This document shows positions 1 to 64,000 of a stretch of DNA of 64,000 bases, in pieces. The notes beneath the pieces were generated by a model. It had not been told where the DNA came from, did no database searches, and worked only from the letters and a program-made list of their open reading frames with translations. The position numbers and the translations under genes are program-made. Location: positions 806,001 through 870,000 of the forward strand of contig NZ_PTJC01000005.1 of assembly GCF_002934605.1 (NCBI RefSeq), read 5' to 3'. Within the stretch, counting starts at the first letter, position 1. The number at the start of each line of letters is the position of its first letter. Source of the stretch: Neolewinella xylanilytica. Its GTDB lineage: Bacteria > Bacteroidota > Bacteroidia > Chitinophagales > Saprospiraceae.

Positions 1-1707
1 GGTGGTATTGCTGAGCAGGTGGATGTACTGCACGGTGCGCTGGTAGCTGGCCTTCACCGAGCTGGTGGAGTTGAGGGTGAACTGGGCCGCGGCGCGGGGT
101 TCCAGGTTCAACCAGTCGTCGATCACTTCGTTGCGCTCCGTAGGGGTGACGCCCGTGAGTGGGCGGGGCAGTCCTTCGCGGGGGGCTTCGCCGAATTCGT
201 AGATATTGCGTCCGCCGAGGTAGGCGAAGTGGCTCAGGCGCAGCCCGTAGTTGAGCTTCAGCCGGTCCCACAGGGTCACCTCGTTTTCGACGAAGGCGCT
301 CGATTCCAGGGCCCACTGGCGGCTGAGGCTGATGTCGATTTCGTCGCCGCCGCTGACGGCAATGGCGTTGGCCGGCTCGAAGCGGTAGTAGATCGCCTGG
401 CCGCCGAAGCGGATGACGTTATCGGGACTGACGAAGTAGGAGAATTCCGGTTTGACGCTGGTGTTGACGATGCTGGCGTCCCAGTTGAAGGCGTCTTCGT
501 CGGGGTCGTCGCCGAAGTCAATGGCGTAGTCGTAGTCGCTGTAGTAGACGGTCAGGTTGGCGAAGAGCTTGTCGGAAAAGAGGTGGTTCCAGCGCAGGGT
601 GCCGGTGGCGTTACCCCAGCTGAAGCCGGCCGCGTCGCCCGGACTGAATACGTCGCGGCCGAGGTAGCCGGAAAGAAATACTTGGTCCTTATCGCTGAAG
701 CGGTAGTTGGTCTTCAGGGTGAGGTCGTAAAAGTTGAGGCGGGTACCGCTGAGGTTATCGTTGAGGAAAGGGGCCGCCAGTACGTCGATGTAGCTGCGGC
801 GGCCGGCGAGGAGAAAAGACGACTTATCCTTCACCAACGGTGCTTCCACGCTGAGCCGGCTGAAGATGGTGCCGATACCGCCCTGCATCTCGAACTGCTG
901 GTTATTGCCCTCCTTCATGCGCACGTCGAGGATGGACGAAAGCCGGCCGCCATAACGCGCGGGGATGCCACCTTTGTACAGCTGTACCCCCTTCACGGCG
1001 TCGGGGTTAAAAACCGAGAAGAAGCCGAAGAGGTGGCTGCTGTTGAAGACGGGCGCCTCGTCCAGGATCACCAGGTTCTGGTCGATGCTGCCGCCCCGCA
1101 CGTTAAAGCCGGCGGCACCCTCGCCCACGGTGGTCACCCCGGGCAGCAACTGGATGCTGCGGATCACGTCCACTTCCCCCAGCAGGCTGGGCAGCTTCTC
1201 AATGGTGCTCATGTCGAGCCGCTCCACGCTCATCTGCAGGTTGCTGACGTTCTCGTCTTCGTCGACGGCGGTGACGACAACTTCCTGGAGCACGCTGCCG
1301 GCTTCCTCGAGAGCGAAATCGCGGGTGAGGTTGCCGTTGAGCTCCAGTACGACCTTCCGTTCGGCGTAGCCCAGGTAGCTTGCCCGCACCGTATAACTGC
1401 CGGGGGCAACGGTGAGGGAATAAAAGCCGTAGGCATTCGTCACCGTGCCCAGGGTGGTGCCGTCTAGTTGCACGGTAGCCCCGATGAGGGTCTCGCCGTC
1501 GCTGGCATCGCGGACGTAGCCACTGAGCGTCACCCGGTCCTGGGCACCGAGCGTGGAAATAAACCCGACCAGGAAGAGGAGGGTGGCGGCGAGGCGGAGG
1601 GCGGGCTTACCCAGGCGTCCGGTTTCGACCGCAAGGTAGGAGCGGGGGCCGGACCCGGAGAGCACGAGGGGAGTCCAGCGTGGAATCGGTAGAATAGATG
1701 TCTTCAC
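1..1707 (-). CDS. TonB-dependent outer membrane receptor (N-terminal part, truncated by window edge)
   Basis: Read on the minus strand this frame stays open from a GTG at 1707 to the left edge (569 codons); the C-terminal barrel lies outside the window. A signal peptide (hydrophobic stretch ending in TLGAQ) is followed by a carboxypeptidase-regulatory-like domain (VTLSGYVRDASDGETLIG, then GTVTNAYGFYSLTV). After that comes a TonB plug with the Bacteroidota hallmarks LLPGVTTVGEGAAGFNVRGG, ILDEAPVFNSSHLFGFFSVF and GGIPARYGGRLSSILDVR. Barrel strands with alternating aromatics follow. The family imports ligands through the outer membrane using TonB energy; the substrate cannot be read from the sequence. 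The GTG was chosen because it precedes the signal peptide; an in-frame stop lies just upstream near 1795. No SusD partner is visible on this side. Confidence 0.9.
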   Translation of the reverse strand, partial: MKTSILPIPRWTPLVLSGSGPRSYLAVETGRLGKPALRLAATLLFLVGFISTLGAQDRVTLSGYVRDASDGETLIGATVQLDGTTLGTVTNAYGFYSLTVAPGSYTVRASYLGYAERKVVLELNGNLTRDFALEEAGSVLQEVVVTAVDEDENVSNLQMSVERLDMSTIEKLPSLLGEVDVIRSIQLLPGVTTVGEGAAGFNVRGGSIDQNLVILDEAPVFNSSHLFGFFSVFNPDAVKGVQLYKGGIPARYGGRLSSILDVRMKEGNNQQFEMQGGIGTIFSRLSVEAPLVKDKSSFLLAGRRSYIDVLAAPFLNDNLSGTRLNFYDLTLKTNYRFSDKDQVFLSGYLGRDVFSPGDAAGFSWGNATGTLRWNHLFSDKLFANLTVYYSDYDYAIDFGDDPDEDAFNWDASIVNTSVKPEFSYFVSPDNVIRFGGQAIYYRFEPANAIAVSGGDEIDISLSRQWALESSAFVENEVTLWDRLKLNYGLRLSHFAYLGGRNIYEFGEAPREGLPRPLTGVTPTERNEVIDDWLNLEPRAAAQFTLNSTSSVKASYQRTVQYIHLLSNTT

Positions 1708-1794
1708 AGCAGCCGTAACGACGAATAGGGCACGGCGGTTATGGCCCCGTACCCTATTCCGATCAATCGGCTCCGATTTTAGACGGAGGCGTGA

Positions 1795-2169
1795 CTATTT
1801 CGGCTCATCGCTCGTATTCGCTTCCCCGACTTTTTGAAAGTGACCGGCTTCGGTGATGGTTTTTTCTTGGCCGGTGTCAGGATCGGGGTAGCTGCGTTCG
1901 TGCACTTCCACGCTCAGTTGTTTTCCCTTCAACTTATTGGTGTCTAGGGTTTCTCCTTCCATTTCGACGGCGCGCATTAGTTCGGCCAGGATGGGTTTGC
2001 TGGGCTCGCTGTCGTAGAAGCGCTGCTCTACGAAGCCTTCATCGGTCTCCATACGGGCGGCGAAAAAGGGGATGCCCTTGTACTCGCTCTTTCCTTCGGA
2101 AATCTCGGTGATGGTCACTACGTGGCGGCCGTTTTGCAGGCGGGGTTTTTCGTTTACTTCGAATTTCAT
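1795..2169 (-). CDS. small conserved-looking hypothetical protein
   Basis: A 124-residue acidic, soluble protein starting MKFEVNEKPRLQNGR with no signal peptide or membrane segment. It looks like a compact beta-rich domain (alternating residues in HVVTITEISEG and GIPFFAARMETDEGF) with a charged tail ending SDEPK. It is a single ATG-started frame whose composition and polar layout fit real coding DNA. It lies between the TonB receptor (same strand, 87 bases downstream) and the divergent rhamnosidase. I do not recognise the family. The tail containing PDPDTGQEKTI is loosely reminiscent of phage or single-strand-binding accessory proteins, but I would not assign that. Confidence 0.7.
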   Translation of the reverse strand: MKFEVNEKPRLQNGRHVVTITEISEGKSEYKGIPFFAARMETDEGFVEQRFYDSEPSKPILAELMRAVEMEGETLDTNKLKGKQLSVEVHERSYPDPDTGQEKTITEAGHFQKVGEANTSDEPK

Positions 2170-2424
2170 GGTGGCTGTTTCTTATAGATGTCAATTTAGA
2201 ACATTTTGTTTTAAACAACCCAATCTTTTTGCGCCGGGGCGCGGGAAAGTTGTCGCTTGGGAAGCGAAGCGGGCCGTGTCGGGACTGGGGTCACGGGAAA
2301 CCCTGGCCGCTATTCCGCTGCGGGGTTCCTGCGCTCCGCCGCCCGAACTTGTCGCTGGCGTTTGCTCTCCCGGCGCGCGTGGTGTATTATGGCTTCGCCT
2401 TACAAGCGTTCAAGCCTTTCGATT

Positions 2425-5400
2425 ATGCCAAGCAACACCTTTTTTTCGGGGGGAGACCCCCGTCGGTCGGGCTCCATCCTAGTCTGGATCCTATTGCTGA
2501 TCATGCTGGCCGCCTGGAGCCGACTGGCCGCGCAACAACCCACCGCGCTGGAAGTGGAGTACATCCCCACGCCACTCGGGATCGACGTGGAAACCCCGCG
2601 CTTCAGCTGGCAGTTGACGGCGGACCCCAATCGACACGGTGTAAAACAGACCGCTTACGCCCTCACCGTGACCGATGAAGCCGGTACCGAGGTCTGGAAT
2701 AGTGGAAGGGTAAACAGCGGCACGGCGCTCGGTATCCCGTACGCCGGGGAGGACCTGGAGCCCGCCACCCGTTACGACTGGGAGGTGACCGTGTACGACG
2801 AGCGAGACAGCACCTACGCCGCCAACTCGTGGTTCGAGACCGGTTTGCTGAACGCCACGGAAGCCGCCTGGGAGGGTGCCCGGTGGATCGGTGGCGGCGA
2901 TGCGGACCAGGTGCTGCACGCGCACTACCTGTCGGTGTTCCGGTTGAGTTATACCCTGCAGCTCGACAAAGCCAGCGGGAGTACCCGGGCCTCCCTGATC
3001 CTCGGAGCCAACGACCTGCGGCTGCGCGACGCGTACAAGAACATTTACGGCCTGTCATCGCCCGAGGACAGTGCCTACGTGCGCCTGGAAGTGGACATCA
3101 GCGAACCCCACCCGACCTTCAAGGTGTACCGCGTTGGCTACCACCCGGATGACCGCGCTGACCGGCCGCTCTACGCCATCGTGCTACCGGATTCGGTGCA
3201 GGGGGAATCCAGTCTCTACGGACCCTACCGGATCGAGGTCGGCAGCGTATTCGGTACTACCCGCATCCGGTTGAACGGAACGGAAATCGGGACGGACCTC
3301 GAAACCTACTACCGGGGTGGTTGGGGCCGCGGCGGCCTGGTGATCAACCCCAACGGACCCAGCGGCGATTACCTCGCGTACCCGATGCTGGCCGACATCG
3401 GCTTTTCCGTTCCGGCAGGGCAGCAGGCCACCTTTTCCGACTTGACGCTACGGCACTACCGCGCCCCCTCGAACGTCCTCTGGCAGCCGACGGGAAAAGC
3501 GGACGGTTTTGCCGCGCGGTTGGCACAGGAGACCGACGGCGAAATCGAACTCCTCGAAAACGGTATCCGCGTCCGCGGGGGAAGCGGGGGCACCTTCGCC
3601 GTAGCCGATCCGAGCCAGAACGCCGCGCCGATGTTGCGTACCACCTTCGCCGCCAAACCGAACGTTACCCGGGCCCGGATCTACGTCACCGCCCGCGGCG
3701 TCTACGAGCTGTACCTGAATGGCGAGCGGGTGGGGGAGGACTACTTCAACCCCGGCCTGACGCAGTACGATGAAACCCACCTCTATCAGACCTACGACGT
3801 GACGGACCGGATCGCGGCCGGCGGTGATAATGCCCTCGGAGCCTGGCTCGGTGAGGGCTGGTGGAGCGGGAACCACAGCTTCTCCGGCGCCAACTGGAAC
3901 TTCTTTGGTGACCGGCAGTCGCTGCTCGCCAAACTGGTCATCGACTACGCCGACGGCAGCCGGGAGGTCGTCACGACCGACCCCGACGACTGGCGCTACT
4001 TCAATAACGGCCCCCTGCGGTACGGATCCTTCTTTCAGGGGGAAGTCTACGATGCCCGCCGCGATACGGCGATCGCCGGTTGGGCTACGGCGGACTACGA
4101 CGATAGCGACTGGACCGAAGCCACGGAGGTGGACGTCGCCCGAACCGCCTTCATAGGTGACGACAACGGCCGGAAGATTGCCTACGAAGATTATCGGCTG
4201 CTCGGACAGATCGGAACTCCCGCGCGGGTGGTGAAGGAATTGACCGCCCAATCGGTCGAGGAGGTCCGTCCGGGAGTGTTCGTCTACGACATGGGGCAGA
4301 ATATGGTCGGCGTGCCGCGGGTGGATCTGGGGAGCGGGGAAGCGGGCCGGGACATCTGGCTCCGGTACGCCGAGGTGCTCTACCCCGACTTGCCGGTCTA
4401 CGGAGACAAAGTGGGGATGATCATGATCGAAAACCTCCGGGCGGCCCACAACCACGATCACTACATCACGAAAGCGGGCGACAACGTGTTGCAGCCCCGC
4501 TTCACCTTCCACGGTTACCGCTATCTGGAGATTACCGGCATCGAGGAAGCCCTGCCGGTGGAGGCGGTGAAGGGGCTAGTCATTAGCTCGATTGACGCGG
4601 TCACCGCCCATTACGAAACGTCGAACGACAACGTCAACCGGCTGTTCGAGAACATCGTCTGGTCGCAGTACGGCAACTTCCTGTCGATACCGACCGACTG
4701 TCCGCAGCGCAACGAGCGGATGGGCTGGTCGGGCGATATCTCCGTATTTGCCCGGACGGCCACCTACCTGGCTGATGCCGATCAATTCTTCCGCCGCCAC
4801 CTCCTGGCGATGCGGGAAACCCAGTACCCGGACGGTCGCTTCGCGGACGTGGCACCGGCCGCCGACGGCTTCGGGGGCATCCTCTGGGGCAGTGCAGGCC
4901 TTACAGTGGCCTGGGAAACCTGGCAGCAGTACGGGGATACGGCGGTGCTGCGGGAGCATTATCCGGCCATGCGCGACTACATGAATTTTCTGGCCGAGGG
5001 TATCGACCCCAATAGCGGCGTCATGACGGCGGGGGCACTGGGCGACTGGCTCAGTCCGGAGGGAAATCAGAACGACAATACCCTCCTCTGGGAGAGCTAC
5101 TACATCTTCGACCTGCAGATCATGCGGGAGGTAGCGCAACTACTCGGCAAGCAGCAGGAAGCGGCGGATTACGCCGCGAGGATCCAGGCGCGACAACAAC
5201 ACTTTCGGGATACCTACCTGGAGCCAGGTGGCTACCGGACCGTGCGCTCCGGCCACGTGATGAACGGCTTCGGTTCCTCGCCGCCGGAGCAACAGGTGAA
5301 GGAGATCGAAGGTCGACCCAACTACATGGATACCCAGGTCTCCTACGCCCTGCCGCTGGCCCTGGGGGTAGTGGAGGGGGAGACTGCCGATAGCCTGGCC

Positions 5401-6063
5401 GCCCGGCTGGCCGACATCTTGCGGCGAACGAACGAAGACGACGGGGGCGTGAGCCGACCGGCCTATTCCCTGATGACCGGCTTTATCGGTACGGCCTGGA
5501 TCAGCAAGGCGCTGTCCGATTACGGGTACACCGACGTAGCCTACGAACTCTTGCTGAACGAGCAGTACCCCTCCTGGTTGTACCCGGTCACCCAGGGAGC
5601 GACCAGCATCTGGGAGCGGCTGAATTCCTACACCCACGAAGACGGCTTCGGCGACAACAACAGCATGAATAGCTTCAACCACTACTCTTTCGGGGCGGTG
5701 GGGCAGTGGATGATGGCTCATTCCCTCGGTATCCAGCGGGGGGAGCCCGGATTCAAATCGTTCGTCCTGCGTCCGGAGCCGGATCCGACCGGTCAGCTGA
5801 CCGAGGCCGGGGGGCACTACGATTCGCCGTACGGTCGGATCGAGAGTAGCTGGAAAACCGAAGGGAATGGCCTGACCTATTCGGCTACCGTTCCGCCGAA
5901 TACCTCGGCAATTCTGTACCTATCGGCCCCCGACGCGCAAAGCGTACGGGAAGGTGCCGGCCCCGCCGACGGGGCGGAGGGCGTGCGCCTCGTACGGTAC
6001 ACCGGGCGGCACGCGGTGTACGAACTGGCTGCGGGTACCTACCAATTTACGGTAGCGAACTAA
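2425..6063 (+). CDS. exported GH78 alpha-L-rhamnosidase
   Basis: This enzyme removes terminal alpha-L-rhamnose from rhamnogalacturonan, other rhamnosylated glycans or glycosides. The 1212-residue form begins with a signal peptide (SILVWILLLIMLAAW, then AQQ). It continues with a fibronectin-like N-terminal domain, an inserted concanavalin-like module around residues 150-400, the rhamnosidase N-domain (DYFNPGLTQYDETHLYQTYDV) and the (alpha/alpha)6 catalytic domain. Around residue 757 the motif DCPQRNERMGWSGD carries the acidic residues of the GH78 catalytic site. TSIWERLNSY near the C-terminus supplies the general-base Glu, and NHYSFGAVGQWMM is also typical. An in-frame ATG at 2257 would add 56 residues without a plausible leader, and ATG 2389 is a second alternative; 2425 places the signal peptide correctly. 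It converges with leucyl aminopeptidase. Pectin-related genes near 24-27 kb suggest a rhamnogalacturonan role. Confidence 0.93.
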   Translation: MPSNTFFSGGDPRRSGSILVWILLLIMLAAWSRLAAQQPTALEVEYIPTPLGIDVETPRFSWQLTADPNRHGVKQTAYALTVTDEAGTEVWNSGRVNSGTALGIPYAGEDLEPATRYDWEVTVYDERDSTYAANSWFETGLLNATEAAWEGARWIGGGDADQVLHAHYLSVFRLSYTLQLDKASGSTRASLILGANDLRLRDAYKNIYGLSSPEDSAYVRLEVDISEPHPTFKVYRVGYHPDDRADRPLYAIVLPDSVQGESSLYGPYRIEVGSVFGTTRIRLNGTEIGTDLETYYRGGWGRGGLVINPNGPSGDYLAYPMLADIGFSVPAGQQATFSDLTLRHYRAPSNVLWQPTGKADGFAARLAQETDGEIELLENGIRVRGGSGGTFAVADPSQNAAPMLRTTFAAKPNVTRARIYVTARGVYELYLNGERVGEDYFNPGLTQYDETHLYQTYDVTDRIAAGGDNALGAWLGEGWWSGNHSFSGANWNFFGDRQSLLAKLVIDYADGSREVVTTDPDDWRYFNNGPLRYGSFFQGEVYDARRDTAIAGWATADYDDSDWTEATEVDVARTAFIGDDNGRKIAYEDYRLLGQIGTPARVVKELTAQSVEEVRPGVFVYDMGQNMVGVPRVDLGSGEAGRDIWLRYAEVLYPDLPVYGDKVGMIMIENLRAAHNHDHYITKAGDNVLQPRFTFHGYRYLEITGIEEALPVEAVKGLVISSIDAVTAHYETSNDNVNRLFENIVWSQYGNFLSIPTDCPQRNERMGWSGDISVFARTATYLADADQFFRRHLLAMRETQYPDGRFADVAPAADGFGGILWGSAGLTVAWETWQQYGDTAVLREHYPAMRDYMNFLAEGIDPNSGVMTAGALGDWLSPEGNQNDNTLLWESYYIFDLQIMREVAQLLGKQQEAADYAARIQARQQHFRDTYLEPGGYRTVRSGHVMNGFGSSPPEQQVKEIEGRPNYMDTQVSYALPLALGVVEGETADSLAARLADILRRTNEDDGGVSRPAYSLMTGFIGTAWISKALSDYGYTDVAYELLLNEQYPSWLYPVTQGATSIWERLNSYTHEDGFGDNNSMNSFNHYSFGAVGQWMMAHSLGIQRGEPGFKSFVLRPEPDPTGQLTEAGGHYDSPYGRIESSWKTEGNGLTYSATVPPNTSAILYLSAPDAQSVREGAGPADGAEGVRLVRYTGRHAVYELAAGTYQFTVAN

Positions 6064-6114
6064 GGGGTAGCAACGGTTCCTTTAGCGGTAAGGGGGCGGG
6101 GGGTGGAGCAACTA

Positions 6115-7440
6115 CTAATTATTCGCAGCGCGCAGCCACTCCACAAACAGCCGTACCCCAAACCCCGTAGCCTGGCGGTCTTTGGCGTACGGGCCCTGCT
6201 TCAGTGCCACGCCGGCGATGTCGAAGTGGATGTAGCGCTCGTGGCCGTGGGTGAAGTTTTCCAGGAATTTGAAGGCATCGGTGGCCCCGTGCAGCGGATT
6301 GCCACTGAAGTTCTTCACGTCGGCTACGTCACTTTCCAATCCCTTGGCAAAATCATCCCAGGGGGGCAGGGGCCAGACGCGCTCGCCGCAGGCATCCCCT
6401 GCGGTCCGGAATTGGTCCACCAGTTCCTCGTTCTTGCTGAGGGTGGCGGCACAGACGTAGCCAAAGGTGCGCACGGCCGAACCCGTAAGCGTCGCCACGT
6501 CAATGAGGGTGGTGGGGGAGAAGTGCTTAACGGCGTAGCTCAGACCGTCGGCCATGATGAGGCGGCCCTCCGCATCCGTATCGATGATCTCGATGGTCTT
6601 GCCGGCGTGGCTTTCGATAACGTCGCTGGGTTTGATGCTTAGGGCGTCGACGCTGTTATCGGTGGCGGGGACGATGCCGACCAGGTTAACCGGCAGCTTC
6701 AGGCGGGCGGCCGCCTCGACTGCGCCGAAGGTAGCCGCGGCCCCACCCATGTCACTCTTCATCAGGTGGAGGTTCTGACTGCCTTTAATGCTGACGCCGC
6801 CGGTGTCGAAGGTGACGCCTTTGCCGATAATGGCGGTCGTTTCTCCCTCCTGCGCTCCGCCGCGATATTCCATCACGATGAGCACGGCCGGGTCCTCGCT
6901 CCCGCGGTTGACGGCCAGGAGGGCGTGCAGTCCTTCCTGCAGGCAGGCCTCCTTGTCGAGCACCTTCACGTCGTAACCGTAGGTGGCTCCGCTTTCCCGG
7001 GCGAAGGCGGCCAGATCCTGGGCGCGCTTTTTATTGGCGGGGGCGTCCACCAGGGAGCGGACGCGGTTTTGTACGTCGGCCAGGATCAGCGCGGGTTCGG
7101 TATTGCCGTCGTACCGGAAGGTCCCCTTCGCCAGGGGGTGGGCTTCGTGGTCGCCCTTGCGCTGGCCGGCGGAATAGCTGCCCAACTTCAGGCCGCCGAT
7201 GAATTCCTCCGCCAGTCGATCGGCTACGTTCGGGGCCTTGACGGCCAGCTCGGCACTCAGGTGTTTCGCTTCCTTGTGGCTGAGCAGTTGCCCCAGGTTT
7301 CGCACGGACGCCGGAGCGGCGTCCTTCGGCAACCGGACGATGAATCCCGGAGGGGAAAGGGTACGGAGATAGGTGTCGGCGGGAATGCTATCGGCGTAGT
7401 CGTCGTTACCGTCGGCGGGCAGCAGGGTGATCTCGATCAT
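6115..7440 (-). CDS. pepA: leucyl aminopeptidase, M17 family
   Basis: This cytoplasmic M17 aminopeptidase removes N-terminal residues from peptides using two metal ions. The full ligand set is present with the spacing of the family: K207 and D212 in GKGVTFDTGG, D230 in MKSDMGGAAA, and D289 and E291 in the signature DTDAEGRL. The ATG at 7440 (MIEITLLPADG) is preferred. An upstream in-frame start at 7518 would translate the intergenic tandem repeat and is not credible. At 441 residues it is somewhat shorter than the roughly 500 of E. coli PepA, mainly in the non-catalytic N-terminal domain. It is probably a stand-alone housekeeping gene. Confidence 0.93.
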   Translation of the reverse strand: MIEITLLPADGNDDYADSIPADTYLRTLSPPGFIVRLPKDAAPASVRNLGQLLSHKEAKHLSAELAVKAPNVADRLAEEFIGGLKLGSYSAGQRKGDHEAHPLAKGTFRYDGNTEPALILADVQNRVRSLVDAPANKKRAQDLAAFARESGATYGYDVKVLDKEACLQEGLHALLAVNRGSEDPAVLIVMEYRGGAQEGETTAIIGKGVTFDTGGVSIKGSQNLHLMKSDMGGAAATFGAVEAAARLKLPVNLVGIVPATDNSVDALSIKPSDVIESHAGKTIEIIDTDAEGRLIMADGLSYAVKHFSPTTLIDVATLTGSAVRTFGYVCAATLSKNEELVDQFRTAGDACGERVWPLPPWDDFAKGLESDVADVKNFSGNPLHGATDAFKFLENFTHGHERYIHFDIAGVALKQGPYAKDRQATGFGVRLFVEWLRAANN

Positions 7441-7607
7441 GGTGGAGAAAGGTTCGGAAGGCGTGGTGGGTTCACTAGCGGCCTGCCGAACGTCGTGCAA
7501 CGCAGTTCGTCCGCCCACGGGTGGAAGTGGCTAGTGGTCTGCCGAACGTAGGGTAACGTAGTTCGTCCGCCCACGGGTCGGTAGTGACTATGCCTAGGTC
7601 CACCCAT

Positions 7608-7645
7608 CTCCTGGGCAGACCAGCTGGCGCTGGGCGGACCAGGAG
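7608..7645. repeat. REP-like imperfect palindrome, copy 1
   Basis: Left arm ctcctgggcagaccagc, four-base loop tggc and right arm gctgggcggaccaggag form a hairpin of 17-base arms with three mismatches. The same layout recurs at 7820-7857 and 30804-30847. Confidence 0.75.
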
Positions 7646-7819
7646 CTGGGCAACCCCGCGACATTTCCGCCCACGGGTCGAAGGTGCTAGTGGTCTGCCG
7701 AACGTAGGGTAGCGTAGTTCGTCCGCCCACGGGTGGAAGTGGCTAGTGGTCTGCCGAACGTAGGGTAGCGTAGTTCGTCCGCCCACGGGTCGGTAGTGAC
7801 TATGCCCTGGTCCACCCAT

Positions 7820-7857
7820 CCCCTGGGCAGACCAGCTGGCGCTGGGCGGACCAGGAG
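7820..7857. repeat. REP-like imperfect palindrome, copy 2
   Basis: This has the same arms and tggc loop as the element exactly 212 bases upstream. Further ggcggacca fragments follow up to 7890. Confidence 0.75.
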
Positions 7858-7908
7858 AAGGGCGGACCAGAAGCTGGGCGGACCGGGAAGGCTGGCAAAC
7901 TATTTACT

Positions 7909-7917
7909 TACCTTTTG
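7909..7917 (+). promoter_or_regulatory. probable -7 promoter element of bshA
   Basis: TACCTTTTG resembles the Bacteroidota TAnnTTTG -7 box (one extra T) and lies 55 bases before the bshA ATG, just after the repeat region. Confidence 0.4.
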
Positions 7918-7972
7918 CATTTGATCAAGACGAAAATCACGTGTCGGCCTGCGTCGCCACCAAAGCAACAGT

Positions 7973-9136
7973 ATGAAGATCGGCGTTGTCTGTTATCCCA
8001 CCTACGGCGGCAGTGGCGTACTGGCCACGGAACTCGGCCTGGGATTGGCGCGTCGTGGGCACGAAATCCACTTCATTACCTACCGGCGACCGGCGCGGCT
8101 CGGGTTTTTTCACGAGAACGTCTTTTACCACGAGGTAGACAGCGGCGCGGATTACCCGCTGTTTGAATTCGCCCCCTACGAAACCGCTCTGGCCTCCAAG
8201 CTGGTGGACGTAGTCGAGAACTACGGCATCGAGCTGCTGCACGTCCACTACGCCGTGCCCCACGCCGCGGTAGCCTACATGGCCCGTAAGATCCTGATGA
8301 GCCGGAACCGCTACGTTCCTTTCGTGACCACCCTGCACGGTACCGACATTACCCTGGTGGGCAGTAATCCGGCCTTCGAGCCCACGATCACCTTCGCCAT
8401 CAATGAATCCGACGGGGTGACGGCCGTATCCGACTCTCTCAAGCAGGCGACGCTCGACAATTTCGAGGTCCTTCGCCCGATCGAGGTCATCTATAATTTC
8501 ATCGATTTCGCCCGCTTCAAGCGGAACAACAAGGAACACTTCAAGCGGGCCATCGCCCCTAACGGGGAGCGCATCCTGATCCATGTCTCCAATTTCCGGC
8601 CGGTAAAGCGGGTCGACGACGTGATCTACATCTTCAAGATCATCAACGACCAGACGCCCAGTAAGCTGCTGCTCATCGGCGACGGACCCGAACGCAATAA
8701 GTGCGAGGACCTCAGTCGCCGGCTCGGCCTCACGAAGGACATCCGCTTCCTGGGCAAGCAGGACGCGGTGGAAGAATTGTTGGCCGTAGCCGATGTGTTT
8801 CTGTTGCCGTCCGCGAGTGAAAGTTTCGGTCTTGCCGCGCTGGAAGCCATGGCCTGCGAAGTCCCGGTGGTGTCCAGCAACGTAGGGGGTATTCCCGAGG
8901 TGAATATCGACGGGGTCACCGGCTTCACCAGCGGCGTCGGCATGGTCGACAAGATGGCGGAGGACATCATGAAGATATTCGAAAACGAAGATACCCTGAA
9001 GCGATTTCGGGCCAATGCGCTAAAGCAGGCCGAACGCTTCGATATCGCCAACATGATCCCGAAGTACGAAGCCTACTACGAGAAGGTGCTGGAAGAAAGC
9101 CGGTTGCCCTCCGAAGCGCCGGTCGCGGATTGCTAA
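7973..9136 (+). CDS. bshA: N-acetyl-alpha-D-glucosaminyl L-malate synthase (bacillithiol biosynthesis)
   Basis: BshA is a GT4 glycosyltransferase that joins GlcNAc from UDP-GlcNAc to L-malate, the first step of bacillithiol synthesis in the cytoplasm. The 387-residue protein has the family N-terminus MKIGVVCYPTYGGSGVLATE, the acceptor-side segment LHVHYAVPHAAVAYMA and TTLHGTDITLVG. The GT4 C-terminal E-x7-E donor motif sits in SESFGLAALEAMACEVPVV, and SNFRPVKRVDDVI is also characteristic. Length and motifs match BshA closely. The other bsh genes are not in the window. It is monocistronic here and converges with madM. Confidence 0.95.
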   Translation: MKIGVVCYPTYGGSGVLATELGLGLARRGHEIHFITYRRPARLGFFHENVFYHEVDSGADYPLFEFAPYETALASKLVDVVENYGIELLHVHYAVPHAAVAYMARKILMSRNRYVPFVTTLHGTDITLVGSNPAFEPTITFAINESDGVTAVSDSLKQATLDNFEVLRPIEVIYNFIDFARFKRNNKEHFKRAIAPNGERILIHVSNFRPVKRVDDVIYIFKIINDQTPSKLLLIGDGPERNKCEDLSRRLGLTKDIRFLGKQDAVEELLAVADVFLLPSASESFGLAALEAMACEVPVVSSNVGGIPEVNIDGVTGFTSGVGMVDKMAEDIMKIFENEDTLKRFRANALKQAERFDIANMIPKYEAYYEKVLEESRLPSEAPVADC

Positions 9137-9152
9137 AGCCGGCCGGGCTGCC

Positions 9153-9902
9153 TCAACCGAGTAAGGCCAGGACGATGACATGCAACACCGACGGACACAG
9201 CAGACAGCCCAGGCCCGTATAGAACGTAGCCGTCAGCGCCCCGTAAGGAACCAGTTTCGGGTCGGTGGCGGCCAGTCCGGCGGCTACTCCGCTGGTGGTT
9301 CCCAGCAGGCCGCCGAAGACCACGGCCGAATGTGGGTTATCCAGGCCCAACCGTCGCGCCAGTAGCGGCGTGAGCACCGTGGTCGCGATGGTCTTTACAA
9401 CCCCCGCGGCAATACTGATGGCCATCACCTCCGAGGTGGCGCCGAGCGCCGTGCCGGTCACCGGTCCGACGATGTAGGTACAGACGCCCGCCCCGATCGT
9501 CGTCAGGCTTACCGGGTCGGTGTATCCCATGGCAAGCGCCAGGGCCACGCCGATCACGAAAGCCAGTACCACGCCAATGAACAGGGCGATGGTCCCGGCC
9601 GGACCGGCATGTTTCATCTGCGCGGGGTCGGCACCCGTTGCCGTAGCCACCACGGCAAAGTCGCGCAGCATCGACCCGCCCAGTAGCGCCATGCCGGAGA
9701 ACAGGGGGAAACTGGCAATGCCCCGCTCGCCGCCGAGAAAGGCCAGCACCAATCCGATAATAATGGCTACCGCTACGCCCGGGATGAGTCCGCCCAGGAC
9801 GCGGCGGGCGATCCAGAACGACACCAGCAGTATCAGGCCGACCACTAGGAAGGCGAAGATCAGCCCGTTTTTGATCAGCAGGTCGGAAAGGATGGCCTTC
9901 AT
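9153..9902 (-). CDS. madM: malonate transporter subunit MadM
   Basis: This inner membrane protein of 249 residues has about eight hydrophobic segments, rich in Gly and Ala (e.g. FAFLVVGLILLVSFW, PGVAVAIIIGLVLAFLGG). GVCTYIVGPVTGTALGA and VVFGGLLGTTSGVAAGL are typical of MadM. With MadL it forms a two-component sodium-coupled malonate carrier, as known for MadLM of Malonomonas rubra. Its ATG overlaps the madL stop by four bases (ATGA), so translation is probably coupled. Upstream in the same operon are madL and an acyl-CoA synthetase, consistent with uptake followed by activation of malonate. Confidence 0.85.
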   Translation of the reverse strand: MKAILSDLLIKNGLIFAFLVVGLILLVSFWIARRVLGGLIPGVAVAIIIGLVLAFLGGERGIASFPLFSGMALLGGSMLRDFAVVATATGADPAQMKHAGPAGTIALFIGVVLAFVIGVALALAMGYTDPVSLTTIGAGVCTYIVGPVTGTALGATSEVMAISIAAGVVKTIATTVLTPLLARRLGLDNPHSAVVFGGLLGTTSGVAAGLAATDPKLVPYGALTATFYTGLGCLLCPSVLHVIVLALLG

Positions 9903-10279
9903 GACTCCTTCGCGGTTTCTTCCCCTGGCCGGCCGATCCGCGACAACAACGGTACCAGAGCGAGCGCCGCCAGGGTGGCTACTATCCCCGCGAGTAGGGC
10001 CAGCCAGCCCCCCGAAAGGGCGGCGGTGGCATGCTGCACCGAAGCCATGGCCACGATGATGGGGATGTACATGGCACTCCAGAAGCGGATACCACCGGCC
10101 GTGGCGCCGTCCATCATTCCGCGGCGGCGGAGGTATCCGTTGACCAATATGAGTAGCAGCATCGCGAAGCCTACTCCGCCGACGTCGCCGTCGATACCGA
10201 TCACCGCGCCCAGTAGCGTTCCGACTACCTTGCCAAGTAGAAAGCAGGCCGCCAGCGTAGCCACTCCGTAGATGGTCAT
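9899..10279 (-). CDS. madL: malonate transporter subunit MadL
   Basis: A 126-residue inner membrane protein with about four helices (MTIYGVATLAACFLLGKVVG, FAMLLLILVNGYLRR, a middle helix around PIIVAMASVQHATA, and a C-terminal helix). It ends in a charged tail and matches the small MadL subunit in size, order and the early GID/GGVGFAMLLLI segment. It overlaps matB by four bases at its start and madM by four at its end. The pair is useless singly, so the tight coupling fits. The assignment rests on family resemblance plus context. Confidence 0.85.
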   Translation of the reverse strand: MTIYGVATLAACFLLGKVVGTLLGAVIGIDGDVGGVGFAMLLLILVNGYLRRRGMMDGATAGGIRFWSAMYIPIIVAMASVQHATAALSGGWLALLAGIVATLAALALVPLLSRIGRPGEETAKES

Positions 10280-11754
10280 GGGAACTGCTTTTTCAGCTCC
10301 TGCTTGGTTACTTTACCCATTACGTTGCGGGGCAATTCCTTCGTAAAGAGGTACTTCCGGGGCAATTTGTAAGCGGGAAGTCGGTCGCGCAGCCACCCCT
10401 CGAGGGCGGTGAGGTCGACTTGGCCGTCATCGACGATCAGGCAGGCGCCGATTATTTCGCCCCACTCCTCGTCGGGTAGGCCAACGACGCCACAGTCCCG
10501 GATGGCGGGATGTTGGCGCAGGACCTCCTCGATCTCCAGGGCGGAGATTTTATAGCCGCCGGATTTGATGATGTCGACCGAATGGCGACCGAGTATCCGG
10601 TACGCACCGTCGGCAAGCGTGGCCACGTCACCGGTTCGGAACCAGCCATCGCGGGTGAAGGCATCGGCGGTCGCGTCCGGCCGGTCCCAGTACTCCAGGA
10701 AAACGTTGGCGCCCCTTACCTGAATTTCTCCGGCTTCGCCATCCGCCACCGGTTCGTTTTCCTCGTCAACGAGCCGCACCGATACGCCCTCCAGCGCCTG
10801 ACCGATGTGTCCGGGCCTGCGCTCGCCGCGGTAGGGGTTGCTGATGGCCATGCCCATCTCGGTCATCCCGTACCGCTCCAGCAGCGTATGGTCGCTGATG
10901 GCCTTCCAGCGTTCCAGCACCGATACCGGTAGGGCGGCCGATCCGGATACCATCAGGCGGAACGCCCGCAGCCGGTCCGATAGGGCTTTCTGCTCCGCTT
11001 CCGGCAGGCCGTCGTAGTACGCCAGCAGCTTGTAATAGATGGTGGGAACGGCCATGAAGACAGTGATCGCCCCGCTCCGGAAGCGGTCGAAGGTGGCCGC
11101 TTCGCCGAAGCGCGGCAGGAATTCGCAGCAGGCACCGCTCCAGAGCGCGCAGCACAGGGCGTTGACGATGCCGTGGACGTGGTGCAACGGCAGCACGTTG
11201 AGGATCCGGTCCTCCGGCGTCCATTCCCAGGCCGTTACCAGGCTACTGATTTGAGCCTCGATGTTGCGGTGGGTCGTAACCACCCCTTTCGGTTTGCCGG
11301 TGGTGCCACTGGTGTACAGGATCATGGCCCGCCGGTCGGGAGTGATATCCGGGAGGCGGACTTTCCCGCTACCCACCTGATGGGCGGGGCGGAAATCCGT
11401 ATCGGGCAGATCGAAGATCGGCCGGAGCAACTCCTGGTACGCAGGCGCGTAGAGCACCGACCGGGCGCCGGTATCTTCGATCACGTACTGCAGGGAAGGC
11501 AGCGGATGCTTGGTACACAGCGGAACGGCAATACCCCCGGCCCGCCAGATGCCCCACTGAATGGCCACGTAGAGGAAGCCGGGCGGCACGAGGAAGGCAA
11601 CCCGCTCCTCCTCGAGATCGTCCATGCCTTCCAGCAGGTCGGCGGCGATTTCGGCGGATTTTCGCTCGAGTTCCGCGTAGGTGTAGGTTTGGTTGTCGCT
11701 GCTTATGGCGGACCGGTCCGAATACCGGCGGGCCCGTTCGATCAATGGAACCAA
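10276..11754 (-). CDS. matB: malonyl-CoA synthetase-like acyl-CoA synthetase (MatB type)
   Basis: This ANL-superfamily AMP-forming ligase of 492 residues shows the P-loop LYTSGTTGKPKGV, the A5 motif ERYGMTEMGMA, the hinge region GWFRTGD then RILGRHSVDIIKSGGYKI, and the catalytic Lys in PRNVMGKVTK near the C-terminus. In this context it most likely converts malonate, ATP and CoA to malonyl-CoA in the cytoplasm. It is first in the matB-madL-madM operon, and its stop overlaps the madL start. No malonyl-CoA decarboxylase is nearby, so malonyl-CoA may feed fatty-acid synthesis directly. Substrate specificity is inferred from the transporter genes and similarity; another short acyl acid remains possible. 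Confidence 0.85.
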   Translation of the reverse strand: MVPLIERARRYSDRSAISSDNQTYTYAELERKSAEIAADLLEGMDDLEEERVAFLVPPGFLYVAIQWGIWRAGGIAVPLCTKHPLPSLQYVIEDTGARSVLYAPAYQELLRPIFDLPDTDFRPAHQVGSGKVRLPDITPDRRAMILYTSGTTGKPKGVVTTHRNIEAQISSLVTAWEWTPEDRILNVLPLHHVHGIVNALCCALWSGACCEFLPRFGEAATFDRFRSGAITVFMAVPTIYYKLLAYYDGLPEAEQKALSDRLRAFRLMVSGSAALPVSVLERWKAISDHTLLERYGMTEMGMAISNPYRGERRPGHIGQALEGVSVRLVDEENEPVADGEAGEIQVRGANVFLEYWDRPDATADAFTRDGWFRTGDVATLADGAYRILGRHSVDIIKSGGYKISALEIEEVLRQHPAIRDCGVVGLPDEEWGEIIGACLIVDDGQVDLTALEGWLRDRLPAYKLPRKYLFTKELPRNVMGKVTKQELKKQFP

Positions 11755-11788
11755 GGTGGGTGGATTAGCGCATGATGACTTACTCCGA

Positions 11789-11795
11789 CAAGGTA
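11789..11795 (-). promoter_or_regulatory. probable -7 promoter element of the malonate operon
   Basis: On the minus strand TACCTTG lies 35 bases upstream of the matB start and fits the local TA(T/C)CTT promoter pattern. Confidence 0.4.
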
Positions 11796-11836
11796 GCTGT
11801 TGTCAGGCATATTTCTCCTCGACGATCCGCGCTACC

Positions 11837-12427
11837 TCACTCGGGGAGGTAACCGATGTTCTCCGCCGGTTCAGCGCGCTGCAACCACTCCGCCAGGCAG
11901 TCCGTATCCGTTTCCTCACACACCGGGTCACCATCGCAGTCGAAGGGTACGGCCACGAGCTGGCAATTGGGCGACGCGTACCGAAAGAAGTACCGTTCAT
12001 CCCGGAGCAATACTTCGACAAACGTCGCACAACTTGATTGCGGCTCCGCCACCAATCCCAGTCGGCTGATGATTCGTTCCGCGCAGTAGCGGTCCCCCGG
12101 TATGAAACCCAGTAACTGCTGATCCGTAGCCGCGCCAATCACCCGCCGGGCCTCATCCGGCTCGAACGGCAACCTTTCCCCCGTGCAGGCGTAATACCGC
12201 GTCTGGGTGTAGCAGGTAGCTGAATTCACTGTATAGATCGTTTCCTCCGCAGTCTGATAAATGACGACGGATAGGCTACAAGGAGGTTGGGGGTCCTCGA
12301 CCAACCCCAGCCGTTCGGTAACCTGGCGCGCGCACACCTCAACCGCACCGGCTGGTTGCTCACATCCGGAGATGCCCAGGTAAAAGCCGAACAGGCCGGC
12401 CAGTAACATCACGGGAAATACGTTCAT
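11837..12427 (-). CDS. lipoprotein with two copies of a four-cysteine domain, unknown function
   Basis: This 196-residue protein has a lipoprotein signal with the lipobox GISGC (Cys22), so it is probably an envelope lipoprotein. The mature part is a clear internal duplication. Repeat 1 (about residues 31-92) starts VCARQVTERLGLVEDPQ and repeat 2 (about 114-175) starts YCAERIISRLGLVAEPQ. Both carry cysteines with identical spacing, C-x17-C-x21-C-x8-C (32/50/72/81 and 115/133/155/164). That pattern suggests two disulphide-stabilised domains. I do not recognise the family. It lies 38 bases downstream of the DsrE-like exported gene on the same strand and may be co-transcribed with it. Confidence 0.75.
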   Translation of the reverse strand: MNVFPVMLLAGLFGFYLGISGCEQPAGAVEVCARQVTERLGLVEDPQPPCSLSVVIYQTAEETIYTVNSATCYTQTRYYACTGERLPFEPDEARRVIGAATDQQLLGFIPGDRYCAERIISRLGLVAEPQSSCATFVEVLLRDERYFFRYASPNCQLVAVPFDCDGDPVCEETDTDCLAEWLQRAEPAENIGYLPE

Positions 12428-12465
12428 ACGCGGTAGACGGTAGCAGCCTTCCCGACGTTGGCGGT

Positions 12466-13017
12466 TCAGAAACGAAAAACCCCGTAGCCCCGCATCTGGT
12501 ACATGGCCACGGTGGTCAGCATCGAGGTGGCGATTTCCACCTCCGGGCTCACCGCTTCCGCCGCTAGGTCGCGACCGATCAGGGACTGCCCACAGACGGT
12601 CAGGCGCACCCCCGCCTGCTGCAGCGCGCGTAGGAGGGGCAGGTTCGGGTTGTCGACGCCGAAGCGTTCCCGGTACGCTTCGGTGGTCAGCACCCCGTAG
12701 GTAGCCGCGCCGTGAATGGCGAGCACGACCTGCACCCGGTCAGCGGGCACCCCGGCTACGGCAAAGAGGTTGAGCAGGCGGGAGACATGGTACAAACCGC
12801 CGCCCAGGCTGTCGGGCTCCTCCGCCCCCGTGAAGACGTCGATCACTAGCCGGTAGTCGAGCTCGGGGTCGGGCCGGACGGTCGCTTCCGGAATGGCGTA
12901 GATGCCACCGAAGGGCACCGCCGGCGTAACCCGCTCCTGGGCGCCGAGCGCGGGAGCCGGCCAAATCCCCGGAAGGAAACCTATACCGAAGATCAGAAAA
13001 AAACAGAGGGGGCGCAT
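12466..13017 (-). CDS. exported DsrE/DsrF-like family protein
   Basis: A 183-residue protein starting at ATG 13017 with a signal peptide (RPLCFFLIFGIGFLPGIWP, cleavage after ALGA). A longer frame to 13092 adds a charged stretch with no function. The mature domain resembles the DsrE/F fold: YRLVIDVFTGAEEPDSLGGGLY, VVLAIHGAATYGVL, then AGVRLTVCGQSLIGRD, where the Cys is the usual reactive position. The family is tied to sulphur transfer or thiol chemistry, but the periplasmic branch common in Bacteroidota has no settled function. A TATCTT promoter-like element lies 24 bases upstream. Confidence 0.8.
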   Translation of the reverse strand: MRPLCFFLIFGIGFLPGIWPAPALGAQERVTPAVPFGGIYAIPEATVRPDPELDYRLVIDVFTGAEEPDSLGGGLYHVSRLLNLFAVAGVPADRVQVVLAIHGAATYGVLTTEAYRERFGVDNPNLPLLRALQQAGVRLTVCGQSLIGRDLAAEAVSPEVEIATSMLTTVAMYQMRGYGVFRF

Positions 13018-13040
13018 GCAATTCGTTTGGGTGTTGCGGT

Positions 13041-13046
13041 AAGATA
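13041..13046 (-). promoter_or_regulatory. TATCTT promoter-like element before the DsrE-like gene
   Basis: Minus-strand TATCTTAC lies 24 bases upstream of the ATG at 13017 and matches the recurrent local promoter box. Confidence 0.4.
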
Positions 13047-13103
13047 GCTGTACCCAGCCTTGCCCCGGCGATCGGCCATCGGGTGGCCACAATCGGGACG
13101 CTT

Positions 13104-13120
13104 ATTCCACGGCCTGGAAT
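13104..13120. promoter_or_regulatory. perfect palindrome, candidate activator site (UAS)
   Basis: ATTCCA-cggcc-TGGAAT is a perfect 6-5-6 inverted repeat about 85-90 bases before the predicted start of the downstream transcript. That is the usual distance for a sigma-54 enhancer-binding protein. An NtrC-family gene follows at 13553. Binding is inference. Confidence 0.4.
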
Positions 13121-13172
13121 ATATTTCGGTTCTGCTATTTATAAAACCCTGATAGACAACAGGTGTACTTTA

Positions 13173-13188
13173 TGGCACGGCCTTGGCA
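13173..13188 (+). promoter_or_regulatory. candidate sigma-54 (-24/-12) promoter
   Basis: TGGCACGGCCTTGGCA has the invariant GG and GC separated by exactly ten bases. It matches TGGCACG-N4-TTGC at all fixed positions except one T. Transcription would start near 13199 on the plus strand. Confidence 0.5.
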
Positions 13189-13198
13189 GGGTGGGAGG

Positions 13199-13376
13199 TA
13201 GATTTATAACTAAAGAGCACTCAACAACTTTTGCAGCTACGGCTGGTGTAGCAATTTTATGACACGCAAACATAAATAACGGCTTGAACGGCGGCCGCTT
13301 CTCCATCGGGGAACCACGTCCTTCACAGCTATTTGTACCCGGTCTTCGTCGAGAAGGCCGGGTCTTTCTTTTCTTT
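13199..13376 (+). ncRNA. candidate small RNA or regulated leader upstream of the NtrC-type regulator
   Basis: The 535-base gap between the DsrE-like gene and the regulator has no credible long ORF. It holds, in order on the plus strand, a palindrome, a sigma-54-like promoter and a strong intrinsic terminator, bracketing about 178 bases. The only reading frame seen inside is a six-codon one at 13257-13277. The simplest readings are a stand-alone sRNA, or an attenuated leader for the regulator 177 bases further on. The start is inferred from the promoter; no known RNA family was recognised. Confidence 0.4.
13337..13376 (+). terminator. intrinsic terminator
   Basis: An 11-pair stem (acccggtcttc and gaaggccgggt, one G-T pair) with loop gtcga is followed at once by ctttcttttcttt. 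It lies upstream of, not after, the annotated protein gene, implying a short transcript ends here. Confidence 0.8.
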
Positions 13377-13552
13377 CGACTATCCTTGGGTACCGCTTGG
13401 CGGTCGTCATTCCTTGCCCCCGGGCAACGTTCAAATCTGTGTACCTATATACTATCGTGCCCCGGTTGTACGTATTAGAGAAGTACGCATTTATCCGATA
13501 CACCAACCCGCCCCAACGGCCTTTGTAGGTCGATGGCCAATAAGTCGAGCAA

Positions 13553-14911
<1,359 letters not shown>

Positions 14912-14990
14912 AGCTACCCTACCGCGTTGCGTCTCATTCTACTACCGTTTTTGCTATTCCGCCCGAAGGCGGAGCCTTAGAAGCCCGGAA

Positions 14991-17900
14991 ATGACTTATC
15001 ACAAATTACTACGTCGACAAATCAAACAGCATCTGTCGGCGAAGGTACTGGCACAGGAAGAGGTACAGGCCTTCCTAAAAAGTATCAACGACTCCTACGG
15101 GAGCTACGACCGGGAGCACGCCCGGGTGGAGCACGCCTTCCAAATCGCCCGGTCGGAAGTCGAGCAAGTGAACCGGGAGATCGGTTCCCTCGTCGACCAG
15201 CGGAAGCGCAGCCTGCAGGAACTCAGTCGGGCCGCGGCCGAACTGGCGGATGATTCGAACGGTACCGAAGCGGAAGGGGACCTGGTTTCCCTCTCCGAAA
15301 GCATCCGCGGGCAGGTCCACGTCACTACCATCGTGAAGGACGAGCTAACGCGCAACATCAACCTGTTCAAAGCATTGCTCAACAACCTCAAGTCGGCCGT
15401 CGTCATTGAGAACGAGCACAACGAGATCCTCTTCGCGAACGAGTTATTGGCCGATTTCTTTTCCGAGGCTTTCCACCCCCAGGACATCATCGGCGACGAT
15501 GCCGTGCAGACCCGGGATTCCTGCAAGTTCATTTTCAGCGATCCGGACAAATTCATCGCCGATATCCAGGTCTGCCTCCAAAACCGGGTGCCGGTTTATA
15601 ATCAGCAGCTGGAACTGAAGGACGGCCGCATTCTCGAAAGGGATTATGTACCCATTTTTGTCAACGGAGCCTACAAGGGCCACCTGTGGAAGTTCAACGA
15701 CGTAACCGCCAAGGCCCGCTACGAGCACCAACTACGGGAGAGCGAGGAGCGCAACCGACTGATCATGAACTCCTCCATGGATGCCATTGTCGTGAGCGAC
15801 CAACGGGGCACCATTCAGTATTGGAACCCCCGCGCCGAAGAACTTTACGGCTGGTCCTTCGAGGAAGTAAAGGGGAAGAATGGGGTGGAACTGACCCTTC
15901 CCGAGCGGCTGTGGAAAGCCTGGATAATGGATTTGAATGGCCACCTCTCCCAACAGAAAAAGAACGGAAAAAACCGGGTTCTGGAGCTGGAGGCCGTCAA
16001 CCGGGCGGGCGAGCATTTTCCCATCGAGCTAGCGTTGATCACCTACGAGCAGCACGGAGAGACCTTCTATGCCGCCTTCATCAAGGATATCTCCACCCGC
16101 AAACGGTGGGAGAACCGTCTCCGGGCCCAGGAAGAGAAGTACCGGAATATCATCACCGATATGAACCTGGGCTTGGTGGGAGTCGATCTGAACGAGACCA
16201 TCAATTACGTCAATCAGAGCTTCTGCAATATGAGCGGCTACTCCATGGATGAACTGGTGGGCCAGCACGCCAGCTTCCTCCAGTTCGAGGAGGCGAATAT
16301 GGTGCTCCTCCGGGAAAAAATGGAGATCAGTGCTAAGGGCATGTCCGGCACCTTCGAAATCACCGCAAAGAACAAAGCCGGAGAGAAGCGCTGGTGGTTC
16401 GTCTCCGGTGGCCCGAGCTACAACGACGACGGAGAGCAAATTGGCTCCATCGGCGTGCACCTGGACATCACAGAGCAGAAGCGGATGAAAGAAGAGCTCG
16501 AAATTGCCAAGAACAGTGCCGAGCAGGCTTCGGAAGCTAAGGAAGCCTTCCTGGCCAACATGAGTCACGAAATCCGCACTCCCCTCAACGCCATCATCGG
16601 TATGATCCGCGAGCTGAGCCGGGAGAAGCTGTCGCCCAAGCAGCAAAGTTACCTGAGTCATACCGACTCGGCCGCCCGACACCTGCTCTCGATCGTAAAC
16701 AGTATCCTCGATATCTCCAAAATCGAGGCCGGGGAGCTGGAGCTGGACTGCCACGATTTTAGCCTCGAAGCCCTGGTCGCCAATCTCCGCAGTATCCTCC
16801 ACATCAAGGCCGCACAGAAGGGACTTACCCTTGATTGCTGCCTCAGCCCAACACTCTGGAAAGCACACCTCGGCGATAGCGCACGCCTTCGCCAGGTACT
16901 GATCAACCTGCTCGGGAACGCGATCAAATTCACGATGCAGGGTACCGTTAGTATGTACGCGGAAGTCGTGGAGGAAGACCAAACCGGTCAGACGTTACGC
17001 ATCGAAGTGGCCGACACCGGTATCGGCATGGCTCCGGAATACCTAGGCGAGATTTTCTCCAAGTTCAGTCAGGCGGAGCGATCCACTTCCCGCCGTTTCG
17101 GAGGTACGGGCCTGGGTATGTCCATAACCAAGGAAATTGTCCGCTTGATGGACGGCACCATCGAGGTCACCAGTGAGAAAGGGGTGGGCACCCGCTTCGT
17201 CATCCAGGTCAGGCTGGCCAAGGGAAACATCGACAAACTCACCCTGCAGGAGGAGCAAAACCAGCACCTGCTGGAAGGCACCCACATCCTGCTGGTCGAA
17301 GACAATATCATGAACCGCTTCATCGCCCGCAAGAGCCTCTCCCACTTCGGGTGTACGGTCGACGAAGCCGAAAACGGGCGTATCGCCATCGATCTGCTCA
17401 AGGAGAAAGCGTACGACCTGATCCTGATGGACATTCAGATGCCGGAACTGGACGGCGTGGCAACCACCAAGATTATCCGCGGCGATCTCCGCCTCGACGT
17501 TCCCATCATCGCCGTCACCGCCAACGCCTTTAAAAAAGATATCGACCTGTACCTCAGTATCGGAATGAACGACTTCGTGACCAAGCCCTTCGAAGAGCAC
17601 GCCCTCTTCGAGACGCTGTCGCAACAGCTCCGCATCAGCCGCACCACCGATAAACCGACGGTCGCCTATACGGCCAGTAGCTGCTACGATCTGGGCTTAC
17701 TCCGTAAACTCGGCCGCGGCGACGAGACATTCGTTCAGAAAATGGTCGGCATCTTCGTCGAACAGATGCCCGTTTCTCTCCAGGAGATCTGCCAGGCACT
17801 GGCGCAGAAAGATTATCCGTCCGTTGCCCAGGTAGCCCACCGGATCAAACCGAGTATCGACAGTATGGGAATCGGCCAACTCGAAGGGGTCGCCAAGGAC

Positions 17901-18026
17901 ATCGAGGTCTATGCCAAATCGGATAAGGTCGTGCACGGGGTACTCGCCAGTAAAGTGAATTTCTTCTGCGGCACCCTGATCACCGTGGTCGACAAAATCC
18001 GAGAAGACGAATTATTACTACTGTAG
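14991..18026 (+). CDS. hybrid histidine kinase (three PAS-like domains, HisKA, HATPase, receiver, Hpt)
   Basis: 1011 residues with no obvious membrane helix, so probably a cytoplasmic sensor. Order: an N-terminal coiled coil (1-110), PAS-like domains near 120-235, 240-370 and 375-500 (NAVEL-like cores such as QYWNPRAEELYGWSFEEVKG), HisKA with phospho-His526 in MSHEIRTPLNAIIGM, and the HATPase (N-box LINLLGNAIKF, G-boxes DTGIGM and FGGTGLGMSI). A receiver follows with Asp814 in LILMDIQMPELDG, then an Hpt domain with His950 in AHRIKPSIDSMG. The layout predicts a His-Asp-His-Asp relay ending on the NtrC-type regulator encoded just upstream. The signal sensed is unknown. Confidence 0.92.
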   Translation: MTYHKLLRRQIKQHLSAKVLAQEEVQAFLKSINDSYGSYDREHARVEHAFQIARSEVEQVNREIGSLVDQRKRSLQELSRAAAELADDSNGTEAEGDLVSLSESIRGQVHVTTIVKDELTRNINLFKALLNNLKSAVVIENEHNEILFANELLADFFSEAFHPQDIIGDDAVQTRDSCKFIFSDPDKFIADIQVCLQNRVPVYNQQLELKDGRILERDYVPIFVNGAYKGHLWKFNDVTAKARYEHQLRESEERNRLIMNSSMDAIVVSDQRGTIQYWNPRAEELYGWSFEEVKGKNGVELTLPERLWKAWIMDLNGHLSQQKKNGKNRVLELEAVNRAGEHFPIELALITYEQHGETFYAAFIKDISTRKRWENRLRAQEEKYRNIITDMNLGLVGVDLNETINYVNQSFCNMSGYSMDELVGQHASFLQFEEANMVLLREKMEISAKGMSGTFEITAKNKAGEKRWWFVSGGPSYNDDGEQIGSIGVHLDITEQKRMKEELEIAKNSAEQASEAKEAFLANMSHEIRTPLNAIIGMIRELSREKLSPKQQSYLSHTDSAARHLLSIVNSILDISKIEAGELELDCHDFSLEALVANLRSILHIKAAQKGLTLDCCLSPTLWKAHLGDSARLRQVLINLLGNAIKFTMQGTVSMYAEVVEEDQTGQTLRIEVADTGIGMAPEYLGEIFSKFSQAERSTSRRFGGTGLGMSITKEIVRLMDGTIEVTSEKGVGTRFVIQVRLAKGNIDKLTLQEEQNQHLLEGTHILLVEDNIMNRFIARKSLSHFGCTVDEAENGRIAIDLLKEKAYDLILMDIQMPELDGVATTKIIRGDLRLDVPIIAVTANAFKKDIDLYLSIGMNDFVTKPFEEHALFETLSQQLRISRTTDKPTVAYTASSCYDLGLLRKLGRGDETFVQKMVGIFVEQMPVSLQEICQALAQKDYPSVAQVAHRIKPSIDSMGIGQLEGVAKDIEVYAKSDKVVHGVLASKVNFFCGTLITVVDKIREDELLLL

Positions 18027-18195
18027 GCGATTTGTGGCGCCGGAGCGCAGGGACAAAGCCCGTGCCGACCATATTTCTCCGCCTAAGATTAAGCCGGTGT
18101 GAACCATGTGTAAACTTTCGTGTAATTTGTAGATAATCGATACGGCAGTCTACCATGGCTTAAGGTGCAGTATCGTACTGCCCTTATACCACACT

Positions 18196-18915
18196 ATGAC
18201 AATTTTTACCCAAGATTACCTGCCGGATGGAAACTGGTTCCAGCGGTTTGACCGCCAAGCACTTGCAATCGGGCTTTTGCTGCTCGGTACGGACGTGGTT
18301 TTTCTTCTGTTACACGTAGCACTCAACTTTGACTTCCTATCGGACCGCCGACTGCACATCGAGGTGGACAATGGTTACGCGGAACAGTTCCAGTATCTCA
18401 AGTTTTTGACCAGCGCCGCCCTGCTCCTGTACCTCGGCTTCAGCCGGAAAGGAACTACACGGATCTTCCTGGCTGGCCTGCTGCTGTTTCTGCTCTTCGA
18501 AGACATTGCCCGCATTCACGAAGATTTCTACCTGATCGGCGAGCGGTTCATCGCCCTCCCCGAGGTGGGGCCGCTGACGAACCGGGCCCTCTGGGAACTG
18601 ATCTACGGCCTGACGGTAGGGGGGCTGTTGCTCGGGCTGCTCGTTATCAGCGTCCTGCGTACCTACAATGAGGTGCTGCGTAAACGCATGGTTTTACTCT
18701 GCCTCCTGCTCGTCCTGTTTGGCGGCTTCGGCGTTGCCGTCGACGCGGTGCACGGGCTGCTGCAGCAGGCCGGAGATAGCCCGTATACGGAAAGCCTGCT
18801 GGGCATCGTGGAAGACTGGGGAGAGATGATCACCGTCTCGCTCATGGCCATGCTCGTGGTCGACGACGTTTACCGTACCGCGCCGAAGAAAGTGCTTTCC
18901 GGCGGACCGAGGTAG
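18196..18915 (+). CDS. polytopic membrane protein of unknown function
   Basis: 239 residues with about six hydrophobic helices (around 24-46, 68-86, 90-104, 135-156, 164-188, 208-225). Charged residues sit in or next to helices: FEDIARIHEDFY, VDAVHGLL and EDWGEMITVS. Such a pattern can mark a membrane enzyme with a metal or acid-base site, but I do not recognise the family. It lies 169 bases after the kinase and may be independently transcribed. Its last 46 bases overlap the convergent GH115 gene. Confidence 0.75.
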   Translation: MTIFTQDYLPDGNWFQRFDRQALAIGLLLLGTDVVFLLLHVALNFDFLSDRRLHIEVDNGYAEQFQYLKFLTSAALLLYLGFSRKGTTRIFLAGLLLFLLFEDIARIHEDFYLIGERFIALPEVGPLTNRALWELIYGLTVGGLLLGLLVISVLRTYNEVLRKRMVLLCLLLVLFGGFGVAVDAVHGLLQQAGDSPYTESLLGIVEDWGEMITVSLMAMLVVDDVYRTAPKKVLSGGPR

Positions 18916-21734
18916 CTAGGTTTCAGCCCACCGGCGTCGATGATGAATTGCTGGAAAACGACGCCGGGGTCGACCATCCACACTTTCAGCGTGTGCTGTC
19001 CGGGCAGCAGTTCCCCGTGCTCCGATTGCTTTTTACGAATGTGATCCGTCACCGAAGTGTTCCACCACTCGGGGTATTCCCAGTCGGGCTGATCTTCGCC
19101 GGCGTGGATATTAACGATCCGGGGTTCTTCGTCGTCAATGGCGATGGCGTACCGCAAGCCTTCGTTCTTTTTATAGTTGAGGGTAGGAGAGAGGTGGGTT
19201 TCCACGGTCACCGCGGCCGAATCCAGTAAGGTGAAGGTATACTCCAGGCGGGGAGCGCCGGCGGCGGGTGACTGCGGCTCGGCATCGGCCGGCTCGGGCG
19301 TCATGGCGGAATGGGTCCGGCCGAGATTGGGCACCAGGGTCCAGTGAACGTGCTCCCCGTCGACTTTAGCGGTAAAGTTGGTGGCCTCGATCGATACCAC
19401 CCCATTGTTTTCCAGGAACCCGGCGGCTTCTACGTTCGGGGTGCGAAGGGGAACGGCTACCGTAAACTCCCGGTCCCCGTCCGAAAGTACGACCGTTCCG
19501 CTGCGTACCGCTTCGGGTACGCGCGACCAGTCGATGCTTACCGTCACTTTCTCTTCGTATTGAATCTCCCCGCCGGAAGACGACAGCTCGATCCAGTCCT
19601 CTATGGCATGCACCGTATAGGTGAGCGGCTCCGTGCCTTGGTTGAATACTTCCAGGTAGTATTGCTGGTCGTTCAGCGGATCGAAGGCGGGAAAGGTGCG
19701 GCTATACAATCCACCGCGCGCCCACCGCGAGCCGGGTCCGTGCTCTACTACGTAGCCGAGCGCGGCGGCCTGAGGCGTCCTGATGTACGTGATGGCGGGC
19801 ATCCGGTCTACGGGCGGTTCCGCCCAGCTGGTGTAGCCGATGTGGTTCTGGGCCATGAAGTGGTTCCACTTGCCATCGGCCAGGGTATCGTGGTAGTAGC
19901 GGATGAGTTCGGCGTCGCGCTCGAACTTCTCCTTGGTGAGGTCAGCGTAGTAGTTGGCGGAAGCGCGCTGCTGCATGGCATACTGCTGGTTTTTACCGGC
20001 GGCGACGTACATCTCGTTCAGGTTTCTGGAGATCTCGATCGGGAAGTGGACGAGCTGGTAGTAGGCGTCGCGGGCCGCTTCGTCCAGGTCTTCGTAGACG
20101 GCGGTGCTACGCTCGTACAGGGCATCGTATGCTTGAAGGACGCGCTCGGCTTCGCGGTAATTATCCAGGCTATAGGTATCCGGTTTGATCATTTCCGGGG
20201 TGCGGCGGGCGCTGTATTTGGTGGACAGCGCCAGGATGTCGGCGATCTCCTCGGAACGCTCGGAACCAAACTGCTGAGCGGCCCAGTCAGCGTAGTAGCC
20301 GGGCAGGTCGGCGGCTTCCATGTCGGCGTTCCAGCCGAAGTCGAGAAAAAAGCTGATCGGCAGTTCCATCGGTTTGAGGTCGCCGACGTTGGTGATCCAG
20401 AGGTCCCGGACGCCCCATTCGTAGGAGAGGTTCATCTGTTCCCAGACCCGCTCGATTTGGGTGACGTTGAGCCAGCGGTAGGATACGGGGCCGCCCACGA
20501 AATCGAAATGGTAATACATGCCGTAGCCGCCGGCGTGGTCCATGTCTTCTTTTTTGGGGAGGATGCGCACATTACCCCAATTGTCGTCGCAGAAAAGTAC
20601 GAGGATGTCGTCGTCGACGCGCATCCCCTTATCGTAGTAGTCCTGCACTTCCTTGTAGAGCGCCCATACCTGGGGCGTTTCCTCTACCGGTTTACCGGTG
20701 ACGTCGGTGATGATCTCCCGCTGGTCGGCGATGATCCGCTGGAGCAGGGGAACGGCGGTGCCTTCGCTCATGGCCTCGTCGCCGTCGCCGCGCATGCCCA
20801 GGGTGACCACGCTTTCGTAGTCGCCCATCCGTTCGATGCCGCCCCGCCAGAATTCCCGCAATTTGGGTGCGTTCGTTTCGTAGTTCCAGGCGCCGCCATC
20901 GTAGCGGCTCCACTCTTCGTGGTAGCGCATCATAGGCTCGTGGTGGGAGGTGGAGATGACGATGCCGTAGTCGTCGGCCGTTTGCAGGTTCTCGGGGTCG
21001 TCGGTGGAAAATACCCGCGGCCGCCACATCGCTGGCCAGAGGTAGTTGGCCTTGTTTCGCAGGAGCAGCTCGAAGACCTTTTCGTAGAATTCGTGGTTGA
21101 AGGAGCCGAAGTTCTCTTCGACCCAGCCGGTGAGGGCCGGCGCCTCATCGTTGAGGAAGATGCCGCGGTACTTCACCGACGGGCCTTCGGATACGTAGCG
21201 GTCGCGACTGACGTAGACCGCTGCTTTCTTTTGTACCGGCGCGTCGGCCCAGTAGTACCAGGGGGAGACGCCCATCTCCTTGGATAATGTAAGTACCCCG
21301 TAGGCGGTACCCCGCTTGTCGCTGCCGGCAATCACTAGCGCTTCCTTTACGCCCTTCATGGGCCGTTTTACGGTCTGGACGATGAAGCGTTCCCATTCGC
21401 CGTCGATCTCTTTCACGCTCAGTTTGCCTTTGCGTACTAGCTCGTCGATCAGAGCGCTTTCACCGACGGTGCCGATCACGACCAGGCGGTCGGTGGCACC
21501 GCCCGCTTCGGTGCTTATCGTCGGTCGTTTGCCGGTCACCTTTTCGACATCGTCGGCCAGAAAGCCGGCGGTGATTTCGACCAGCTTTTCATCGTTGGCA
21601 TCGTAAAGTATATCCGTAGCCCGGTCGTCTACCAGCGTGAACTGGTGCCGGTCGTCCGTCGGGCGGTCCGAAACGGAAAACTGGGCGTGGGCGAACACGG
21701 GGAGCGCGCAAAGGAGAAGGGTAATGAATCGCAT
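18870..21734 (-). CDS. GH115 alpha-glucuronidase
   Basis: GH115 enzymes remove (4-O-methyl-)glucuronic acid from xylan, including internal residues. The 954-residue form starts at ATG 21734 with signal peptide MRFITLLLCALPVFAHAQF; a longer frame to 21788 has no leader of its own. Family hallmarks are seen in VKYRGIFLNDEAPALTGW, NKANYLWPAMW, GIVISTSHHEPMMRYHEEW, GMRGDGDEAM, LFCDDNWGNVRILP and ITNVGDLKPMELP. The C-terminal end GGLKPSYLGPPES is also typical. Length and order match the family. It likely acts in the periplasm or at the cell surface on glucuronoxylan or related uronic-acid glycans. A TATCTT promoter-like element sits 65 bases upstream. Confidence 0.93.
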   Translation of the reverse strand: MRFITLLLCALPVFAHAQFSVSDRPTDDRHQFTLVDDRATDILYDANDEKLVEITAGFLADDVEKVTGKRPTISTEAGGATDRLVVIGTVGESALIDELVRKGKLSVKEIDGEWERFIVQTVKRPMKGVKEALVIAGSDKRGTAYGVLTLSKEMGVSPWYYWADAPVQKKAAVYVSRDRYVSEGPSVKYRGIFLNDEAPALTGWVEENFGSFNHEFYEKVFELLLRNKANYLWPAMWRPRVFSTDDPENLQTADDYGIVISTSHHEPMMRYHEEWSRYDGGAWNYETNAPKLREFWRGGIERMGDYESVVTLGMRGDGDEAMSEGTAVPLLQRIIADQREIITDVTGKPVEETPQVWALYKEVQDYYDKGMRVDDDILVLFCDDNWGNVRILPKKEDMDHAGGYGMYYHFDFVGGPVSYRWLNVTQIERVWEQMNLSYEWGVRDLWITNVGDLKPMELPISFFLDFGWNADMEAADLPGYYADWAAQQFGSERSEEIADILALSTKYSARRTPEMIKPDTYSLDNYREAERVLQAYDALYERSTAVYEDLDEAARDAYYQLVHFPIEISRNLNEMYVAAGKNQQYAMQQRASANYYADLTKEKFERDAELIRYYHDTLADGKWNHFMAQNHIGYTSWAEPPVDRMPAITYIRTPQAAALGYVVEHGPGSRWARGGLYSRTFPAFDPLNDQQYYLEVFNQGTEPLTYTVHAIEDWIELSSSGGEIQYEEKVTVSIDWSRVPEAVRSGTVVLSDGDREFTVAVPLRTPNVEAAGFLENNGVVSIEATNFTAKVDGEHVHWTLVPNLGRTHSAMTPEPADAEPQSPAAGAPRLEYTFTLLDSAAVTVETHLSPTLNYKKNEGLRYAIAIDDEEPRIVNIHAGEDQPDWEYPEWWNTSVTDHIRKKQSEHGELLPGQHTLKVWMVDPGVVFQQFIIDAGGLKPSYLGPPESTFFGAVR

Positions 21735-21798
21735 GATCGGCTGACTGAAAGAAAAAGGAAAAGCAGGCTCCGTAGGCGGTTGGAGCAATCGATTGCGT

Positions 21799-21804
21799 AA
21801 GATA
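21799..21804 (-). promoter_or_regulatory. TATCTT promoter-like element before GH115
   Basis: Minus-strand CCTTATCTTACGC lies 65 bases upstream of ATG 21734 and matches the local promoter box. Confidence 0.4.
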
Positions 21805-21827
21805 AGGAGTTCTGTTTAATCTCAATT

Positions 21828-21843
21828 GGACCCTCGCGGGTCC
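21828..21843 (-). terminator. short GC hairpin after the membrane-protein gene
   Basis: GGACCC-tcgc-GGGTCC is a perfect 6-base-pair hairpin between the end of the 21952-22683 gene and the GH115 promoter. It lacks a T tract, so termination is only suggested. Confidence 0.3.
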
Positions 21844-21951
21844 CTTGGCTATCGCTCGGCGACGCTCCGAGGTCCTCGTCCTTCGGGAGGTGAGCGCAGG
21901 GGGACCTCAAAGCGTGCTTGCACCTTCGAGCGTCCGGGTCGGCTCCTAACT

Positions 21952-22683
21952 TCACCCCTTGATCATCCCCTCCAACAGGGCCTGTACGGCGGGCGAAGTA
22001 CCGAGGGGGCGCAGGAAGCACACGTAGAGGTTAACGGCTACGATGAGCAACGTGGCCGGATGGTTCATCTTGCCGTAGCGGCGGGCCGTGAGGAGAGCCA
22101 GCCCGATGATGACTACCTGGGCTAAATACACCGGCGTGATGATGTCGATGTCCGGCCAGGAATCCTGCCCAAGCGCAATGGCGACGAACTGAAAGCCCCG
22201 ACCGATGGCCGGCTGCAGGATGATGAATACGGTCGCGATCAGCCACCAGGCGTGTTCGTCGACCTGCTTGCGCTTCAGGATACTCATGATGACCGCCCCG
22301 GCGAAGGCCAGGATCATCGGGATCTCGATCGACGCCACTCCATAGAAGAACCAGGGCTCGAAGGGGCCGAAGCGGTCCGGCATCTCTGCGGCAAGGTGAG
22401 CGGTATTTATGTCGCGGTACATCATGCTGAGGGCGGTCAGGCAGACCCCCCCGGCCAGGAACATTCCGATGATGCCGTTCGTCCGGTGGCGTTCCAGTTG
22501 GCCGTGGGTGGCGTAGTAGGGCTGGATAATGAGGTAGAGGTACCAGAGGGCACCGGACCAGTAGTGGATGTGGACCGACCAGGCGTTGTCGGTAAAGTCG
22601 CCCCAGTAATCTCGCAGGATGCCTACTTGCATCACGACGAAGGGGATAATCATCCAGCGGTGGAGGTTGTGGTATTTGTGCAT
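21952..22683 (-). CDS. polytopic, histidine-rich membrane protein of unknown function
   Basis: 243 residues from ATG 22683 (MHKYHNLHRW); the frame opens 13 codons earlier without support. About seven hydrophobic helices alternate with His- and Trp-rich turns: VHIHYWSGALWYLYLIIQPY, ATHGQLERHRTNGIIGMF, DEHAWWLIATVFIILQP, GRGFQFVAIA. The number of intramembrane His residues would suit haem or metal binding, and the overall look resembles small DUF2306-like membrane proteins, but I cannot name the family. The stop is followed by a hairpin. Confidence 0.7.
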   Translation of the reverse strand: MHKYHNLHRWMIIPFVVMQVGILRDYWGDFTDNAWSVHIHYWSGALWYLYLIIQPYYATHGQLERHRTNGIIGMFLAGGVCLTALSMMYRDINTAHLAAEMPDRFGPFEPWFFYGVASIEIPMILAFAGAVIMSILKRKQVDEHAWWLIATVFIILQPAIGRGFQFVAIALGQDSWPDIDIITPVYLAQVVIIGLALLTARRYGKMNHPATLLIVAVNLYVCFLRPLGTSPAVQALLEGMIKG

Positions 22684-22816
22684 GGCGTATTGTTCAGACA
22701 GGTGACTACCTAGCCCGGGCACCCGCCGACGAGCGGGAATCGGTAATGAGCAATATGGGTCAGGTGGTGGTGACGGCTCCTACGGTATAGCTTCCCAGCC
22801 GGTTTTGTTACACCGA

Positions 22817-24082
22817 CTACTTCCGCGCGCTATCCGCGGAGAGGGTATCGCGGCTGTCGGCGGGCGGTTCCAGCTTCATCAGTTCCCCGATCTCGAAGCG
22901 CAGCACGTCTTCCGCCGGCAACTGTAGCATGCGCTCTTCCCCCCGCCAGAAGGCCGGGTCTTCCCGGATGCGGAGGGCGGACATCGCCGCTGCCCCGTCG
23001 CGCAGGCGTCGGCCCTTTTGGTACCGCTTCATTTTCTCCGGATCCGTGATCACGTCGGTCACGAAAAAGAAGAGGGTAAAGATCCGGGGGTACTCCCGCC
23101 AATCCTGGTCCAGGGCCCATGTGAAGCTGGAGCGCTGTGGGTAGTATTTGCCGTTTACTTTCTGATAGGCGGTGTAGACCGCCGTAGGGTTTCCGACGTA
23201 ACCCATGCGGATCTCGGAAAAGGAATAATCGGTCAAATTGATCACCGCCTCACCGGTGTATTCGCCCGGTGGTGGCCGGCCGGGAGCTTTGAGCTGGTGC
23301 GTATACCGCAGCCGGACCAGGGTATCCGTGCCGTCAAAGTACTGGCCGATCTGCTGGAAGGTGAGGTGTTCTAAGTCTTCACCCGAGCTGCCCCTAAAGA
23401 GGTACCCCAGACTGTCGCGGTAAAGGGGGTTCCCCAGCCAGGAATAGCCACCCGTCAGAAAGGACTGCCGGTCAAAGAACCGACGCGCTCCCGCCGGTAC
23501 CTCCTGACTCCCCTTGGTGACCCGCAGTTGGTCGATCCATACTTTCGCCCGCTCCCGCTCATGGGCGGGAACATGTACGTAGGGACCGTCGGCGATGGTG
23601 AGGTAGCCTTCGTTGAGCTGGGCAAAGCCGACATTGGTGGCAAAATAGGAGCGATGGTACGCCTTCAGGTGATAGGCGTCATGACCGTAGTTTTCGGGGA
23701 TGCGATCCAGGGCTCGGCGCACCAGTTGCCGCAACCCGAGATCGGAGATTACAACGACTCCGGGCAGTTCCACGAACTGCGATTCCAGACGGATGACGAG
23801 GGGCCGCTCCGGCAAGCCCGCTTCCTCGGCCAGGCGGACGCGCCCCACCTCGTAGGCGATCGAGCTGATCGCCAGCGTAGCGTAGCGGTAGGTCGCACTA
23901 TCGAGTGAGATGGCGAACTGTCCGAGTTCGTTGGTCAGAACGCCCCGCGACTGGTCTTCCTCCAACACGACGTTCGCGAAGGGCACCGGCTCGCGGCTCA
24001 CCGCATCGACGACGTAGCCGGTGATCGTTACCTGGCCGGAGAGTGCGGCGGAGAAAAGGGCCAGGAAACAGAGCAGGCGCAT
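22817..24082 (-). CDS. carboxypeptidase-like regulatory domain envelope protein (paralogue A)
   Basis: 421 residues: a signal peptide (MRLLCFLALFSAALSGQ), then a carboxypeptidase-regulatory-like beta-sandwich (VTITGYVVDAVSREPVPFANV, then GVLTNELGQFAISL) as found at the front of TonB receptors. A longer C-terminal region contains DLGLRQLVRRALDRIPENYG, YHRSYFATNVGFAQLNEGY and QKVNGKYYPQRSSFTWALDQ. No complete barrel is present, so it is probably a periplasmic or outer-membrane-associated protein, not a transporter. A close paralogue lies at 30857-32131, and both have the same CCCCCTATCTT sequence about 20 bases upstream. Function unknown. Confidence 0.8.
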   Translation of the reverse strand: MRLLCFLALFSAALSGQVTITGYVVDAVSREPVPFANVVLEEDQSRGVLTNELGQFAISLDSATYRYATLAISSIAYEVGRVRLAEEAGLPERPLVIRLESQFVELPGVVVISDLGLRQLVRRALDRIPENYGHDAYHLKAYHRSYFATNVGFAQLNEGYLTIADGPYVHVPAHERERAKVWIDQLRVTKGSQEVPAGARRFFDRQSFLTGGYSWLGNPLYRDSLGYLFRGSSGEDLEHLTFQQIGQYFDGTDTLVRLRYTHQLKAPGRPPPGEYTGEAVINLTDYSFSEIRMGYVGNPTAVYTAYQKVNGKYYPQRSSFTWALDQDWREYPRIFTLFFFVTDVITDPEKMKRYQKGRRLRDGAAAMSALRIREDPAFWRGEERMLQLPAEDVLRFEIGELMKLEPPADSRDTLSADSARK

Positions 24083-24101
24083 GGAGTTGGGATTTAGCCA
24101 T

Positions 24102-24107
24102 AAGATA
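24102..24107 (-). promoter_or_regulatory. TATCTT promoter-like element before paralogue A
   Basis: Minus-strand CCCCCTATCTTATGG lies 20 bases before the ATG; its first 11 bases recur before the paralogue at 32150-32155. Confidence 0.45.
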
Positions 24108-24146
24108 GGGGGTTTCGGTGATCGTTGGTTACCTCGGTCATTCCCG

Positions 24147-24620
24147 CAGCTCCGCTGGTCGGCCGACGGGTTTGGTGGGGAAACCTTGGGGGTAGTGGTT
24201 TTTCGTAGTAGCCGGGCCGACGAGCCGTTACGCCCACCGGCTCGGTGGTGCCCTTGGCAGTAGCTCGGCGGACCAGCGACGGTAGCCGGGCCGACGAGGA
24301 CCAGTCGTCCGCACAGCTCCGCTGGTCGGCCGACGGGTTTGGTGGGGAAACCTTGGGGGTAGTGGTTTTTCGTAGTAGCCGGGCCGACGAGCCGTTACGC
24401 CCACCGGCTCGGTGGTGCCCTTGGCAGTAGCTCGGCGGACCAGCGACGGTAGCCGGGCCGACGAGGACCAGTCGTCCGCACAGCTCCGCTGGTCGGCCGA
24501 CGGGTTTGGTGGGGCGAGGCTTGGGGAATAGTGCTTTTTCCAGTAGCTGGGCCGACGAGCCGTTACGCCCACCGGCTCGGTGGTGCCCTTGGCGGTAGCT
24601 CGGCGGACCAGCCACGGTGG
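24147..24620. repeat. 167-bp tandem repeat, two identical copies plus a diverged third
   Basis: Units start at 24147, 24314 and 24481 (period 167). The first two appear identical base for base; the third is diverged in the middle and ends near 24620. Each unit holds inverted-type motifs gctggtcggccgacgggt and agctcggcggaccag, related to the REP-like palindromes elsewhere. Frames that remain open on the minus strand (24094-24615) only translate the repeat. This fills the 587-base gap between paralogue A and the PL11 gene. Confidence 0.9.
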
Positions 24621-24658
24621 CCTTCCGGGCTTTAGTCGGTAGATCGAACGGGCTTACT

Positions 24659-24664
24659 TATCTT
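24659..24664 (+). promoter_or_regulatory. TATCTT promoter-like element directly before the PL11 gene
   Basis: ACTTATCTTG ends about five bases before the ATG at 24670. If used, the transcript would begin at or next to the start codon, giving a leaderless mRNA. Confidence 0.4.
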
Positions 24665-24669
24665 GCTGT

Positions 24670-26547
24670 ATGCCCTATCGCCTGATTACCCTTTCTCTCT
24701 TCCTTTCCGTCACCCTCTTCGCACAACCCCGACTTGAGTTCCTCGACCGCGGCGTCATTGCCCTGCGCACCGGCGCCCAAGAAGCCTTCGTCAGCTGGCG
24801 GCTGCTGGTTACCGACCCGGAAAATGCGGCGTTTCACCTCTACCGTACGGTAGGCAACGGCGAACCCCAACGAATCACCGCGACAGCCATCAGCGAGGGG
24901 ACGAACTTCACCGACCGCGACGTCCCCTTTTCCAGTCCGGTCACCTACCGGGTGGAGCGGGCGGAGGGCTCCGCGGACGCTGCCGGCGCGAGCTTTACCC
25001 TGCCGGCGCGAGCACCCGTCCGAAACTACCTCAGCGTACCGCTCCGGACCCCAGAGGGATTCACGCCCAATGATGCCTCCGTAGGCGACCTCGACGGCGA
25101 CGGGCAGTACGAAATCGTACTCCACCAGGTGGGTCGCGGCCACGACAACAGCCACTCGGGGATGACCACCGCCCCCGTACTGGAGGCCTACGAACTCGAC
25201 GGCACCCTGCTGTGGCGTATCGACCTGGGCCGCAACATCCGCGAGGGAGCCCACTACACCCAGTTCATCGTTTACGACCTGGACGGCGACGGCCGCGCCG
25301 AGGTAGCCTGCAAAACCGCCGACGGCACCACCGACGGCGCGGGTACGGTGATCGGAGACGGCAACGCTAATTATGTCAACGACGCCGGCTACATCCTCGC
25401 CGGCCCCGAGTACCTCACGGTGTTTGACGGCCGGACGGGGGCCGCATTGTCGACCGTCGACTACGATCCGCCCCGCCACCCGGACACCGAATCGCCCACC
25501 ACCGAACAGCTGAAGGCGATCTGGGGCGACGGCTACGGCAACCGGATGGACCGCTTCCTCGCCGGCGTAGCCTACCTGGACGGTGAAAACCCAAGCCTGA
25601 TTATGGCCCGCGGCTATTACACGCGTACGGTGGTTGCCGCTTACGATTTCGGCGGCGGAGCGCTGGTTAAAAAGTGGACCTTCGACAGCGATGACGGCAA
25701 TCCCGAAAACGCCCCCTACGCCGGGCAGGGCAACCACAGCCTAAGCGTAGCCGACGTGGATGACGACGGCCGCCACGAGATCATTTACGGGGCCATGGTG
25801 CTCGACGACGACGGCACGGGCCTCCACACCACCGGCCTCGGTCACGGCGATGCCCTCCACGTATCCGACCTGGACCCGTCCCGCCCCGGGCTGGAGATCT
25901 TCGACATCCAGGAGCGCTTTGACGATGCCGGGGCCCACTTCCGCGACGCCCACACCGGGGAGGTACTCTGGAAAAAACCCTCGATCAAGGCGGGAGACGA
26001 CGGCGAAGGCCCGGGGCGCGGGCTATCGGCGAATATCGACCCCCGGTACCCCGGCAACGAGCAGTGGGTGCGGGGCGCGAACATCGAAGGTCTGTACAGT
26101 GCCAAGGGCGAGCTGATCTCCGAGAACAAACCGCCTTCCTGCAATTTCGCGGTTTGGTGGGACGGCGACCTGCTCCGCGAACTCCTCACCGGCAACACCG
26201 TCACCAAATGGGACTGGAAAAACGAAACCGTAGACACCCTCCTGCTCGCCGAAGGCGCCACCTCCAACAACGGCACGAAGTCGACCCCCGCCCTCAGCGC
26301 CGACCTGTTTGGTGACTGGCGCGAAGAGGTCATCCTGCGCAGCGAAGACAACCGGGAGTTGCGGATCTATACCACCACGATCCCGACGGAGCACCGCTTC
26401 GTTACGCTGATGCACAATCCGGTATACCGTGTGGCCGTAGCCTGGCAGAACGTGGCCTACAACCAGCCGCCGCACCCGGAATTCTTCATCGGGCCGAATA
26501 TGGAGGCACCCCCCCGGCGCCCGGTCCGGCTAGTCGGGGGTAAGTAA
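24670..26547 (+). CDS. PL11 rhamnogalacturonan lyase
   Basis: PL11 enzymes cleave the rhamnose-galacturonate backbone of rhamnogalacturonan I by beta-elimination. The 625-residue protein has a short signal peptide (LITLSLFLSVTLFAQ), an N-terminal beta-domain (RGVIALRTGAQEAFVSWRLL) and the calcium-rich eight-bladed propeller of PL11. Propeller features are ASVGDLDGDGQYEIVLHQ, VYDLDGDGRAEVACKTADGT, GNHSLSVADVDDDGRHEIIY, GLGHGDALHVSDLDP and SCNFAVWWDGDLLRELL, ending with the typical VAWQNVAYNQPPHPEFFIG. It works extracellularly or periplasmically. Context: the adjacent PL10 remnant and the GH78 rhamnosidase at 2.4 kb point to pectin use. Confidence 0.95.
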   Translation: MPYRLITLSLFLSVTLFAQPRLEFLDRGVIALRTGAQEAFVSWRLLVTDPENAAFHLYRTVGNGEPQRITATAISEGTNFTDRDVPFSSPVTYRVERAEGSADAAGASFTLPARAPVRNYLSVPLRTPEGFTPNDASVGDLDGDGQYEIVLHQVGRGHDNSHSGMTTAPVLEAYELDGTLLWRIDLGRNIREGAHYTQFIVYDLDGDGRAEVACKTADGTTDGAGTVIGDGNANYVNDAGYILAGPEYLTVFDGRTGAALSTVDYDPPRHPDTESPTTEQLKAIWGDGYGNRMDRFLAGVAYLDGENPSLIMARGYYTRTVVAAYDFGGGALVKKWTFDSDDGNPENAPYAGQGNHSLSVADVDDDGRHEIIYGAMVLDDDGTGLHTTGLGHGDALHVSDLDPSRPGLEIFDIQERFDDAGAHFRDAHTGEVLWKKPSIKAGDDGEGPGRGLSANIDPRYPGNEQWVRGANIEGLYSAKGELISENKPPSCNFAVWWDGDLLRELLTGNTVTKWDWKNETVDTLLLAEGATSNNGTKSTPALSADLFGDWREEVILRSEDNRELRIYTTTIPTEHRFVTLMHNPVYRVAVAWQNVAYNQPPHPEFFIGPNMEAPPRRPVRLVGGK

Positions 26548-26658
26548 GTGTCCGGGTTCATCGCCCCACTGTACTTCGTCCTTCCTCCCGGCCCGCGCCG
26601 GCAGACGAACTCCGTGGGCTCCGCTCGGCGGACGAACCTAATGCGTCGCCTCCCGGGC

Positions 26659-26802
26659 TCAATCGTCGATCCGGTTGTAGTTAACGCCTCGCTCGAATGC
26701 GACTCAAGCGAGGGTGTCATCACTGCTCCGTCGCGGCCTACGAAGACGGGGTAGTTGGTGCCGGTCTCGTAGAAGCGTGCCCAGGCCGGCCGAAAAAACG
26801 GT
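26659..26802 (-). pseudogene. C-terminal remnant of a PL10-type pectate lyase
   Basis: On the minus strand, directly after the stop of the isomerase gene, codons read AWARFYETGTNYPVFVGRDG. This closely resembles the conserved C-terminal signature of PL10 pectate lyases (ARFYEIGTNRPIFSGRDG type). After GRDG the original frame loses the family pattern. A neighbouring frame contains a stop and then FERGVNYNRIDD before a final stop at 26659, as expected of a frameshifted tail. No start or upstream catalytic domain is present. I read it as the decayed 3' end of a pectate lyase gene. Confidence 0.55.
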
Positions 26803-27696
26803 CTACAGGAAGCGCTGCAAATGCTTTTTATAGTAGCGGGCGTTGGTGGCCGCGCTCTCCAGGGAGCTGCTCGCGAAATTCCCGCCCTGCTCGACGTAGC
26901 AGAACTTCAGCCCCGACCGGTCGGGATCGGGAAGCAGGTTGGGATAGTCGATGCTACCCCGGCCGAGCTCGGTGTAATCTTCGGTTTTCTTGTCCATGTC
27001 TTTGACATGCCAGAGTGTGACGCGGCCGGGGTAGCGATCCACCATTTGCCGGGGCGTGAGGTCGGAAGAGCGGATCAGCCAGTACATGTCCAGTTCAAGT
27101 TCCACCAGTCCGGGGTCGGTTTTTTTGGCGATACCGTCGAAGGGCACCCGACCGTTGATCGGCTCGAATTCGAAGCCGTGGTTGTGGTAGGCGAAGCCCA
27201 GTCCGGCGGCGCGAACACGCGCGCCGATGGAATTGAGCAGGTCGGGCAAAAATTCGAAGGTAGCCGCGGTACGTTGTTCGGGGGCCATCCACGGCCAGGC
27301 GATGTACGACAGGCCGAGGGTCCTGGCCCCCCGGATGCACTGATCGACGAAGGCGGTCATCTCATCGGCCGGCCGGTAGAGGTAAGAAGCGAAGCCGAAG
27401 TGCCCGCTGGAGGCCGTGAGTCCGTGATCGTCGAGAAGGGTGCGGAATTCCGCGGCGGGACGGTCGTAAAAGGTACCCCGGTCGCCATCGAAGCCGAAGA
27501 TCTCCACGTCGCGGTAGCCCATCTTCGCAATGGCGCCCAGGCTGGCGACCGCGTCGTCGGTCATCGCGTCGTGGATGGAAAAGAGCTGGAGCCCCATGGG
27601 GAATCTGGGATCCCGATCCTGGGAGAGGGGGGCGGCGGAAAGCAAAGTTGCGGCTCCTAGGGCGCCGCCGGTTTGAAGGAATCGACGTCTGTTCAC
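26803..27696 (-). CDS. Tat-exported sugar phosphate isomerase/epimerase-like TIM-barrel protein
   Basis: About 297 residues in the AP-endonuclease-2 TIM-barrel family. A twin-arginine leader (NRRRFLQTGGALGAATLLSAA) predicts folded export. Barrel motifs are MGLQLFSIHDAM, MGYRDVEIFGFDG, GLGFAYHNHGFEFEP, ELELDMYWL and VTLWHVKDMD, which provide the usual metal-binding Glu, Asp and His. I prefer GTG 27696. The frame opens at a TTG (27705), but that overlaps a TATCTT promoter-like box (27704-27709). It lies divergent from the keto-glycoside hydrolase-like gene and likely works with it and the Gfo/Idh/MocA enzyme on glycosides in the periplasm. The exact substrate is unknown. Confidence 0.85.
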   Translation of the reverse strand: MNRRRFLQTGGALGAATLLSAAPLSQDRDPRFPMGLQLFSIHDAMTDDAVASLGAIAKMGYRDVEIFGFDGDRGTFYDRPAAEFRTLLDDHGLTASSGHFGFASYLYRPADEMTAFVDQCIRGARTLGLSYIAWPWMAPEQRTAATFEFLPDLLNSIGARVRAAGLGFAYHNHGFEFEPINGRVPFDGIAKKTDPGLVELELDMYWLIRSSDLTPRQMVDRYPGRVTLWHVKDMDKKTEDYTELGRGSIDYPNLLPDPDRSGLKFCYVEQGGNFASSSLESAATNARYYKKHLQRFL

Positions 27697-27703
27697 GCAG
27701 CTC

Positions 27704-27709
27704 AAGATA
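27704..27709 (-). promoter_or_regulatory. TATCTT promoter-like element before the isomerase gene
   Basis: Minus-strand GCTTATCTTGAG overlaps the TTG at 27705 and sits seven bases before the GTG at 27696; this was used to choose the start. Confidence 0.4.
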
Positions 27710-27782
27710 AGCGCTACGCTAAAAAAAGGCGGCGGCGGGGCGCGGGAGCTATAGAACTAAGTTGCGGAAAATACTGATCCCT

Positions 27783-27788
27783 TATCTT
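27783..27788 (+). promoter_or_regulatory. TATCTT promoter-like element before the DUF1080 gene
   Basis: CTTATCTTTTGG, a near match to TAnnTTTG, lies 26 bases before the ATG at 27815. It is divergent to the promoter at 27704-27709. Confidence 0.45.
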
Positions 27789-27814
27789 TTGGCCAGATTC
27801 CTTAACGTATCCCG

Positions 27815-28600
27815 ATGAAATTACCCGTTTGTCTTTCCCTGTTCGTCCTTCTTTTCTCCTGCGCTCCGGCGCAAAACGAATCTGCCGCTGCAAGCGAGCC
27901 GGCGGCCGCGGAAACGGAATCCGAGTGGATCACCCTCTTCGACGGGGAAACCACCGACGGCTGGCGCGGCTACAACGCCGAGGAAATGCCCCCGGGCTGG
28001 GTGGCGGAAGACGGCGTGCTGTACTTCGACACCGAAGTGGAACTGGAACAGGACTACACCGGCGGAAAAGACATTCTCTACGGCGAGCGGGAGTTTGACA
28101 ACTTCGAGCTGGAACTGGACTGGAAAATCCCCCCGGGTGGCAACAGCGGCATCCTGTACCACGTGCAGGAAGGCTACGATGCTCCCTCCGAGGTGGCCCC
28201 CGAATACCAGCTCATTGACGATGCCGGCTACGCCGACATCCACGACCTGACCGGCTACAACAGCCAGTTCGGCGTAGATCACCCGGAACGCTTGCAGGAC
28301 TGGCAAAGCACCGCCGCCGACTACGCCATGTATACCCCCGACTCCACCAAAAAGCACCTCAACCCCGCCGGTGAGTGGAACAGCACCCGCATCGTGTACA
28401 CCCCGGAGCGGGTCGAGCATTGGCTAAACGGGGAGATGGTCCTTTCCTTCGTGCCCTATTCGGAAGACTGGGAGGCGAAGCGCAACTCCGGAAAATGGAA
28501 GAATGCGCCGGATTACGGGAAATTTAAAAGTGGGTACATCGTGCTGCAGGACCATGGTAGTCCGCTGTGGTTCCGGAATATCCGGATTCGGGAGCGGTAG
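27815..28600 (+). CDS. DUF1080 / 3-keto-disaccharide hydrolase-domain lipoprotein
   Basis: 261 residues with a lipoprotein signal (LSLFVLLFSCAP) and one concanavalin-like DUF1080 domain. Visible motifs are WITLFDGETTDGWRGYN, FDNFELELDWKIPPGGNSGILYHV, PEYQLIDDAGY, NSTRIVYTPERVEHWLNGE and YIVLQDHGSPLWFRNIRIR. Members have been shown to cleave 3-keto-glycosides made by Gfo/Idh/MocA-type dehydrogenases. Such a dehydrogenase follows 421 bases downstream on the same strand, and an exported isomerase/epimerase is divergent. The protein probably sits in the periplasm anchored to a membrane. The reaction is inferred from family and context. Confidence 0.88.
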   Translation: MKLPVCLSLFVLLFSCAPAQNESAAASEPAAAETESEWITLFDGETTDGWRGYNAEEMPPGWVAEDGVLYFDTEVELEQDYTGGKDILYGEREFDNFELELDWKIPPGGNSGILYHVQEGYDAPSEVAPEYQLIDDAGYADIHDLTGYNSQFGVDHPERLQDWQSTAADYAMYTPDSTKKHLNPAGEWNSTRIVYTPERVEHWLNGEMVLSFVPYSEDWEAKRNSGKWKNAPDYGKFKSGYIVLQDHGSPLWFRNIRIRER

Positions 28601-28961
28601 GGAAGTACGATGTTTAAAGTTTGAAGTAGGAGGTACAACGGGCGGGGGTGCTCGCCTGCGGCTCGTTTTTCTCAACCCAGATTGACTTCGTCATTCACAG
28701 ATTAGGGCACAGATTTGCACGGATTGGCTGCGCCGCTACTTCGGGGTTTCCCGCAGTACAGGATTGTACGGATTGGTTTCACTCGTTCGCGCTGCTCGCC
28801 TGCGGCTCGTTCCTTCCGAACCAGGGTACGCCCGGCCCCGGAAGGGACGCTTTGGGAGTGGCGAGGTCAACCCCCAGCGCAGCGGCAGGAGGGCCTCGCG
28901 GTCAAAAAAATCACCAATCACTGGGATCCAAGCAAATCCCCCGTATTTCCCGCATCTCTAG
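28601..28961. other. non-coding spacer with low-order repeated phrases
   Basis: No credible gene is seen. The spacer contains two copies of gctcgcctgcggctcgtt and degenerate cagatttgcacggatt-type phrases that reappear in the 154-bp repeat at 30471. Open frames here lack leaders and family motifs. Confidence 0.5.
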
Positions 28962-28968
28962 TACCTTG
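28962..28968 (+). promoter_or_regulatory. probable -7 element of the Gfo/Idh/MocA gene
   Basis: TACCTTG lies 53 bases before the ATG at 29022 and fits the local TA(T/C)CTT promoter pattern. Confidence 0.4.
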
Positions 28969-29021
28969 TCCAAATAAGGTTGCCCGTGCCTTTGGGGATG
29001 GGACGCAGATAATCAATTGCC

Positions 29022-30368
29022 ATGCAAAGAAGAAGATTTATTCAGGGGAGCTCGTTGCTGGCGGCGACGGTATTGCTTCCCCAGTGCGCCACGTCGAAGC
29101 AGGGGAAGGCGGACCGGTTGCGGACCGCCCATATCGGCCTCGGCTTTCAGGGCCGGTCGGACCTGGAAGCCATCGCTTCCCACCCGTCGGTCGAGGTCGT
29201 AGCCCTCTGTGACGTAGATGCGCGGATGATCGCGGAGGTGCAGGGCACGTATCCCAATGCCCGGGCTTTCGAAGACTACCGGGTCATGCTGTCCGAGATG
29301 GGCGGCGAGATTGACGCCGTCATCGTAGCGACCCCCGACCACAGCCATGCGCCGGCCTCCCTCCTGGCGATGCAAATGGATAAGCCGGTCTACTGCCAGA
29401 AACCGTTGACCCACCACGTATCCGAAGCCCGGGAGATGGACCGCGTGGCTCGGGAACGCAAGCTGGTGACCCAGATGGGTATCCAGGTACATAGCTTCTA
29501 CGACTACCGCATGGCGACCGAACTGATTCGTTCCGGCATCATCGGCAAGGTGGATACGGTGCGCGCCTGGTCGCCGAAGAACTGGGGCTATAACGGTCCG
29601 CAACCCACTAAGAGCGACCCGGTGCCCGAAGCGCTGAACTGGGATCTCTGGCTCGGCACCGCGCCCGAGCGGGCCTACGTAGAAGACTGGTACCACCCCA
29701 CCAATTGGCGGAAGTTTCTCGACTACGGTTGCGGCACCCTCGGCGATATGGGCGTCCACATCTTCGATACGCCCTACAACGCCCTGGAGCTGGACGTGCC
29801 CCTCACCGTCATGAACGAGTGCCGGCCCCCGAACGGCTACGGCTTCCCGGAGAACAACATCGTGACCTACGAATTTCCCGGCACCGACTACACCGGCGAC
29901 CGGCTGAAGTGGGTCTGGTACGACGGCCCGGGCGCCCCGGCCGGCCACCCGGAGCTGCAATTGCCGAACGGTGATGCGCTGCCCGAGCAGGGGGCGGTCT
30001 TTGTCGGCGAGAAGGGGCGGTTGCTCCTGCCGCACTTCATGGAGGAGCCCCGCCTGATCGTGGACGGTGCCTACCAGAACATCGATGCCGAGATCGCGGA
30101 CGCCGCGGCATCCCTGAAGTTGGGCGAGCCGATCCGCAACTACGCCAGCGAGAGTCCCAAGCACTACCACCAGTTCGTGGATGCCTGCCTGGGCAAGGAC
30201 GAAACCAGTGCTCCCTTCAGCTACGCCGCCCGGTTGACGGAGGTGATCCTGCTGGGCGTCGTGGCGGGCCGATTCCCGGGCCAGACCCTGCACTGGAACG
30301 CGGAGTCGGCGCAGTTTGACGAGGCGGAGGCTAATCAGTACTTGGCTGGGGATTACCGGGAGTTCTGA
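29022..30368 (+). CDS. Tat-exported Gfo/Idh/MocA-family oxidoreductase
   Basis: 448 residues. The leader MQRRRFIQGSSLLAATVLLP is twin-arginine, and the following QCA could be a lipobox, so a Tat-exported lipoprotein is possible. The Rossmann fold shows TAHIGLGFQGRSDLEAI (GxGxxG) and EVVALCDVDARM. The usual EKP motif appears as CQKPLTHHVSEA, a variant common in exported members. DYGCGTLGDMGVHIFDTPYNAL follows. Such enzymes oxidise sugars or glycosides at C3 using a bound or free NAD(P). With the DUF1080 hydrolase upstream it could form a 3-keto-glycoside pathway; the substrate is not determinable here. Confidence 0.9.
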   Translation: MQRRRFIQGSSLLAATVLLPQCATSKQGKADRLRTAHIGLGFQGRSDLEAIASHPSVEVVALCDVDARMIAEVQGTYPNARAFEDYRVMLSEMGGEIDAVIVATPDHSHAPASLLAMQMDKPVYCQKPLTHHVSEAREMDRVARERKLVTQMGIQVHSFYDYRMATELIRSGIIGKVDTVRAWSPKNWGYNGPQPTKSDPVPEALNWDLWLGTAPERAYVEDWYHPTNWRKFLDYGCGTLGDMGVHIFDTPYNALELDVPLTVMNECRPPNGYGFPENNIVTYEFPGTDYTGDRLKWVWYDGPGAPAGHPELQLPNGDALPEQGAVFVGEKGRLLLPHFMEEPRLIVDGAYQNIDAEIADAAASLKLGEPIRNYASESPKHYHQFVDACLGKDETSAPFSYAARLTEVILLGVVAGRFPGQTLHWNAESAQFDEAEANQYLAGDYREF

Positions 30369-30374
30369 TAATTT

Positions 30375-30412
30375 GTGAATGGGTGAATGGGTGAATGGGT
30401 GAATGGGTGAAT
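30375..30412. repeat. 8-bp microsatellite (gtgaatgg)
   Basis: Four perfect units of gtgaatgg plus a partial fifth lie seven bases after the Gfo/Idh/MocA stop codon, in a non-coding stretch. Confidence 0.85.
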
Positions 30413-30470
30413 TTTTGAATGGCTGAATTTGCGGGGATGCTCGCTTCGCTCGTCTGCCGACAGGTAGGGG

Positions 30471-30774
30471 ATTGAGGGCTCGCTTCGCTTGTTTTGCCTT
30501 CGGCTGGGTTCACACGGATTTTACCGATTTACTGCACGGATGGGCACAGATTTTGCTGTGTGAAGATGCTCGCTTCGCTCGTCAGTCGTCCGCCCAGTGT
30601 AGCTGACCGGCCGACGGGTTGGGCATTAAGGGCTCGCTTCGCTCGTTTTGCCTTCGGCTGGGTTCACACGGATTTTACCGATTTACTGCACGGATGGGCA
30701 CAGATTTTGCTGTGTGAAGATGCTCGCTTCGCTCGTCAGTCGTCCGCCCAGTGTAGCTGACCGGCCGAGGGGTT
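30471..30774. repeat. 154-bp tandem duplication
   Basis: Two units starting at 30471 and 30625 are nearly identical. They contain ttcacacggattttaccgat, atgctcgcttcgctcgtcag and gtagctgaccggccgacggg. The small frames they carry (shared sequence MPSAGFTRILPIYC) are copies of the same non-coding text and not genes. Confidence 0.85.
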
Positions 30775-30803
30775 GCTCCGGATGGGGGAGAGGGCCTGAC
30801 TAC

Positions 30804-30847
30804 CACCCCCTGGGCAGACGAGCTAGCGCTCGGCGGACCAGGGGGTG
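30804..30847. repeat. REP-like imperfect palindrome, copy 3
   Basis: Arms of 20 bases (caccccctgggcagacgagc and gctcggcggaccagggggtg, three mismatches) flank the loop tagc. It is the same architecture as at 7608 and 7820, placed just beyond the 3' end of paralogue B, where it could also act as a terminator. Confidence 0.75.
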
Positions 30848-30856
30848 TGGACCAAT

Positions 30857-32131
30857 TTATTTGGAAGTGTCCCGCGACACCGAATCCTGCCGGGTTTCCG
30901 GCAGGTCCAGCAGGTTGCGCATCTCGAATTTCAGCGTTTCGTCCACCGGTAGCTGCAGCATGCGCTCTTCTCCCTGCCAGAACGCCGGATCGTGACGAAT
31001 GCGGAGGGCGGACATCGGCTCCCCTCCCTGCAGTCGTTTGCCCGTTTTATACCGCTTGATCTCTCGGGGATCGGTGATCACTTCAGTGACGTAAAAGAAT
31101 ACATTGAAGATACGCGGATATTGCCGGAAATCCTGATCCAGCGACCAGCTGAAACTCGACCGCTGGGGGTAGTACTTGCCATTCACTTTCTGGTAAGCGG
31201 TATAGATGGCGGTGGGGTCTCCCTCCTTCAATGTTTTGATCTCTAAGAACGCCAGGTCGGTCTTATTGATGACGACTTCCCCGACGTGATCGGGTCGTTG
31301 GCCTTCCGGCTGCTCCCGGGCGTAGGTGAGGGAATCCAGCGCGTAGCGGATGCGAACCAGGGTGTCGGTACCGGACAAGTATTCTCCGATCTGGCGAAAG
31401 GTGAGCTGGTGTAAGTCATCGTTGGTGCTGGGCTGGAATACCGGACCTAAGCGAACCTCATATAACTGGTTGGCTACCCAGTTGTAGCCTAGGGTCAAGA
31501 ACTGCTGCTGATCGAAGAACTTGCGAATGTGGGGAGGGACATCTTCCGCTCCCTTGATAACTTCCATTTGGTCTACGTAGGTGCGCGTGTCTCGCTCCCG
31601 GATGGACTTACCTCCGTAGGGTTCGTCCTTGATCGTAAGATAGGCTTCGTTGAGTTGCGCAAATCCCTGATTGGTGGCGAAATAGGAGCGATGGTAGGCC
31701 TTGATGAGGTATTCCTCGGCGCCGTAATTGTCGGGTACGCGGTCCAGGGCACGGCGTACGAGTTGTCGTAGTCCCAGGTCGGACAGCACCGTCACGCCCG
31801 GCAAATCCACGAATTGGGTTTCCAGGCGGATGTTAAGTTGCTGGGGTTCCCCGGCGGTTGGGGAAGGGAGTGCTTCCGATAGGCGGACGAATTGATGCGC
31901 GTAGGCGACCGAGGTAAAGACCAGTGTTCCCCGGTGCCGCTCCGTACTGTCGAGCGTAATGGCAAAGGCGCCGAGTTCGTTGGTCAGGACGCCTTTACCC
32001 TGGTTATCCTCCAGGAAAACGCTGGCAAAGGGCACGGGCTCGCCGCTGACGTCGTCCAGCACGTAGCCGTTGATGCGGTACTGGGCAGGGAGGCTGCTCT
32101 GGACGAGCAGAAAAAGCAGGATTACGCGCAT
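30857..32131 (-). CDS. carboxypeptidase-like regulatory domain envelope protein (paralogue B)
   Basis: 424 residues from ATG 32131 with signal peptide MRVILLFLLVQSSLPAQ; 19 further codons upstream are open but the leader fixes the start. It shares domain order and long identical blocks with paralogue A at 22817-24082. It has an N-terminal carboxypeptidase-regulatory-like domain (INGYVLDDVSGEPVPFASV, GVLTNELGAFAITL). DLGLRQLVRRALDRVPDNYG, YHRSYFATNQGFAQLNEAY and KVNGKYYPQRSSFSWSLDQD follow. The last residues (LRIRHDPAFWQGEERMLQLP) are also shared. It is probably a periplasmic-facing structural or sensing protein; function unknown. Confidence 0.8.
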   Translation of the reverse strand: MRVILLFLLVQSSLPAQYRINGYVLDDVSGEPVPFASVFLEDNQGKGVLTNELGAFAITLDSTERHRGTLVFTSVAYAHQFVRLSEALPSPTAGEPQQLNIRLETQFVDLPGVTVLSDLGLRQLVRRALDRVPDNYGAEEYLIKAYHRSYFATNQGFAQLNEAYLTIKDEPYGGKSIRERDTRTYVDQMEVIKGAEDVPPHIRKFFDQQQFLTLGYNWVANQLYEVRLGPVFQPSTNDDLHQLTFRQIGEYLSGTDTLVRIRYALDSLTYAREQPEGQRPDHVGEVVINKTDLAFLEIKTLKEGDPTAIYTAYQKVNGKYYPQRSSFSWSLDQDFRQYPRIFNVFFYVTEVITDPREIKRYKTGKRLQGGEPMSALRIRHDPAFWQGEERMLQLPVDETLKFEMRNLLDLPETRQDSVSRDTSK

Positions 32132-32149
32132 GAGGTCGATTTTGCCTAG

Positions 32150-32155
32150 AAGATA
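32150..32155 (-). promoter_or_regulatory. TATCTT promoter-like element before paralogue B
   Basis: Minus-strand CCCCCTATCTTCTAGG lies 19 bases before the ATG and matches the element before paralogue A over its first 11 bases. Confidence 0.45.
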
Positions 32156-32267
32156 GGGGGAATCCGAGGGCTGAATTTGATTGGACAACTAAAAATTAGC
32201 TCGGTGTTTGAACAAGCCGCGTCGGTAGCGGTACCATTCTGTCCGCCCGATCGTCTCACTAACCATT

Positions 32268-34214
32268 TTGCCTTTGAAGATCGCGATACGCATTGGCGTG
32301 CTGTGCCTCCTTATTGCCTTGGATCCAATCTCCCTGGCCGGGCAGCAGCGCGACAGCTCCACCTTCTCGGGTAGCTATACGCTCGGTGAGTTTGCTGGGG
32401 CGGCTACGTACAATTACCAGCTCCGCCGCCGCGATACCGTACGGCAAGGACCCTTCACCTTCCGCGGTGCCAACGCCCGGGCCCTCCTCACCGGAACGGA
32501 CCGGCCGTTTACCTTCACCGGCCAATACGTGGACGACGGGCCGGTAGGACCGTGGACCTTCGAGTTCGGGATGTACGGGCTGGGCGGTCCGGTCGCCCTG
32601 CGGGACGGATACTACCGGGTAGCCGTAGACGGTATCCGCCACCAGGCCACGGGCCGGCTCCTGGATGGGGAGCCCGACAGCCTCTGGACGCAGACGATCC
32701 ACCGGGTGGTGGCTTCGGATACCGCGGAGGTATTGCTCCGCAGCGCGATCAACTTTACGGCGGGGGTGGCCCGCCAGTCCTTCCGGTTGGAATCCGGCGC
32801 CACGGTACTGCTCGGACGGGTGCAGCGCGACGGGGTGGCCGAAGATGCCTGGACGGTCTATACGGACCTGGAAACCGCCCAGCAGTGGACCTTCGACGAC
32901 GGCCAACTGCTCCACATCGTCAACGAGCCCGAAACCCGCGGCGATACCGTGGCCGTGCTGCCGCTGCTATCGGGGAAGACGGAGCTGGTCGACCTGGACG
33001 CCCGCTACCTCGATTGGTTATCCATCCAGCTGGCGCTGCAGGGAGAGGAGCGTGCGCTCGACGGTAATCCGGTCATCGAGCTACTGACCACCAACGCCGA
33101 GGCCTACGCCCGGACCTTCGCGGCGATACGGGCCCTGGGCGGGGAGGCCGGCCGTCCGCTCTTCCGGGTGCGGTTGCCCGTCGACCCCCTGACCCGCCGG
33201 GAGGTGGCTCAGCTGACCTCGATCGACGCCGACTTGCGGGCGGTGGATACCATCAGCCAAGCCTTACTCGACAACACGGCCCTATCGGTGGTGCAGAACG
33301 CCGATCCGGAGGTGGCCTACCTGCGGGCCGCCGTGATCGCCCTGCGCGATAGCCTCCTGGAGCCGGTACGAACCCTCCGGAACACCTACGAGCGGGAGGT
33401 ATTGCCCTACGTTTCGCGACCGGCCTACCTTGGCTACCTCTGGTCCGGGGGTGTCGAAGACGGGGAGATCCTGGTCACCTATCCGGATGCCGCGGGGCGC
33501 CAAAGCCGGACGTTCGCCGGTCCGGGTGCCGGCCGGTTTGCCATCGGCGAAGAGGGGTTGCCGGCCGTGGAAGCACTCACGAAGTACGTGCTCGCGAGCG
33601 TCGATTCCATCCGGGTGGCCCTCGGGCAGAAGAGCAATACCCGCGAGCGCCGGCAGGCCGTCACCGCGCTGGAAGAGCAGCTTACCCGGGAATATTACCT
33701 GCTCGACAGCTTACTGGAAAGCCACATCGGGGTTTTGCCGGAGCAATTCGGTCTGGAATCGGTACAACGCCTGGTAAAAGCCGAATTCCAGCGCTACGCC
33801 GCCACCAAGGATGTACTGGAAAAGGGGGAGGCCGCCCAGCAGCTGATCCGCTGCGTGGAAGACCTGGACGCCTTGGCGTTGCAGCTGATCCGCCTGCCCG
33901 GCCAGCTGGAGGAGGTCCGTGCGGCCTACACCGATGAAGTATGGAATAACTTTACCGCCACGGTCATGGAAGAGGTGGTGAAGAAACGCCTCTACCGGGC
34001 CTACGAAGACCGGTTAATCCCGTATTACCTCGATCGGGTCCGAGAAGGGCTGACGTGCGATACCGCCGGTGCGCTCCAGTCCGCCCTGGAAAGCCTCCAC
34101 CGGCGGATGCTCGCGCTCCGCACCGCCGAGACCGACGCCCTGGAAAGCCGCCTGCGTAAGGTGGAAAAGCCCACCGAAATCCTGGAACTGCTCACCGCTT
34201 CCGAACCCCAATAA
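32268..34214 (+). CDS. exported coiled-coil protein of unknown function
   Basis: 648 residues from a TTG start at 32268 (a second TTG six bases later gives MKIAIRIGV and is equally possible). A signal peptide (GVLCLLIALDPISLAGQQ) is followed by a beta-rich, MORN-like region (FSGSYTLGEFAGAATYNY, FTGQYVDDGPVGPWTFEFG). Residues about 330-640 are helical and coiled-coil-like (VTALEEQLTREYYLLDSLLESH, ALESLHRRMLALRTAETDAL; not shown in full). No enzyme motif is seen. It is first in a three-gene run with gaps of 10 and 24 bases, so an operon with the DUF2490-like barrel and the MORN protein is likely. I do not recognise the family. Confidence 0.75.
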   Translation: MPLKIAIRIGVLCLLIALDPISLAGQQRDSSTFSGSYTLGEFAGAATYNYQLRRRDTVRQGPFTFRGANARALLTGTDRPFTFTGQYVDDGPVGPWTFEFGMYGLGGPVALRDGYYRVAVDGIRHQATGRLLDGEPDSLWTQTIHRVVASDTAEVLLRSAINFTAGVARQSFRLESGATVLLGRVQRDGVAEDAWTVYTDLETAQQWTFDDGQLLHIVNEPETRGDTVAVLPLLSGKTELVDLDARYLDWLSIQLALQGEERALDGNPVIELLTTNAEAYARTFAAIRALGGEAGRPLFRVRLPVDPLTRREVAQLTSIDADLRAVDTISQALLDNTALSVVQNADPEVAYLRAAVIALRDSLLEPVRTLRNTYEREVLPYVSRPAYLGYLWSGGVEDGEILVTYPDAAGRQSRTFAGPGAGRFAIGEEGLPAVEALTKYVLASVDSIRVALGQKSNTRERRQAVTALEEQLTREYYLLDSLLESHIGVLPEQFGLESVQRLVKAEFQRYAATKDVLEKGEAAQQLIRCVEDLDALALQLIRLPGQLEEVRAAYTDEVWNNFTATVMEEVVKKRLYRAYEDRLIPYYLDRVREGLTCDTAGALQSALESLHRRMLALRTAETDALESRLRKVEKPTEILELLTASEPQ

Positions 34215-34224
34215 TCCACCGGCC

Positions 34225-35049
34225 ATGTTCGAATACAAGCGCTCCCTCACCACGCTGTTGCTGGTTCTTGGCTGCCTGACGGTGTCGGCCCAGCAAACCG
34301 AACCCGTTGCGGAATCCGAATTCAAGGAACCGCTCACCGCCTTCTGGATCAATACCTACGGCAACATCCGCCTGTCCGACCGTTTCTTCTGGGTGGCGCA
34401 GACCCACTTCCGGTTCCAGGAATCGGCCCGGCTGCCCCTGGCCGGGCAGATCGGGCAGATATACAACCGCCACGCCATCAGCTACCTTTATTCGAAGTAC
34501 TTCCGGGTGAGCCTCGGCGGGGTGATGCGGTTCAACTTCAACCAGGACGAGGTGCCGGAAGGGGAGCGGCGCACCGTACCCGAATACCGGATCTGGCACG
34601 AATACCTCTTCGCCCAACATCTTTCCCGGCTGATGCTGTACCACCGGATCCGGCTCGAGCACCGCTGGACGCGGGGCTTTACCGATACCGAAGCCGATGA
34701 CTGGATCTTCCGCAACCGCTGGCGCTACATGATCTCGATGAAGATCCCGCTGAACAAACCCAAGCTTTCCCCCGGTGCCTTCTACGTGGGGCCGGAAGCC
34801 GAACTGATCATGCAGAGTGGTAAGGCGGTGGTGGACAGTCCGCTGGAAGACCTGCGCCTCCACACTTCCTTCGGCTACATCGTCAACCCCCGGCTCACTT
34901 TCGCCACCGGGCTGATGTACTCCATGGGGCAGGACCTGGCCAAGGGAGCCTACTACAAACAAAAGTGGACGTGGCGGGTCCACATGTATTTCTCCCCTGA
35001 CTTCCGGAAAGTGAAGAATAAGCTACCGATGATTCACCTCACCGAGTGA
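34225..35049 (+). CDS. DUF2490-like outer membrane beta-barrel protein
   Basis: 274 residues starting at ATG 34225; an upstream frame to 34069 only overlaps the previous gene. A signal peptide (SLTTLLLVLGCLTVSAQQ) precedes a DUF2490-type sequence. Visible features are FWINTYGNIRLSDRFFWVAQTHFRFQ (given in part), YLYSKYFRVSLGGVMRFNF, PEYRIWHEYLF, YHRIRLEHRW, FRNRWRYMISMKIPLN and a terminal aromatic strand. Alternating polar and aromatic strands support a small outer membrane barrel. It is the middle gene of the three-gene cluster. Role unknown. Confidence 0.8.
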   Translation: MFEYKRSLTTLLLVLGCLTVSAQQTEPVAESEFKEPLTAFWINTYGNIRLSDRFFWVAQTHFRFQESARLPLAGQIGQIYNRHAISYLYSKYFRVSLGGVMRFNFNQDEVPEGERRTVPEYRIWHEYLFAQHLSRLMLYHRIRLEHRWTRGFTDTEADDWIFRNRWRYMISMKIPLNKPKLSPGAFYVGPEAELIMQSGKAVVDSPLEDLRLHTSFGYIVNPRLTFATGLMYSMGQDLAKGAYYKQKWTWRVHMYFSPDFRKVKNKLPMIHLTE

Positions 35050-35073
35050 TCCGCCGGGATAAACCCACTAGCC

Positions 35074-35958
35074 ATGCTGAAATCCAAACGATTCCTGACC
35101 CTCACCCTGCTCTTTATCGTTGCCGCGGTCGTTGCCGGCTACGCGCTGCTTCGCCTGAACGCCCCCGATGAAGAGACCACCGAACTGCGGCAGCGACTTA
35201 GCGAGCAGGCTTCCCGCATAGAGGCGTACACCAGCCTGCTGGCCGTGGATTCCATTTTTAACCGGGGAGACTACCAAGCGGCCCTGCGGCAATACGAGGC
35301 ATTGCAGCCACCCGATAGCCTGCTGGCACTCCGGGGAGCCGTGACGTCGAGGATCCAACACGCCCGCCGGCTGCTGGAGATACGCTCGGTATTGGATTCG
35401 TTGGAAATCCGGGCTTCCCGGGGCGTGCTGACCGTATCCCGGCCACTTGCGGGAGTCGGGTCTTCCCCCGTTCGGTCGATGCCCCTCGCGGAATCCCGTC
35501 CCGCCCAGTACGATTCCCTGCTGTTTGCCCTGCAGAAGGCCGACATGCAGATCCGCAACCTGCAGGGGCAGTTGCGCCGGAGTAGCGGCGGCAACTACCT
35601 GACGTTCGAGAGCCGCCAGGGCAACGCGGTGTATTACGTGGGGGACGTGCGCGACGGGAAGGCGAACGGCCGGGGGGTCGCGCTGCTCAGTTCCGGCAGC
35701 CGCTACCTGGGAGAGTGGAAGGACAACCAGAAGCACGGGGTGGGGGAGTTCCACTGGCCGGATGGCGCCTACTACGAGGGGGAATACGAGGAAGACGAAC
35801 GCAGTGGCGAAGGGACTTACCACTTTCCCGGTGGGGAAATCTTCATCGGTGAATGGGACAACGACCTCCGGGAAGGAGACGGGATTTTTTATGACGCCGA
35901 CGGGGAAGTGGTGGCCCAGGGGGAGTGGGACGATGACGAATTGGTGGAGCAGCGGTAG
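35074..35958 (+). CDS. membrane-anchored MORN-repeat protein
   Basis: 294 residues. The N-terminus has one transmembrane helix (FLTLTLLFIVAAVVAGYALLR, quoted from position 7 onward) followed by a coiled-coil or TPR-like helical part. From about residue 186 there are four MORN repeats of 23 residues and a partial fifth (YLGEWKDNQKHGVGEFHWPDG, given here in consensus order; YYEGEYEEDERSGEGTYHF; FIGEWDNDLREGDGIFY). MORN repeats are usually lipid- or protein-binding scaffolds. It is the last gene of the 32.3-36.0 kb cluster. Subcellular location is probably the inner membrane with a periplasmic domain. No precise role is suggested. Confidence 0.8.
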   Translation: MLKSKRFLTLTLLFIVAAVVAGYALLRLNAPDEETTELRQRLSEQASRIEAYTSLLAVDSIFNRGDYQAALRQYEALQPPDSLLALRGAVTSRIQHARRLLEIRSVLDSLEIRASRGVLTVSRPLAGVGSSPVRSMPLAESRPAQYDSLLFALQKADMQIRNLQGQLRRSSGGNYLTFESRQGNAVYYVGDVRDGKANGRGVALLSSGSRYLGEWKDNQKHGVGEFHWPDGAYYEGEYEEDERSGEGTYHFPGGEIFIGEWDNDLREGDGIFYDADGEVVAQGEWDDDELVEQR

Positions 35959-35991
35959 GCGTCCGCACAGCGTAGCTGGTCCGCCGACGGG
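35959..35991. repeat. REP-like palindromic fragment
   Basis: gcgtccgcacagc and gctggtccgccgac form another imperfect hairpin of the family seen in the 167-bp and 154-bp repeats, starting right after the MORN gene stop. Confidence 0.5.
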
Positions 35992-36171
35992 TCTAGCAAA
36001 AGTCTTTTGATCAGGATGCTCACTCCGGCCAGGCCAACCGGCGGGGAAGGCTTTTGAGGGGGGATGTTACGTGGTGGTAGGTCGGCGGAGCAGCATACGC
36101 GGGCCAGATTTAACACCCCAACCTCCATTTTGGAACCCGATTTAGCACGGGATTAATCTACGCTTAACGGC

Positions 36172-36202
36172 TGCCGGGCACCTTTGCGATTTACCCGGCA
36201 AC
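36172..36202. promoter_or_regulatory. inverted repeat at the start of the phosphorus locus
   Basis: TGCCGGG and CCCGGCA flank 17 bases that include CACCTTTG, a near match to the -7 box, and end four bases before the ATG at 36206. Candidate operator or 5' hairpin; no Pho-box consensus for this group is known to me. Confidence 0.35.
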
Positions 36203-36205
36203 CAC

Positions 36206-38944
36206 ATGAGAACACGCGCTACCCTTTACACTTTTTTACTTATTTGTACCAGTATCAACGCCCAGCAGTTGACGGGCCGCGTACTCGACGAAGCCAACCT
36301 TCCCCTAGCCGGGGCTACCCTCAGTCTGGATGAGGTGGGGATGACCGTCAGCGACCAGGACGGCTACTTCGACCTGCTCGGCGTGCCCGTGGGAGCCCAT
36401 ACGCTTCGCGTGACGTACATCGGATTTACCCCCACGGAGCGTACGGTAACGGTGCGCGACGGAGAAACGACTTCTGTCGACGTACAATTGACCCCCGGCG
36501 TGCAACTCGCCGAAGTAGCGGTCATCAGTCAGATGCGCGGACAAGCCCGGGCGCTTAACCAACAACAGTCGGCCCTCAACATCACCAACGTGATTGCCGC
36601 CGATCAGATCGGCCGCTTTCCGGACCAGAACATCGGCGATGCCCTCAAGCGGGTACCGGGCGTCAACGTTCAGTACGATCAGGGGGAAGCCCGTTTCGCT
36701 AACATTCGGGGCACTTCCCCACAGTTGAATTCGGTGACGGTCAACGGGGAGCGCATCCCTTCCGCCGAGGCAGAAACCCGCTCCATCCAGCTCGACCTGA
36801 TTCCCGCCGATATGGTCCAGGCCGTGGAGGTAAGTAAGGCGGTTACCCCCGATATGGACGCCGACGCCATCGGTGGCTCCGTCAACCTCGTTACCCGTGC
36901 GGCACCCTACGAACGGCGCATCAGCGGCACCCTCGGTGGCGGCTACAACTTCCTGGCCGACGAACCCACTTACAACGGCAGCCTGATCTACGGCGAACGC
37001 TTCGCCAATAACGCCCTCGGCCTCATCGTCTCCGGCTCCTACTTCAACAACAACCTCGGATCGGACGACGTGGAAGCCGAATGGACCTACGACGAGGACC
37101 CCAGCGATGCCTATCCGGCGGAAATCCAGATCCGGCAATACTACCTCCAGCGGGTCCGGAAAAGCCTTTCCCTGGGGCTGGACTACAAAATTGCGCCGGG
37201 CCACACCGTTTTCCTGCGCGGTATCTACAACCAGCGCAACGACTTCGAGAATCGCTACGTGGCCGAATACACCGACATCGAGCGGGATGGCGACCAGTGG
37301 ATAGCGGAACTGAAGCGGGAAACCAAATCCGGCACGGAAGACGAAAAGTACGCCCGCCTCGAGGATCAGTCGATGGCCACCCTTAACCTCAACGGCGAGC
37401 ACCTCTTCGGTACGCTGAAAACCACCTGGAGCGCCTCCTGGGCGCGGGCGGACGAGACTCGCCCCCACGAGCGCTATTTCGAATACGGTACCGGCGACCC
37501 GGTGCCGGTGACCGTAGATTTCGGCAATCCCAAGCGCCCCTACATCGCCGCCGTGGAGCCCGACTTCCGCGGGCCGTCCGACGCCTGGGAGTTGTCGACC
37601 CTCACCGAGGAAAATCAGTTTACCAAGGACGTGGACGTGAACGGACGCCTCGACTTCGCCCTGCCCCTCACCAGTACCGGCGATTACCGCAATACCCTGA
37701 AGTTCGGCGGCCGGATACGGACCAAGGACAAAGTCCGCGACAACGATTTCTTCGAATACGAACCCATAGGTGACGCCCTGCTAGCGCAGAGTCTCGCTCA
37801 CCTGACCGACGAAAGCAAAGCCGGCTTCCTCGCCGGAGACTACGCCGCCGGCTCCTTCGTCGATCCGGAATACGTCGGCAACCTCGACCTCGGGGGCGCC
37901 GGCTTCGAGGGAGAACGTGACCTGAGCGAGCTTGCGGGGAACTTCACCGCCAACGAGAACATTTTCGGTGGCTACGTCATGCTGGAGCAGCAGGTGGGCG
38001 CTAAACTGACGGCCCTGGCCGGTGTGCGCCTGGAACGCACGAACCTGGAGTACGCCGGCTTCCGTTACGACGACGAGGCGGAAAGCCTCACCGCCACCGC
38101 TACCGAAACCTCCGATTACACCAACTTCTTGCCCGGCCTGCACCTGAAGTACGCCAGCGACGAAACCACCATCTTCCGCTTCGCCTACACCAATACCCTG
38201 GCGCGACCCAACTACTTCGACCTGGTGCCCTACCGCACCATCGAAGACGGCGACGAGATCAGCATCGGAAACCCCGACATCCAGCCCACCCTGAGCCTTA
38301 ATCTGGATCTGATGGCCGAGCATTACTTCGGTAGCGTCGGACTGGTCTCCGCCGGCGTCTTTTACAAAGACATCGACGATTTCATCGTGGATCAGACCTT
38401 CGACGACTACCCGTTCGAGGGTACGGAGTACAGCCAGTTCTCCCGTCCGATCAACGGGGGCAGCGCGCGGCTGCTCGGCTTCGAGGCGGCCTTTCAACGG
38501 CAACTGGATTTTATCGCCCCCGCCCTTTCCGGCGTAAGCGTGTACTTCAACTACACCTACATCGATTCCAAGGTCACCGACTTCAACTTCGAGGGCCGGG
38601 AAAACGACGAACTGACCCTCCCCGGATCGCCGAAGCATACCCTCAATGCCAGCCTCGGATACGATACCGGCAAGCTCACCACCCGCGTCAGCTTCAACTA
38701 CGCGTCCGATTTCGTGGAGGAGGTAGGGGAGGAGTCCTTCGAGGACGTCTACTACGACCGGGTCACCTACCTAGACGTTAACGTCAACTTCGCCGCCACC
38801 CCGCGGCTAACCCTCTACGCCAATGCCAATAATCTGCTAAACCAGCCGCTACGTTACTTCCAGGGCATTCCCTCCCGTACCTACCAGGGAGAATACTATA
38901 ACGTCCGCCTGGATGCCGGCGTAAAGTTCGACCTGACCCGCTAG
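36206..38944 (+). CDS. TonB-dependent receptor of the phosphorus locus
   Basis: 912 residues: signal peptide (YTFLLICTSINAQ), carboxypeptidase-regulatory-like domain (QLTGRVLDEANLPLAGATL), then a TonB plug. Plug features are ADQIGRFPDQNIGDALKRVP, ANIRGTSPQLNSVTVNGERI and VEVSKAVTPDMDADAIGGSV, the style of the large Xanthomonas/Caulobacter-type TonB receptor subfamily. A barrel with repeated aromatic strands follows and ends GVKFDLTR. There is no SusD partner. The next genes encode a phytase, a PI-PLC-like enzyme and a phosphatase, so the ligand may be an inositol phosphate or other organophosphate (inference). Repeats and a gap of 131 bases separate it from the phytase. Confidence 0.92.
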   Translation: MRTRATLYTFLLICTSINAQQLTGRVLDEANLPLAGATLSLDEVGMTVSDQDGYFDLLGVPVGAHTLRVTYIGFTPTERTVTVRDGETTSVDVQLTPGVQLAEVAVISQMRGQARALNQQQSALNITNVIAADQIGRFPDQNIGDALKRVPGVNVQYDQGEARFANIRGTSPQLNSVTVNGERIPSAEAETRSIQLDLIPADMVQAVEVSKAVTPDMDADAIGGSVNLVTRAAPYERRISGTLGGGYNFLADEPTYNGSLIYGERFANNALGLIVSGSYFNNNLGSDDVEAEWTYDEDPSDAYPAEIQIRQYYLQRVRKSLSLGLDYKIAPGHTVFLRGIYNQRNDFENRYVAEYTDIERDGDQWIAELKRETKSGTEDEKYARLEDQSMATLNLNGEHLFGTLKTTWSASWARADETRPHERYFEYGTGDPVPVTVDFGNPKRPYIAAVEPDFRGPSDAWELSTLTEENQFTKDVDVNGRLDFALPLTSTGDYRNTLKFGGRIRTKDKVRDNDFFEYEPIGDALLAQSLAHLTDESKAGFLAGDYAAGSFVDPEYVGNLDLGGAGFEGERDLSELAGNFTANENIFGGYVMLEQQVGAKLTALAGVRLERTNLEYAGFRYDDEAESLTATATETSDYTNFLPGLHLKYASDETTIFRFAYTNTLARPNYFDLVPYRTIEDGDEISIGNPDIQPTLSLNLDLMAEHYFGSVGLVSAGVFYKDIDDFIVDQTFDDYPFEGTEYSQFSRPINGGSARLLGFEAAFQRQLDFIAPALSGVSVYFNYTYIDSKVTDFNFEGRENDELTLPGSPKHTLNASLGYDTGKLTTRVSFNYASDFVEEVGEESFEDVYYDRVTYLDVNVNFAATPRLTLYANANNLLNQPLRYFQGIPSRTYQGEYYNVRLDAGVKFDLTR

Positions 38945-38945
38945 T

Positions 38946-39038
38946 AGCCCTCGTCAGCTGAGTCCCCCGAGTGTGAAGCCCTCGTCAGCCGAGTCCCCCG
39001 AGCGCGAAGCCCTCGTCAGCCGAGTCCTCCGAGCGCGA
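38946..39038. repeat. 31-bp tandem repeat, three copies
   Basis: Units starting agccctcgtcag at 38946, 38977 and 39008 are spaced exactly 31 bases. A reverse-oriented ctcgtctgacgag follows at about 39050, so hairpins can form between the TonB receptor and phytase genes. Confidence 0.85.
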
Positions 39039-39075
39039 AGCGCGTGGGGCTCGTCTGACGAGTAATCCACCTCTC

Positions 39076-40257
39076 ATGCACTACCCAAATCCCATATATC
39101 TTCTCTCCCTCCTCCTGCTGGCCGCCTGTAGCCGCCCCCACCCCGCTGAGGCCGTGGACGCCTCCGTCACCGAAGCCCGGGAGGACAGCCTCGCACTGGT
39201 AGCCGCCTACGCCGGTCGGGATCTCATCGAACACAGCGTTACCGCCTCGGTGGAAACCGCCTCCGCCCGCGCGGACGTGATGGACGACGCCGCCGACGAT
39301 CCCGCCATTTGGGTGCATCCCACGGATCCGGGGCGCAGCCTGGTCTTCGGCAGCAATAAAACCAGCGGACTGGCCGCCTATAACCTCGCCGGGCGGGAGG
39401 TCGCCTACTACGCGATCGGCAACGTCAACAACGTCGACATCCTGACCGGCGTACCGCTGGGGCAGGAGCGCATCACCCTCCTCGGCGCGAGCAACCGCAC
39501 CAACCAGGCCATAGACCTCTACCGGGTGGACGAGCAAACCGGGGCCCTCACCCCCGTCGCCGACGGCATCCTTCGCATGGATAGCACCAAAATCGACGAC
39601 GTCTATGGTTTTTGCCTCGGGCGCTCCGGTGGGGACGTATATGCGATCGTAAACGGGAAGAATGGGTTGCTGCAGCAGTTCCGCGTGGTAGAACGCGGCC
39701 CGAAACTGGGGCTGGAGCTAGTCCGCGAAGTGCAGTTCCCCTCCCAGACCGAGGGCATGGTCGCGGACGACGAGCTGGGCTGGCTCTACGTAGGCGAGGA
39801 AGCCGCCGGGATATGGAAGCTGCCGCTGCAGGCCGGGTATTTGGGCGCCGGAGCGCAGGAACGGGCCGATCCCAATAACGACGATCCCACGAGGGCCCGA
39901 CTGCTTGCCGCCCGCGTCGACGATCCCACCGACCTGGTGGCCGACGTGGAGGGGCTGACGCTCTACGAAGCAACGGACGGCAGGGGTTACCTGGTGGCCA
40001 GTATGCAGGGGAACTTTTCTTATGCGCTCTTCGACCGGGACGGGGACAACGATTACCTGGGCAGCTTCAAGATCGTCGACGGTGCGGTCGACGGTGTCGA
40101 GGAAACGGACGGCCTGGAAGTCATGGCTACCCCCTTACCGGGCTTCCCCGGGGGACTACTCGTCGTCCAGGACGGCTTTAATTACGCCGGCGATACCCTG
40201 CATCCGCAGAATTTCAAGTACGTCGATTTCGGAAAGGTGCCGAAGTTGCCGTTATAA
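39076..40257 (+). CDS. beta-propeller phytase lipoprotein (3-phytase)
   Basis: 393 residues with a lipoprotein signal ending LLLAACS. The mature part matches beta-propeller phytases, calcium-dependent enzymes that strip phosphates from myo-inositol hexakisphosphate. Motifs are DDAADDPAIWVHPTDPG, LVFGSNKTSGLAAYNL, DDVYGFCLGRSGGDVYA, QTEGMVADDELGWLYVGEE and ADVEGLTLYEATDGRGYLV. The Asp and Glu of DDPAIW and EGM/EGL are the usual calcium and phosphate ligands. It is probably on the outer membrane or in the periplasm. Neighbours (TonB receptor upstream, phosphodiesterase and phosphatase downstream) support phosphorus scavenging. Confidence 0.93.
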   Translation: MHYPNPIYLLSLLLLAACSRPHPAEAVDASVTEAREDSLALVAAYAGRDLIEHSVTASVETASARADVMDDAADDPAIWVHPTDPGRSLVFGSNKTSGLAAYNLAGREVAYYAIGNVNNVDILTGVPLGQERITLLGASNRTNQAIDLYRVDEQTGALTPVADGILRMDSTKIDDVYGFCLGRSGGDVYAIVNGKNGLLQQFRVVERGPKLGLELVREVQFPSQTEGMVADDELGWLYVGEEAAGIWKLPLQAGYLGAGAQERADPNNDDPTRARLLAARVDDPTDLVADVEGLTLYEATDGRGYLVASMQGNFSYALFDRDGDNDYLGSFKIVDGAVDGVEETDGLEVMATPLPGFPGGLLVVQDGFNYAGDTLHPQNFKYVDFGKVPKLPL

Positions 40258-40281
40258 CCACGGGGGCCACGCGGCCCGTGG
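40258..40281 (+). terminator. hairpin directly after the phytase stop codon
   Basis: ccacggg and cccgtgg form a 7-base-pair stem with a 10-base loop starting at the base after TAA. There is no T tract, so it may terminate or only protect the 3' end. Confidence 0.35.
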
Positions 40282-40405
40282 TAGATTGCGGGCGCCGGAC
40301 CGCTGGAGCTTACCCCGGCACAGCGTCCGTTGGAAAAGTATACGCATGTTAGAGTAAGCTTCCGTTTCAGAGACCGTCCGATCGCCCAGCGCCTTACATC
40401 GACCG

Positions 40406-41563
40406 ATGCAAGTCGTCTACATCCCTGCTCCCGCCATGATCCCTTATCGTCACCGTGCCGTTTTGCTGCTTTTGGCCGCGCTTTCCTGGCTTCCTACCCT
40501 GTTAGCCCAGGCGGATGGTCCCGCCCGGATCAACGAACTGCAGGTCGTGGCCACCCACAATAGCTACAAGCGGCCGATGGACGGGCCGGTCATGCAGCAA
40601 CTGATGGCCCTGGACAGCGCCCAGGCCCGGTCGCTCGATTACGCCCACCCGCCGCTGCGCGAGCAACTCGACCTGGGGGTGCGCGGCCTGGAGATCGACG
40701 TACTCCATGACCCCGAAGGCGGCCGCTACCGGGACCCCTACGGCCTGCGAATGCAGCGGGAAAACGGCTTGCGGCCCGAACCCCTCGACACGACAATGCT
40801 GGACCGCCCCGGCTTTAAGGTGCTCCACGTGCAGGACATCGACTACCGCTCGTCGTGCGGAACGCTTCGGGCCTGCCTGGAAGAACTGCGGGCCTGGTCG
40901 GACGGGAACCCGGGCCACCTGCCCGTGCTGGTATCCATTAACGCGAAGGAGGGAGGCATCGACCGGCCAGGCTTTACGGCCGCCCTGCCCTTCGACGATG
41001 CGGCGTTTACCGCCCTGGACGAGGAAGTGCGCCGGGTACTATCCCCGGATCGCCTGATCACGCCCGCCATGGTACGGGACACCTTCGCGACCCTGCGGGA
41101 TGCCGTGCTGGCGGGCAACTGGCCGACCGTCGATCGCGCCCGGGGAAGGTTCTTCTTCGTGCTGGACGCGGGAGCCGGGCAAACGGCTATCTACACCGAC
41201 GGTTATCCGAGTCTGGCGGGTCGGTTACTCTTCGTGACCACCGACCCGAGCGCGGACGAAGCGGCGATCCTGTTCCGAAACGACCCCGTCGGCCACGAAG
41301 CGGAGATCCGGGACCTCGTGCGGCAGGGTTTTTTAGTCCGGACCCGCGCCGACGCCGGAACCACGGAAGCCAGGAACAACGATTATTCCCGACTGGAAGC
41401 CGCGCTGGCCAGCGGAGCCCACTACATCAGTACGGACTACGAGCAGCCCGACCCGCGCTTCGGCAACGATTACCGGGTGCGGCTGCCGGGAGAGGTCCTG
41501 GTCCGCTGTAATCCACTGTCGAAGGGCCCGGCCTGCCCCGAAACCCTATCCCCCGAAAAATGA
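40406..41563 (+). CDS. calcium-dependent PI-PLC-like phosphodiesterase (PI-PLC-C1 type)
   Basis: 385 residues (an ATG at 40436 would give a tidier leader, MIPYRHRAVLLLLAALSW). After the signal peptide come the phospholipase-C-like TIM-barrel motifs: QVVATHNSYKRPM with the first catalytic His, DLGVRGLEIDVLHD, VLHVQDIDYRSSCGTL, VLVSINAKEGG and GAHYISTDYEQPDPRF. The end VRCNPLSKGPACP is typical of the PI-PLC-C1 family. It would cleave phosphoinositides or related phosphodiesters outside the cytoplasm. Its stop overlaps the start of the phosphatase gene by four bases, so the two are translationally coupled. Confidence 0.87.
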   Translation: MQVVYIPAPAMIPYRHRAVLLLLAALSWLPTLLAQADGPARINELQVVATHNSYKRPMDGPVMQQLMALDSAQARSLDYAHPPLREQLDLGVRGLEIDVLHDPEGGRYRDPYGLRMQRENGLRPEPLDTTMLDRPGFKVLHVQDIDYRSSCGTLRACLEELRAWSDGNPGHLPVLVSINAKEGGIDRPGFTAALPFDDAAFTALDEEVRRVLSPDRLITPAMVRDTFATLRDAVLAGNWPTVDRARGRFFFVLDAGAGQTAIYTDGYPSLAGRLLFVTTDPSADEAAILFRNDPVGHEAEIRDLVRQGFLVRTRADAGTTEARNNDYSRLEAALASGAHYISTDYEQPDPRFGNDYRVRLPGEVLVRCNPLSKGPACPETLSPEK

Positions 41564-42759
41564 AACGATTACCCTTCCTCCTCTGCGTAGCGGGACTGCT
41601 ACTAGGCTGCTCCACCTACACCCCGGCGGGGCGGACTAACCTGGCGCGTGCCCCCTACCTGCAAATGGCCCTGGGCGACAGTGCTACCGTTCTCTGGCGC
41701 ACCCGGGCGGGGGAGGAGGCAGCGGTTGCCTATCGGCGGGTCGGTACGAAAACCTGGGAAACGGCCGTGGGAAAGGTGCGCCCGACGAATACGGGAGTGG
41801 TGGAAAACGAAGTCGTACTCACCGGTCTCGTACCGGGTGAACCCTACACCTACCGGGTGCTGACCGACGGCCGGCAGCTGTTGAAGACCGATCCCGTCTT
41901 TCCCGCCCCCCTGGCGGATACGGCCACCCGCTTCCGCTTCTTCGCCGTGGGCGATATCGGGGAGCCGGAAGAAACGGAAGGAACGCCGGGCTGGCTGAAC
42001 GACGCCCTGGTCCGGGATCCGACGACCTACCGCTTCGGGCTATTGCTGGGCGACATCGTTTACCCCACCGGGCAGAGCGCCGTGTACGACGAGCGCCTCT
42101 TCGATCATTTCGCCGGCTACTTCCCGACCACCCCGGTGTACGCGGTACTGGGCAACCACGACTGGCACGAACCGGAAGCCAATTACATGGAAGAGTGGAA
42201 GCTGCCGGGCAACGAGCACTACTACGCCTTCCGCCAGGGGAACGTCCGCTTCCTGGCGCTGGACAGCGGAGCTAACGGGGAACTGTACGATTCGACGGCT
42301 CAACTTGCCTGGCTGGAAAGCGAGCTGGCCCGTCCCTCGGAGGCAACGACCTGGACGGTCGTCTACCTCCACCACAACGGGAAAAGCTGCACGTACAAGC
42401 AGGATTACCCTGCGGTGATGGGGCTCTACGGACTATTCGAACGGTACAACGTCGACCTGGTCTTGAACGGCCACGCCCACACCTACGAGCGGCTGCGTCC
42501 GATGGACGGCAACGGTACGCCCGGTGCGGAAGGCTTCACCAGCATCACCATAGGAAGCGGGGGAAAGCTGCGGGGCACCAAGGGCGATCCCACCCCCTAC
42601 ACCCCCGACCCGGAAAACTGCCGCCACCCGGATTTGGTGGCCCGGGCGGTGCACGACTGGGTGTACCTGGGCCTATCGGTGGAGGGTGATACCATCGTGG
42701 GTACGGCTTACCGTACGCGGGATAATGCGGTGGTGGATACGTTCTCCATTACCCGATGA
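41560..42759 (+). CDS. purple-acid-phosphatase-like metallophosphoesterase lipoprotein
   Basis: 399 residues with lipobox LLLGCS. An N-terminal fibronectin-like domain (APYLQMALGDSATVLWRT, LVPGEPYTYRVLTD) precedes a calcineurin-like phosphatase. Its full metal-ligand set is FAVGDIGEP, LLGDIVYP (GDxxY as in purple acid phosphatases), VLGNHDWH, VYLHHNGKSC and LNGHAHTYER. This combination is the bacterial purple acid phosphatase type, releasing phosphate from monoesters. Coupled by ATGA to the PI-PLC-like gene, it would finish hydrolysis of products made by that enzyme and the phytase. Confidence 0.92.
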   Translation: MKRLPFLLCVAGLLLGCSTYTPAGRTNLARAPYLQMALGDSATVLWRTRAGEEAAVAYRRVGTKTWETAVGKVRPTNTGVVENEVVLTGLVPGEPYTYRVLTDGRQLLKTDPVFPAPLADTATRFRFFAVGDIGEPEETEGTPGWLNDALVRDPTTYRFGLLLGDIVYPTGQSAVYDERLFDHFAGYFPTTPVYAVLGNHDWHEPEANYMEEWKLPGNEHYYAFRQGNVRFLALDSGANGELYDSTAQLAWLESELARPSEATTWTVVYLHHNGKSCTYKQDYPAVMGLYGLFERYNVDLVLNGHAHTYERLRPMDGNGTPGAEGFTSITIGSGGKLRGTKGDPTPYTPDPENCRHPDLVARAVHDWVYLGLSVEGDTIVGTAYRTRDNAVVDTFSITR

Positions 42760-42857
42760 ACGGCGTCTTAGGCAGCTGATCCGGCGGCTTTTCGGTAGGG
42801 TGTTATCGCGCAATAGGGCCCCGGGCAACCCGTTTTCAACCTACCAAAGGCCCATAC

Positions 42858-44279
42858 GTGCACAAGATTAAATACCTGTTTACGGCAAGTTTGCTGCTTC
42901 TCCTTACTCCTGCGTGTGAAAAGGAAATCATCGAACCCGTAATGGTGGTACCCCCCGAACCGGCACCTCCCCCCGAACCGGCAGGGCCCCCCGAGCCGGT
43001 AGTTACCTACGATATAGTAGGCGGCTACGTGCAAAAAGGCCCTTTTCTGAACGGGACGGCCATGACGCTCGCGGAACTTGACTCCCTCCTGGTCCCCACC
43101 GGTAAGACGTACACCACACAGCTGCTGGACAACCAGGGGACGTACGCCGTCCGCAATGTCAGCCTGGAATCGCAGTACGTACAGGTGCAGGCCAGCGGGT
43201 TTTATTATAACGAAGTAACCGACGCCAATTCCTCCGGCCAGTTGACGCTCTTCGCGCTCTCCGACCTGAGCGAAAGGAACAGCCTCAACGTGAATCTGCT
43301 TTCCAGTCTGGAGAAGGCCCGTATCGAGTACCTCCTCGCAGAGGGCGTTGCGTTTGCCGCCGCGAAGGCCCGGGCGCAGCGGGAGATCCTGGCCGTTTTC
43401 GAGATCGACGCCGCGGGCATGACGGCTTCCGAGTTGCTGGACATTACGCAGGCGGGTGAGGGCAATGCTATTTTGCTGGCCGTTTCCCTTATCCTTCAGG
43501 GCTACCAGGAGGTGGCCGACCTTTCCGAGTTGCTGGGTAATATGAGTACCGACCTGCGGCAGGACGGCGTGGTCAACAGCCAAAGCGTCGGCTCCACGTT
43601 GGTCAACAATGCCGTTGCGCTAGACCCGGAAGCCATCCGGGCAAACCTGATTGCCCGCTACGAAGCCATGGGCGTAACGGTGAGCATTCCGGACTTCGGG
43701 CCGTACGTGAAGCACTTCCTGGACCATACCAAATTCACGTTCACCAACAGCATCAAATACCCCGAAAACGGTGCCTACGGCAAAAACGTGCTTCTGACCG
43801 GCGATACCATTTACTCCCGCGATGCCTATTCCCTGGCGGCCGAATTGCCGGCTCCCTACCAGAGCCTACGGGTGGATATTAGCGGGCCCGGCTGGATGTT
43901 CAACTCCATTCAACCGGATCGGGGCTGGGAATTCGGTTCCCTCGGGCCGAATACCGCCCGCACCTTCACCACGACCCGGACGGGTAAAGTCGATTTCGAG
44001 CTGCAATTCACGCGGCAATGGTCGCCAGCCCCGCCTTCGGTGCCGGTGCCATCTCCCCTACAGCCCTGCTATTCCGACCAGGGGAATCCTTATCCCGAGA
44101 TGGATACCGTGCAGGAGCTGCCACCGTATCCGTGCCTCATCGGACTGGACACCATCTTCCCGCCAACGATGCCCGTGGAGGAGCCCGGTCCCCCGGAGCC
44201 GATCCCCACCATCCGGATCGCGGTCTACGAGAACGGAAGTGAGGATGCCCTTTGGGTAAAGGAGATCATCGTGCTGTAA
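42858..44279 (+). CDS. large lipoprotein with Pro-rich linker, unknown function
   Basis: 473 residues from a GTG start; lipoprotein signal FTASLLLLLTPACEKE. A PEPAPPPEPAGPPEP linker leads to a conserved-looking segment, GGYVQKGPFLNGTAMTLAEL then LLVPTGKTYTTQLLDNQGTY, typical of a widespread family of bacterial lipoproteins of unknown role. A helical region (about 145-260) and C-terminal beta-domains follow, with a second Pro-rich part near residue 400. No catalytic motif is seen. It lies 98 bases after the phosphatase on the same strand, but nothing ties it to phosphorus use. Confidence 0.78.
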   Translation: MHKIKYLFTASLLLLLTPACEKEIIEPVMVVPPEPAPPPEPAGPPEPVVTYDIVGGYVQKGPFLNGTAMTLAELDSLLVPTGKTYTTQLLDNQGTYAVRNVSLESQYVQVQASGFYYNEVTDANSSGQLTLFALSDLSERNSLNVNLLSSLEKARIEYLLAEGVAFAAAKARAQREILAVFEIDAAGMTASELLDITQAGEGNAILLAVSLILQGYQEVADLSELLGNMSTDLRQDGVVNSQSVGSTLVNNAVALDPEAIRANLIARYEAMGVTVSIPDFGPYVKHFLDHTKFTFTNSIKYPENGAYGKNVLLTGDTIYSRDAYSLAAELPAPYQSLRVDISGPGWMFNSIQPDRGWEFGSLGPNTARTFTTTRTGKVDFELQFTRQWSPAPPSVPVPSPLQPCYSDQGNPYPEMDTVQELPPYPCLIGLDTIFPPTMPVEEPGPPEPIPTIRIAVYENGSEDALWVKEIIVL

Positions 44280-44688
44280 GGTAAAGAGGTATGGTGGCGG
44301 CTGGAATTTTTCTCTCCACCGGCCCGGAGCTACGCCGCATTCGGTTACGGCCTACCGCACAGCCGGTTCGCCGGTAAGGCATCTCCAGTAGTTGTGGAGG
44401 ATCGTTGCTAAGGCTAGTCTACAGTGATCATGCCAGGATTTGAACCGTGGCGACCTGCTTCTGATTAGAACGGACGGGAACGGTTTCCGATCGCCCAACG
44501 GCGGCACTTTTCGTATTATCGTGCGGGAAACGTGTAACCTGGTAAAGTTCATGAAAGCAAATGCAGGAGGATATCGCTAGACATTTCCGTTTCTCCGGCT
44601 TTTGCCCCCCAGGAGCCAAGCCGTTAGGGCCCCTACACCAGCTGCCGCGACGGGGGAAGAAGCCGAATCTTCTACAATATTCAGCGGT
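44280..44688. other. gene-free spacer between the lipoprotein and the NUDIX regulator
   Basis: About 409 bases. The only recognisable content is the tRNA-Arg-like fragment at 44433-44470. Open frames on either strand lack leaders or family motifs. The presumed promoter of the regulator lies in the last 100 bases, but no clear box was seen. Confidence 0.5.
44433..44470 (-). other. tRNA-Arg(UCU)-like 3' fragment, possible integration scar
   Basis: Minus strand: TTCTAATCAG (anticodon loop and 3' stem of tRNA-Arg UCU) is followed by AAGCAGGTCGC and GGTTCAAATCCTGG (T-arm). The 5' half (D-arm, acceptor strand) is absent upstream and the T-stem is imperfect, so this is not a functional tRNA. Fragments of this kind are typical attachment-site remnants of elements that integrate in tRNA 3' ends. 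No integrase is in the window. Confidence 0.5.
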
Positions 44689-45378
44689 ATGATGCAGGAG
44701 GATTTCAGCCGGGAGCGACTGCTTCTCGCCGTGGATTGCATTGTCTTTGGCTTTGACGGGGAGTTTCTCAAGGTTTTGCTGATTAAACGCGGATTCGAGC
44801 CGGAAATGGGGAAGTGGTCCCTGGTGGGCGGATTCCTCCAGACCAACGAGGTGCTGGAGGATGCCGCGACGCGGATCCTCAGCCAGTATACCGGACTGAG
44901 CGACATCTACATGGAACAGGTCGCCACCTTCAGTAAGATCGACCGGGACCCGGAAGACCGCATCGTATCCACCGCCTACTATGCGCTGATCGATATCCAT
45001 AAGCATTCCCAGAAGCTGAGCCGGCAATTTTCGGCCCAGTGGTTCAACATCGAGGATTTCCCCCCGCTGATTTTCGACCACGGAGAAATGGTGGCGGCCG
45101 CGCTGAAACGATTGCGGACAAAGGCTCAGACGGAGCCCGTAGGCTTTGAGTTGCTACCGAAGAAGTTTACCATGCGCCAGCTCCAAACGCTCTACGAGGC
45201 GATCTGGAACGTGACGCTGGACAAACGAAACTTCAGCAGCAAGATCCGCTCGTTCAATTTCCTGGAGAAACTGAACGAGAAGGATAAATCCACCTCGCGC
45301 AAGGGCGCTTTTCTCTTCCGCTTCGATGCCGAGGAATACGATAAGCAAGAGCGAAGCCGCACCACGCTAAATCTGTAA
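44689..45378 (+). CDS. NUDIX-domain transcriptional regulator (NrtR/AraR-like)
   Basis: 229 residues from ATG 44689 (or 44692); the frame extends to 44602 without support. The N-terminal NUDIX-like domain (LAVDCIVFGFDGEFLKVLLI, GKWSLVGGFLQTNEVLEDAA) has a degraded Nudix box. ATRILSQYTGLSDIYMEQV stands where the catalytic REx2EExGU should be, as in sugar-sensing non-hydrolytic members. The C-terminal winged helix (KFTMRQLQTLYEAIWNVTLD, RNFSSKIRSF) would bind DNA. In Bacteroides a homologous type, AraR, controls arabinose genes. Here it converges on a GH127-type arabinofuranosidase only 22 bases away, which supports an L-arabinose-responsive regulator of the adjacent locus (inference). Confidence 0.85.
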   Translation: MMQEDFSRERLLLAVDCIVFGFDGEFLKVLLIKRGFEPEMGKWSLVGGFLQTNEVLEDAATRILSQYTGLSDIYMEQVATFSKIDRDPEDRIVSTAYYALIDIHKHSQKLSRQFSAQWFNIEDFPPLIFDHGEMVAAALKRLRTKAQTEPVGFELLPKKFTMRQLQTLYEAIWNVTLDKRNFSSKIRSFNFLEKLNEKDKSTSRKGAFLFRFDAEEYDKQERSRTTLNL

Positions 45379-45382
45379 CGTC

Positions 45383-45399
45383 CCAGTCGAACGGACTGG
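45383..45399. terminator. hairpin between convergent regulator and GH127 genes
   Basis: ccagtc-gaacg-gactgg forms a perfect 6-base-pair stem inside the 22-base gap and could serve both strands. No strong T tract. Confidence 0.4.
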
Positions 45400-45400
45400 A

Positions 45401-47770
45401 TCAATCCACTTCCTTCAGGAGGCGGACGGAATAGATCTGCCCGGTAAATGACCCCTCCGCCGCGGCGAATGTAAGGGTGAAGGCTTCCCCGGCGGCGCTG
45501 TTCAGGACGGCTTCCGGAATGTGGATGTCCAGCGTTTGCTCGCCCCCTTCCCGCGAGCCCGGCAGGCTGACGGCTTGGACGACCTCTTCGTTGATCAGCA
45601 CGTCAAATTTGCGGGGGGGGCCGGCGGCCTCGTGGATAATGCGCAGCGTTTTGCCCGCCTTGGCGGTATTGTTCAGGTCGTAGCTGAACCAGCCCCGGGC
45701 GGAACGCCAGCTTTTTCCTTCGTCGGTACTCCCGTTGTCGGTTTGTTCTCCGGCGAAGCGGTGCTCGGTTTCCGGTTGTTGTTCGCCCGCCGCGACGTGG
45801 TCGACGGTGGAGGCTTCCAGGGCAAGCTGCTCGGCCTCCGCGGCGCGCATGTCGGTCCGTATTTGCTCCAGCTCGTCCGGATCGGTGACTCGCCAGTAGA
45901 GCATGTACCGGCTGTCGTGTACTTCGAAGAACGGCTGGAGAACAAGGGCTTCCGAACCATCCGGCGTAACCGCGTTGGCGATGGTAAAGCGGAGCGAATC
46001 CCCGGGGAGTGCATTCACCTGGCTGCTCAGCTCGCCCCCGTCCTGAACCACCATCGGTGCCTCGTCCAGGGGGAGAAATTCACCGGCGGCCACGTGGCCC
46101 ATCCGGCTATCGTCCGCTAACAGCCCCTCCAAATCGTCCGACCCCGTGGCCGCGGCCAGTACGATGGGGCCGTGTACGAAGGAAGCCCAGGGGGAGTTGT
46201 CGGGCAGGAACTCTACCCGGGTTTCCATCGGGAGGTTGACGCTGACGCGATCGCCGCTTTTCCATTCCCGGTCGATCGAGACGAAGCCCGCCTGGTCGGT
46301 GGTCACGGATTGCTCTTCCCCGTTCACGGAAACGGCAAAGGCACCTTCGGGCACCCATCCCGGATGGCGAAGGTGGAGCGCGAAACGACTTGGTTGCTCC
46401 AAACTCAGCGCTATTTCCGAGTTGCTTTTGTAGGGGAAGTCCGTTACCTGCCGAAGCTGCAGCCCCTTCTCCTCCCAGTCGAGGGTGGAGGCGATGAAGA
46501 GATTAACGTAAACGTCGTCCTCGGTGTGGGCGTAGATCAGTTCGCCGTACTTGCCGTGATTTTCGAGCCCCGAGCCTACGCAGCACCAGAAGCCTTCCTG
46601 GGGCTGGGAGTACACGCGGTAGTGGCGGGGCCGCATGGGGGTGAAGTACACGAATCCGCCGTCGGGGTGCTGGGAAGACAAGATGTGGTTGTACATCGCT
46701 CGCTCGTAGTAGTCGATGTATTGCTGGCCGGGGTTGTCGAGGTAGAGCATCTTGGTTAGCCGCAGCATGTTGTAGGTGTTGCAGGTTTCCGGCCCCTGGT
46801 TGGAGGCGATCATGCTGGAGAAGTCGTCGGCGGGGTGGAAATGCTCCCGGACGCTGTTGCCGCCGATGGAGACGGTGCGTTCGTCCACTACCGTGCGCCA
46901 GAAGTAGTCGGCCGCGCCGGACCAGCTCGTATCGTTGGTCACCTGGGCCACCCGCTCGAAGCCGATCACCTTCGGAATCTGGGTGTTGGCGTGCATGCCG
47001 GTCAGCCGATCCTCCCGTACCAGCAGCGGATCCAGGACGACCTCGTGGGAGAGGCGGCGGGCCAGGTCGAGGTACTTTTCCTCACCCGTGTAGGCGTATA
47101 CGTCGGCGAAGATCTCGTTCAGGCCACCGTGCTCGCTGCGGAGCATATCCTGCATTTCCTCGGCCGAAAGATCCTCGGTGGTTTCCACGAACCAGTCCGA
47201 GAGTTTGACCAGCATGTCCAGTGCCTGCTCGCTACCGGCGTAGTCGTAGGCATCCCGGAGGCCGGCAAAGATCTTGTGAATATTGTAGAGGGGGACCCAG
47301 CGGTCATTGAGGGAGAAGGCGCCGGCGCGGATGTCGCCGCCCTCGATCTCTTTCCACATTGGCTTCCCGTCGGGAATGCCCCCGATGTAGCCGTTCCCGT
47401 TTTTTTCCTGGGCTTCCTGCAGGCGATCGAGCATGTAGGTCAGTCGCTCGTGGACGGCGTCGTCGCCCGTGGAGGCGTACATGAGCGACAGGGCGGAGAG
47501 GTAATGCCCGCCGATGTGGCCGTTGAGGCCCGAGCTTTCCCAGTTGCCGTAGTTCTCCGCTTCCGGGTCCATGCCGGCCTCTTCCAGGTAGGGGGCCAGC
47601 AGGCGGTCCGGGTCCATTTTCATGATGTAGTCCAGGTCCGTTTGCTGGGCCCGCAGGAAGGGACCGGCTTCGAGGCTTACCGCGGATAGGGGGAAGCTTT
47701 GCAGTTGCTGGCCGGAGAGCAGGCCGATGGCGCCGCAGGCGATCAGGAAGGAAAGTAGGTGCCGGTTCAT
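45401..47770 (-). CDS. GH127-type beta-L-arabinofuranosidase (DUF1680 family)
   Basis: 789 residues from ATG 47770 with signal peptide LLSFLIACGAIGLLSGQ. The (alpha/alpha)6 domain shows WESSGLNGHIGGHYLSALSL, VPLYNIHKIFAGLRDAY and the zinc-cysteine site of the family. That site comprises E328 and C330 in QGPETCNTYNML and C396-C397 in GFWCCVGSGLENHGKYGEL, where one Cys is the nucleophile. C-terminal beta-domains follow. Clan members (GH127/GH146) release beta-L-arabinofuranose from plant glycans. The gene starts 10 bases after the third VCBS lipoprotein and is probably the last cistron of the susCD operon. I cannot separate GH127 from GH146 by eye. Confidence 0.9.
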   Translation of the reverse strand: MNRHLLSFLIACGAIGLLSGQQLQSFPLSAVSLEAGPFLRAQQTDLDYIMKMDPDRLLAPYLEEAGMDPEAENYGNWESSGLNGHIGGHYLSALSLMYASTGDDAVHERLTYMLDRLQEAQEKNGNGYIGGIPDGKPMWKEIEGGDIRAGAFSLNDRWVPLYNIHKIFAGLRDAYDYAGSEQALDMLVKLSDWFVETTEDLSAEEMQDMLRSEHGGLNEIFADVYAYTGEEKYLDLARRLSHEVVLDPLLVREDRLTGMHANTQIPKVIGFERVAQVTNDTSWSGAADYFWRTVVDERTVSIGGNSVREHFHPADDFSSMIASNQGPETCNTYNMLRLTKMLYLDNPGQQYIDYYERAMYNHILSSQHPDGGFVYFTPMRPRHYRVYSQPQEGFWCCVGSGLENHGKYGELIYAHTEDDVYVNLFIASTLDWEEKGLQLRQVTDFPYKSNSEIALSLEQPSRFALHLRHPGWVPEGAFAVSVNGEEQSVTTDQAGFVSIDREWKSGDRVSVNLPMETRVEFLPDNSPWASFVHGPIVLAAATGSDDLEGLLADDSRMGHVAAGEFLPLDEAPMVVQDGGELSSQVNALPGDSLRFTIANAVTPDGSEALVLQPFFEVHDSRYMLYWRVTDPDELEQIRTDMRAAEAEQLALEASTVDHVAAGEQQPETEHRFAGEQTDNGSTDEGKSWRSARGWFSYDLNNTAKAGKTLRIIHEAAGPPRKFDVLINEEVVQAVSLPGSREGGEQTLDIHIPEAVLNSAAGEAFTLTFAAAEGSFTGQIYSVRLLKEVD

Positions 47771-47780
47771 AAGTAGCTGT

Positions 47781-50700
47781 CTATTGAAGAATGAGCTGTC
47801 GCGGTCCATACAACACCCGCAGGGGGGCATCGTTTCTCGCCGCTACGACAGTAATCGTGTTTTGGTTTTGAAAGATCGTCAGGTCCCTCGTTTCTCCATA
47901 GACCGCGAATCCGGAAGTGGCCGCATCCACGGCGTCGAAGCCGGTTTCGGTGCGTAGCAACAGGTTCCCGTAAGAAGCGTCGAAGCGGCCCACCGAGGGC
48001 ATATTATCGTGGAAGTTTCCGGCCGCGAAGACGTCCGTTCGACCGTCGCCGTTCACGTCGGCGGTGGTAAAGGCATGAATGGGAGCGTACTGCGCTTCCT
48101 GGGGCAAGGCGTGGAAGGTGTAGTTCCCCCCGCCTTCATTGAGCAGGTATCCCGACACGAAGGTTTCCACTTCCCGGATCTCGGCCGCCGCTCGTTGGTG
48201 CTCGGGCATCATTTCCGGGAAGGTATGCTCCGCGTATTCGGCGTAGGTGGGGTACTGCAGGCGAATGGTCGGTAACTGCTCCTTGAGCTCGTTGAGGCCG
48301 GGGTAAATCCATTCCTTCCCGTGGCGGTAGTACGTCAGGATGGGATCGACGGTGAGGTTGCGGTCGAAATCCTGCAAATACAACCGTAGCGGTTCCTCTA
48401 CGGAAGCCGTGAGGCTGGAATTCAAACCCCGGTTACCGAGCAACAAGTCATCGTCGCCGTCGCCATCGAGGTCGGCGGGGTGGACGGTATTCCACCAGCC
48501 CGACGTGCCCGGCAAGGCCCGTTTCGTAAACATACCATCACCTGCGAGGTCCAGAAAGGTGACGGGCATCCAGTGGCCAACCACCGCGAGCGATCGTTCT
48601 TTCGCCAGCCAGGTCGCGTCCGTCACCATGCCGAGGCCACGCAGCGATGCGGTCCGGTCGGTGGTATCCACGGAAAACCGCCCCCGCCCGTCGTTCACCA
48701 GGACGTAGCTGTCCGGTGAAACACCGTACTTGCCCACCATCGAGCGGGTGCCGACGAAGAGATCGGGAAAATGATCGCCGTTGAAGTCAGCGGCCACCAC
48801 GCAGGAGGCGTTGGCTTGCAGGTTGGGAACGGCGGCAGGGGCCAGCGTGAAACCGCCTTCGCCATCGTTGCGGTAGAGGCGGTCCTGGAACAGGGATTCG
48901 TGTACAAGCTGCCCACCACCGCTTGCTACGTATAGGTCAAGATCGCCGTCACCGTCAGCGTCGAGGAATACTGGTTGGGCATCTTCGTAGAGGGTATCCC
49001 GGCGGAACGCTTTCTGGGGGGAAGGGGTGAAGCGGGGCGTTCCGTCCGGGCCGGCGGCCTGTAGGTATAGTTGTCCGCTCTGTCCGAAGGCCCCGCCAAC
49101 GTAGAGATCGATGAGGCCATCACCGTTCACGTCCCCCTCCGCCATACGCGGGCCTTCGACGGACAATTTGTGGGGCAGCAGTCGCTCGAAGTTGAAGTCC
49201 ACATGGGCATTCTCCCGGTGCTGAAAGTCCAGGCCCGATTCGTCCGTAATGTCCCGGAAGGCTACCGGTAGGGTGGGCGGACTGGCCGAAGGTTCGCGGG
49301 CGTCAGCGTAGTCCAATCGCAAGCTTTGCGCGACCGGGACGTTTGACAGTTCCTGGATCTTGCCATCGGGCCAGGTCACGGTCAGTTTCGGGATATCGGT
49401 CAGCGTTCCACTGCCCAGGATCATCACCGGGTCTACGGAGGAGAGCCATCCCCGTCCGGGGTTTTGCTCCTGTACGATCTTGCCCCACGGCACCTCCAGT
49501 TCGACCCGCGCGCCGATTCCAAAGGGATTGCCCACGGGGCCGGCGAGGGTTAGGCTCAGTGAGTTGTTTTCCGTGGTTTCCGCGGTCCGGTTTCGGTAGA
49601 CGGTTGCCTCGTCGTTGAGGTTGTTGACGACGAGGTCGAGGTCGCCGTCGCCGTCGAGATCGCCGTAGGCGGCACCCATCGAGTAGCCCACCCGGTCCAG
49701 TCCCCAGGCTTCCGAAGTATTCTCGAAGGTAAGATCGCCCCGGTTGCGGTAGGCGTAATTGGGGGCGGCCCCGTCCGGCATACGCTGGACCATCTCCAGG
49801 GAGGAGACCGTCTGCTGGACCTCGTCGTCGTAGGTGAAATTGATGTAGTCCAGGTCGATGGGGCGCTTCACGATTCCGTTGGCGACGAATATGTCCTTCC
49901 ACCCGTCGTTGTCCAGGTCGGTCAGCAGCCCCGCCCAGCTCCAGTCGGTGGCGTGAATGCCTGCCAGTTGTCCGACTTCGCTGAACTGCACATTATCCGC
50001 GAACAGGTTGCCGCGGTTCACCTGCAGCATGTTCCGGGGCGACTGGTAGAAGTAACCGAAGTTCAGTTTGTAGTCGTAGATATTGTAGGGGTCGGGGCCG
50101 GCAGACTTCTTGCGGATCACCTCGTCTTCCGGCATCATGTCGAGGGTCAGGATATCCAACCGCCCGTCGTTGTTGACATCGGCGATGTCGTTGCCCATGG
50201 AGAAGGTGCTGCTGTGGCCGAGGGTCCCCATGACGTCTTCACGGAAAGTGCCGTCGCAGTTGTTGTAGTAGACGTAATCGTTCTCGTGGAAGTCGTTGGA
50301 CACGTAAATATCCGGGCAGCCGTTTTGGTCGATGTCTCCGATGCCCACGGCCAGCCCGTAGCCGGTAGCGCCTCCGTAGATGCCGGCGGAGTCGCTCACG
50401 TCGACGAAAACACCGTTGTCGTTACGAAACAACCGGTCGCCGGCGAGCGGATCACGTTTATTCCGTTGGCCGGCGTGAATGTACACGTCGGGGTTGTGGA
50501 CCGAGTGGTTGAGCTGATAGAGGTCGAGGTCCCCGTCCAGATCGTAATCGAAAAAGGCCGCCTGCTGGGAGTAGCTTTCCAGGTCCAGCCCGAACGCGGC
50601 GGCGCGGTCCGTAAAGGTGCCGTCGCCGTTATTGATGAAGAGTTGGTTCGTCCCGTCGAAGCCCCGGTAGCGGGCCACCTGGCTTACGTAGAGGTCGAGG

Positions 50701-51095
50701 TAGCCATCGCCGTTCACGTCTGCCATGACGACCCCGGTCTTCCAGTGCCGCTCGCCGGTCGTCCCCGCTACCCCGGCAGCTTCGGTGATGTCCTGAAAGC
50801 GGAAATCGCCGAGGTTGCGGTAGAGGCGGTTCGCCAGTTGGTTGGAGGTGAAGTAGATGTCCGCAAGGCCGTCGTTGTCGATATCCCCGATGGCCACGCC
50901 CCCGCCGTTGTGGGCGTAGAGGTACTGGTTGATGTTCAGGTCTTCGCTCTCCGTGAGGTGATTGGCGAAATCGATACCGGTCTCCGCGGGCGGCATCTCG
51001 GTGAACAACGGACGCTCCTCCCGGCACCCGGTAAACCAGGCCAGACCGAGGGCCAGGAGCCAAAGGGAGGGGTATGGGTTCGCGGCGTAGGTCAC
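47781..51095 (-). CDS. VCBS/FG-GAP repeat lipoprotein with ASPIC/UnbV domain (3 of 3)
   Basis: 1104 residues. The start is GTG 51095, whose GTGA overlaps the stop of the preceding gene; it places the lipobox WFTGC (Cys24) correctly. Blades carry calcium loops DxDxDGxxD: GDIDNDGLADIYFTSN, DVNGDGYLDLYVS, GDIDQNGCPDIYVSN, DLDNDGWKDIFVANGI and YGDLDGDGDLDLVVNN. The ASPIC/UnbV segment follows (GRGWLSSVDPVMILGSG, LTVTWPDGKIQEL), then a second propeller (DADGDGDLDLYVASGGG, DLDGDGDDDLLLGNRGLN). The family has no established biochemical role. Its position after SusD suggests surface glycan binding or processing. Downstream, GH127 starts 10 bases later. Confidence 0.9.
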   Translation of the reverse strand: MTYAANPYPSLWLLALGLAWFTGCREERPLFTEMPPAETGIDFANHLTESEDLNINQYLYAHNGGGVAIGDIDNDGLADIYFTSNQLANRLYRNLGDFRFQDITEAAGVAGTTGERHWKTGVVMADVNGDGYLDLYVSQVARYRGFDGTNQLFINNGDGTFTDRAAAFGLDLESYSQQAAFFDYDLDGDLDLYQLNHSVHNPDVYIHAGQRNKRDPLAGDRLFRNDNGVFVDVSDSAGIYGGATGYGLAVGIGDIDQNGCPDIYVSNDFHENDYVYYNNCDGTFREDVMGTLGHSSTFSMGNDIADVNNDGRLDILTLDMMPEDEVIRKKSAGPDPYNIYDYKLNFGYFYQSPRNMLQVNRGNLFADNVQFSEVGQLAGIHATDWSWAGLLTDLDNDGWKDIFVANGIVKRPIDLDYINFTYDDEVQQTVSSLEMVQRMPDGAAPNYAYRNRGDLTFENTSEAWGLDRVGYSMGAAYGDLDGDGDLDLVVNNLNDEATVYRNRTAETTENNSLSLTLAGPVGNPFGIGARVELEVPWGKIVQEQNPGRGWLSSVDPVMILGSGTLTDIPKLTVTWPDGKIQELSNVPVAQSLRLDYADAREPSASPPTLPVAFRDITDESGLDFQHRENAHVDFNFERLLPHKLSVEGPRMAEGDVNGDGLIDLYVGGAFGQSGQLYLQAAGPDGTPRFTPSPQKAFRRDTLYEDAQPVFLDADGDGDLDLYVASGGGQLVHESLFQDRLYRNDGEGGFTLAPAAVPNLQANASCVVAADFNGDHFPDLFVGTRSMVGKYGVSPDSYVLVNDGRGRFSVDTTDRTASLRGLGMVTDATWLAKERSLAVVGHWMPVTFLDLAGDGMFTKRALPGTSGWWNTVHPADLDGDGDDDLLLGNRGLNSSLTASVEEPLRLYLQDFDRNLTVDPILTYYRHGKEWIYPGLNELKEQLPTIRLQYPTYAEYAEHTFPEMMPEHQRAAAEIREVETFVSGYLLNEGGGNYTFHALPQEAQYAPIHAFTTADVNGDGRTDVFAAGNFHDNMPSVGRFDASYGNLLLRTETGFDAVDAATSGFAVYGETRDLTIFQNQNTITVVAARNDAPLRVLYGPRQLILQ

Positions 51096-54000
51096 GGTTG
51101 GAGTAGTTGGAAGAGTTGTACGGGCCGGTCGTTGCGGGCCACCAGTAGATAGCGACCGCCCGCCAGCCGAATCGGAACGATGTCGCGGACCTGTCCGTCC
51201 AGTTCCCATCCGCTTTCCCGGGCGGTAGCCACGGTAAAGCTTCCGTCTCCCGCGCCCACCAGCAGGGTGCCCCGGCTGGCATCGTACCGGCCCATCTCGG
51301 GTTTGACCGCGTACAGATTGCCCCCCAGCACCACGTCGGGTATATCGTCTCCCGTAAAATCGGTCACGTAGACGGCCATCGTTGGCGCCAGCTGGGCCTC
51401 CCGGGGCAGGGGCTGGAAGCGGAAGCGGGAGCCTTCGTTCAGGAATACCCCGCTTTCCAGGGTAGTCACCCGCAAGTGGATCGCCTCGTCCAGGTCCTCG
51501 GCGGCGAAAAGCGCTCCGATCCGCTGCTTCTGGTAGGTAGCGTATTTGAGGTACTCCTTTTTCAGGGACGGCAAGCTTGCCGTCAAGTCGTGGAGCAGGG
51601 CCACCGGGTAGGACGTATCCCCGTTGTAGGCGGTGATGATCTGTTCCACGGTGCCGTTGCGGTCGAAGTCGTAGACGTAGCATTCGACCGGACGCCGGGC
51701 GGATGCGCGGAAGCGGGAATTCAGACCGTGATTACCCACGATGAGGTCCTGGTCGCCGTCGCCGTCCAGGTCGGCCACGCTGATGGCGTTCCACCATCCC
51801 GTATAGTCCGTCAATCCGTAGGCTTCGGTCCGGTCGGCCAGGCCGTCGTCGGTTTGGATAAAGATCCGTGGAGCCATCCATTCTCCGACGACGATCAGGT
51901 CCTGACGGTCGTCTCCGTTGATATCCGTCCAGGCCGCGTCGCGGATCAGGCCGATGGCGGACAGGCCGGGCGCGAGTTCCTCCGTCCGGTCGGTAAAGGT
52001 TCCCGTGCCGTCATTTTCCAGCAGGTAGCCATTTTGGGGAACGCCGTAGTGCCGGTCCCGCAGGCGAACGCCCACGAAGAGATCGACGTCCCCGTCCCCG
52101 TCAAAATCCTGCGGCGCTACGCAGGAGGTACTCTCGAAGCGCCGCGTGGGGTAAATCGCCGGTGCCTTGAAAAACCGGCCTCGCCCGTCGTTGAAGTATA
52201 GACGATCGGCTAGGGCGGAGGAACTGGCGGCGTACTCATTGCCCCCGCTGACCACGTAGAGGTCCAGATCTCCGTCTCCGTCGGCGTCGAACAGGGCGGC
52301 GTCGACGTCCTCACTCCGGGCGTCCTCCAGCAGGGCGGGTTGGGATAGCGGCCGGAAGGCCCCGTCGGCCGACTGGGCGAACAACTGGCCGGGTCGGTCG
52401 CGCGCGCCGCCGATGAAAATGTCTTCCCGTCCGTCACCCGTCACGTCACCGACCGCCAGACGGGGCCCTTCGGTAGAAAGCATGTGGTAGAGTAGCCGGT
52501 CTTTATCGAAATCGTTAAAGTCGTTTTCCTCGTGGGCGATACCGGCTTGTCCCCCCACTTTGGCTTCGAGGAACAACGGTTGAGCAAGTCCGGCCCAGAC
52601 CTGGCCCGCGTACAGGTCGGTGGCTGGCGACTCGGAACCGGCGGGCTCCCGAACCGTAAGCAGGGTATCCACGGGGACGTCGGTAAGCAAACTTTGGGCA
52701 CCCGACGGCCAGTCAATCGTGAGGCTGTCGATACGGTCTGCTGCGCCCAGTCCCAGGAAGAGTACCGGCTCTACGGAGGACTGAAAGCCCCGTACGGGCA
52801 TCTGCTCCGCCGAGGTGATGCCGGTTCCGGATTTGGCCGTCACCTGCGCCCCGACGCCCTGGGTGTTCCTTCCACCACCTTCCAGGCGGAGCTTCAGATA
52901 GTGGCGGTCGGGAAAGTGGCGCTCGGCGTTGTTGCGGTAGAGGAAGGCGGGCATGTTGACGTTGTTGACTACTAGGTCCAAATCGCCGTCGTTATCCAGA
53001 TCTCCGAATGCCGCGCCGTTGGAAAAGCCGGCCTGGTGCAGCCCCCACTGCTCCGTGCTGTCGTGGAAACGGAGGCCCTCCTGGCCGGAAAATAGGACGT
53101 TCGCGATGGGCTGGGACGGGATCATTTCGATCAGCTTCTCGTAGTTCACCCCGTCTTCGGTGCGCAGGCTCCGGGCGACGATATCGTTGGAGATGTAGCG
53201 GAGGTAATCCTGGTTGAGGATGTCCTGGTAGATGCCGTTGGTGACGTAGAGGTCCGACCGGCCGTCTTTGTCCAGGTCGGCAAACAGCGCGCTCCAGCTC
53301 CAGTCGGTGGCCTCGACGCCGGCCAGGCGACCCACTTCGCTGAAGCCGAATTCGCCGGGGTGGTCGGCACCCGTATTCCGGTGGAGCATGTTACGGGTAA
53401 ACTGGTGGTGGTAATCGTAGCGGACGTTGTGCCGGTACTTGTCCCAGTTCTCGAAGGTCATGGAGGTTTTCAATCGCCCTTCATCGCTGGGCAGCATTTC
53501 GGTAACGAAGAGTTCGGGGTAGCCGTCCCCCGTCAGGTCCGCCGCGTCCACGCCCATGGAGGCCATACTGATGGACTCGGCTTTGTCGACGAGGGTTTCC
53601 GCGAAGGTGCCGTCGCCCCGGTTCATGTACAGGTAATCCCGCTCGAAAAAGTCGTTGCAGACGTAGATGTCCGGCCATCCGTCGCGGTCGAAGTCGGTCA
53701 CCCGCACGCCCAGCCCGAAGGCGATGGTGCTGCCGTAGATCCCGGCCTCCTCACTCACGTCGCGAAAGGTGCCCCCATCGTTGCGGTACAGCTTATGGCC
53801 GCCGACGGAATCGCGTACGTAGCGGTCGTTGCGCCGCAGGTCGAAGGAACCGATGGCGCGAAAGGAATTGTTGAGCAGGTAGGCATCCAGGTCGCCGTCG
53901 CGGTCGTAATCGAAGAAGGCCGCCTGGGTGGAATAGCCGCGATCGGCCAGGCCGTAAGCCCCGGCCCGCTCCGTGAAGGTGCCGTCGCCGTTGTTGACGA

Positions 54001-54460
54001 ACAGTTCGTTGCTGCGGTCATCACCGTCTACGTCGCCGGAGTTGCAGACGTAGATGTCGAGCCACCCGTCTCCGTTGATGTCCACCATGCTCGTGCCGGT
54101 AGACCAGGCCTGAGTGCCGGTCACGCCGACCGACTCCGCTATTTCCTCGAAACGGAGATTGCCCAGGTTGCGGTAGAGCCGGTTCGGACCCATATTGGCG
54201 GTGCAGTAGATGTCCGGTAGCCCGTCGCCGTCGATGTCCCCGATGGCTACCCCCCCGCCGTTATAAAAGTTACGGTAGGTGTAGATATTGAAAGCCTTGG
54301 TGTTCTCTACGCGGTTGTAAAAGTCAAAGCCGGTAGCCTCCGCCGGCAGCAGGCTGAACAGCCGGGAGGCGTCCGCTTCCCGCCGCGGGGGATCGGGGGT
54401 GCAGGCACCGGCCGCCAGGAGCAGGGCGGCTACGATCGTGGCGAGGGCACTATAGTTCAT
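51092..54460 (-). CDS. VCBS/FG-GAP repeat lipoprotein with ASPIC/UnbV domain (2 of 3)
   Basis: 1122 residues with lipobox LAAGAC (Cys20). It has the same architecture as its two neighbours: propeller one with FNIYTYRNFYNGGGVAIGD, IDGDGLPDIYCTANM, DRDGWPDIYVCNDFFERDYL and DLDNDGDLDLVVNNVNMP. The ASPIC/UnbV segment reads VRGFQSSVEPVLFLGLG and LTIDWPSGAQSLL. Propeller two has GDVTGDGREDIFIGGARD and DADGDGDLDLYVVSGGNEY. The ATG start lies 11 bases inside the 3' end of the small lipoprotein gene, and its stop overlaps the next start. Acidic residues near the lipid-bearing Cys (CTPDPP) are compatible with surface exposure. Function unknown. Confidence 0.9.
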   Translation of the reverse strand: MNYSALATIVAALLLAAGACTPDPPRREADASRLFSLLPAEATGFDFYNRVENTKAFNIYTYRNFYNGGGVAIGDIDGDGLPDIYCTANMGPNRLYRNLGNLRFEEIAESVGVTGTQAWSTGTSMVDINGDGWLDIYVCNSGDVDGDDRSNELFVNNGDGTFTERAGAYGLADRGYSTQAAFFDYDRDGDLDAYLLNNSFRAIGSFDLRRNDRYVRDSVGGHKLYRNDGGTFRDVSEEAGIYGSTIAFGLGVRVTDFDRDGWPDIYVCNDFFERDYLYMNRGDGTFAETLVDKAESISMASMGVDAADLTGDGYPELFVTEMLPSDEGRLKTSMTFENWDKYRHNVRYDYHHQFTRNMLHRNTGADHPGEFGFSEVGRLAGVEATDWSWSALFADLDKDGRSDLYVTNGIYQDILNQDYLRYISNDIVARSLRTEDGVNYEKLIEMIPSQPIANVLFSGQEGLRFHDSTEQWGLHQAGFSNGAAFGDLDNDGDLDLVVNNVNMPAFLYRNNAERHFPDRHYLKLRLEGGGRNTQGVGAQVTAKSGTGITSAEQMPVRGFQSSVEPVLFLGLGAADRIDSLTIDWPSGAQSLLTDVPVDTLLTVREPAGSESPATDLYAGQVWAGLAQPLFLEAKVGGQAGIAHEENDFNDFDKDRLLYHMLSTEGPRLAVGDVTGDGREDIFIGGARDRPGQLFAQSADGAFRPLSQPALLEDARSEDVDAALFDADGDGDLDLYVVSGGNEYAASSSALADRLYFNDGRGRFFKAPAIYPTRRFESTSCVAPQDFDGDGDVDLFVGVRLRDRHYGVPQNGYLLENDGTGTFTDRTEELAPGLSAIGLIRDAAWTDINGDDRQDLIVVGEWMAPRIFIQTDDGLADRTEAYGLTDYTGWWNAISVADLDGDGDQDLIVGNHGLNSRFRASARRPVECYVYDFDRNGTVEQIITAYNGDTSYPVALLHDLTASLPSLKKEYLKYATYQKQRIGALFAAEDLDEAIHLRVTTLESGVFLNEGSRFRFQPLPREAQLAPTMAVYVTDFTGDDIPDVVLGGNLYAVKPEMGRYDASRGTLLVGAGDGSFTVATARESGWELDGQVRDIVPIRLAGGRYLLVARNDRPVQLFQLLQP

Positions 54461-55052
54461 GGCCGGCGGTTTGCGGAGCCAGATTGACGAACCAGAGATT
54501 TACCAGGTAGGGGTCCAGGTCCTTCCATACGGTCAGCCGGCGGTTACCGGTCACTTTGGCGTACACCTCGCCCCGGCCGGGTACGGGACTCTCGATCCGC
54601 AAAAAGCCGGGGCCGTATTGCTCGTCCATCAGCCCCAGTACGTCCTGCAGCAGGCTATCCTGGTGGAAGGGGCGGGCTTCGGAAAAGGCAACCGTATCGG
54701 CGTAGTATATGGCGGCCTCCAGCTTGGTGATTACGTTGCCCTCGAAGGTGGGAAAGTAATTGATGTAGGCGGGATGCGCCAAGCCGTCCGGCAGGGCGGC
54801 CAGCAACCAGGATCCGCTCTTCAGCCCGCCCTCGCTGGTCTTTCCCGCCAGGTGTAACGCCATGCAGTGGATGCGGAATTCCTCGAACGACATGCCGAAG
54901 TACAGGTCTCCGGGCAGGCTGTCGTAGCGAACGCCCGAGGCTAATTCGCTGGCCTGCCAGTCCTGGAATTGCCGGGCCGGGCTATCCCGGCAGCCGGTAA
55001 AGCAGCTACCGGCCAGGCACGCTATACAGAGGGAAAGCAAATACTTGATCAC
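54450..55052 (-). CDS. small lipoprotein embedded in the VCBS operon, unknown function
   Basis: 200 residues from GTG 55052; GTGA overlaps the stop of VCBS protein 1. The frame is open further upstream but only as antisense-like sequence inside that gene. Signal MIKYLLSLCIACLAGSCFTGC gives a lipobox at Cys21 (or Cys17). The mature domain (RQFQDWQASELASGVRYDSL, GDLYFGMSFEEFRIHCMALH, YINYFPTFEGNVITKLEAAI, RLTVWKDLDPYLVNLWFVNL, each quoted in part) looks like a single alpha/beta domain. I do not recognise it. Its place between two giant VCBS lipoproteins suggests a partner of them. Confidence 0.8.
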   Translation of the reverse strand: MIKYLLSLCIACLAGSCFTGCRDSPARQFQDWQASELASGVRYDSLPGDLYFGMSFEEFRIHCMALHLAGKTSEGGLKSGSWLLAALPDGLAHPAYINYFPTFEGNVITKLEAAIYYADTVAFSEARPFHQDSLLQDVLGLMDEQYGPGFLRIESPVPGRGEVYAKVTGNRRLTVWKDLDPYLVNLWFVNLAPQTAGHEL

Positions 55053-58000
55053 GGCGCTTTTTTTAGTACGACGGGCGCATCGGCGTAGCGGGTAGTGACG
55101 ATCAAGCGACGGCTTCCGACCTTGACCGGTTGGAAATCCCGCACCTCGCCGTCCAGATGGATACCGGAACGGAGCGCCGATACCGGCATGAACGACCCGT
55201 CGCCGTTTCCGTGCAGGAACAGGCCACGGCCCGCGTCGTAGATGCCGACCTCGGGTTTGGCCCAGTGAAAATTCCCACCGAGGAGCAGGTCGATGGTACC
55301 GTCGCCGTCGAAATCCTCCGCCAGCGCGGCGAAGATCGGAGCCAGCTGCGCCTCCTTCGGCAGAGCCAGGGGCCGAAAAACGCCATTGTCGTTCAGGTAA
55401 CACACCGACTCGGTGGTCACGGCCCGCAACTTGGTAGCGGTTTCCAGCTGCTCCGACGGGAGTATGTCCTCGACGCCCTGGCGGCGATAGTTGCGGAAAT
55501 AGAGGTACTTCTTGCGCAGTTGGGGCAGTTGGCTCACCAGGTCGGTCCGCATAACGAGCGGATAAGCCCCCCCGTCGTGGTAAGTAGTCAGGAGGTGCTC
55601 GATCTTGCCGTTGCCGTCAAAGTCGCCGGTGTACAGCCGGGCCGGGGCATCGGGGGTAGCGCGAATGCGGGTGTTCAGCCCCCAGTTTCCGGCGATGAGA
55701 TCCGGATCGCCGTCCTGGTCCACGTCGGTCACCGCCAGCGCATTCCAGAAACCGTTCGTCTCCCCGAGCCCGGCGGCTGCCGACACTTCGGTCAGCGTAC
55801 CCCCGTCGTTGGCGAATAGCCGCAGGGGCATCCAGTCGCCGGCGACGAGCAGGTCCGGATCGCCGTCCCCGTCGTAATCCAGCCATTCGGCGACGGTCAC
55901 CATGCCGAGATCGACGAGGTCGGGCGCGCGGTCGCGGCTTTCGTCCTCGAAGTTTCCCGCGCCGTCGTTAAACAGCAGGTAACCGGCGGGCGGCTCCCCG
56001 TACTGGAAGGCCATGGCCCGTACGCCTACGAAGAGGTCGGTGTCGCCGTCGCCGTCCACGTCGGCCGCCCGGACGCAGGCGCTGTTTTCGTAGCGCCAGC
56101 TGGGTAGTTCCTGGGGGTCGCGGTGAAAATTTCCGTCTCCGTCGTTGCGGTAAAGCCGGTCGAGGAGCAGGGTCGACGTGGAAGGGAACTGGTTGCCGCC
56201 GCTGGAGACGTACAGGTCCGGATCGCCGTCGCCGTCGGCGTCAAAGAATACCGCGTCGCTGCTTTCCGCCGCCGCGTCGCGGGTGAAAGCCGGCTGTTCG
56301 GACGGTGCAAAGGTGCCGTCGGGCCGCTGGAGATAGAGCCGGTCGGCCTGCCCTTCCCCTCCGCAAAGGAAGAGGTCGTCCCGGCCGTCCCCGTTCACGT
56401 CGCCGCTGCAACTCCGCGGCGTGCCGGTGCGTACCATATGGAAAAGCATCGGGTCGCGGTCGAAATCCACGAACTCCGTTCCCCGGTGCGCGAAGTCGAT
56501 CCCGGCGTTTCCGTTCTGGCGGGCAAACAGCGGTTCTGGAGCAGACGAAGGATCCGGCGGGTTGGGGTGGCGATCCGTCGAATCGTAGGTTACCGTCAGT
56601 AGCTGGTTCGCGGCTACGTCGGTGAGGGTGCGGACCGTCAGGTCGGGCCAGCGGATCACCACCGAATCGAGCCTTTCAATCGCTCCCAGGCCGAAATGGG
56701 CACGGGCGTCCACGCACGACTGATACCCGCGCATCGGCGCGATCTCCTGGTACCACTGTTGGTTGCCGGCGTAGAGACTTATTTGGGCGCCGAGCGCAGG
56801 AGAAAGCATGGGCCCCCTTGCGTCGATCGTAAGGTAGTGGCTTGCCGGGTCCAGTTCGTCCGTCCGGTTTCGGTAGAGGAAGGGGGGCATGTTGACGTTG
56901 TTGACCACGAGGTCCAGATCGCCGTCGTTATCCAGATCGCCGTAGGCGGAGCCGTTGGAGAAGCCGGGGCAGTCGAGCCCCCAGGCCGGAGCGGCGTCCA
57001 CGAAGCGCAGGTCGCCCATGTTTTTGAAGGCGACGTTCGCCAGGGGCGTACTCGGCATGCTATCGATCAACGCTTCGAGGTAGGCGCCCTTCTGCTCCAG
57101 AATGCGTTTGGCGGTAGCCGGGTCGGCGTAGAAGTTGAGGTAATCCAGGTCGATCAGATCCTTATAGATGCCGTTGGCGACGTAGATGTCCTTTGCCCCG
57201 TCGTTGTCCAGGTCCGCGATCAGGGCACCCCAGCTCCAGTCGGTCGCGCTGGTGCCGGCGTAGCGGCCGATCTCGCCGAAGGTGACAGACTGGCTATCGG
57301 GGGTGGCGTAGCCCCGGTTCCATTGCAGGACGTTCCGGGGAAACTGCCGGTGGTAGCCCGTCCGTTCGTTGGATTGGTATTTGTTCCAGCTTTCGAAGAG
57401 GGTCTTCGTTTTGAGGCGCCCTTCGTCGCGGGGGAGCATCTCGGTGACGAAGATTTCCGGGAAGCCGTCACCGTTCAGGTCGGCCATGTCCGCACCCATG
57501 GAGCCGAGGCTGATCTCGCCGATCGTCGCTTCCAGGCTTTCGGTGAAGGTGCCGTCGCGATCGTTGAGGTAGAGGTAGTCCCGCTCGAAGAAGTCGTTGG
57601 ACACGAAGATGTCCGGCCATCCGTCCCGGTTCACGTCACCGATGGTGACGCCCAGTCCGAAGCCGATGGCGCTGCCGTAGATGCCCGCCGCCTCGCTCAC
57701 GTCGGTGAAGCCGCCACCGTCGGGGCCCGGTGGACCGTCGTTACGGTACAGTTTGTTGCCGCCGTGAGGATCCCGTAGCTCGCGTTGGTCGGGGCGGAGG
57801 TCGTAGGCCCCCACCGACCGCAAGGAGTTATTCAGGAGGTAGAGGTCCAGATCGCCGTCCTTGTCGTAGTCGAAAAAGGCGCCGTGGGTGGACAGGCCGA
57901 GGTCGTCCACCTTCCATTCCGCGGCGGCTTCCACGAAGGTGGGCAGTCCGGTGGCCGGGTCGTTTACGCCCTGGTTGATAAAGAGCTCGTTGTGGCGGTT

Positions 58001-58465
58001 GTCGCCCTCGGGCCGGCCGGATTTGCAGACGTAGATATCGATCCAACCGTCGCCGTTGACGTCGGCCAGGCTCACGCCGGTCGACCAGACGCCGGGGCTG
58101 CCGAGGCCGGCCCGTTCCGTGATATCCTCGAAGTGAAAATCACCCCGGTTCAGGTACACCCGATTATCGACCATATTGCCACAGAAGAAGAGATCGACGA
58201 GCCCGTCGTTGTTGAGGTCACCAATACCTACACCAGCACCATTGTAGAAATTGCGGTAGGTGTAGGTATTAAAGGCCTCGGTGTGCTCCAGGTCGTTCCG
58301 AAAATCGATATTCGTTCGCTCCGGCGGCAATAGCGTGAACCGCGTATCGGTAGTGCCGGGGCAAAGATCGACGGAAGGGGGTGGGTCTGCACAGGCGGTG
58401 AACAGTAAGCCCAGCAGCATAGCGGCTATACTCCGGGAAGCATATACGGTGCCGCGATGAATCAA
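55049..58465 (-). CDS. VCBS/FG-GAP repeat lipoprotein with ASPIC/UnbV domain (1 of 3)
   Basis: 1138 residues. The start is TTG 58465 inside a TTGA overlap with the susD stop, giving MIHRGTVYAS and lipobox LFTAC (Cys25). Shared features are FNTYTYRNFYNGAGVGIGDL, LNNDGLVDLFFCGN, NRDGWPDIFVSNDFFERDYL and LDNDGDLDLVVNNVNMP. The ASPIC/UnbV region reads MRGYQSCVDARAHFGLG and VVIRWPDLTVRTL. A second propeller has DVNGDGRDDLFLCGGEGQ and DADGDGDPDLYVSSGGNQF. It closely parallels VCBS protein 2, suggesting tandem gene duplication followed by divergence. It is the first gene after SusD. It may be a surface glycan-binding protein or enzyme; no catalytic evidence. Confidence 0.9.
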   Translation of the reverse strand: MIHRGTVYASRSIAAMLLGLLFTACADPPPSVDLCPGTTDTRFTLLPPERTNIDFRNDLEHTEAFNTYTYRNFYNGAGVGIGDLNNDGLVDLFFCGNMVDNRVYLNRGDFHFEDITERAGLGSPGVWSTGVSLADVNGDGWIDIYVCKSGRPEGDNRHNELFINQGVNDPATGLPTFVEAAAEWKVDDLGLSTHGAFFDYDKDGDLDLYLLNNSLRSVGAYDLRPDQRELRDPHGGNKLYRNDGPPGPDGGGFTDVSEAAGIYGSAIGFGLGVTIGDVNRDGWPDIFVSNDFFERDYLYLNDRDGTFTESLEATIGEISLGSMGADMADLNGDGFPEIFVTEMLPRDEGRLKTKTLFESWNKYQSNERTGYHRQFPRNVLQWNRGYATPDSQSVTFGEIGRYAGTSATDWSWGALIADLDNDGAKDIYVANGIYKDLIDLDYLNFYADPATAKRILEQKGAYLEALIDSMPSTPLANVAFKNMGDLRFVDAAPAWGLDCPGFSNGSAYGDLDNDGDLDLVVNNVNMPPFLYRNRTDELDPASHYLTIDARGPMLSPALGAQISLYAGNQQWYQEIAPMRGYQSCVDARAHFGLGAIERLDSVVIRWPDLTVRTLTDVAANQLLTVTYDSTDRHPNPPDPSSAPEPLFARQNGNAGIDFAHRGTEFVDFDRDPMLFHMVRTGTPRSCSGDVNGDGRDDLFLCGGEGQADRLYLQRPDGTFAPSEQPAFTRDAAAESSDAVFFDADGDGDPDLYVSSGGNQFPSTSTLLLDRLYRNDGDGNFHRDPQELPSWRYENSACVRAADVDGDGDTDLFVGVRAMAFQYGEPPAGYLLFNDGAGNFEDESRDRAPDLVDLGMVTVAEWLDYDGDGDPDLLVAGDWMPLRLFANDGGTLTEVSAAAGLGETNGFWNALAVTDVDQDGDPDLIAGNWGLNTRIRATPDAPARLYTGDFDGNGKIEHLLTTYHDGGAYPLVMRTDLVSQLPQLRKKYLYFRNYRRQGVEDILPSEQLETATKLRAVTTESVCYLNDNGVFRPLALPKEAQLAPIFAALAEDFDGDGTIDLLLGGNFHWAKPEVGIYDAGRGLFLHGNGDGSFMPVSALRSGIHLDGEVRDFQPVKVGSRRLIVTTRYADAPVVLKKAP

Positions 58466-59985
58466 TAGCCGGGGTTTTGCGTCAAATTCGGGTTTGCGTT
58501 CAGTTGACCCTGGGGGATGGGGAATAGCAGCTTTTCTTCACTGGAAGCATTCTTCTCCCACCAGTTGCCGGTAAAGCGATCGAAGCGGATCATGGTCGGC
58601 CGGCTGTGGGCTTCGAAAGCAAGCTCCCGCTGAATCTCGTCGTAGAGCTCGTCTTCGGTCAGCGGGTCGATGGCCTCCAGGCCGGCGCGCTCCCGCACCT
58701 GCCGCACCAGCTCTACGGCTTCGGCGTCGCCGTTGTCCATCCGCCACAGGGCCTCGGCGCGCATGAGCAGGATATCGGCGTAGCGGAAGATCGGGAAGTC
58801 GTTCTGCTGGGCGAGGGCCAGGCCGAAGTCAAAGGCAAACTTGCCGATACGGGCTCCCGACTGGCTGAAGGCCCGGGGGGTTAGCTCGTTGATCTCCGGC
58901 GTGAAGATGAGGGGGGCTCCGTCGGGTTCGGGGTTGCCGTCGGAGTCCACTTCGGTCTCGCCGTTGGGGTCCAGTAGCGGGTTGCCGGCGGCGTCGTACT
59001 GCTGTCCTACGATAAACATCTCCTTGCGGCTGTCAGTCTCGTCGAAGGTGTTGTAAAACTCTTCCAGGGCGACGAAGCCGTTCCAGGGTCCCGTAGTGAA
59101 GTTGTAGGTTTCGCGGTTCAGGGGGTGGAGCGTCCGCATGTGCATGTTAAAGCCGGTGTTGCCGCCCGACTTTTCGTACGGAATTACGAAGATATTCTCG
59201 CGGGAGGTACGGTTTTCCGGTTCGAAATTGTCGAAGTAGTTCTCCTCCAGTACGTAGGGGCCGTCGTCGATAATGCGGGAGGCGGTGGCGGCGGCCATTT
59301 CCCACTGGGGGGTGCCGGTATAGGTTTCCGCGTTGAGGTAGACCTTGGTGAGGAGCGCCAGGGCACCCCAGCGGGTCATGCGGCCGTAGTAGGCACCGCC
59401 GGAAGCGTCCGACAGCATGCCGGAGTCGAGAACGTCGTTGAGCTCGCTGACGATGAACTGGTAGACTTCGGCGCGGGGCGCGCGTTCGGGATTGGGCGTT
59501 CCTTGCAGGAAGGAGGTCTCCAGGGGGACATCGCCAAAGAGGTCGATCATCAACCAGTAGTAGAGCGCCCGCAGCGACCGCATCTCGATGATGGCTTCCT
59601 CCGAGCCCCCTAATTCGGACAACTCGTCGATCGTCCGGTTACAGGCGGCGATGCCGCTGAATCCGAGGTTCCAGGAGTTGTTGAAAACGAAGAAGGTGGA
59701 TTCCCATTCGTGGCGGTGCAGCCGGGCCCAGACGCCGCCGTCGTCCCAGGGGCCGAATTTGGCCGGGGCGGCACTGGTCTCGGTCGATAGCTCCTGGGAT
59801 GGCCAGATGGCATCGTTCACGTACAGGTTGAGGTTGGTATAGTTCTGCAACAGCGCGCCCAGGACGGCGTCGTCCGAAGTGAACTGCGTTTCCGGCGTCA
59901 GGTCGCTGTAGATCTCCGGTTCGAGGTCCGTACAGGATACGAGCAGGACCGGTAGCAGGGCGGGGAAAAATTTATATAGTTTCAT
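58462..59985 (-). CDS. SusD/RagB-family glycan-binding lipoprotein
   Basis: 507 residues with lipobox PVLLVSC (Cys18) followed by TDLEPE, as usual for SusD. Family features include AVLGALLQNYTNLNLYVND, the helical TPR-like segments (RSLRALYYWLMIDLFGDVPL), YADILLMRAEALWRMD, a helix with VRERAGLEAI, ELAFEAHSRPTMIRFDRF and a C-terminal end PNLTQNPGY typical of SusD proteins. It forms the lid over the SusC barrel and binds oligosaccharide at the cell surface. It begins 21 bases after susC, and its TGA overlaps the TTG start of the next gene. Confidence 0.95.
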   Translation of the reverse strand: MKLYKFFPALLPVLLVSCTDLEPEIYSDLTPETQFTSDDAVLGALLQNYTNLNLYVNDAIWPSQELSTETSAAPAKFGPWDDGGVWARLHRHEWESTFFVFNNSWNLGFSGIAACNRTIDELSELGGSEEAIIEMRSLRALYYWLMIDLFGDVPLETSFLQGTPNPERAPRAEVYQFIVSELNDVLDSGMLSDASGGAYYGRMTRWGALALLTKVYLNAETYTGTPQWEMAAATASRIIDDGPYVLEENYFDNFEPENRTSRENIFVIPYEKSGGNTGFNMHMRTLHPLNRETYNFTTGPWNGFVALEEFYNTFDETDSRKEMFIVGQQYDAAGNPLLDPNGETEVDSDGNPEPDGAPLIFTPEINELTPRAFSQSGARIGKFAFDFGLALAQQNDFPIFRYADILLMRAEALWRMDNGDAEAVELVRQVRERAGLEAIDPLTEDELYDEIQRELAFEAHSRPTMIRFDRFTGNWWEKNASSEEKLLFPIPQGQLNANPNLTQNPGY

Positions 59986-60006
59986 CTTAACGTTTCGCTT
60001 CGTTGA

Positions 60007-62970
60007 TTAAAGGCCGACTTTGACGCCGATGGTGTAGGAGCGGGACCGGAAGTAGTTGTTTCGGTACTCCACGCCGGGGTAAAGGGCATCTCCGATACGC
60101 GGTTCCGGGTCGACGCCGGTGTAGCTGGAGATCACGATGGGGTTTTGGGTGGCTACGTACACCCGCAGTTGCCGGAAGCTGGAATTCCCCAGGTCGAAGT
60201 TGTAGCCGAGCGCCGCGTTATCGAGTTTGACGTAGTCGGCTTTCTCCACGTAGTAGTCGGACCATTCTTCGTTGCCGACCATGTCCGGCAGGTAGAAGTC
60301 GGTGATTACCAGGTTGTAGTTGTTGACGTTGTCGGGCACCTCGTAGTAGGCACGGCTGATGTTGGCGATACTGTGACCGAAAGCACCCCGGAAGGTGGCA
60401 CTGAAGTCGAAGTTGCCGAAGGTCAGGGAGTTGTTCCAGGCCAGCTCGAAATCGGGCAGGGCGTTGCCCACGATCGGCCAGTCGTTGAAGCGTTCGATCG
60501 CTCCGTTGCCGTCCAGGTCCGTCAGCTCCTCGTACTGGCGGTTACCGTCCGCGTCCAGGCCCAGGAAGCGGGGTGCCTGAATCTGGCCCAGTTCCTCGCC
60601 GACCGCGGCCCGGATGACGTTGGTGCCGTTCAAGCCCGGGGGGCCGGGGTTGCCGCCGAAGAACACCTGGCTGTCTTCGTTCAGGGAGATGATGGTCGTC
60701 TTGTTGGTCGAAAACGTGATGCCGGTGGTGTAGGCCAGCGCCTCCTGGTTGATGACGTTGTAGTCTACCACCAGTTCCAGGCCCTTACTTTCCAGTTCGC
60801 CGAGGTTAAGCAGGGTGGAACCGAAGAAGTTGGGCGGCTGGCTCACGGGCTGGTTGAACAGCAGGTCGGTGGAGTTGCGGGTGTAGGCGTCGATGGAGCC
60901 CGTCAGGCGGTAATCGAAAAGGGCGAAGTCGATGCCGATGTTGGTCTCCGCTTTCTGTTCCCATTTTAGGTCCGGGTTCGGGTTGCTGGCGTAGTTGAAC
61001 AGGCGAATGTTGCGCTCGGCGTTGCCGTCATTGAAGGGAATGGTGCCGGCGTTGCTCAGCAGTACGCGGTAGGCGTAGAACGGAGTGGGCAGGTTGCCGG
61101 TCACGCCGTAGCCGGCCCGCAGTTTGAGGCGATCCATCGGTATGTTGAGGGCCTTGGCGAGGTCGACGCCGGCGCTAAGTGAATAGAAATTACCCCAGCG
61201 GTTGTTGGCGCCGAAGCGGGAGGATCCCTCCCGACGGTAGGCCGCCGTAAAACTGTAGGTGTCCTCGAAGCTCACGAGGGCGCGGCCGAAAAAGGAAGCC
61301 AGTAGCGACTGGCCCTTGCCGCTGTCGAAGCCGCGCCGGGTCACGTCCTCGGAGTTAATACCGAGCCCGAAATCGAGGTTGTTGTAGCCCAGTTCATCGG
61401 TGATGAAGCCGGTATTGAACACGTTAAAGTTCTCGGTGATCAGCTCCTGGTAGGTGTACCCGCCGACGATGTTGAGGTCCACGCGGCCGACGCGCTTTTT
61501 GTAGGAGCCCGTAAGTTCGAAGAGGGAATTCTGCTCGTCGAGGGAGTTGCGGTCCGCCCGGCCCTGTAGCCCGTCGAAGCCGCCAAAGCGCTGGGCCGAG
61601 GTGGCGTAGGCGCCGTAGATCTCACTCCGGTACTGCAGGGAGTAGAAGGCGGACGCCGTCAATCCCTCCAGCAGCTCGTAATCAGCCCGGATGCTGCCGA
61701 GCATGGTCTTGTACTTGCCTTCGCGGGTGTTCTCTTCCATGATGGCAACGGGGTTGTGGAACTCCGTGGTATTTGGCTCCAGGTAGCCGAGCTCAGGGTC
61801 GTTGTCCACGTACACCGGGGCGGTCGGGTTGGAGATGAGGGCGAATCCCAACGCCTCGTAGGGCACGAAGGAAGCGTTGCGGATGTTCACCGAGACGTTG
61901 CCGGTGAAGTTCAGTCGACTGTCCAGTACCGAGTGATTTAGGTTCAGTCGGGTGTTGAACTGGTTAAAGCCGCTGTTGCGGGCGATGCCCTCCTGGTCGC
62001 GGTAGTTGACCGACAGCCGGTAGCTGGATTCCGCGGAGCTGCCGTTGAGGGCCAGGTTGTAGGTCTGGGAAACGCCGGTACGGGTCACCAGGTCCAGCCA
62101 ATCGGTGTCGTAGCCAAGGTCCGTGCCGCCCTCTTCCACGAAGCGCTCGGCACTGGCGATCGGTACGCTGCGGGCAATTTCGTCGATCGTTCCGTAGGCG
62201 TCGAAGGTTACCCCGCGCGTTCCCTCCCGGCCTTTTTTGGTGGTGACGATGATCACCCCGGAAGAGCCGCGGGAGCCGTAGATGGCCGCGGCCGATCCGT
62301 CCTTCAGTACGTCGATCGAGGCAATGTCGTTGGGGTCCACCAGTTCCAGGTTGCCGCCCTGCACGCCGTCGATGATGATGAGCGGGGAGGCATTGGCACC
62401 GAAGGTGGACAATCCGCGCAGGCGGACGGCGAATCCCCCGTTGGGGTCGCTGCCCGAACGGTTGATGGACAGGCCCGCGACCTTACCCTGCAGGAATTGC
62501 AGGGGGTTGTTGACGTTGCCCTTGTTGAACTGGGCTTCGTCGATGCTCGCCACCGAGCTGGTCACCTGCTGCCGCTCCGTGGTGCCGTAGCCGATCACCA
62601 CCACCTCGTTCAGGTTGGTGGAGGTGTTGCCGAGCGTCACGTCGATGGTCGTGCGGTTCTGGACCGGGATTTCCTCGGTGCCGAAGCCGACGTAACTGAA
62701 GATCAGCACCGCATCGGGCGGTACGGAAAGGCTGTAGCTGCCGTCCAGGTCGGTGACCGTGCCGCTAGCCGAGGCGTTGTCCTTTTCGAAGACACTGACG
62801 CCAACGAGGGCTTCCCCGTTACCGTCGGTGACCGTGCCGCTCACCTCGACGGTCTGCGCGCGGCCCGTAACCGAGAGCAGGAGGAAAAACCCGAACGATA
62901 GCAGGTGAGGGAGGGAAAAGCAGGAGACGGAAGCGCCCGGGAGGGCGCGCGTTGATTTAGTTTTTTGCAT
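60007..62970 (-). CDS. SusC/RagA-family TonB-linked outer membrane transporter
   Basis: 987 residues: a signal peptide (FGFFLLLSVTGRAQ), a carboxypeptidase-regulatory-like domain (VEVSGTVTDGNGEALVGVSV), then the SusC plug. Plug features are NEVVVIGYGTTERQQVTSSV, PLQFLQGKVAGLSINRSG, VRLRGLSTFGANASPLIIID and DGSAAAIYGSRGSSGVIIVT. A full barrel ends SYTIGVKVGL. It imports oligosaccharides delivered by SusD and is first in the probable seven-gene operon. There is no N-terminal signalling extension and no sigma/anti-sigma pair next to it. Two inverted repeats lie upstream (63000-63079). Confidence 0.95.
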   Translation of the reverse strand: MQKTKSTRALPGASVSCFSLPHLLSFGFFLLLSVTGRAQTVEVSGTVTDGNGEALVGVSVFEKDNASASGTVTDLDGSYSLSVPPDAVLIFSYVGFGTEEIPVQNRTTIDVTLGNTSTNLNEVVVIGYGTTERQQVTSSVASIDEAQFNKGNVNNPLQFLQGKVAGLSINRSGSDPNGGFAVRLRGLSTFGANASPLIIIDGVQGGNLELVDPNDIASIDVLKDGSAAAIYGSRGSSGVIIVTTKKGREGTRGVTFDAYGTIDEIARSVPIASAERFVEEGGTDLGYDTDWLDLVTRTGVSQTYNLALNGSSAESSYRLSVNYRDQEGIARNSGFNQFNTRLNLNHSVLDSRLNFTGNVSVNIRNASFVPYEALGFALISNPTAPVYVDNDPELGYLEPNTTEFHNPVAIMEENTREGKYKTMLGSIRADYELLEGLTASAFYSLQYRSEIYGAYATSAQRFGGFDGLQGRADRNSLDEQNSLFELTGSYKKRVGRVDLNIVGGYTYQELITENFNVFNTGFITDELGYNNLDFGLGINSEDVTRRGFDSGKGQSLLASFFGRALVSFEDTYSFTAAYRREGSSRFGANNRWGNFYSLSAGVDLAKALNIPMDRLKLRAGYGVTGNLPTPFYAYRVLLSNAGTIPFNDGNAERNIRLFNYASNPNPDLKWEQKAETNIGIDFALFDYRLTGSIDAYTRNSTDLLFNQPVSQPPNFFGSTLLNLGELESKGLELVVDYNVINQEALAYTTGITFSTNKTTIISLNEDSQVFFGGNPGPPGLNGTNVIRAAVGEELGQIQAPRFLGLDADGNRQYEELTDLDGNGAIERFNDWPIVGNALPDFELAWNNSLTFGNFDFSATFRGAFGHSIANISRAYYEVPDNVNNYNLVITDFYLPDMVGNEEWSDYYVEKADYVKLDNAALGYNFDLGNSSFRQLRVYVATQNPIVISSYTGVDPEPRIGDALYPGVEYRNNYFRSRSYTIGVKVGL

Positions 62971-62999
62971 GAGTGAGGACTAAAAGGGGAAGTATGATG

Positions 63000-63026
63000 T
63001 GTGAAAATAACACTTATAATTTCACA
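63000..63026. promoter_or_regulatory. inverted repeat upstream of susC (proximal)
   Basis: TGTGAAA and TTTCACA with 13 bases between, in an AT-rich stretch 30-56 bases before the susC ATG. Candidate operator overlapping the promoter. Confidence 0.4.
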
Positions 63027-63042
63027 AATACAAATTTTTGAT

Positions 63043-63079
63043 CCGGCAATACCGTAAAATTTTGTGTGGGTATTGCCGG
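63043..63079. promoter_or_regulatory. 11-base perfect inverted repeat upstream of susC (distal)
   Basis: CCGGCAATACC and GGTATTGCCGG flank 15 AT-rich bases, centred about 91 bases before the susC ATG in the intergenic space divergent to GH3. Strong symmetry suggests a regulator site, or a 5' hairpin if transcribed. The remaining intergenic part (63080-63361) shows no gene. Confidence 0.5.
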
Positions 63080-63361
63080 GTATTCACGAATGATCGGGGT
63101 TTTGAAGTTACCGCGAATTTTGCATAAATCCACCGGGGGCGTCGTGCTCCTAGTGGGGAGGCAAACGGTGCATTCGTCGCAGTTTGGAAGGATTAGGTAG
63201 GGCGAAGTCTTCGGGTTCGGCCACCCCGCGCGCTTCGCGGTGCAGGAAGTTCGGCAGCGGATTCTCGTGTCCGATTGGCGTTGACTCCCGCGCTCCGGCG
63301 CCCAAATTCTGCATTCCGCTACGGGAATCCTTACCTTCCGCAGTTCACTTTCCCACTGCGT

Positions 63362-64000
63362 ATGCCTACGTTTTTCAAAGTCCTGCTGGCCTTGCTGGTC
63401 GTCGTATTGTTGGCGGCCGGCGGTGTCGCCTGGTACGCCCACTCCACCTACGTCGGCTTCGAGCGGGGGCACCCGGAAGCCACCGATCTGCCGGAACTTA
63501 CCATCGACGGGTACCGCTTTATTGACCGGAACCGCAACGGCCAGCTGGATCCCTACGAGGACGGCCGGCTACCGATCGGCCGGCGGGTGCAGGACGCGCT
63601 GGACCGCATGACTACCGATGAGAAGATCCACTTGCTCAAGGGCTCCGGACTGGCTTCGGCAATAGGCGTTGGAGACGTAAACATTCCCGGTGCGGCGGGG
63701 ACCATCGTGGCTACCCCGCGGCTTGGCCTGCCGGCGCTCTACCTCGCGGACGGGCCCGCCGGACTGCGCATCGAGCCCACCCGCGAGAAGGATGACGCCA
63801 CGTACTACGCCACGGCATTTCCCATTGGCACGTTGCTCGCCTCCACCTGGAATACGGAGCTGGTGGGGCGGGTAGGGGAGGCCATGGGCGCCGAAGCGCG
63901 GGAGTACGGCGTCGACGTGATATTAGGGCCGGGCGTAAACATCCATCGGCATCCCCTCTGCGGCCGCAACTTCGAATACTACTCCGAAGACCCCCTGCTG
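63362..64000 (+). CDS. GH3 beta-glycosidase (N-terminal part, truncated by window edge)
   Basis: 213 codons are visible before the window ends. An N-terminal hydrophobic helix (FFKVLLALLVVVLLAAGGVAW, residues 4-24, as signal or anchor) is followed by the GH3 TIM barrel: RVQDALDRMTTDEKIHLL, GLPALYLADGPAGLRIEP, FPIGTLLASTWNTELVGRVG, VILGPGVNIHRHPLCGRNFE and YYSEDP. These are the conserved sugar-binding blocks of GH3. The nucleophile Asp lies beyond the edge. Family members are beta-glucosidases, beta-xylosidases or arabinofuranosidases. It diverges from the susC operon and may share its regulation. Confidence 0.92.
   Translation, partial: MPTFFKVLLALLVVVLLAAGGVAWYAHSTYVGFERGHPEATDLPELTIDGYRFIDRNRNGQLDPYEDGRLPIGRRVQDALDRMTTDEKIHLLKGSGLASAIGVGDVNIPGAAGTIVATPRLGLPALYLADGPAGLRIEPTREKDDATYYATAFPIGTLLASTWNTELVGRVGEAMGAEAREYGVDVILGPGVNIHRHPLCGRNFEYYSEDPLL

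Follow-up and report, generated by a model that had tools for sequence, protein, structure and literature searches.

SusCD systems are a main feeding route of Bacteroidota, and gut Bacteroides supply the best-known examples. In the genome of Neolewinella xylanilytica, a susC-susD pair is followed by genes for three very large lipoproteins with VCBS repeats (VCBS1, VCBS2, and VCBS3), a small lipoprotein (sLP), and a glycosidase. This locus raises the question of whether the lipoproteins belong to the importer or are chance neighbors of it and, if they belong to it, what they might contribute to uptake. If SusCD is associated in a conserved manner with three CRTAC1-like proteins and a lipoprotein family that has no name, a standard component of many uptake systems would have been overlooked, and the ASPIC family would gain a role that can be tested.

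Gene content of the operon

The original prediction placed a seven-gene susCD operon on one strand of the 64,000-nucleotide stretch of DNA that we analyzed (hereafter the window), and all seven genes are present on the minus strand between positions 45401 and 62970 in the order susC-susD-VCBS1-sLP-VCBS2-VCBS3-enzyme (table 1). From susC to the enzyme gene, a 21-base gap is followed by four overlaps (4 bases between the TTG start of VCBS1 and the susD stop, then 4, 11, and 4 bases), and 10 bases separate VCBS3, which starts at GTG 51095, from the enzyme gene. Of these joints, only the 11-base overlap falls outside the predicted range, which ran from a 4-base overlap to a spacing of 21 bases. 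SusC and SusD match TIGR04056 and PF07980 above cut-off and are adjacent, as in the gene pair of a PUL, and the GH127-clan enzyme directly behind VCBS3 is a CAZyme within the same operon. Promoter- and terminator-like patterns of the operon did not rise above those of shuffled sequences.

Table 1. Genes of the operon and its immediate neighbors in the window.
Feature	Position	Strand	Description
SusC	60007..62970	-	TonB-dependent outer-membrane transporter, 987 aa; TIGR04056 638 bits (cut-off 368); Plug and CarbopepD_reg_2
SusD lipoprotein lid	58462..59985	-	507 aa; PF07980 88 bits, PF14322; lipobox-like VLLVSC by eye
VCBS1, CRTAC1-like lipoprotein, position 1	55049..58465	-	1138 aa, TTG start; FG-GAP_3 and UnbV_ASPIC above cut-off
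sLP, small lipoprotein	54450..55052	-	200 aa, GTG start; conserved family without Pfam/NCBIfam model
VCBS2, CRTAC1-like lipoprotein, position 2	51092..54460	-	1122 aa
VCBS3, CRTAC1-like lipoprotein, position 3	47781..51095	-	1104 aa, GTG start
GH127-clan beta-L-arabinofuranosidase	45401..47770	-	789 aa; PF07944 (GH127_cat) 406 bits; lineage-specific accessory
AraR-type NrtR/Nudix regulator	44689..45378	+	convergent with operon; ORF from TTG 44602, probable ATG 44689
GH3 gene	63361..64000	+	divergent neighbor of the operon; cut by window edge, full gene L009:1275-3758

Each VCBS protein carries FG-GAP_3 repeats and one UnbV_ASPIC domain (65.6–76.9 bits against a cut-off of 23.4), which places all three in the ASPIC family. 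Inspection by eye revealed a lipobox-like Cys in SusD, VCBS1, sLP, VCBS2, and VCBS3, in line with the five consecutive lipoproteins that had been predicted. The enzyme has, also by eye, a signal-like N-terminus that lacks a lipobox Cys, and it is therefore probably located in the periplasm.

The single-chain structure prediction of VCBS2 shows the CRTAC1 fold, with a CRTAC1-like module followed by a second propeller, and its best fold match is not known to be an enzyme. Compared with murine CRTAC1 (PDB 9etn) and UnbV_ASPIC proteins, VCBS1–3 have this second propeller in addition, are lipoprotein-like, and are arranged as an operon triplet. FG-GAP repeats and DxDxDG calcium motifs are shared with propellers of the VCBS superfamily such as integrin alpha, PVL lectin, and aldos-2-ulose dehydratase, as these are described in passages of PMC8023676; those passages, unlike our loci, feature no ASPIC domain, lipoprotein anchor, or SusCD linkage. 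Because PVL is described there as a lectin, glycan binding has a precedent among VCBS propellers. In the sections of PMC2668756 that treat FG-GAP, it appears solely as a repeat of adhesion proteins.

In contrast to the other parts of the operon, sLP matches no family in Pfam or NCBIfam. A profile of sLP compared with PDB sequences gave nothing below an E value of 0.15, and a tblastn search of a plasmid collection gave no match. Its predicted single-chain structure (pLDDT 88) consists of leading helices and two alpha/beta halves. A protein search with the sLP profile identified 591 relatives, and none of the 120 listed contained a Pfam domain. With the genome of the window counted in both cases, a single-sequence search detected sLP in 19 of 61 family genomes, and a profile search detected it in at least 24 of 345 phylum genomes, the latter being a lower bound since at most nine candidates were scored per genome. 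All 24 of these phylum genomes are also ASPIC-positive.

Gene order and paralogue history across Bacteroidota

To determine whether the order of three VCBS genes and one sLP gene is conserved, we used two sets of loci. Set 1 comprises the flanks around sLP hits, with 39 sLP genes (one of them, in L106, from the ASPIC sample described later), and set 2 comprises 79 named loci picked by VCBS2 similarity (at most 80 were kept), 65 of which contain sLP, with 66 sLP genes in total. Gene roles were called with profiles built from the same loci, so that distant SusC or SusD may escape. Only same-strand ORFs of 90 aa or more entered the count of upstream and downstream positions, and flanks were regarded as full if they extended at least 8.5 kb upstream and at least 7.2 kb downstream of sLP.

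Full flanks are available for 29 of the 39 sLP genes in set 1, and all 29 have a VCBS gene within the next two same-strand genes; 23 have VCBS genes on both sides, 22 have SusC and SusD among the four upstream genes, and 12 have all six parts. The corresponding numbers for the 40 full-flank genes among the 66 of set 2 are 40 (partly by construction), 37, 38, and 33. The two sets share four loci (L038/L153, L039/L193, L044/L133, and L050/L149), and L160 holds sLP twice. Merging leaves 100 distinct sLP genes out of 105, and full flanks are available for 66 of them. In 66/66 of these, a VCBS gene is situated no more than two genes downstream of sLP, partly by construction for the loci chosen by VCBS2; VCBS genes on both sides are found in 57, SusC and SusD upstream in 59, all six parts in 45, and the six parts as immediate neighbors in 38. 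The full six-gene order occurs in named loci of Saprospiraceae, Lewinellaceae, Chitinophagaceae, Flavobacteriaceae, Cyclobacteriaceae, Reichenbachiellaceae, Roseivirgaceae, Flammeovirgaceae, and Bacteroidales. Conservation of the 3+1 order in Bacteroidota, which had been proposed as a check, is thus borne out in many genera and several families.

Variants of this order exist. VCBS1 is absent from the run in two Algoriphagus loci (L166 and L177), the sLP-VCBS unit is doubled in L160, and L096 contains an additional transporter gene. Moreover, four distinct full-flank sLP loci lack any recognized SusC or SusD (L039 = L193, L078, L086, and L088), and therefore the partnership with SusCD is not strict or SusCD is encoded elsewhere. 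One of these loci, L078, belongs to the genus of the window and has the arrangement VCBS-sLP-VCBS-VCBS with a leucyl-tRNA synthetase gene upstream.

We also asked whether the three VCBS genes are local duplications. The trees are FastTree reconstructions with long-branch warnings, and both tree sets, like all counts out of 104 loci given below, predate the merging of duplicate loci. In the tree of 300 VCBS proteins, position labels change 12, 25, and 8 times for positions 1, 2, and 3, respectively, compared with means of 68.5, 81.2, and 59.3 for shuffled labels. VCBS1 of the window groups with 69 position-1 genes from other loci in a set of 79 rows; the set around VCBS2 has 10 rows and includes 8 position-2 genes, and that around VCBS3 has 17 rows and includes 16 position-3 genes from other loci. 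Mean identity is 0.48, 0.54, and 0.45 within positions 1, 2, and 3, and 0.39–0.47 between positions. The paralogues do not separate cleanly, as the 25 changes for position 2 show. VCBS1 and VCBS2 of one locus share a mean identity of 0.51, slightly more than VCBS1 genes among themselves, and therefore the two may have undergone some exchange or reflect a shared effect of lineage. Taken together, VCBS1–3 are old separate paralogues and not the product of recent local copying. Clustering is also seen for SusD and SusC of these loci, with 6 changes each versus 16.0 and 26.4 for shuffled labels, respectively.

The open-licence literature that we searched contained no paper linking VCBS, UnbV, FG-GAP, or vanadium haloperoxidase with SusD, SusCD, or PUL, and among the matches listed no title or abstract opening joined ASPIC proteins with SusCD. 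Public annotation does contain entries for a "VCBS repeat-containing protein" beside SusD, and therefore gene proximity itself is not secret. What appears to be undescribed within that literature is the recurrence of the 3+1 order, the sLP family, which has no name, the old paralogues, and the link to haloperoxidase presented below.

Variable enzymes and the arabinose setting of this copy

Genes behind the core were surveyed in the 104 of 147 loci with a called sLP. L085 and L092 hold sLP according to the profile survey but fell to the filter, and the locus of the window is outside the 104 because its sLP ORF overlaps VCBS1 under this filter. The GH127-type enzyme is not part of the conserved core, given that a GH127-clan gene follows sLP in the same run in only 3/66 and 1/39 cases. 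Neither is a single fixed substrate for all loci supported: the 68 accessory proteins scanned (of 104 listed) contain 91 families, and trehalase, the commonest, was found in 5 of the 68. Recognized enzymes behind the core vary from none to GH127-clan, trehalase, GH65, GH97, alpha-amylase family, sulfatase, and haloperoxidase, and single loci carry trehalase, GH65, GT20, GH97, alpha-amylase, sulfatase, an aquaporin with glycerol kinase, and others. In these loci, the importer and surface part seem to stay constant while the enzymes are exchanged. It had been predicted that the triplet replaces the usual CAZyme set; the core indeed recurs, but there is no one fixed way in which it does so, as the enzymes behind it differ by lineage.

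Four further groups of accessory genes were defined as BLAST clusters in the 104 loci, with a few members of each scanned and a few duplicate loci included. The top cluster is a protein of ~447 aa found in 33/104 loci, in 29 of the 33 within the same gene run, and the one member tested matches the vanadium-dependent haloperoxidase 4cit (481 bits, E 2.8e-143), which presumably comes from Zobellia. The motifs SGHS and SRxxGGIHY are present in 31/31 full-length members and a K/R..RPxT pattern in 25/31. Unlike 4cit, the haloperoxidases of these loci are encoded behind SusCD-VCBS, either behind VCBS3 or in the same run (L055, L079, L080, L082, L119, L158, L175, and L186 among others), and several have lipobox-like Cys starts as judged by eye; the operon in the window contains none. 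A retropepsin-PDZ aspartyl protease is encoded in 13 loci (L042, L054, and L055 by Pfam, the rest by cluster) and is divergent and upstream of susC in 13/13. A DUF6923 protein, which carries the CHU_C tag for type IX secretion, is encoded in 11 loci, and it is situated behind VCBS2 in L045, L046, and L049 (seen by Pfam) and in L134, L144, L167, and L195 (by cluster). Finally, a LacI-type regulator cluster is represented in 10/104 loci, with Pfam checked on three members.

For the copy in the window, both neighbors of known kinship point to arabinose. The enzyme matches GH127_cat as predicted, but it is nearer to PDB 5opj than to solved GH127 enzymes (841 bits, E 7.7e-252, aligned over residues 6–785 of 789). 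The entries for 5opj carry differing names, and we take it to be BT0349 of B. thetaiotaomicron, a GH146 beta-L-arabinofuranosidase. The cysteine motifs ETCNTYN and WCCVGSG, which presumably serve zinc binding and catalysis, are aligned in 5opj, and the enzyme has the catalytic domain and cysteine motifs of the GH127 clan. The convergent regulator matches NrtR_WHD and AraR_C above cut-off and BtAraR (5bs6) with 244 bits; residues were compared with those of BtAraR. As described in PMC4666351, XylR represents another branch of the same family, and Arg34, Arg86, and His131 hold L-arabinose in BtAraR. All three residues are kept in the regulator of the window according to our own mapping, in which positions are shifted by 3 relative to that paper. 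Among the DNA-contact residues mapped in the same way, Asp178, Lys179, Arg180, and Asn181 are kept, Arg183 and Lys184 are replaced by Ser, and Lys204-Arg205 is changed to Arg-Lys. Kin of both the AraR (BT0354) and the 5opj enzyme of B. thetaiotaomicron are thus adjacent in the window; the difference is that the importer adjoining them is the VCBS set.

The evidence for an arabinose-type substrate of this copy is now stronger than when it was predicted, and the substrate is probably an arabinose-containing plant glycan, for example, pectic arabinan. The nearest NCBIfam model of the divergent GH3 is exo-alpha-(1->6)-L-arabinopyranosidase (524 bits, below the cut-off of 1300), and a pectate lyase is also encoded beyond the operon. 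The arabinose evidence concerns the AraR-type regulator and the arabinofuranosidase, two neighbors that are not conserved with the core, and this and the four changed DNA-contact residues weigh against the arabinose reading. This copy offers a likely substrate, arabinose, for testing the core. Elsewhere in the window, a GH115 enzyme (18870–21788, minus strand) represents further plant-polymer capacity, and a TonB-dependent receptor, a phytase, a PI-PLC-C1 phospholipase, and a purple acid phosphatase are encoded in a row (36206–42759, plus strand) in what is likely an organic-phosphate cluster.

Possible roles of the VCBS triplet and sLP

We favor, with a probability of about 0.6, the reading that the operon is a copy of a conserved six-gene Bacteroidota uptake chassis in which VCBS1–3 and sLP capture the substrate beside SusCD while enzymes are swapped by lineage, the substrate here being an arabinose glycan. 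SusC-SusD would be the TonB-dependent importer of this chassis. VCBS1–3, as presumably calcium-dependent double-propeller lipoproteins most likely located on the cell surface beside SusCD, would catch the polymer with their calcium-ordered propellers and pass it to SusCD, doing the job of the surface glycan-binding proteins and surface enzymes of known utilisomes. The small lipoprotein would most likely join VCBS1 to VCBS2 or anchor both to SusCD. Imported pieces may then be trimmed in the periplasm by the soluble beta-L-arabinofuranosidase, and free arabinose would release the neighboring AraR repressor. We base surface capture on the position of the extra lipoproteins of utilisomes, which sit on the SusC lip (PMC7618045), and on the presence of lectins in the VCBS superfamily. 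The levan and dextran utilisomes of B. thetaiotaomicron described there share with the operon a SusC barrel, a SusD lid, and co-encoded lipoproteins. In the levan utilisome, the additions are a single SGBP and a single surface glycoside hydrolase (PMC7618045), whereas the operon adds three CRTAC1-like double propellers and sLP, and its one recognized glycosidase is probably periplasmic.

The main rival is that the VCBS proteins are themselves glycan-cleaving enzymes of the lyase or dehydratase type that depolymerize the substrate at the surface. It is based on the lack of a surface glycosidase among the products of the operon, and we regard it as rather unlikely. An extension that we consider quite doubtful is that the triplet and sLP form a new class of surface machine, in which three specialized calcium propellers assemble with one another on SusCD and themselves open or cleave the polymer. 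In many lineages, this machine would be coupled to a surface-anchored vanadium haloperoxidase, which would attack the substrate or its matrix oxidatively; if true, such a machine would mean polysaccharide foraging without classical surface glycoside hydrolases.

The chassis could alternatively import something other than a polysaccharide (small alpha-glucosides, osmolytes such as trehalose or glucosylglycerol, peptides, or a cofactor), with the enzymes behind it being unrelated passengers. Many loci are without a recognized glycosidase, and trehalase, GH65, GT20, aquaporin, glycerol kinase, or glycerol-phosphate oxidase genes lie behind the core in some (e.g., L135, L136, and L166). In L136, L178, L188, L194, L166, L190, L135, and L158, the genes behind the core include, by Pfam or gene cluster, those for trehalase, GH65, or trehalose-phosphate synthase, or for an aquaporin together with glycerol kinase and glycerol-phosphate oxidase, which hints at small alpha-glucosides in these loci. 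However, such osmolyte-type accessories are a minority, as the trehalase count illustrates, and the LacI-type cluster also argues against this explanation, as do the AraR-type regulator and arabinofuranosidase of the window, which point to arabinose. We consider it unlikely.

A last explanation, that common ASPIC/VCBS genes hitchhike by SusCD with sLP as a neutral passenger, is very improbable. Against it stand the repeated gene order, which already contradicts it, the paralogues, which in different families are mostly specific to one position, the 66/66 distinct full-flank cases (partly by construction), and the overlapping reading frames. In its favor, ASPIC genes are abundant in the family, being present in 56 of 61 genomes with up to 29 copies. 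They also occur in 164 of 345 sampled Bacteroidota genomes, whereas all 14 control genomes of the search lack them. Among 20 further ASPIC loci of the family, SusC and SusD were both recognized, by profiles from these loci, in only four (L098, L099, L106, and L110), the other 16 lacking a recognized pair; the ASPIC family is therefore wider than the SusCD-VCBS system, and membership in it does not tie a gene to SusCD. In the genome of the window, however, the 10 ASPIC matches fall into seven loci, and 7/7 lie at most 6.2 kb from one of 26 SusD matches. Zones of this size around SusD cover 5.3% of the genome, and the probability of random placement of the seven loci is ~1e-9, so that the proximity in this genome is not due to chance.
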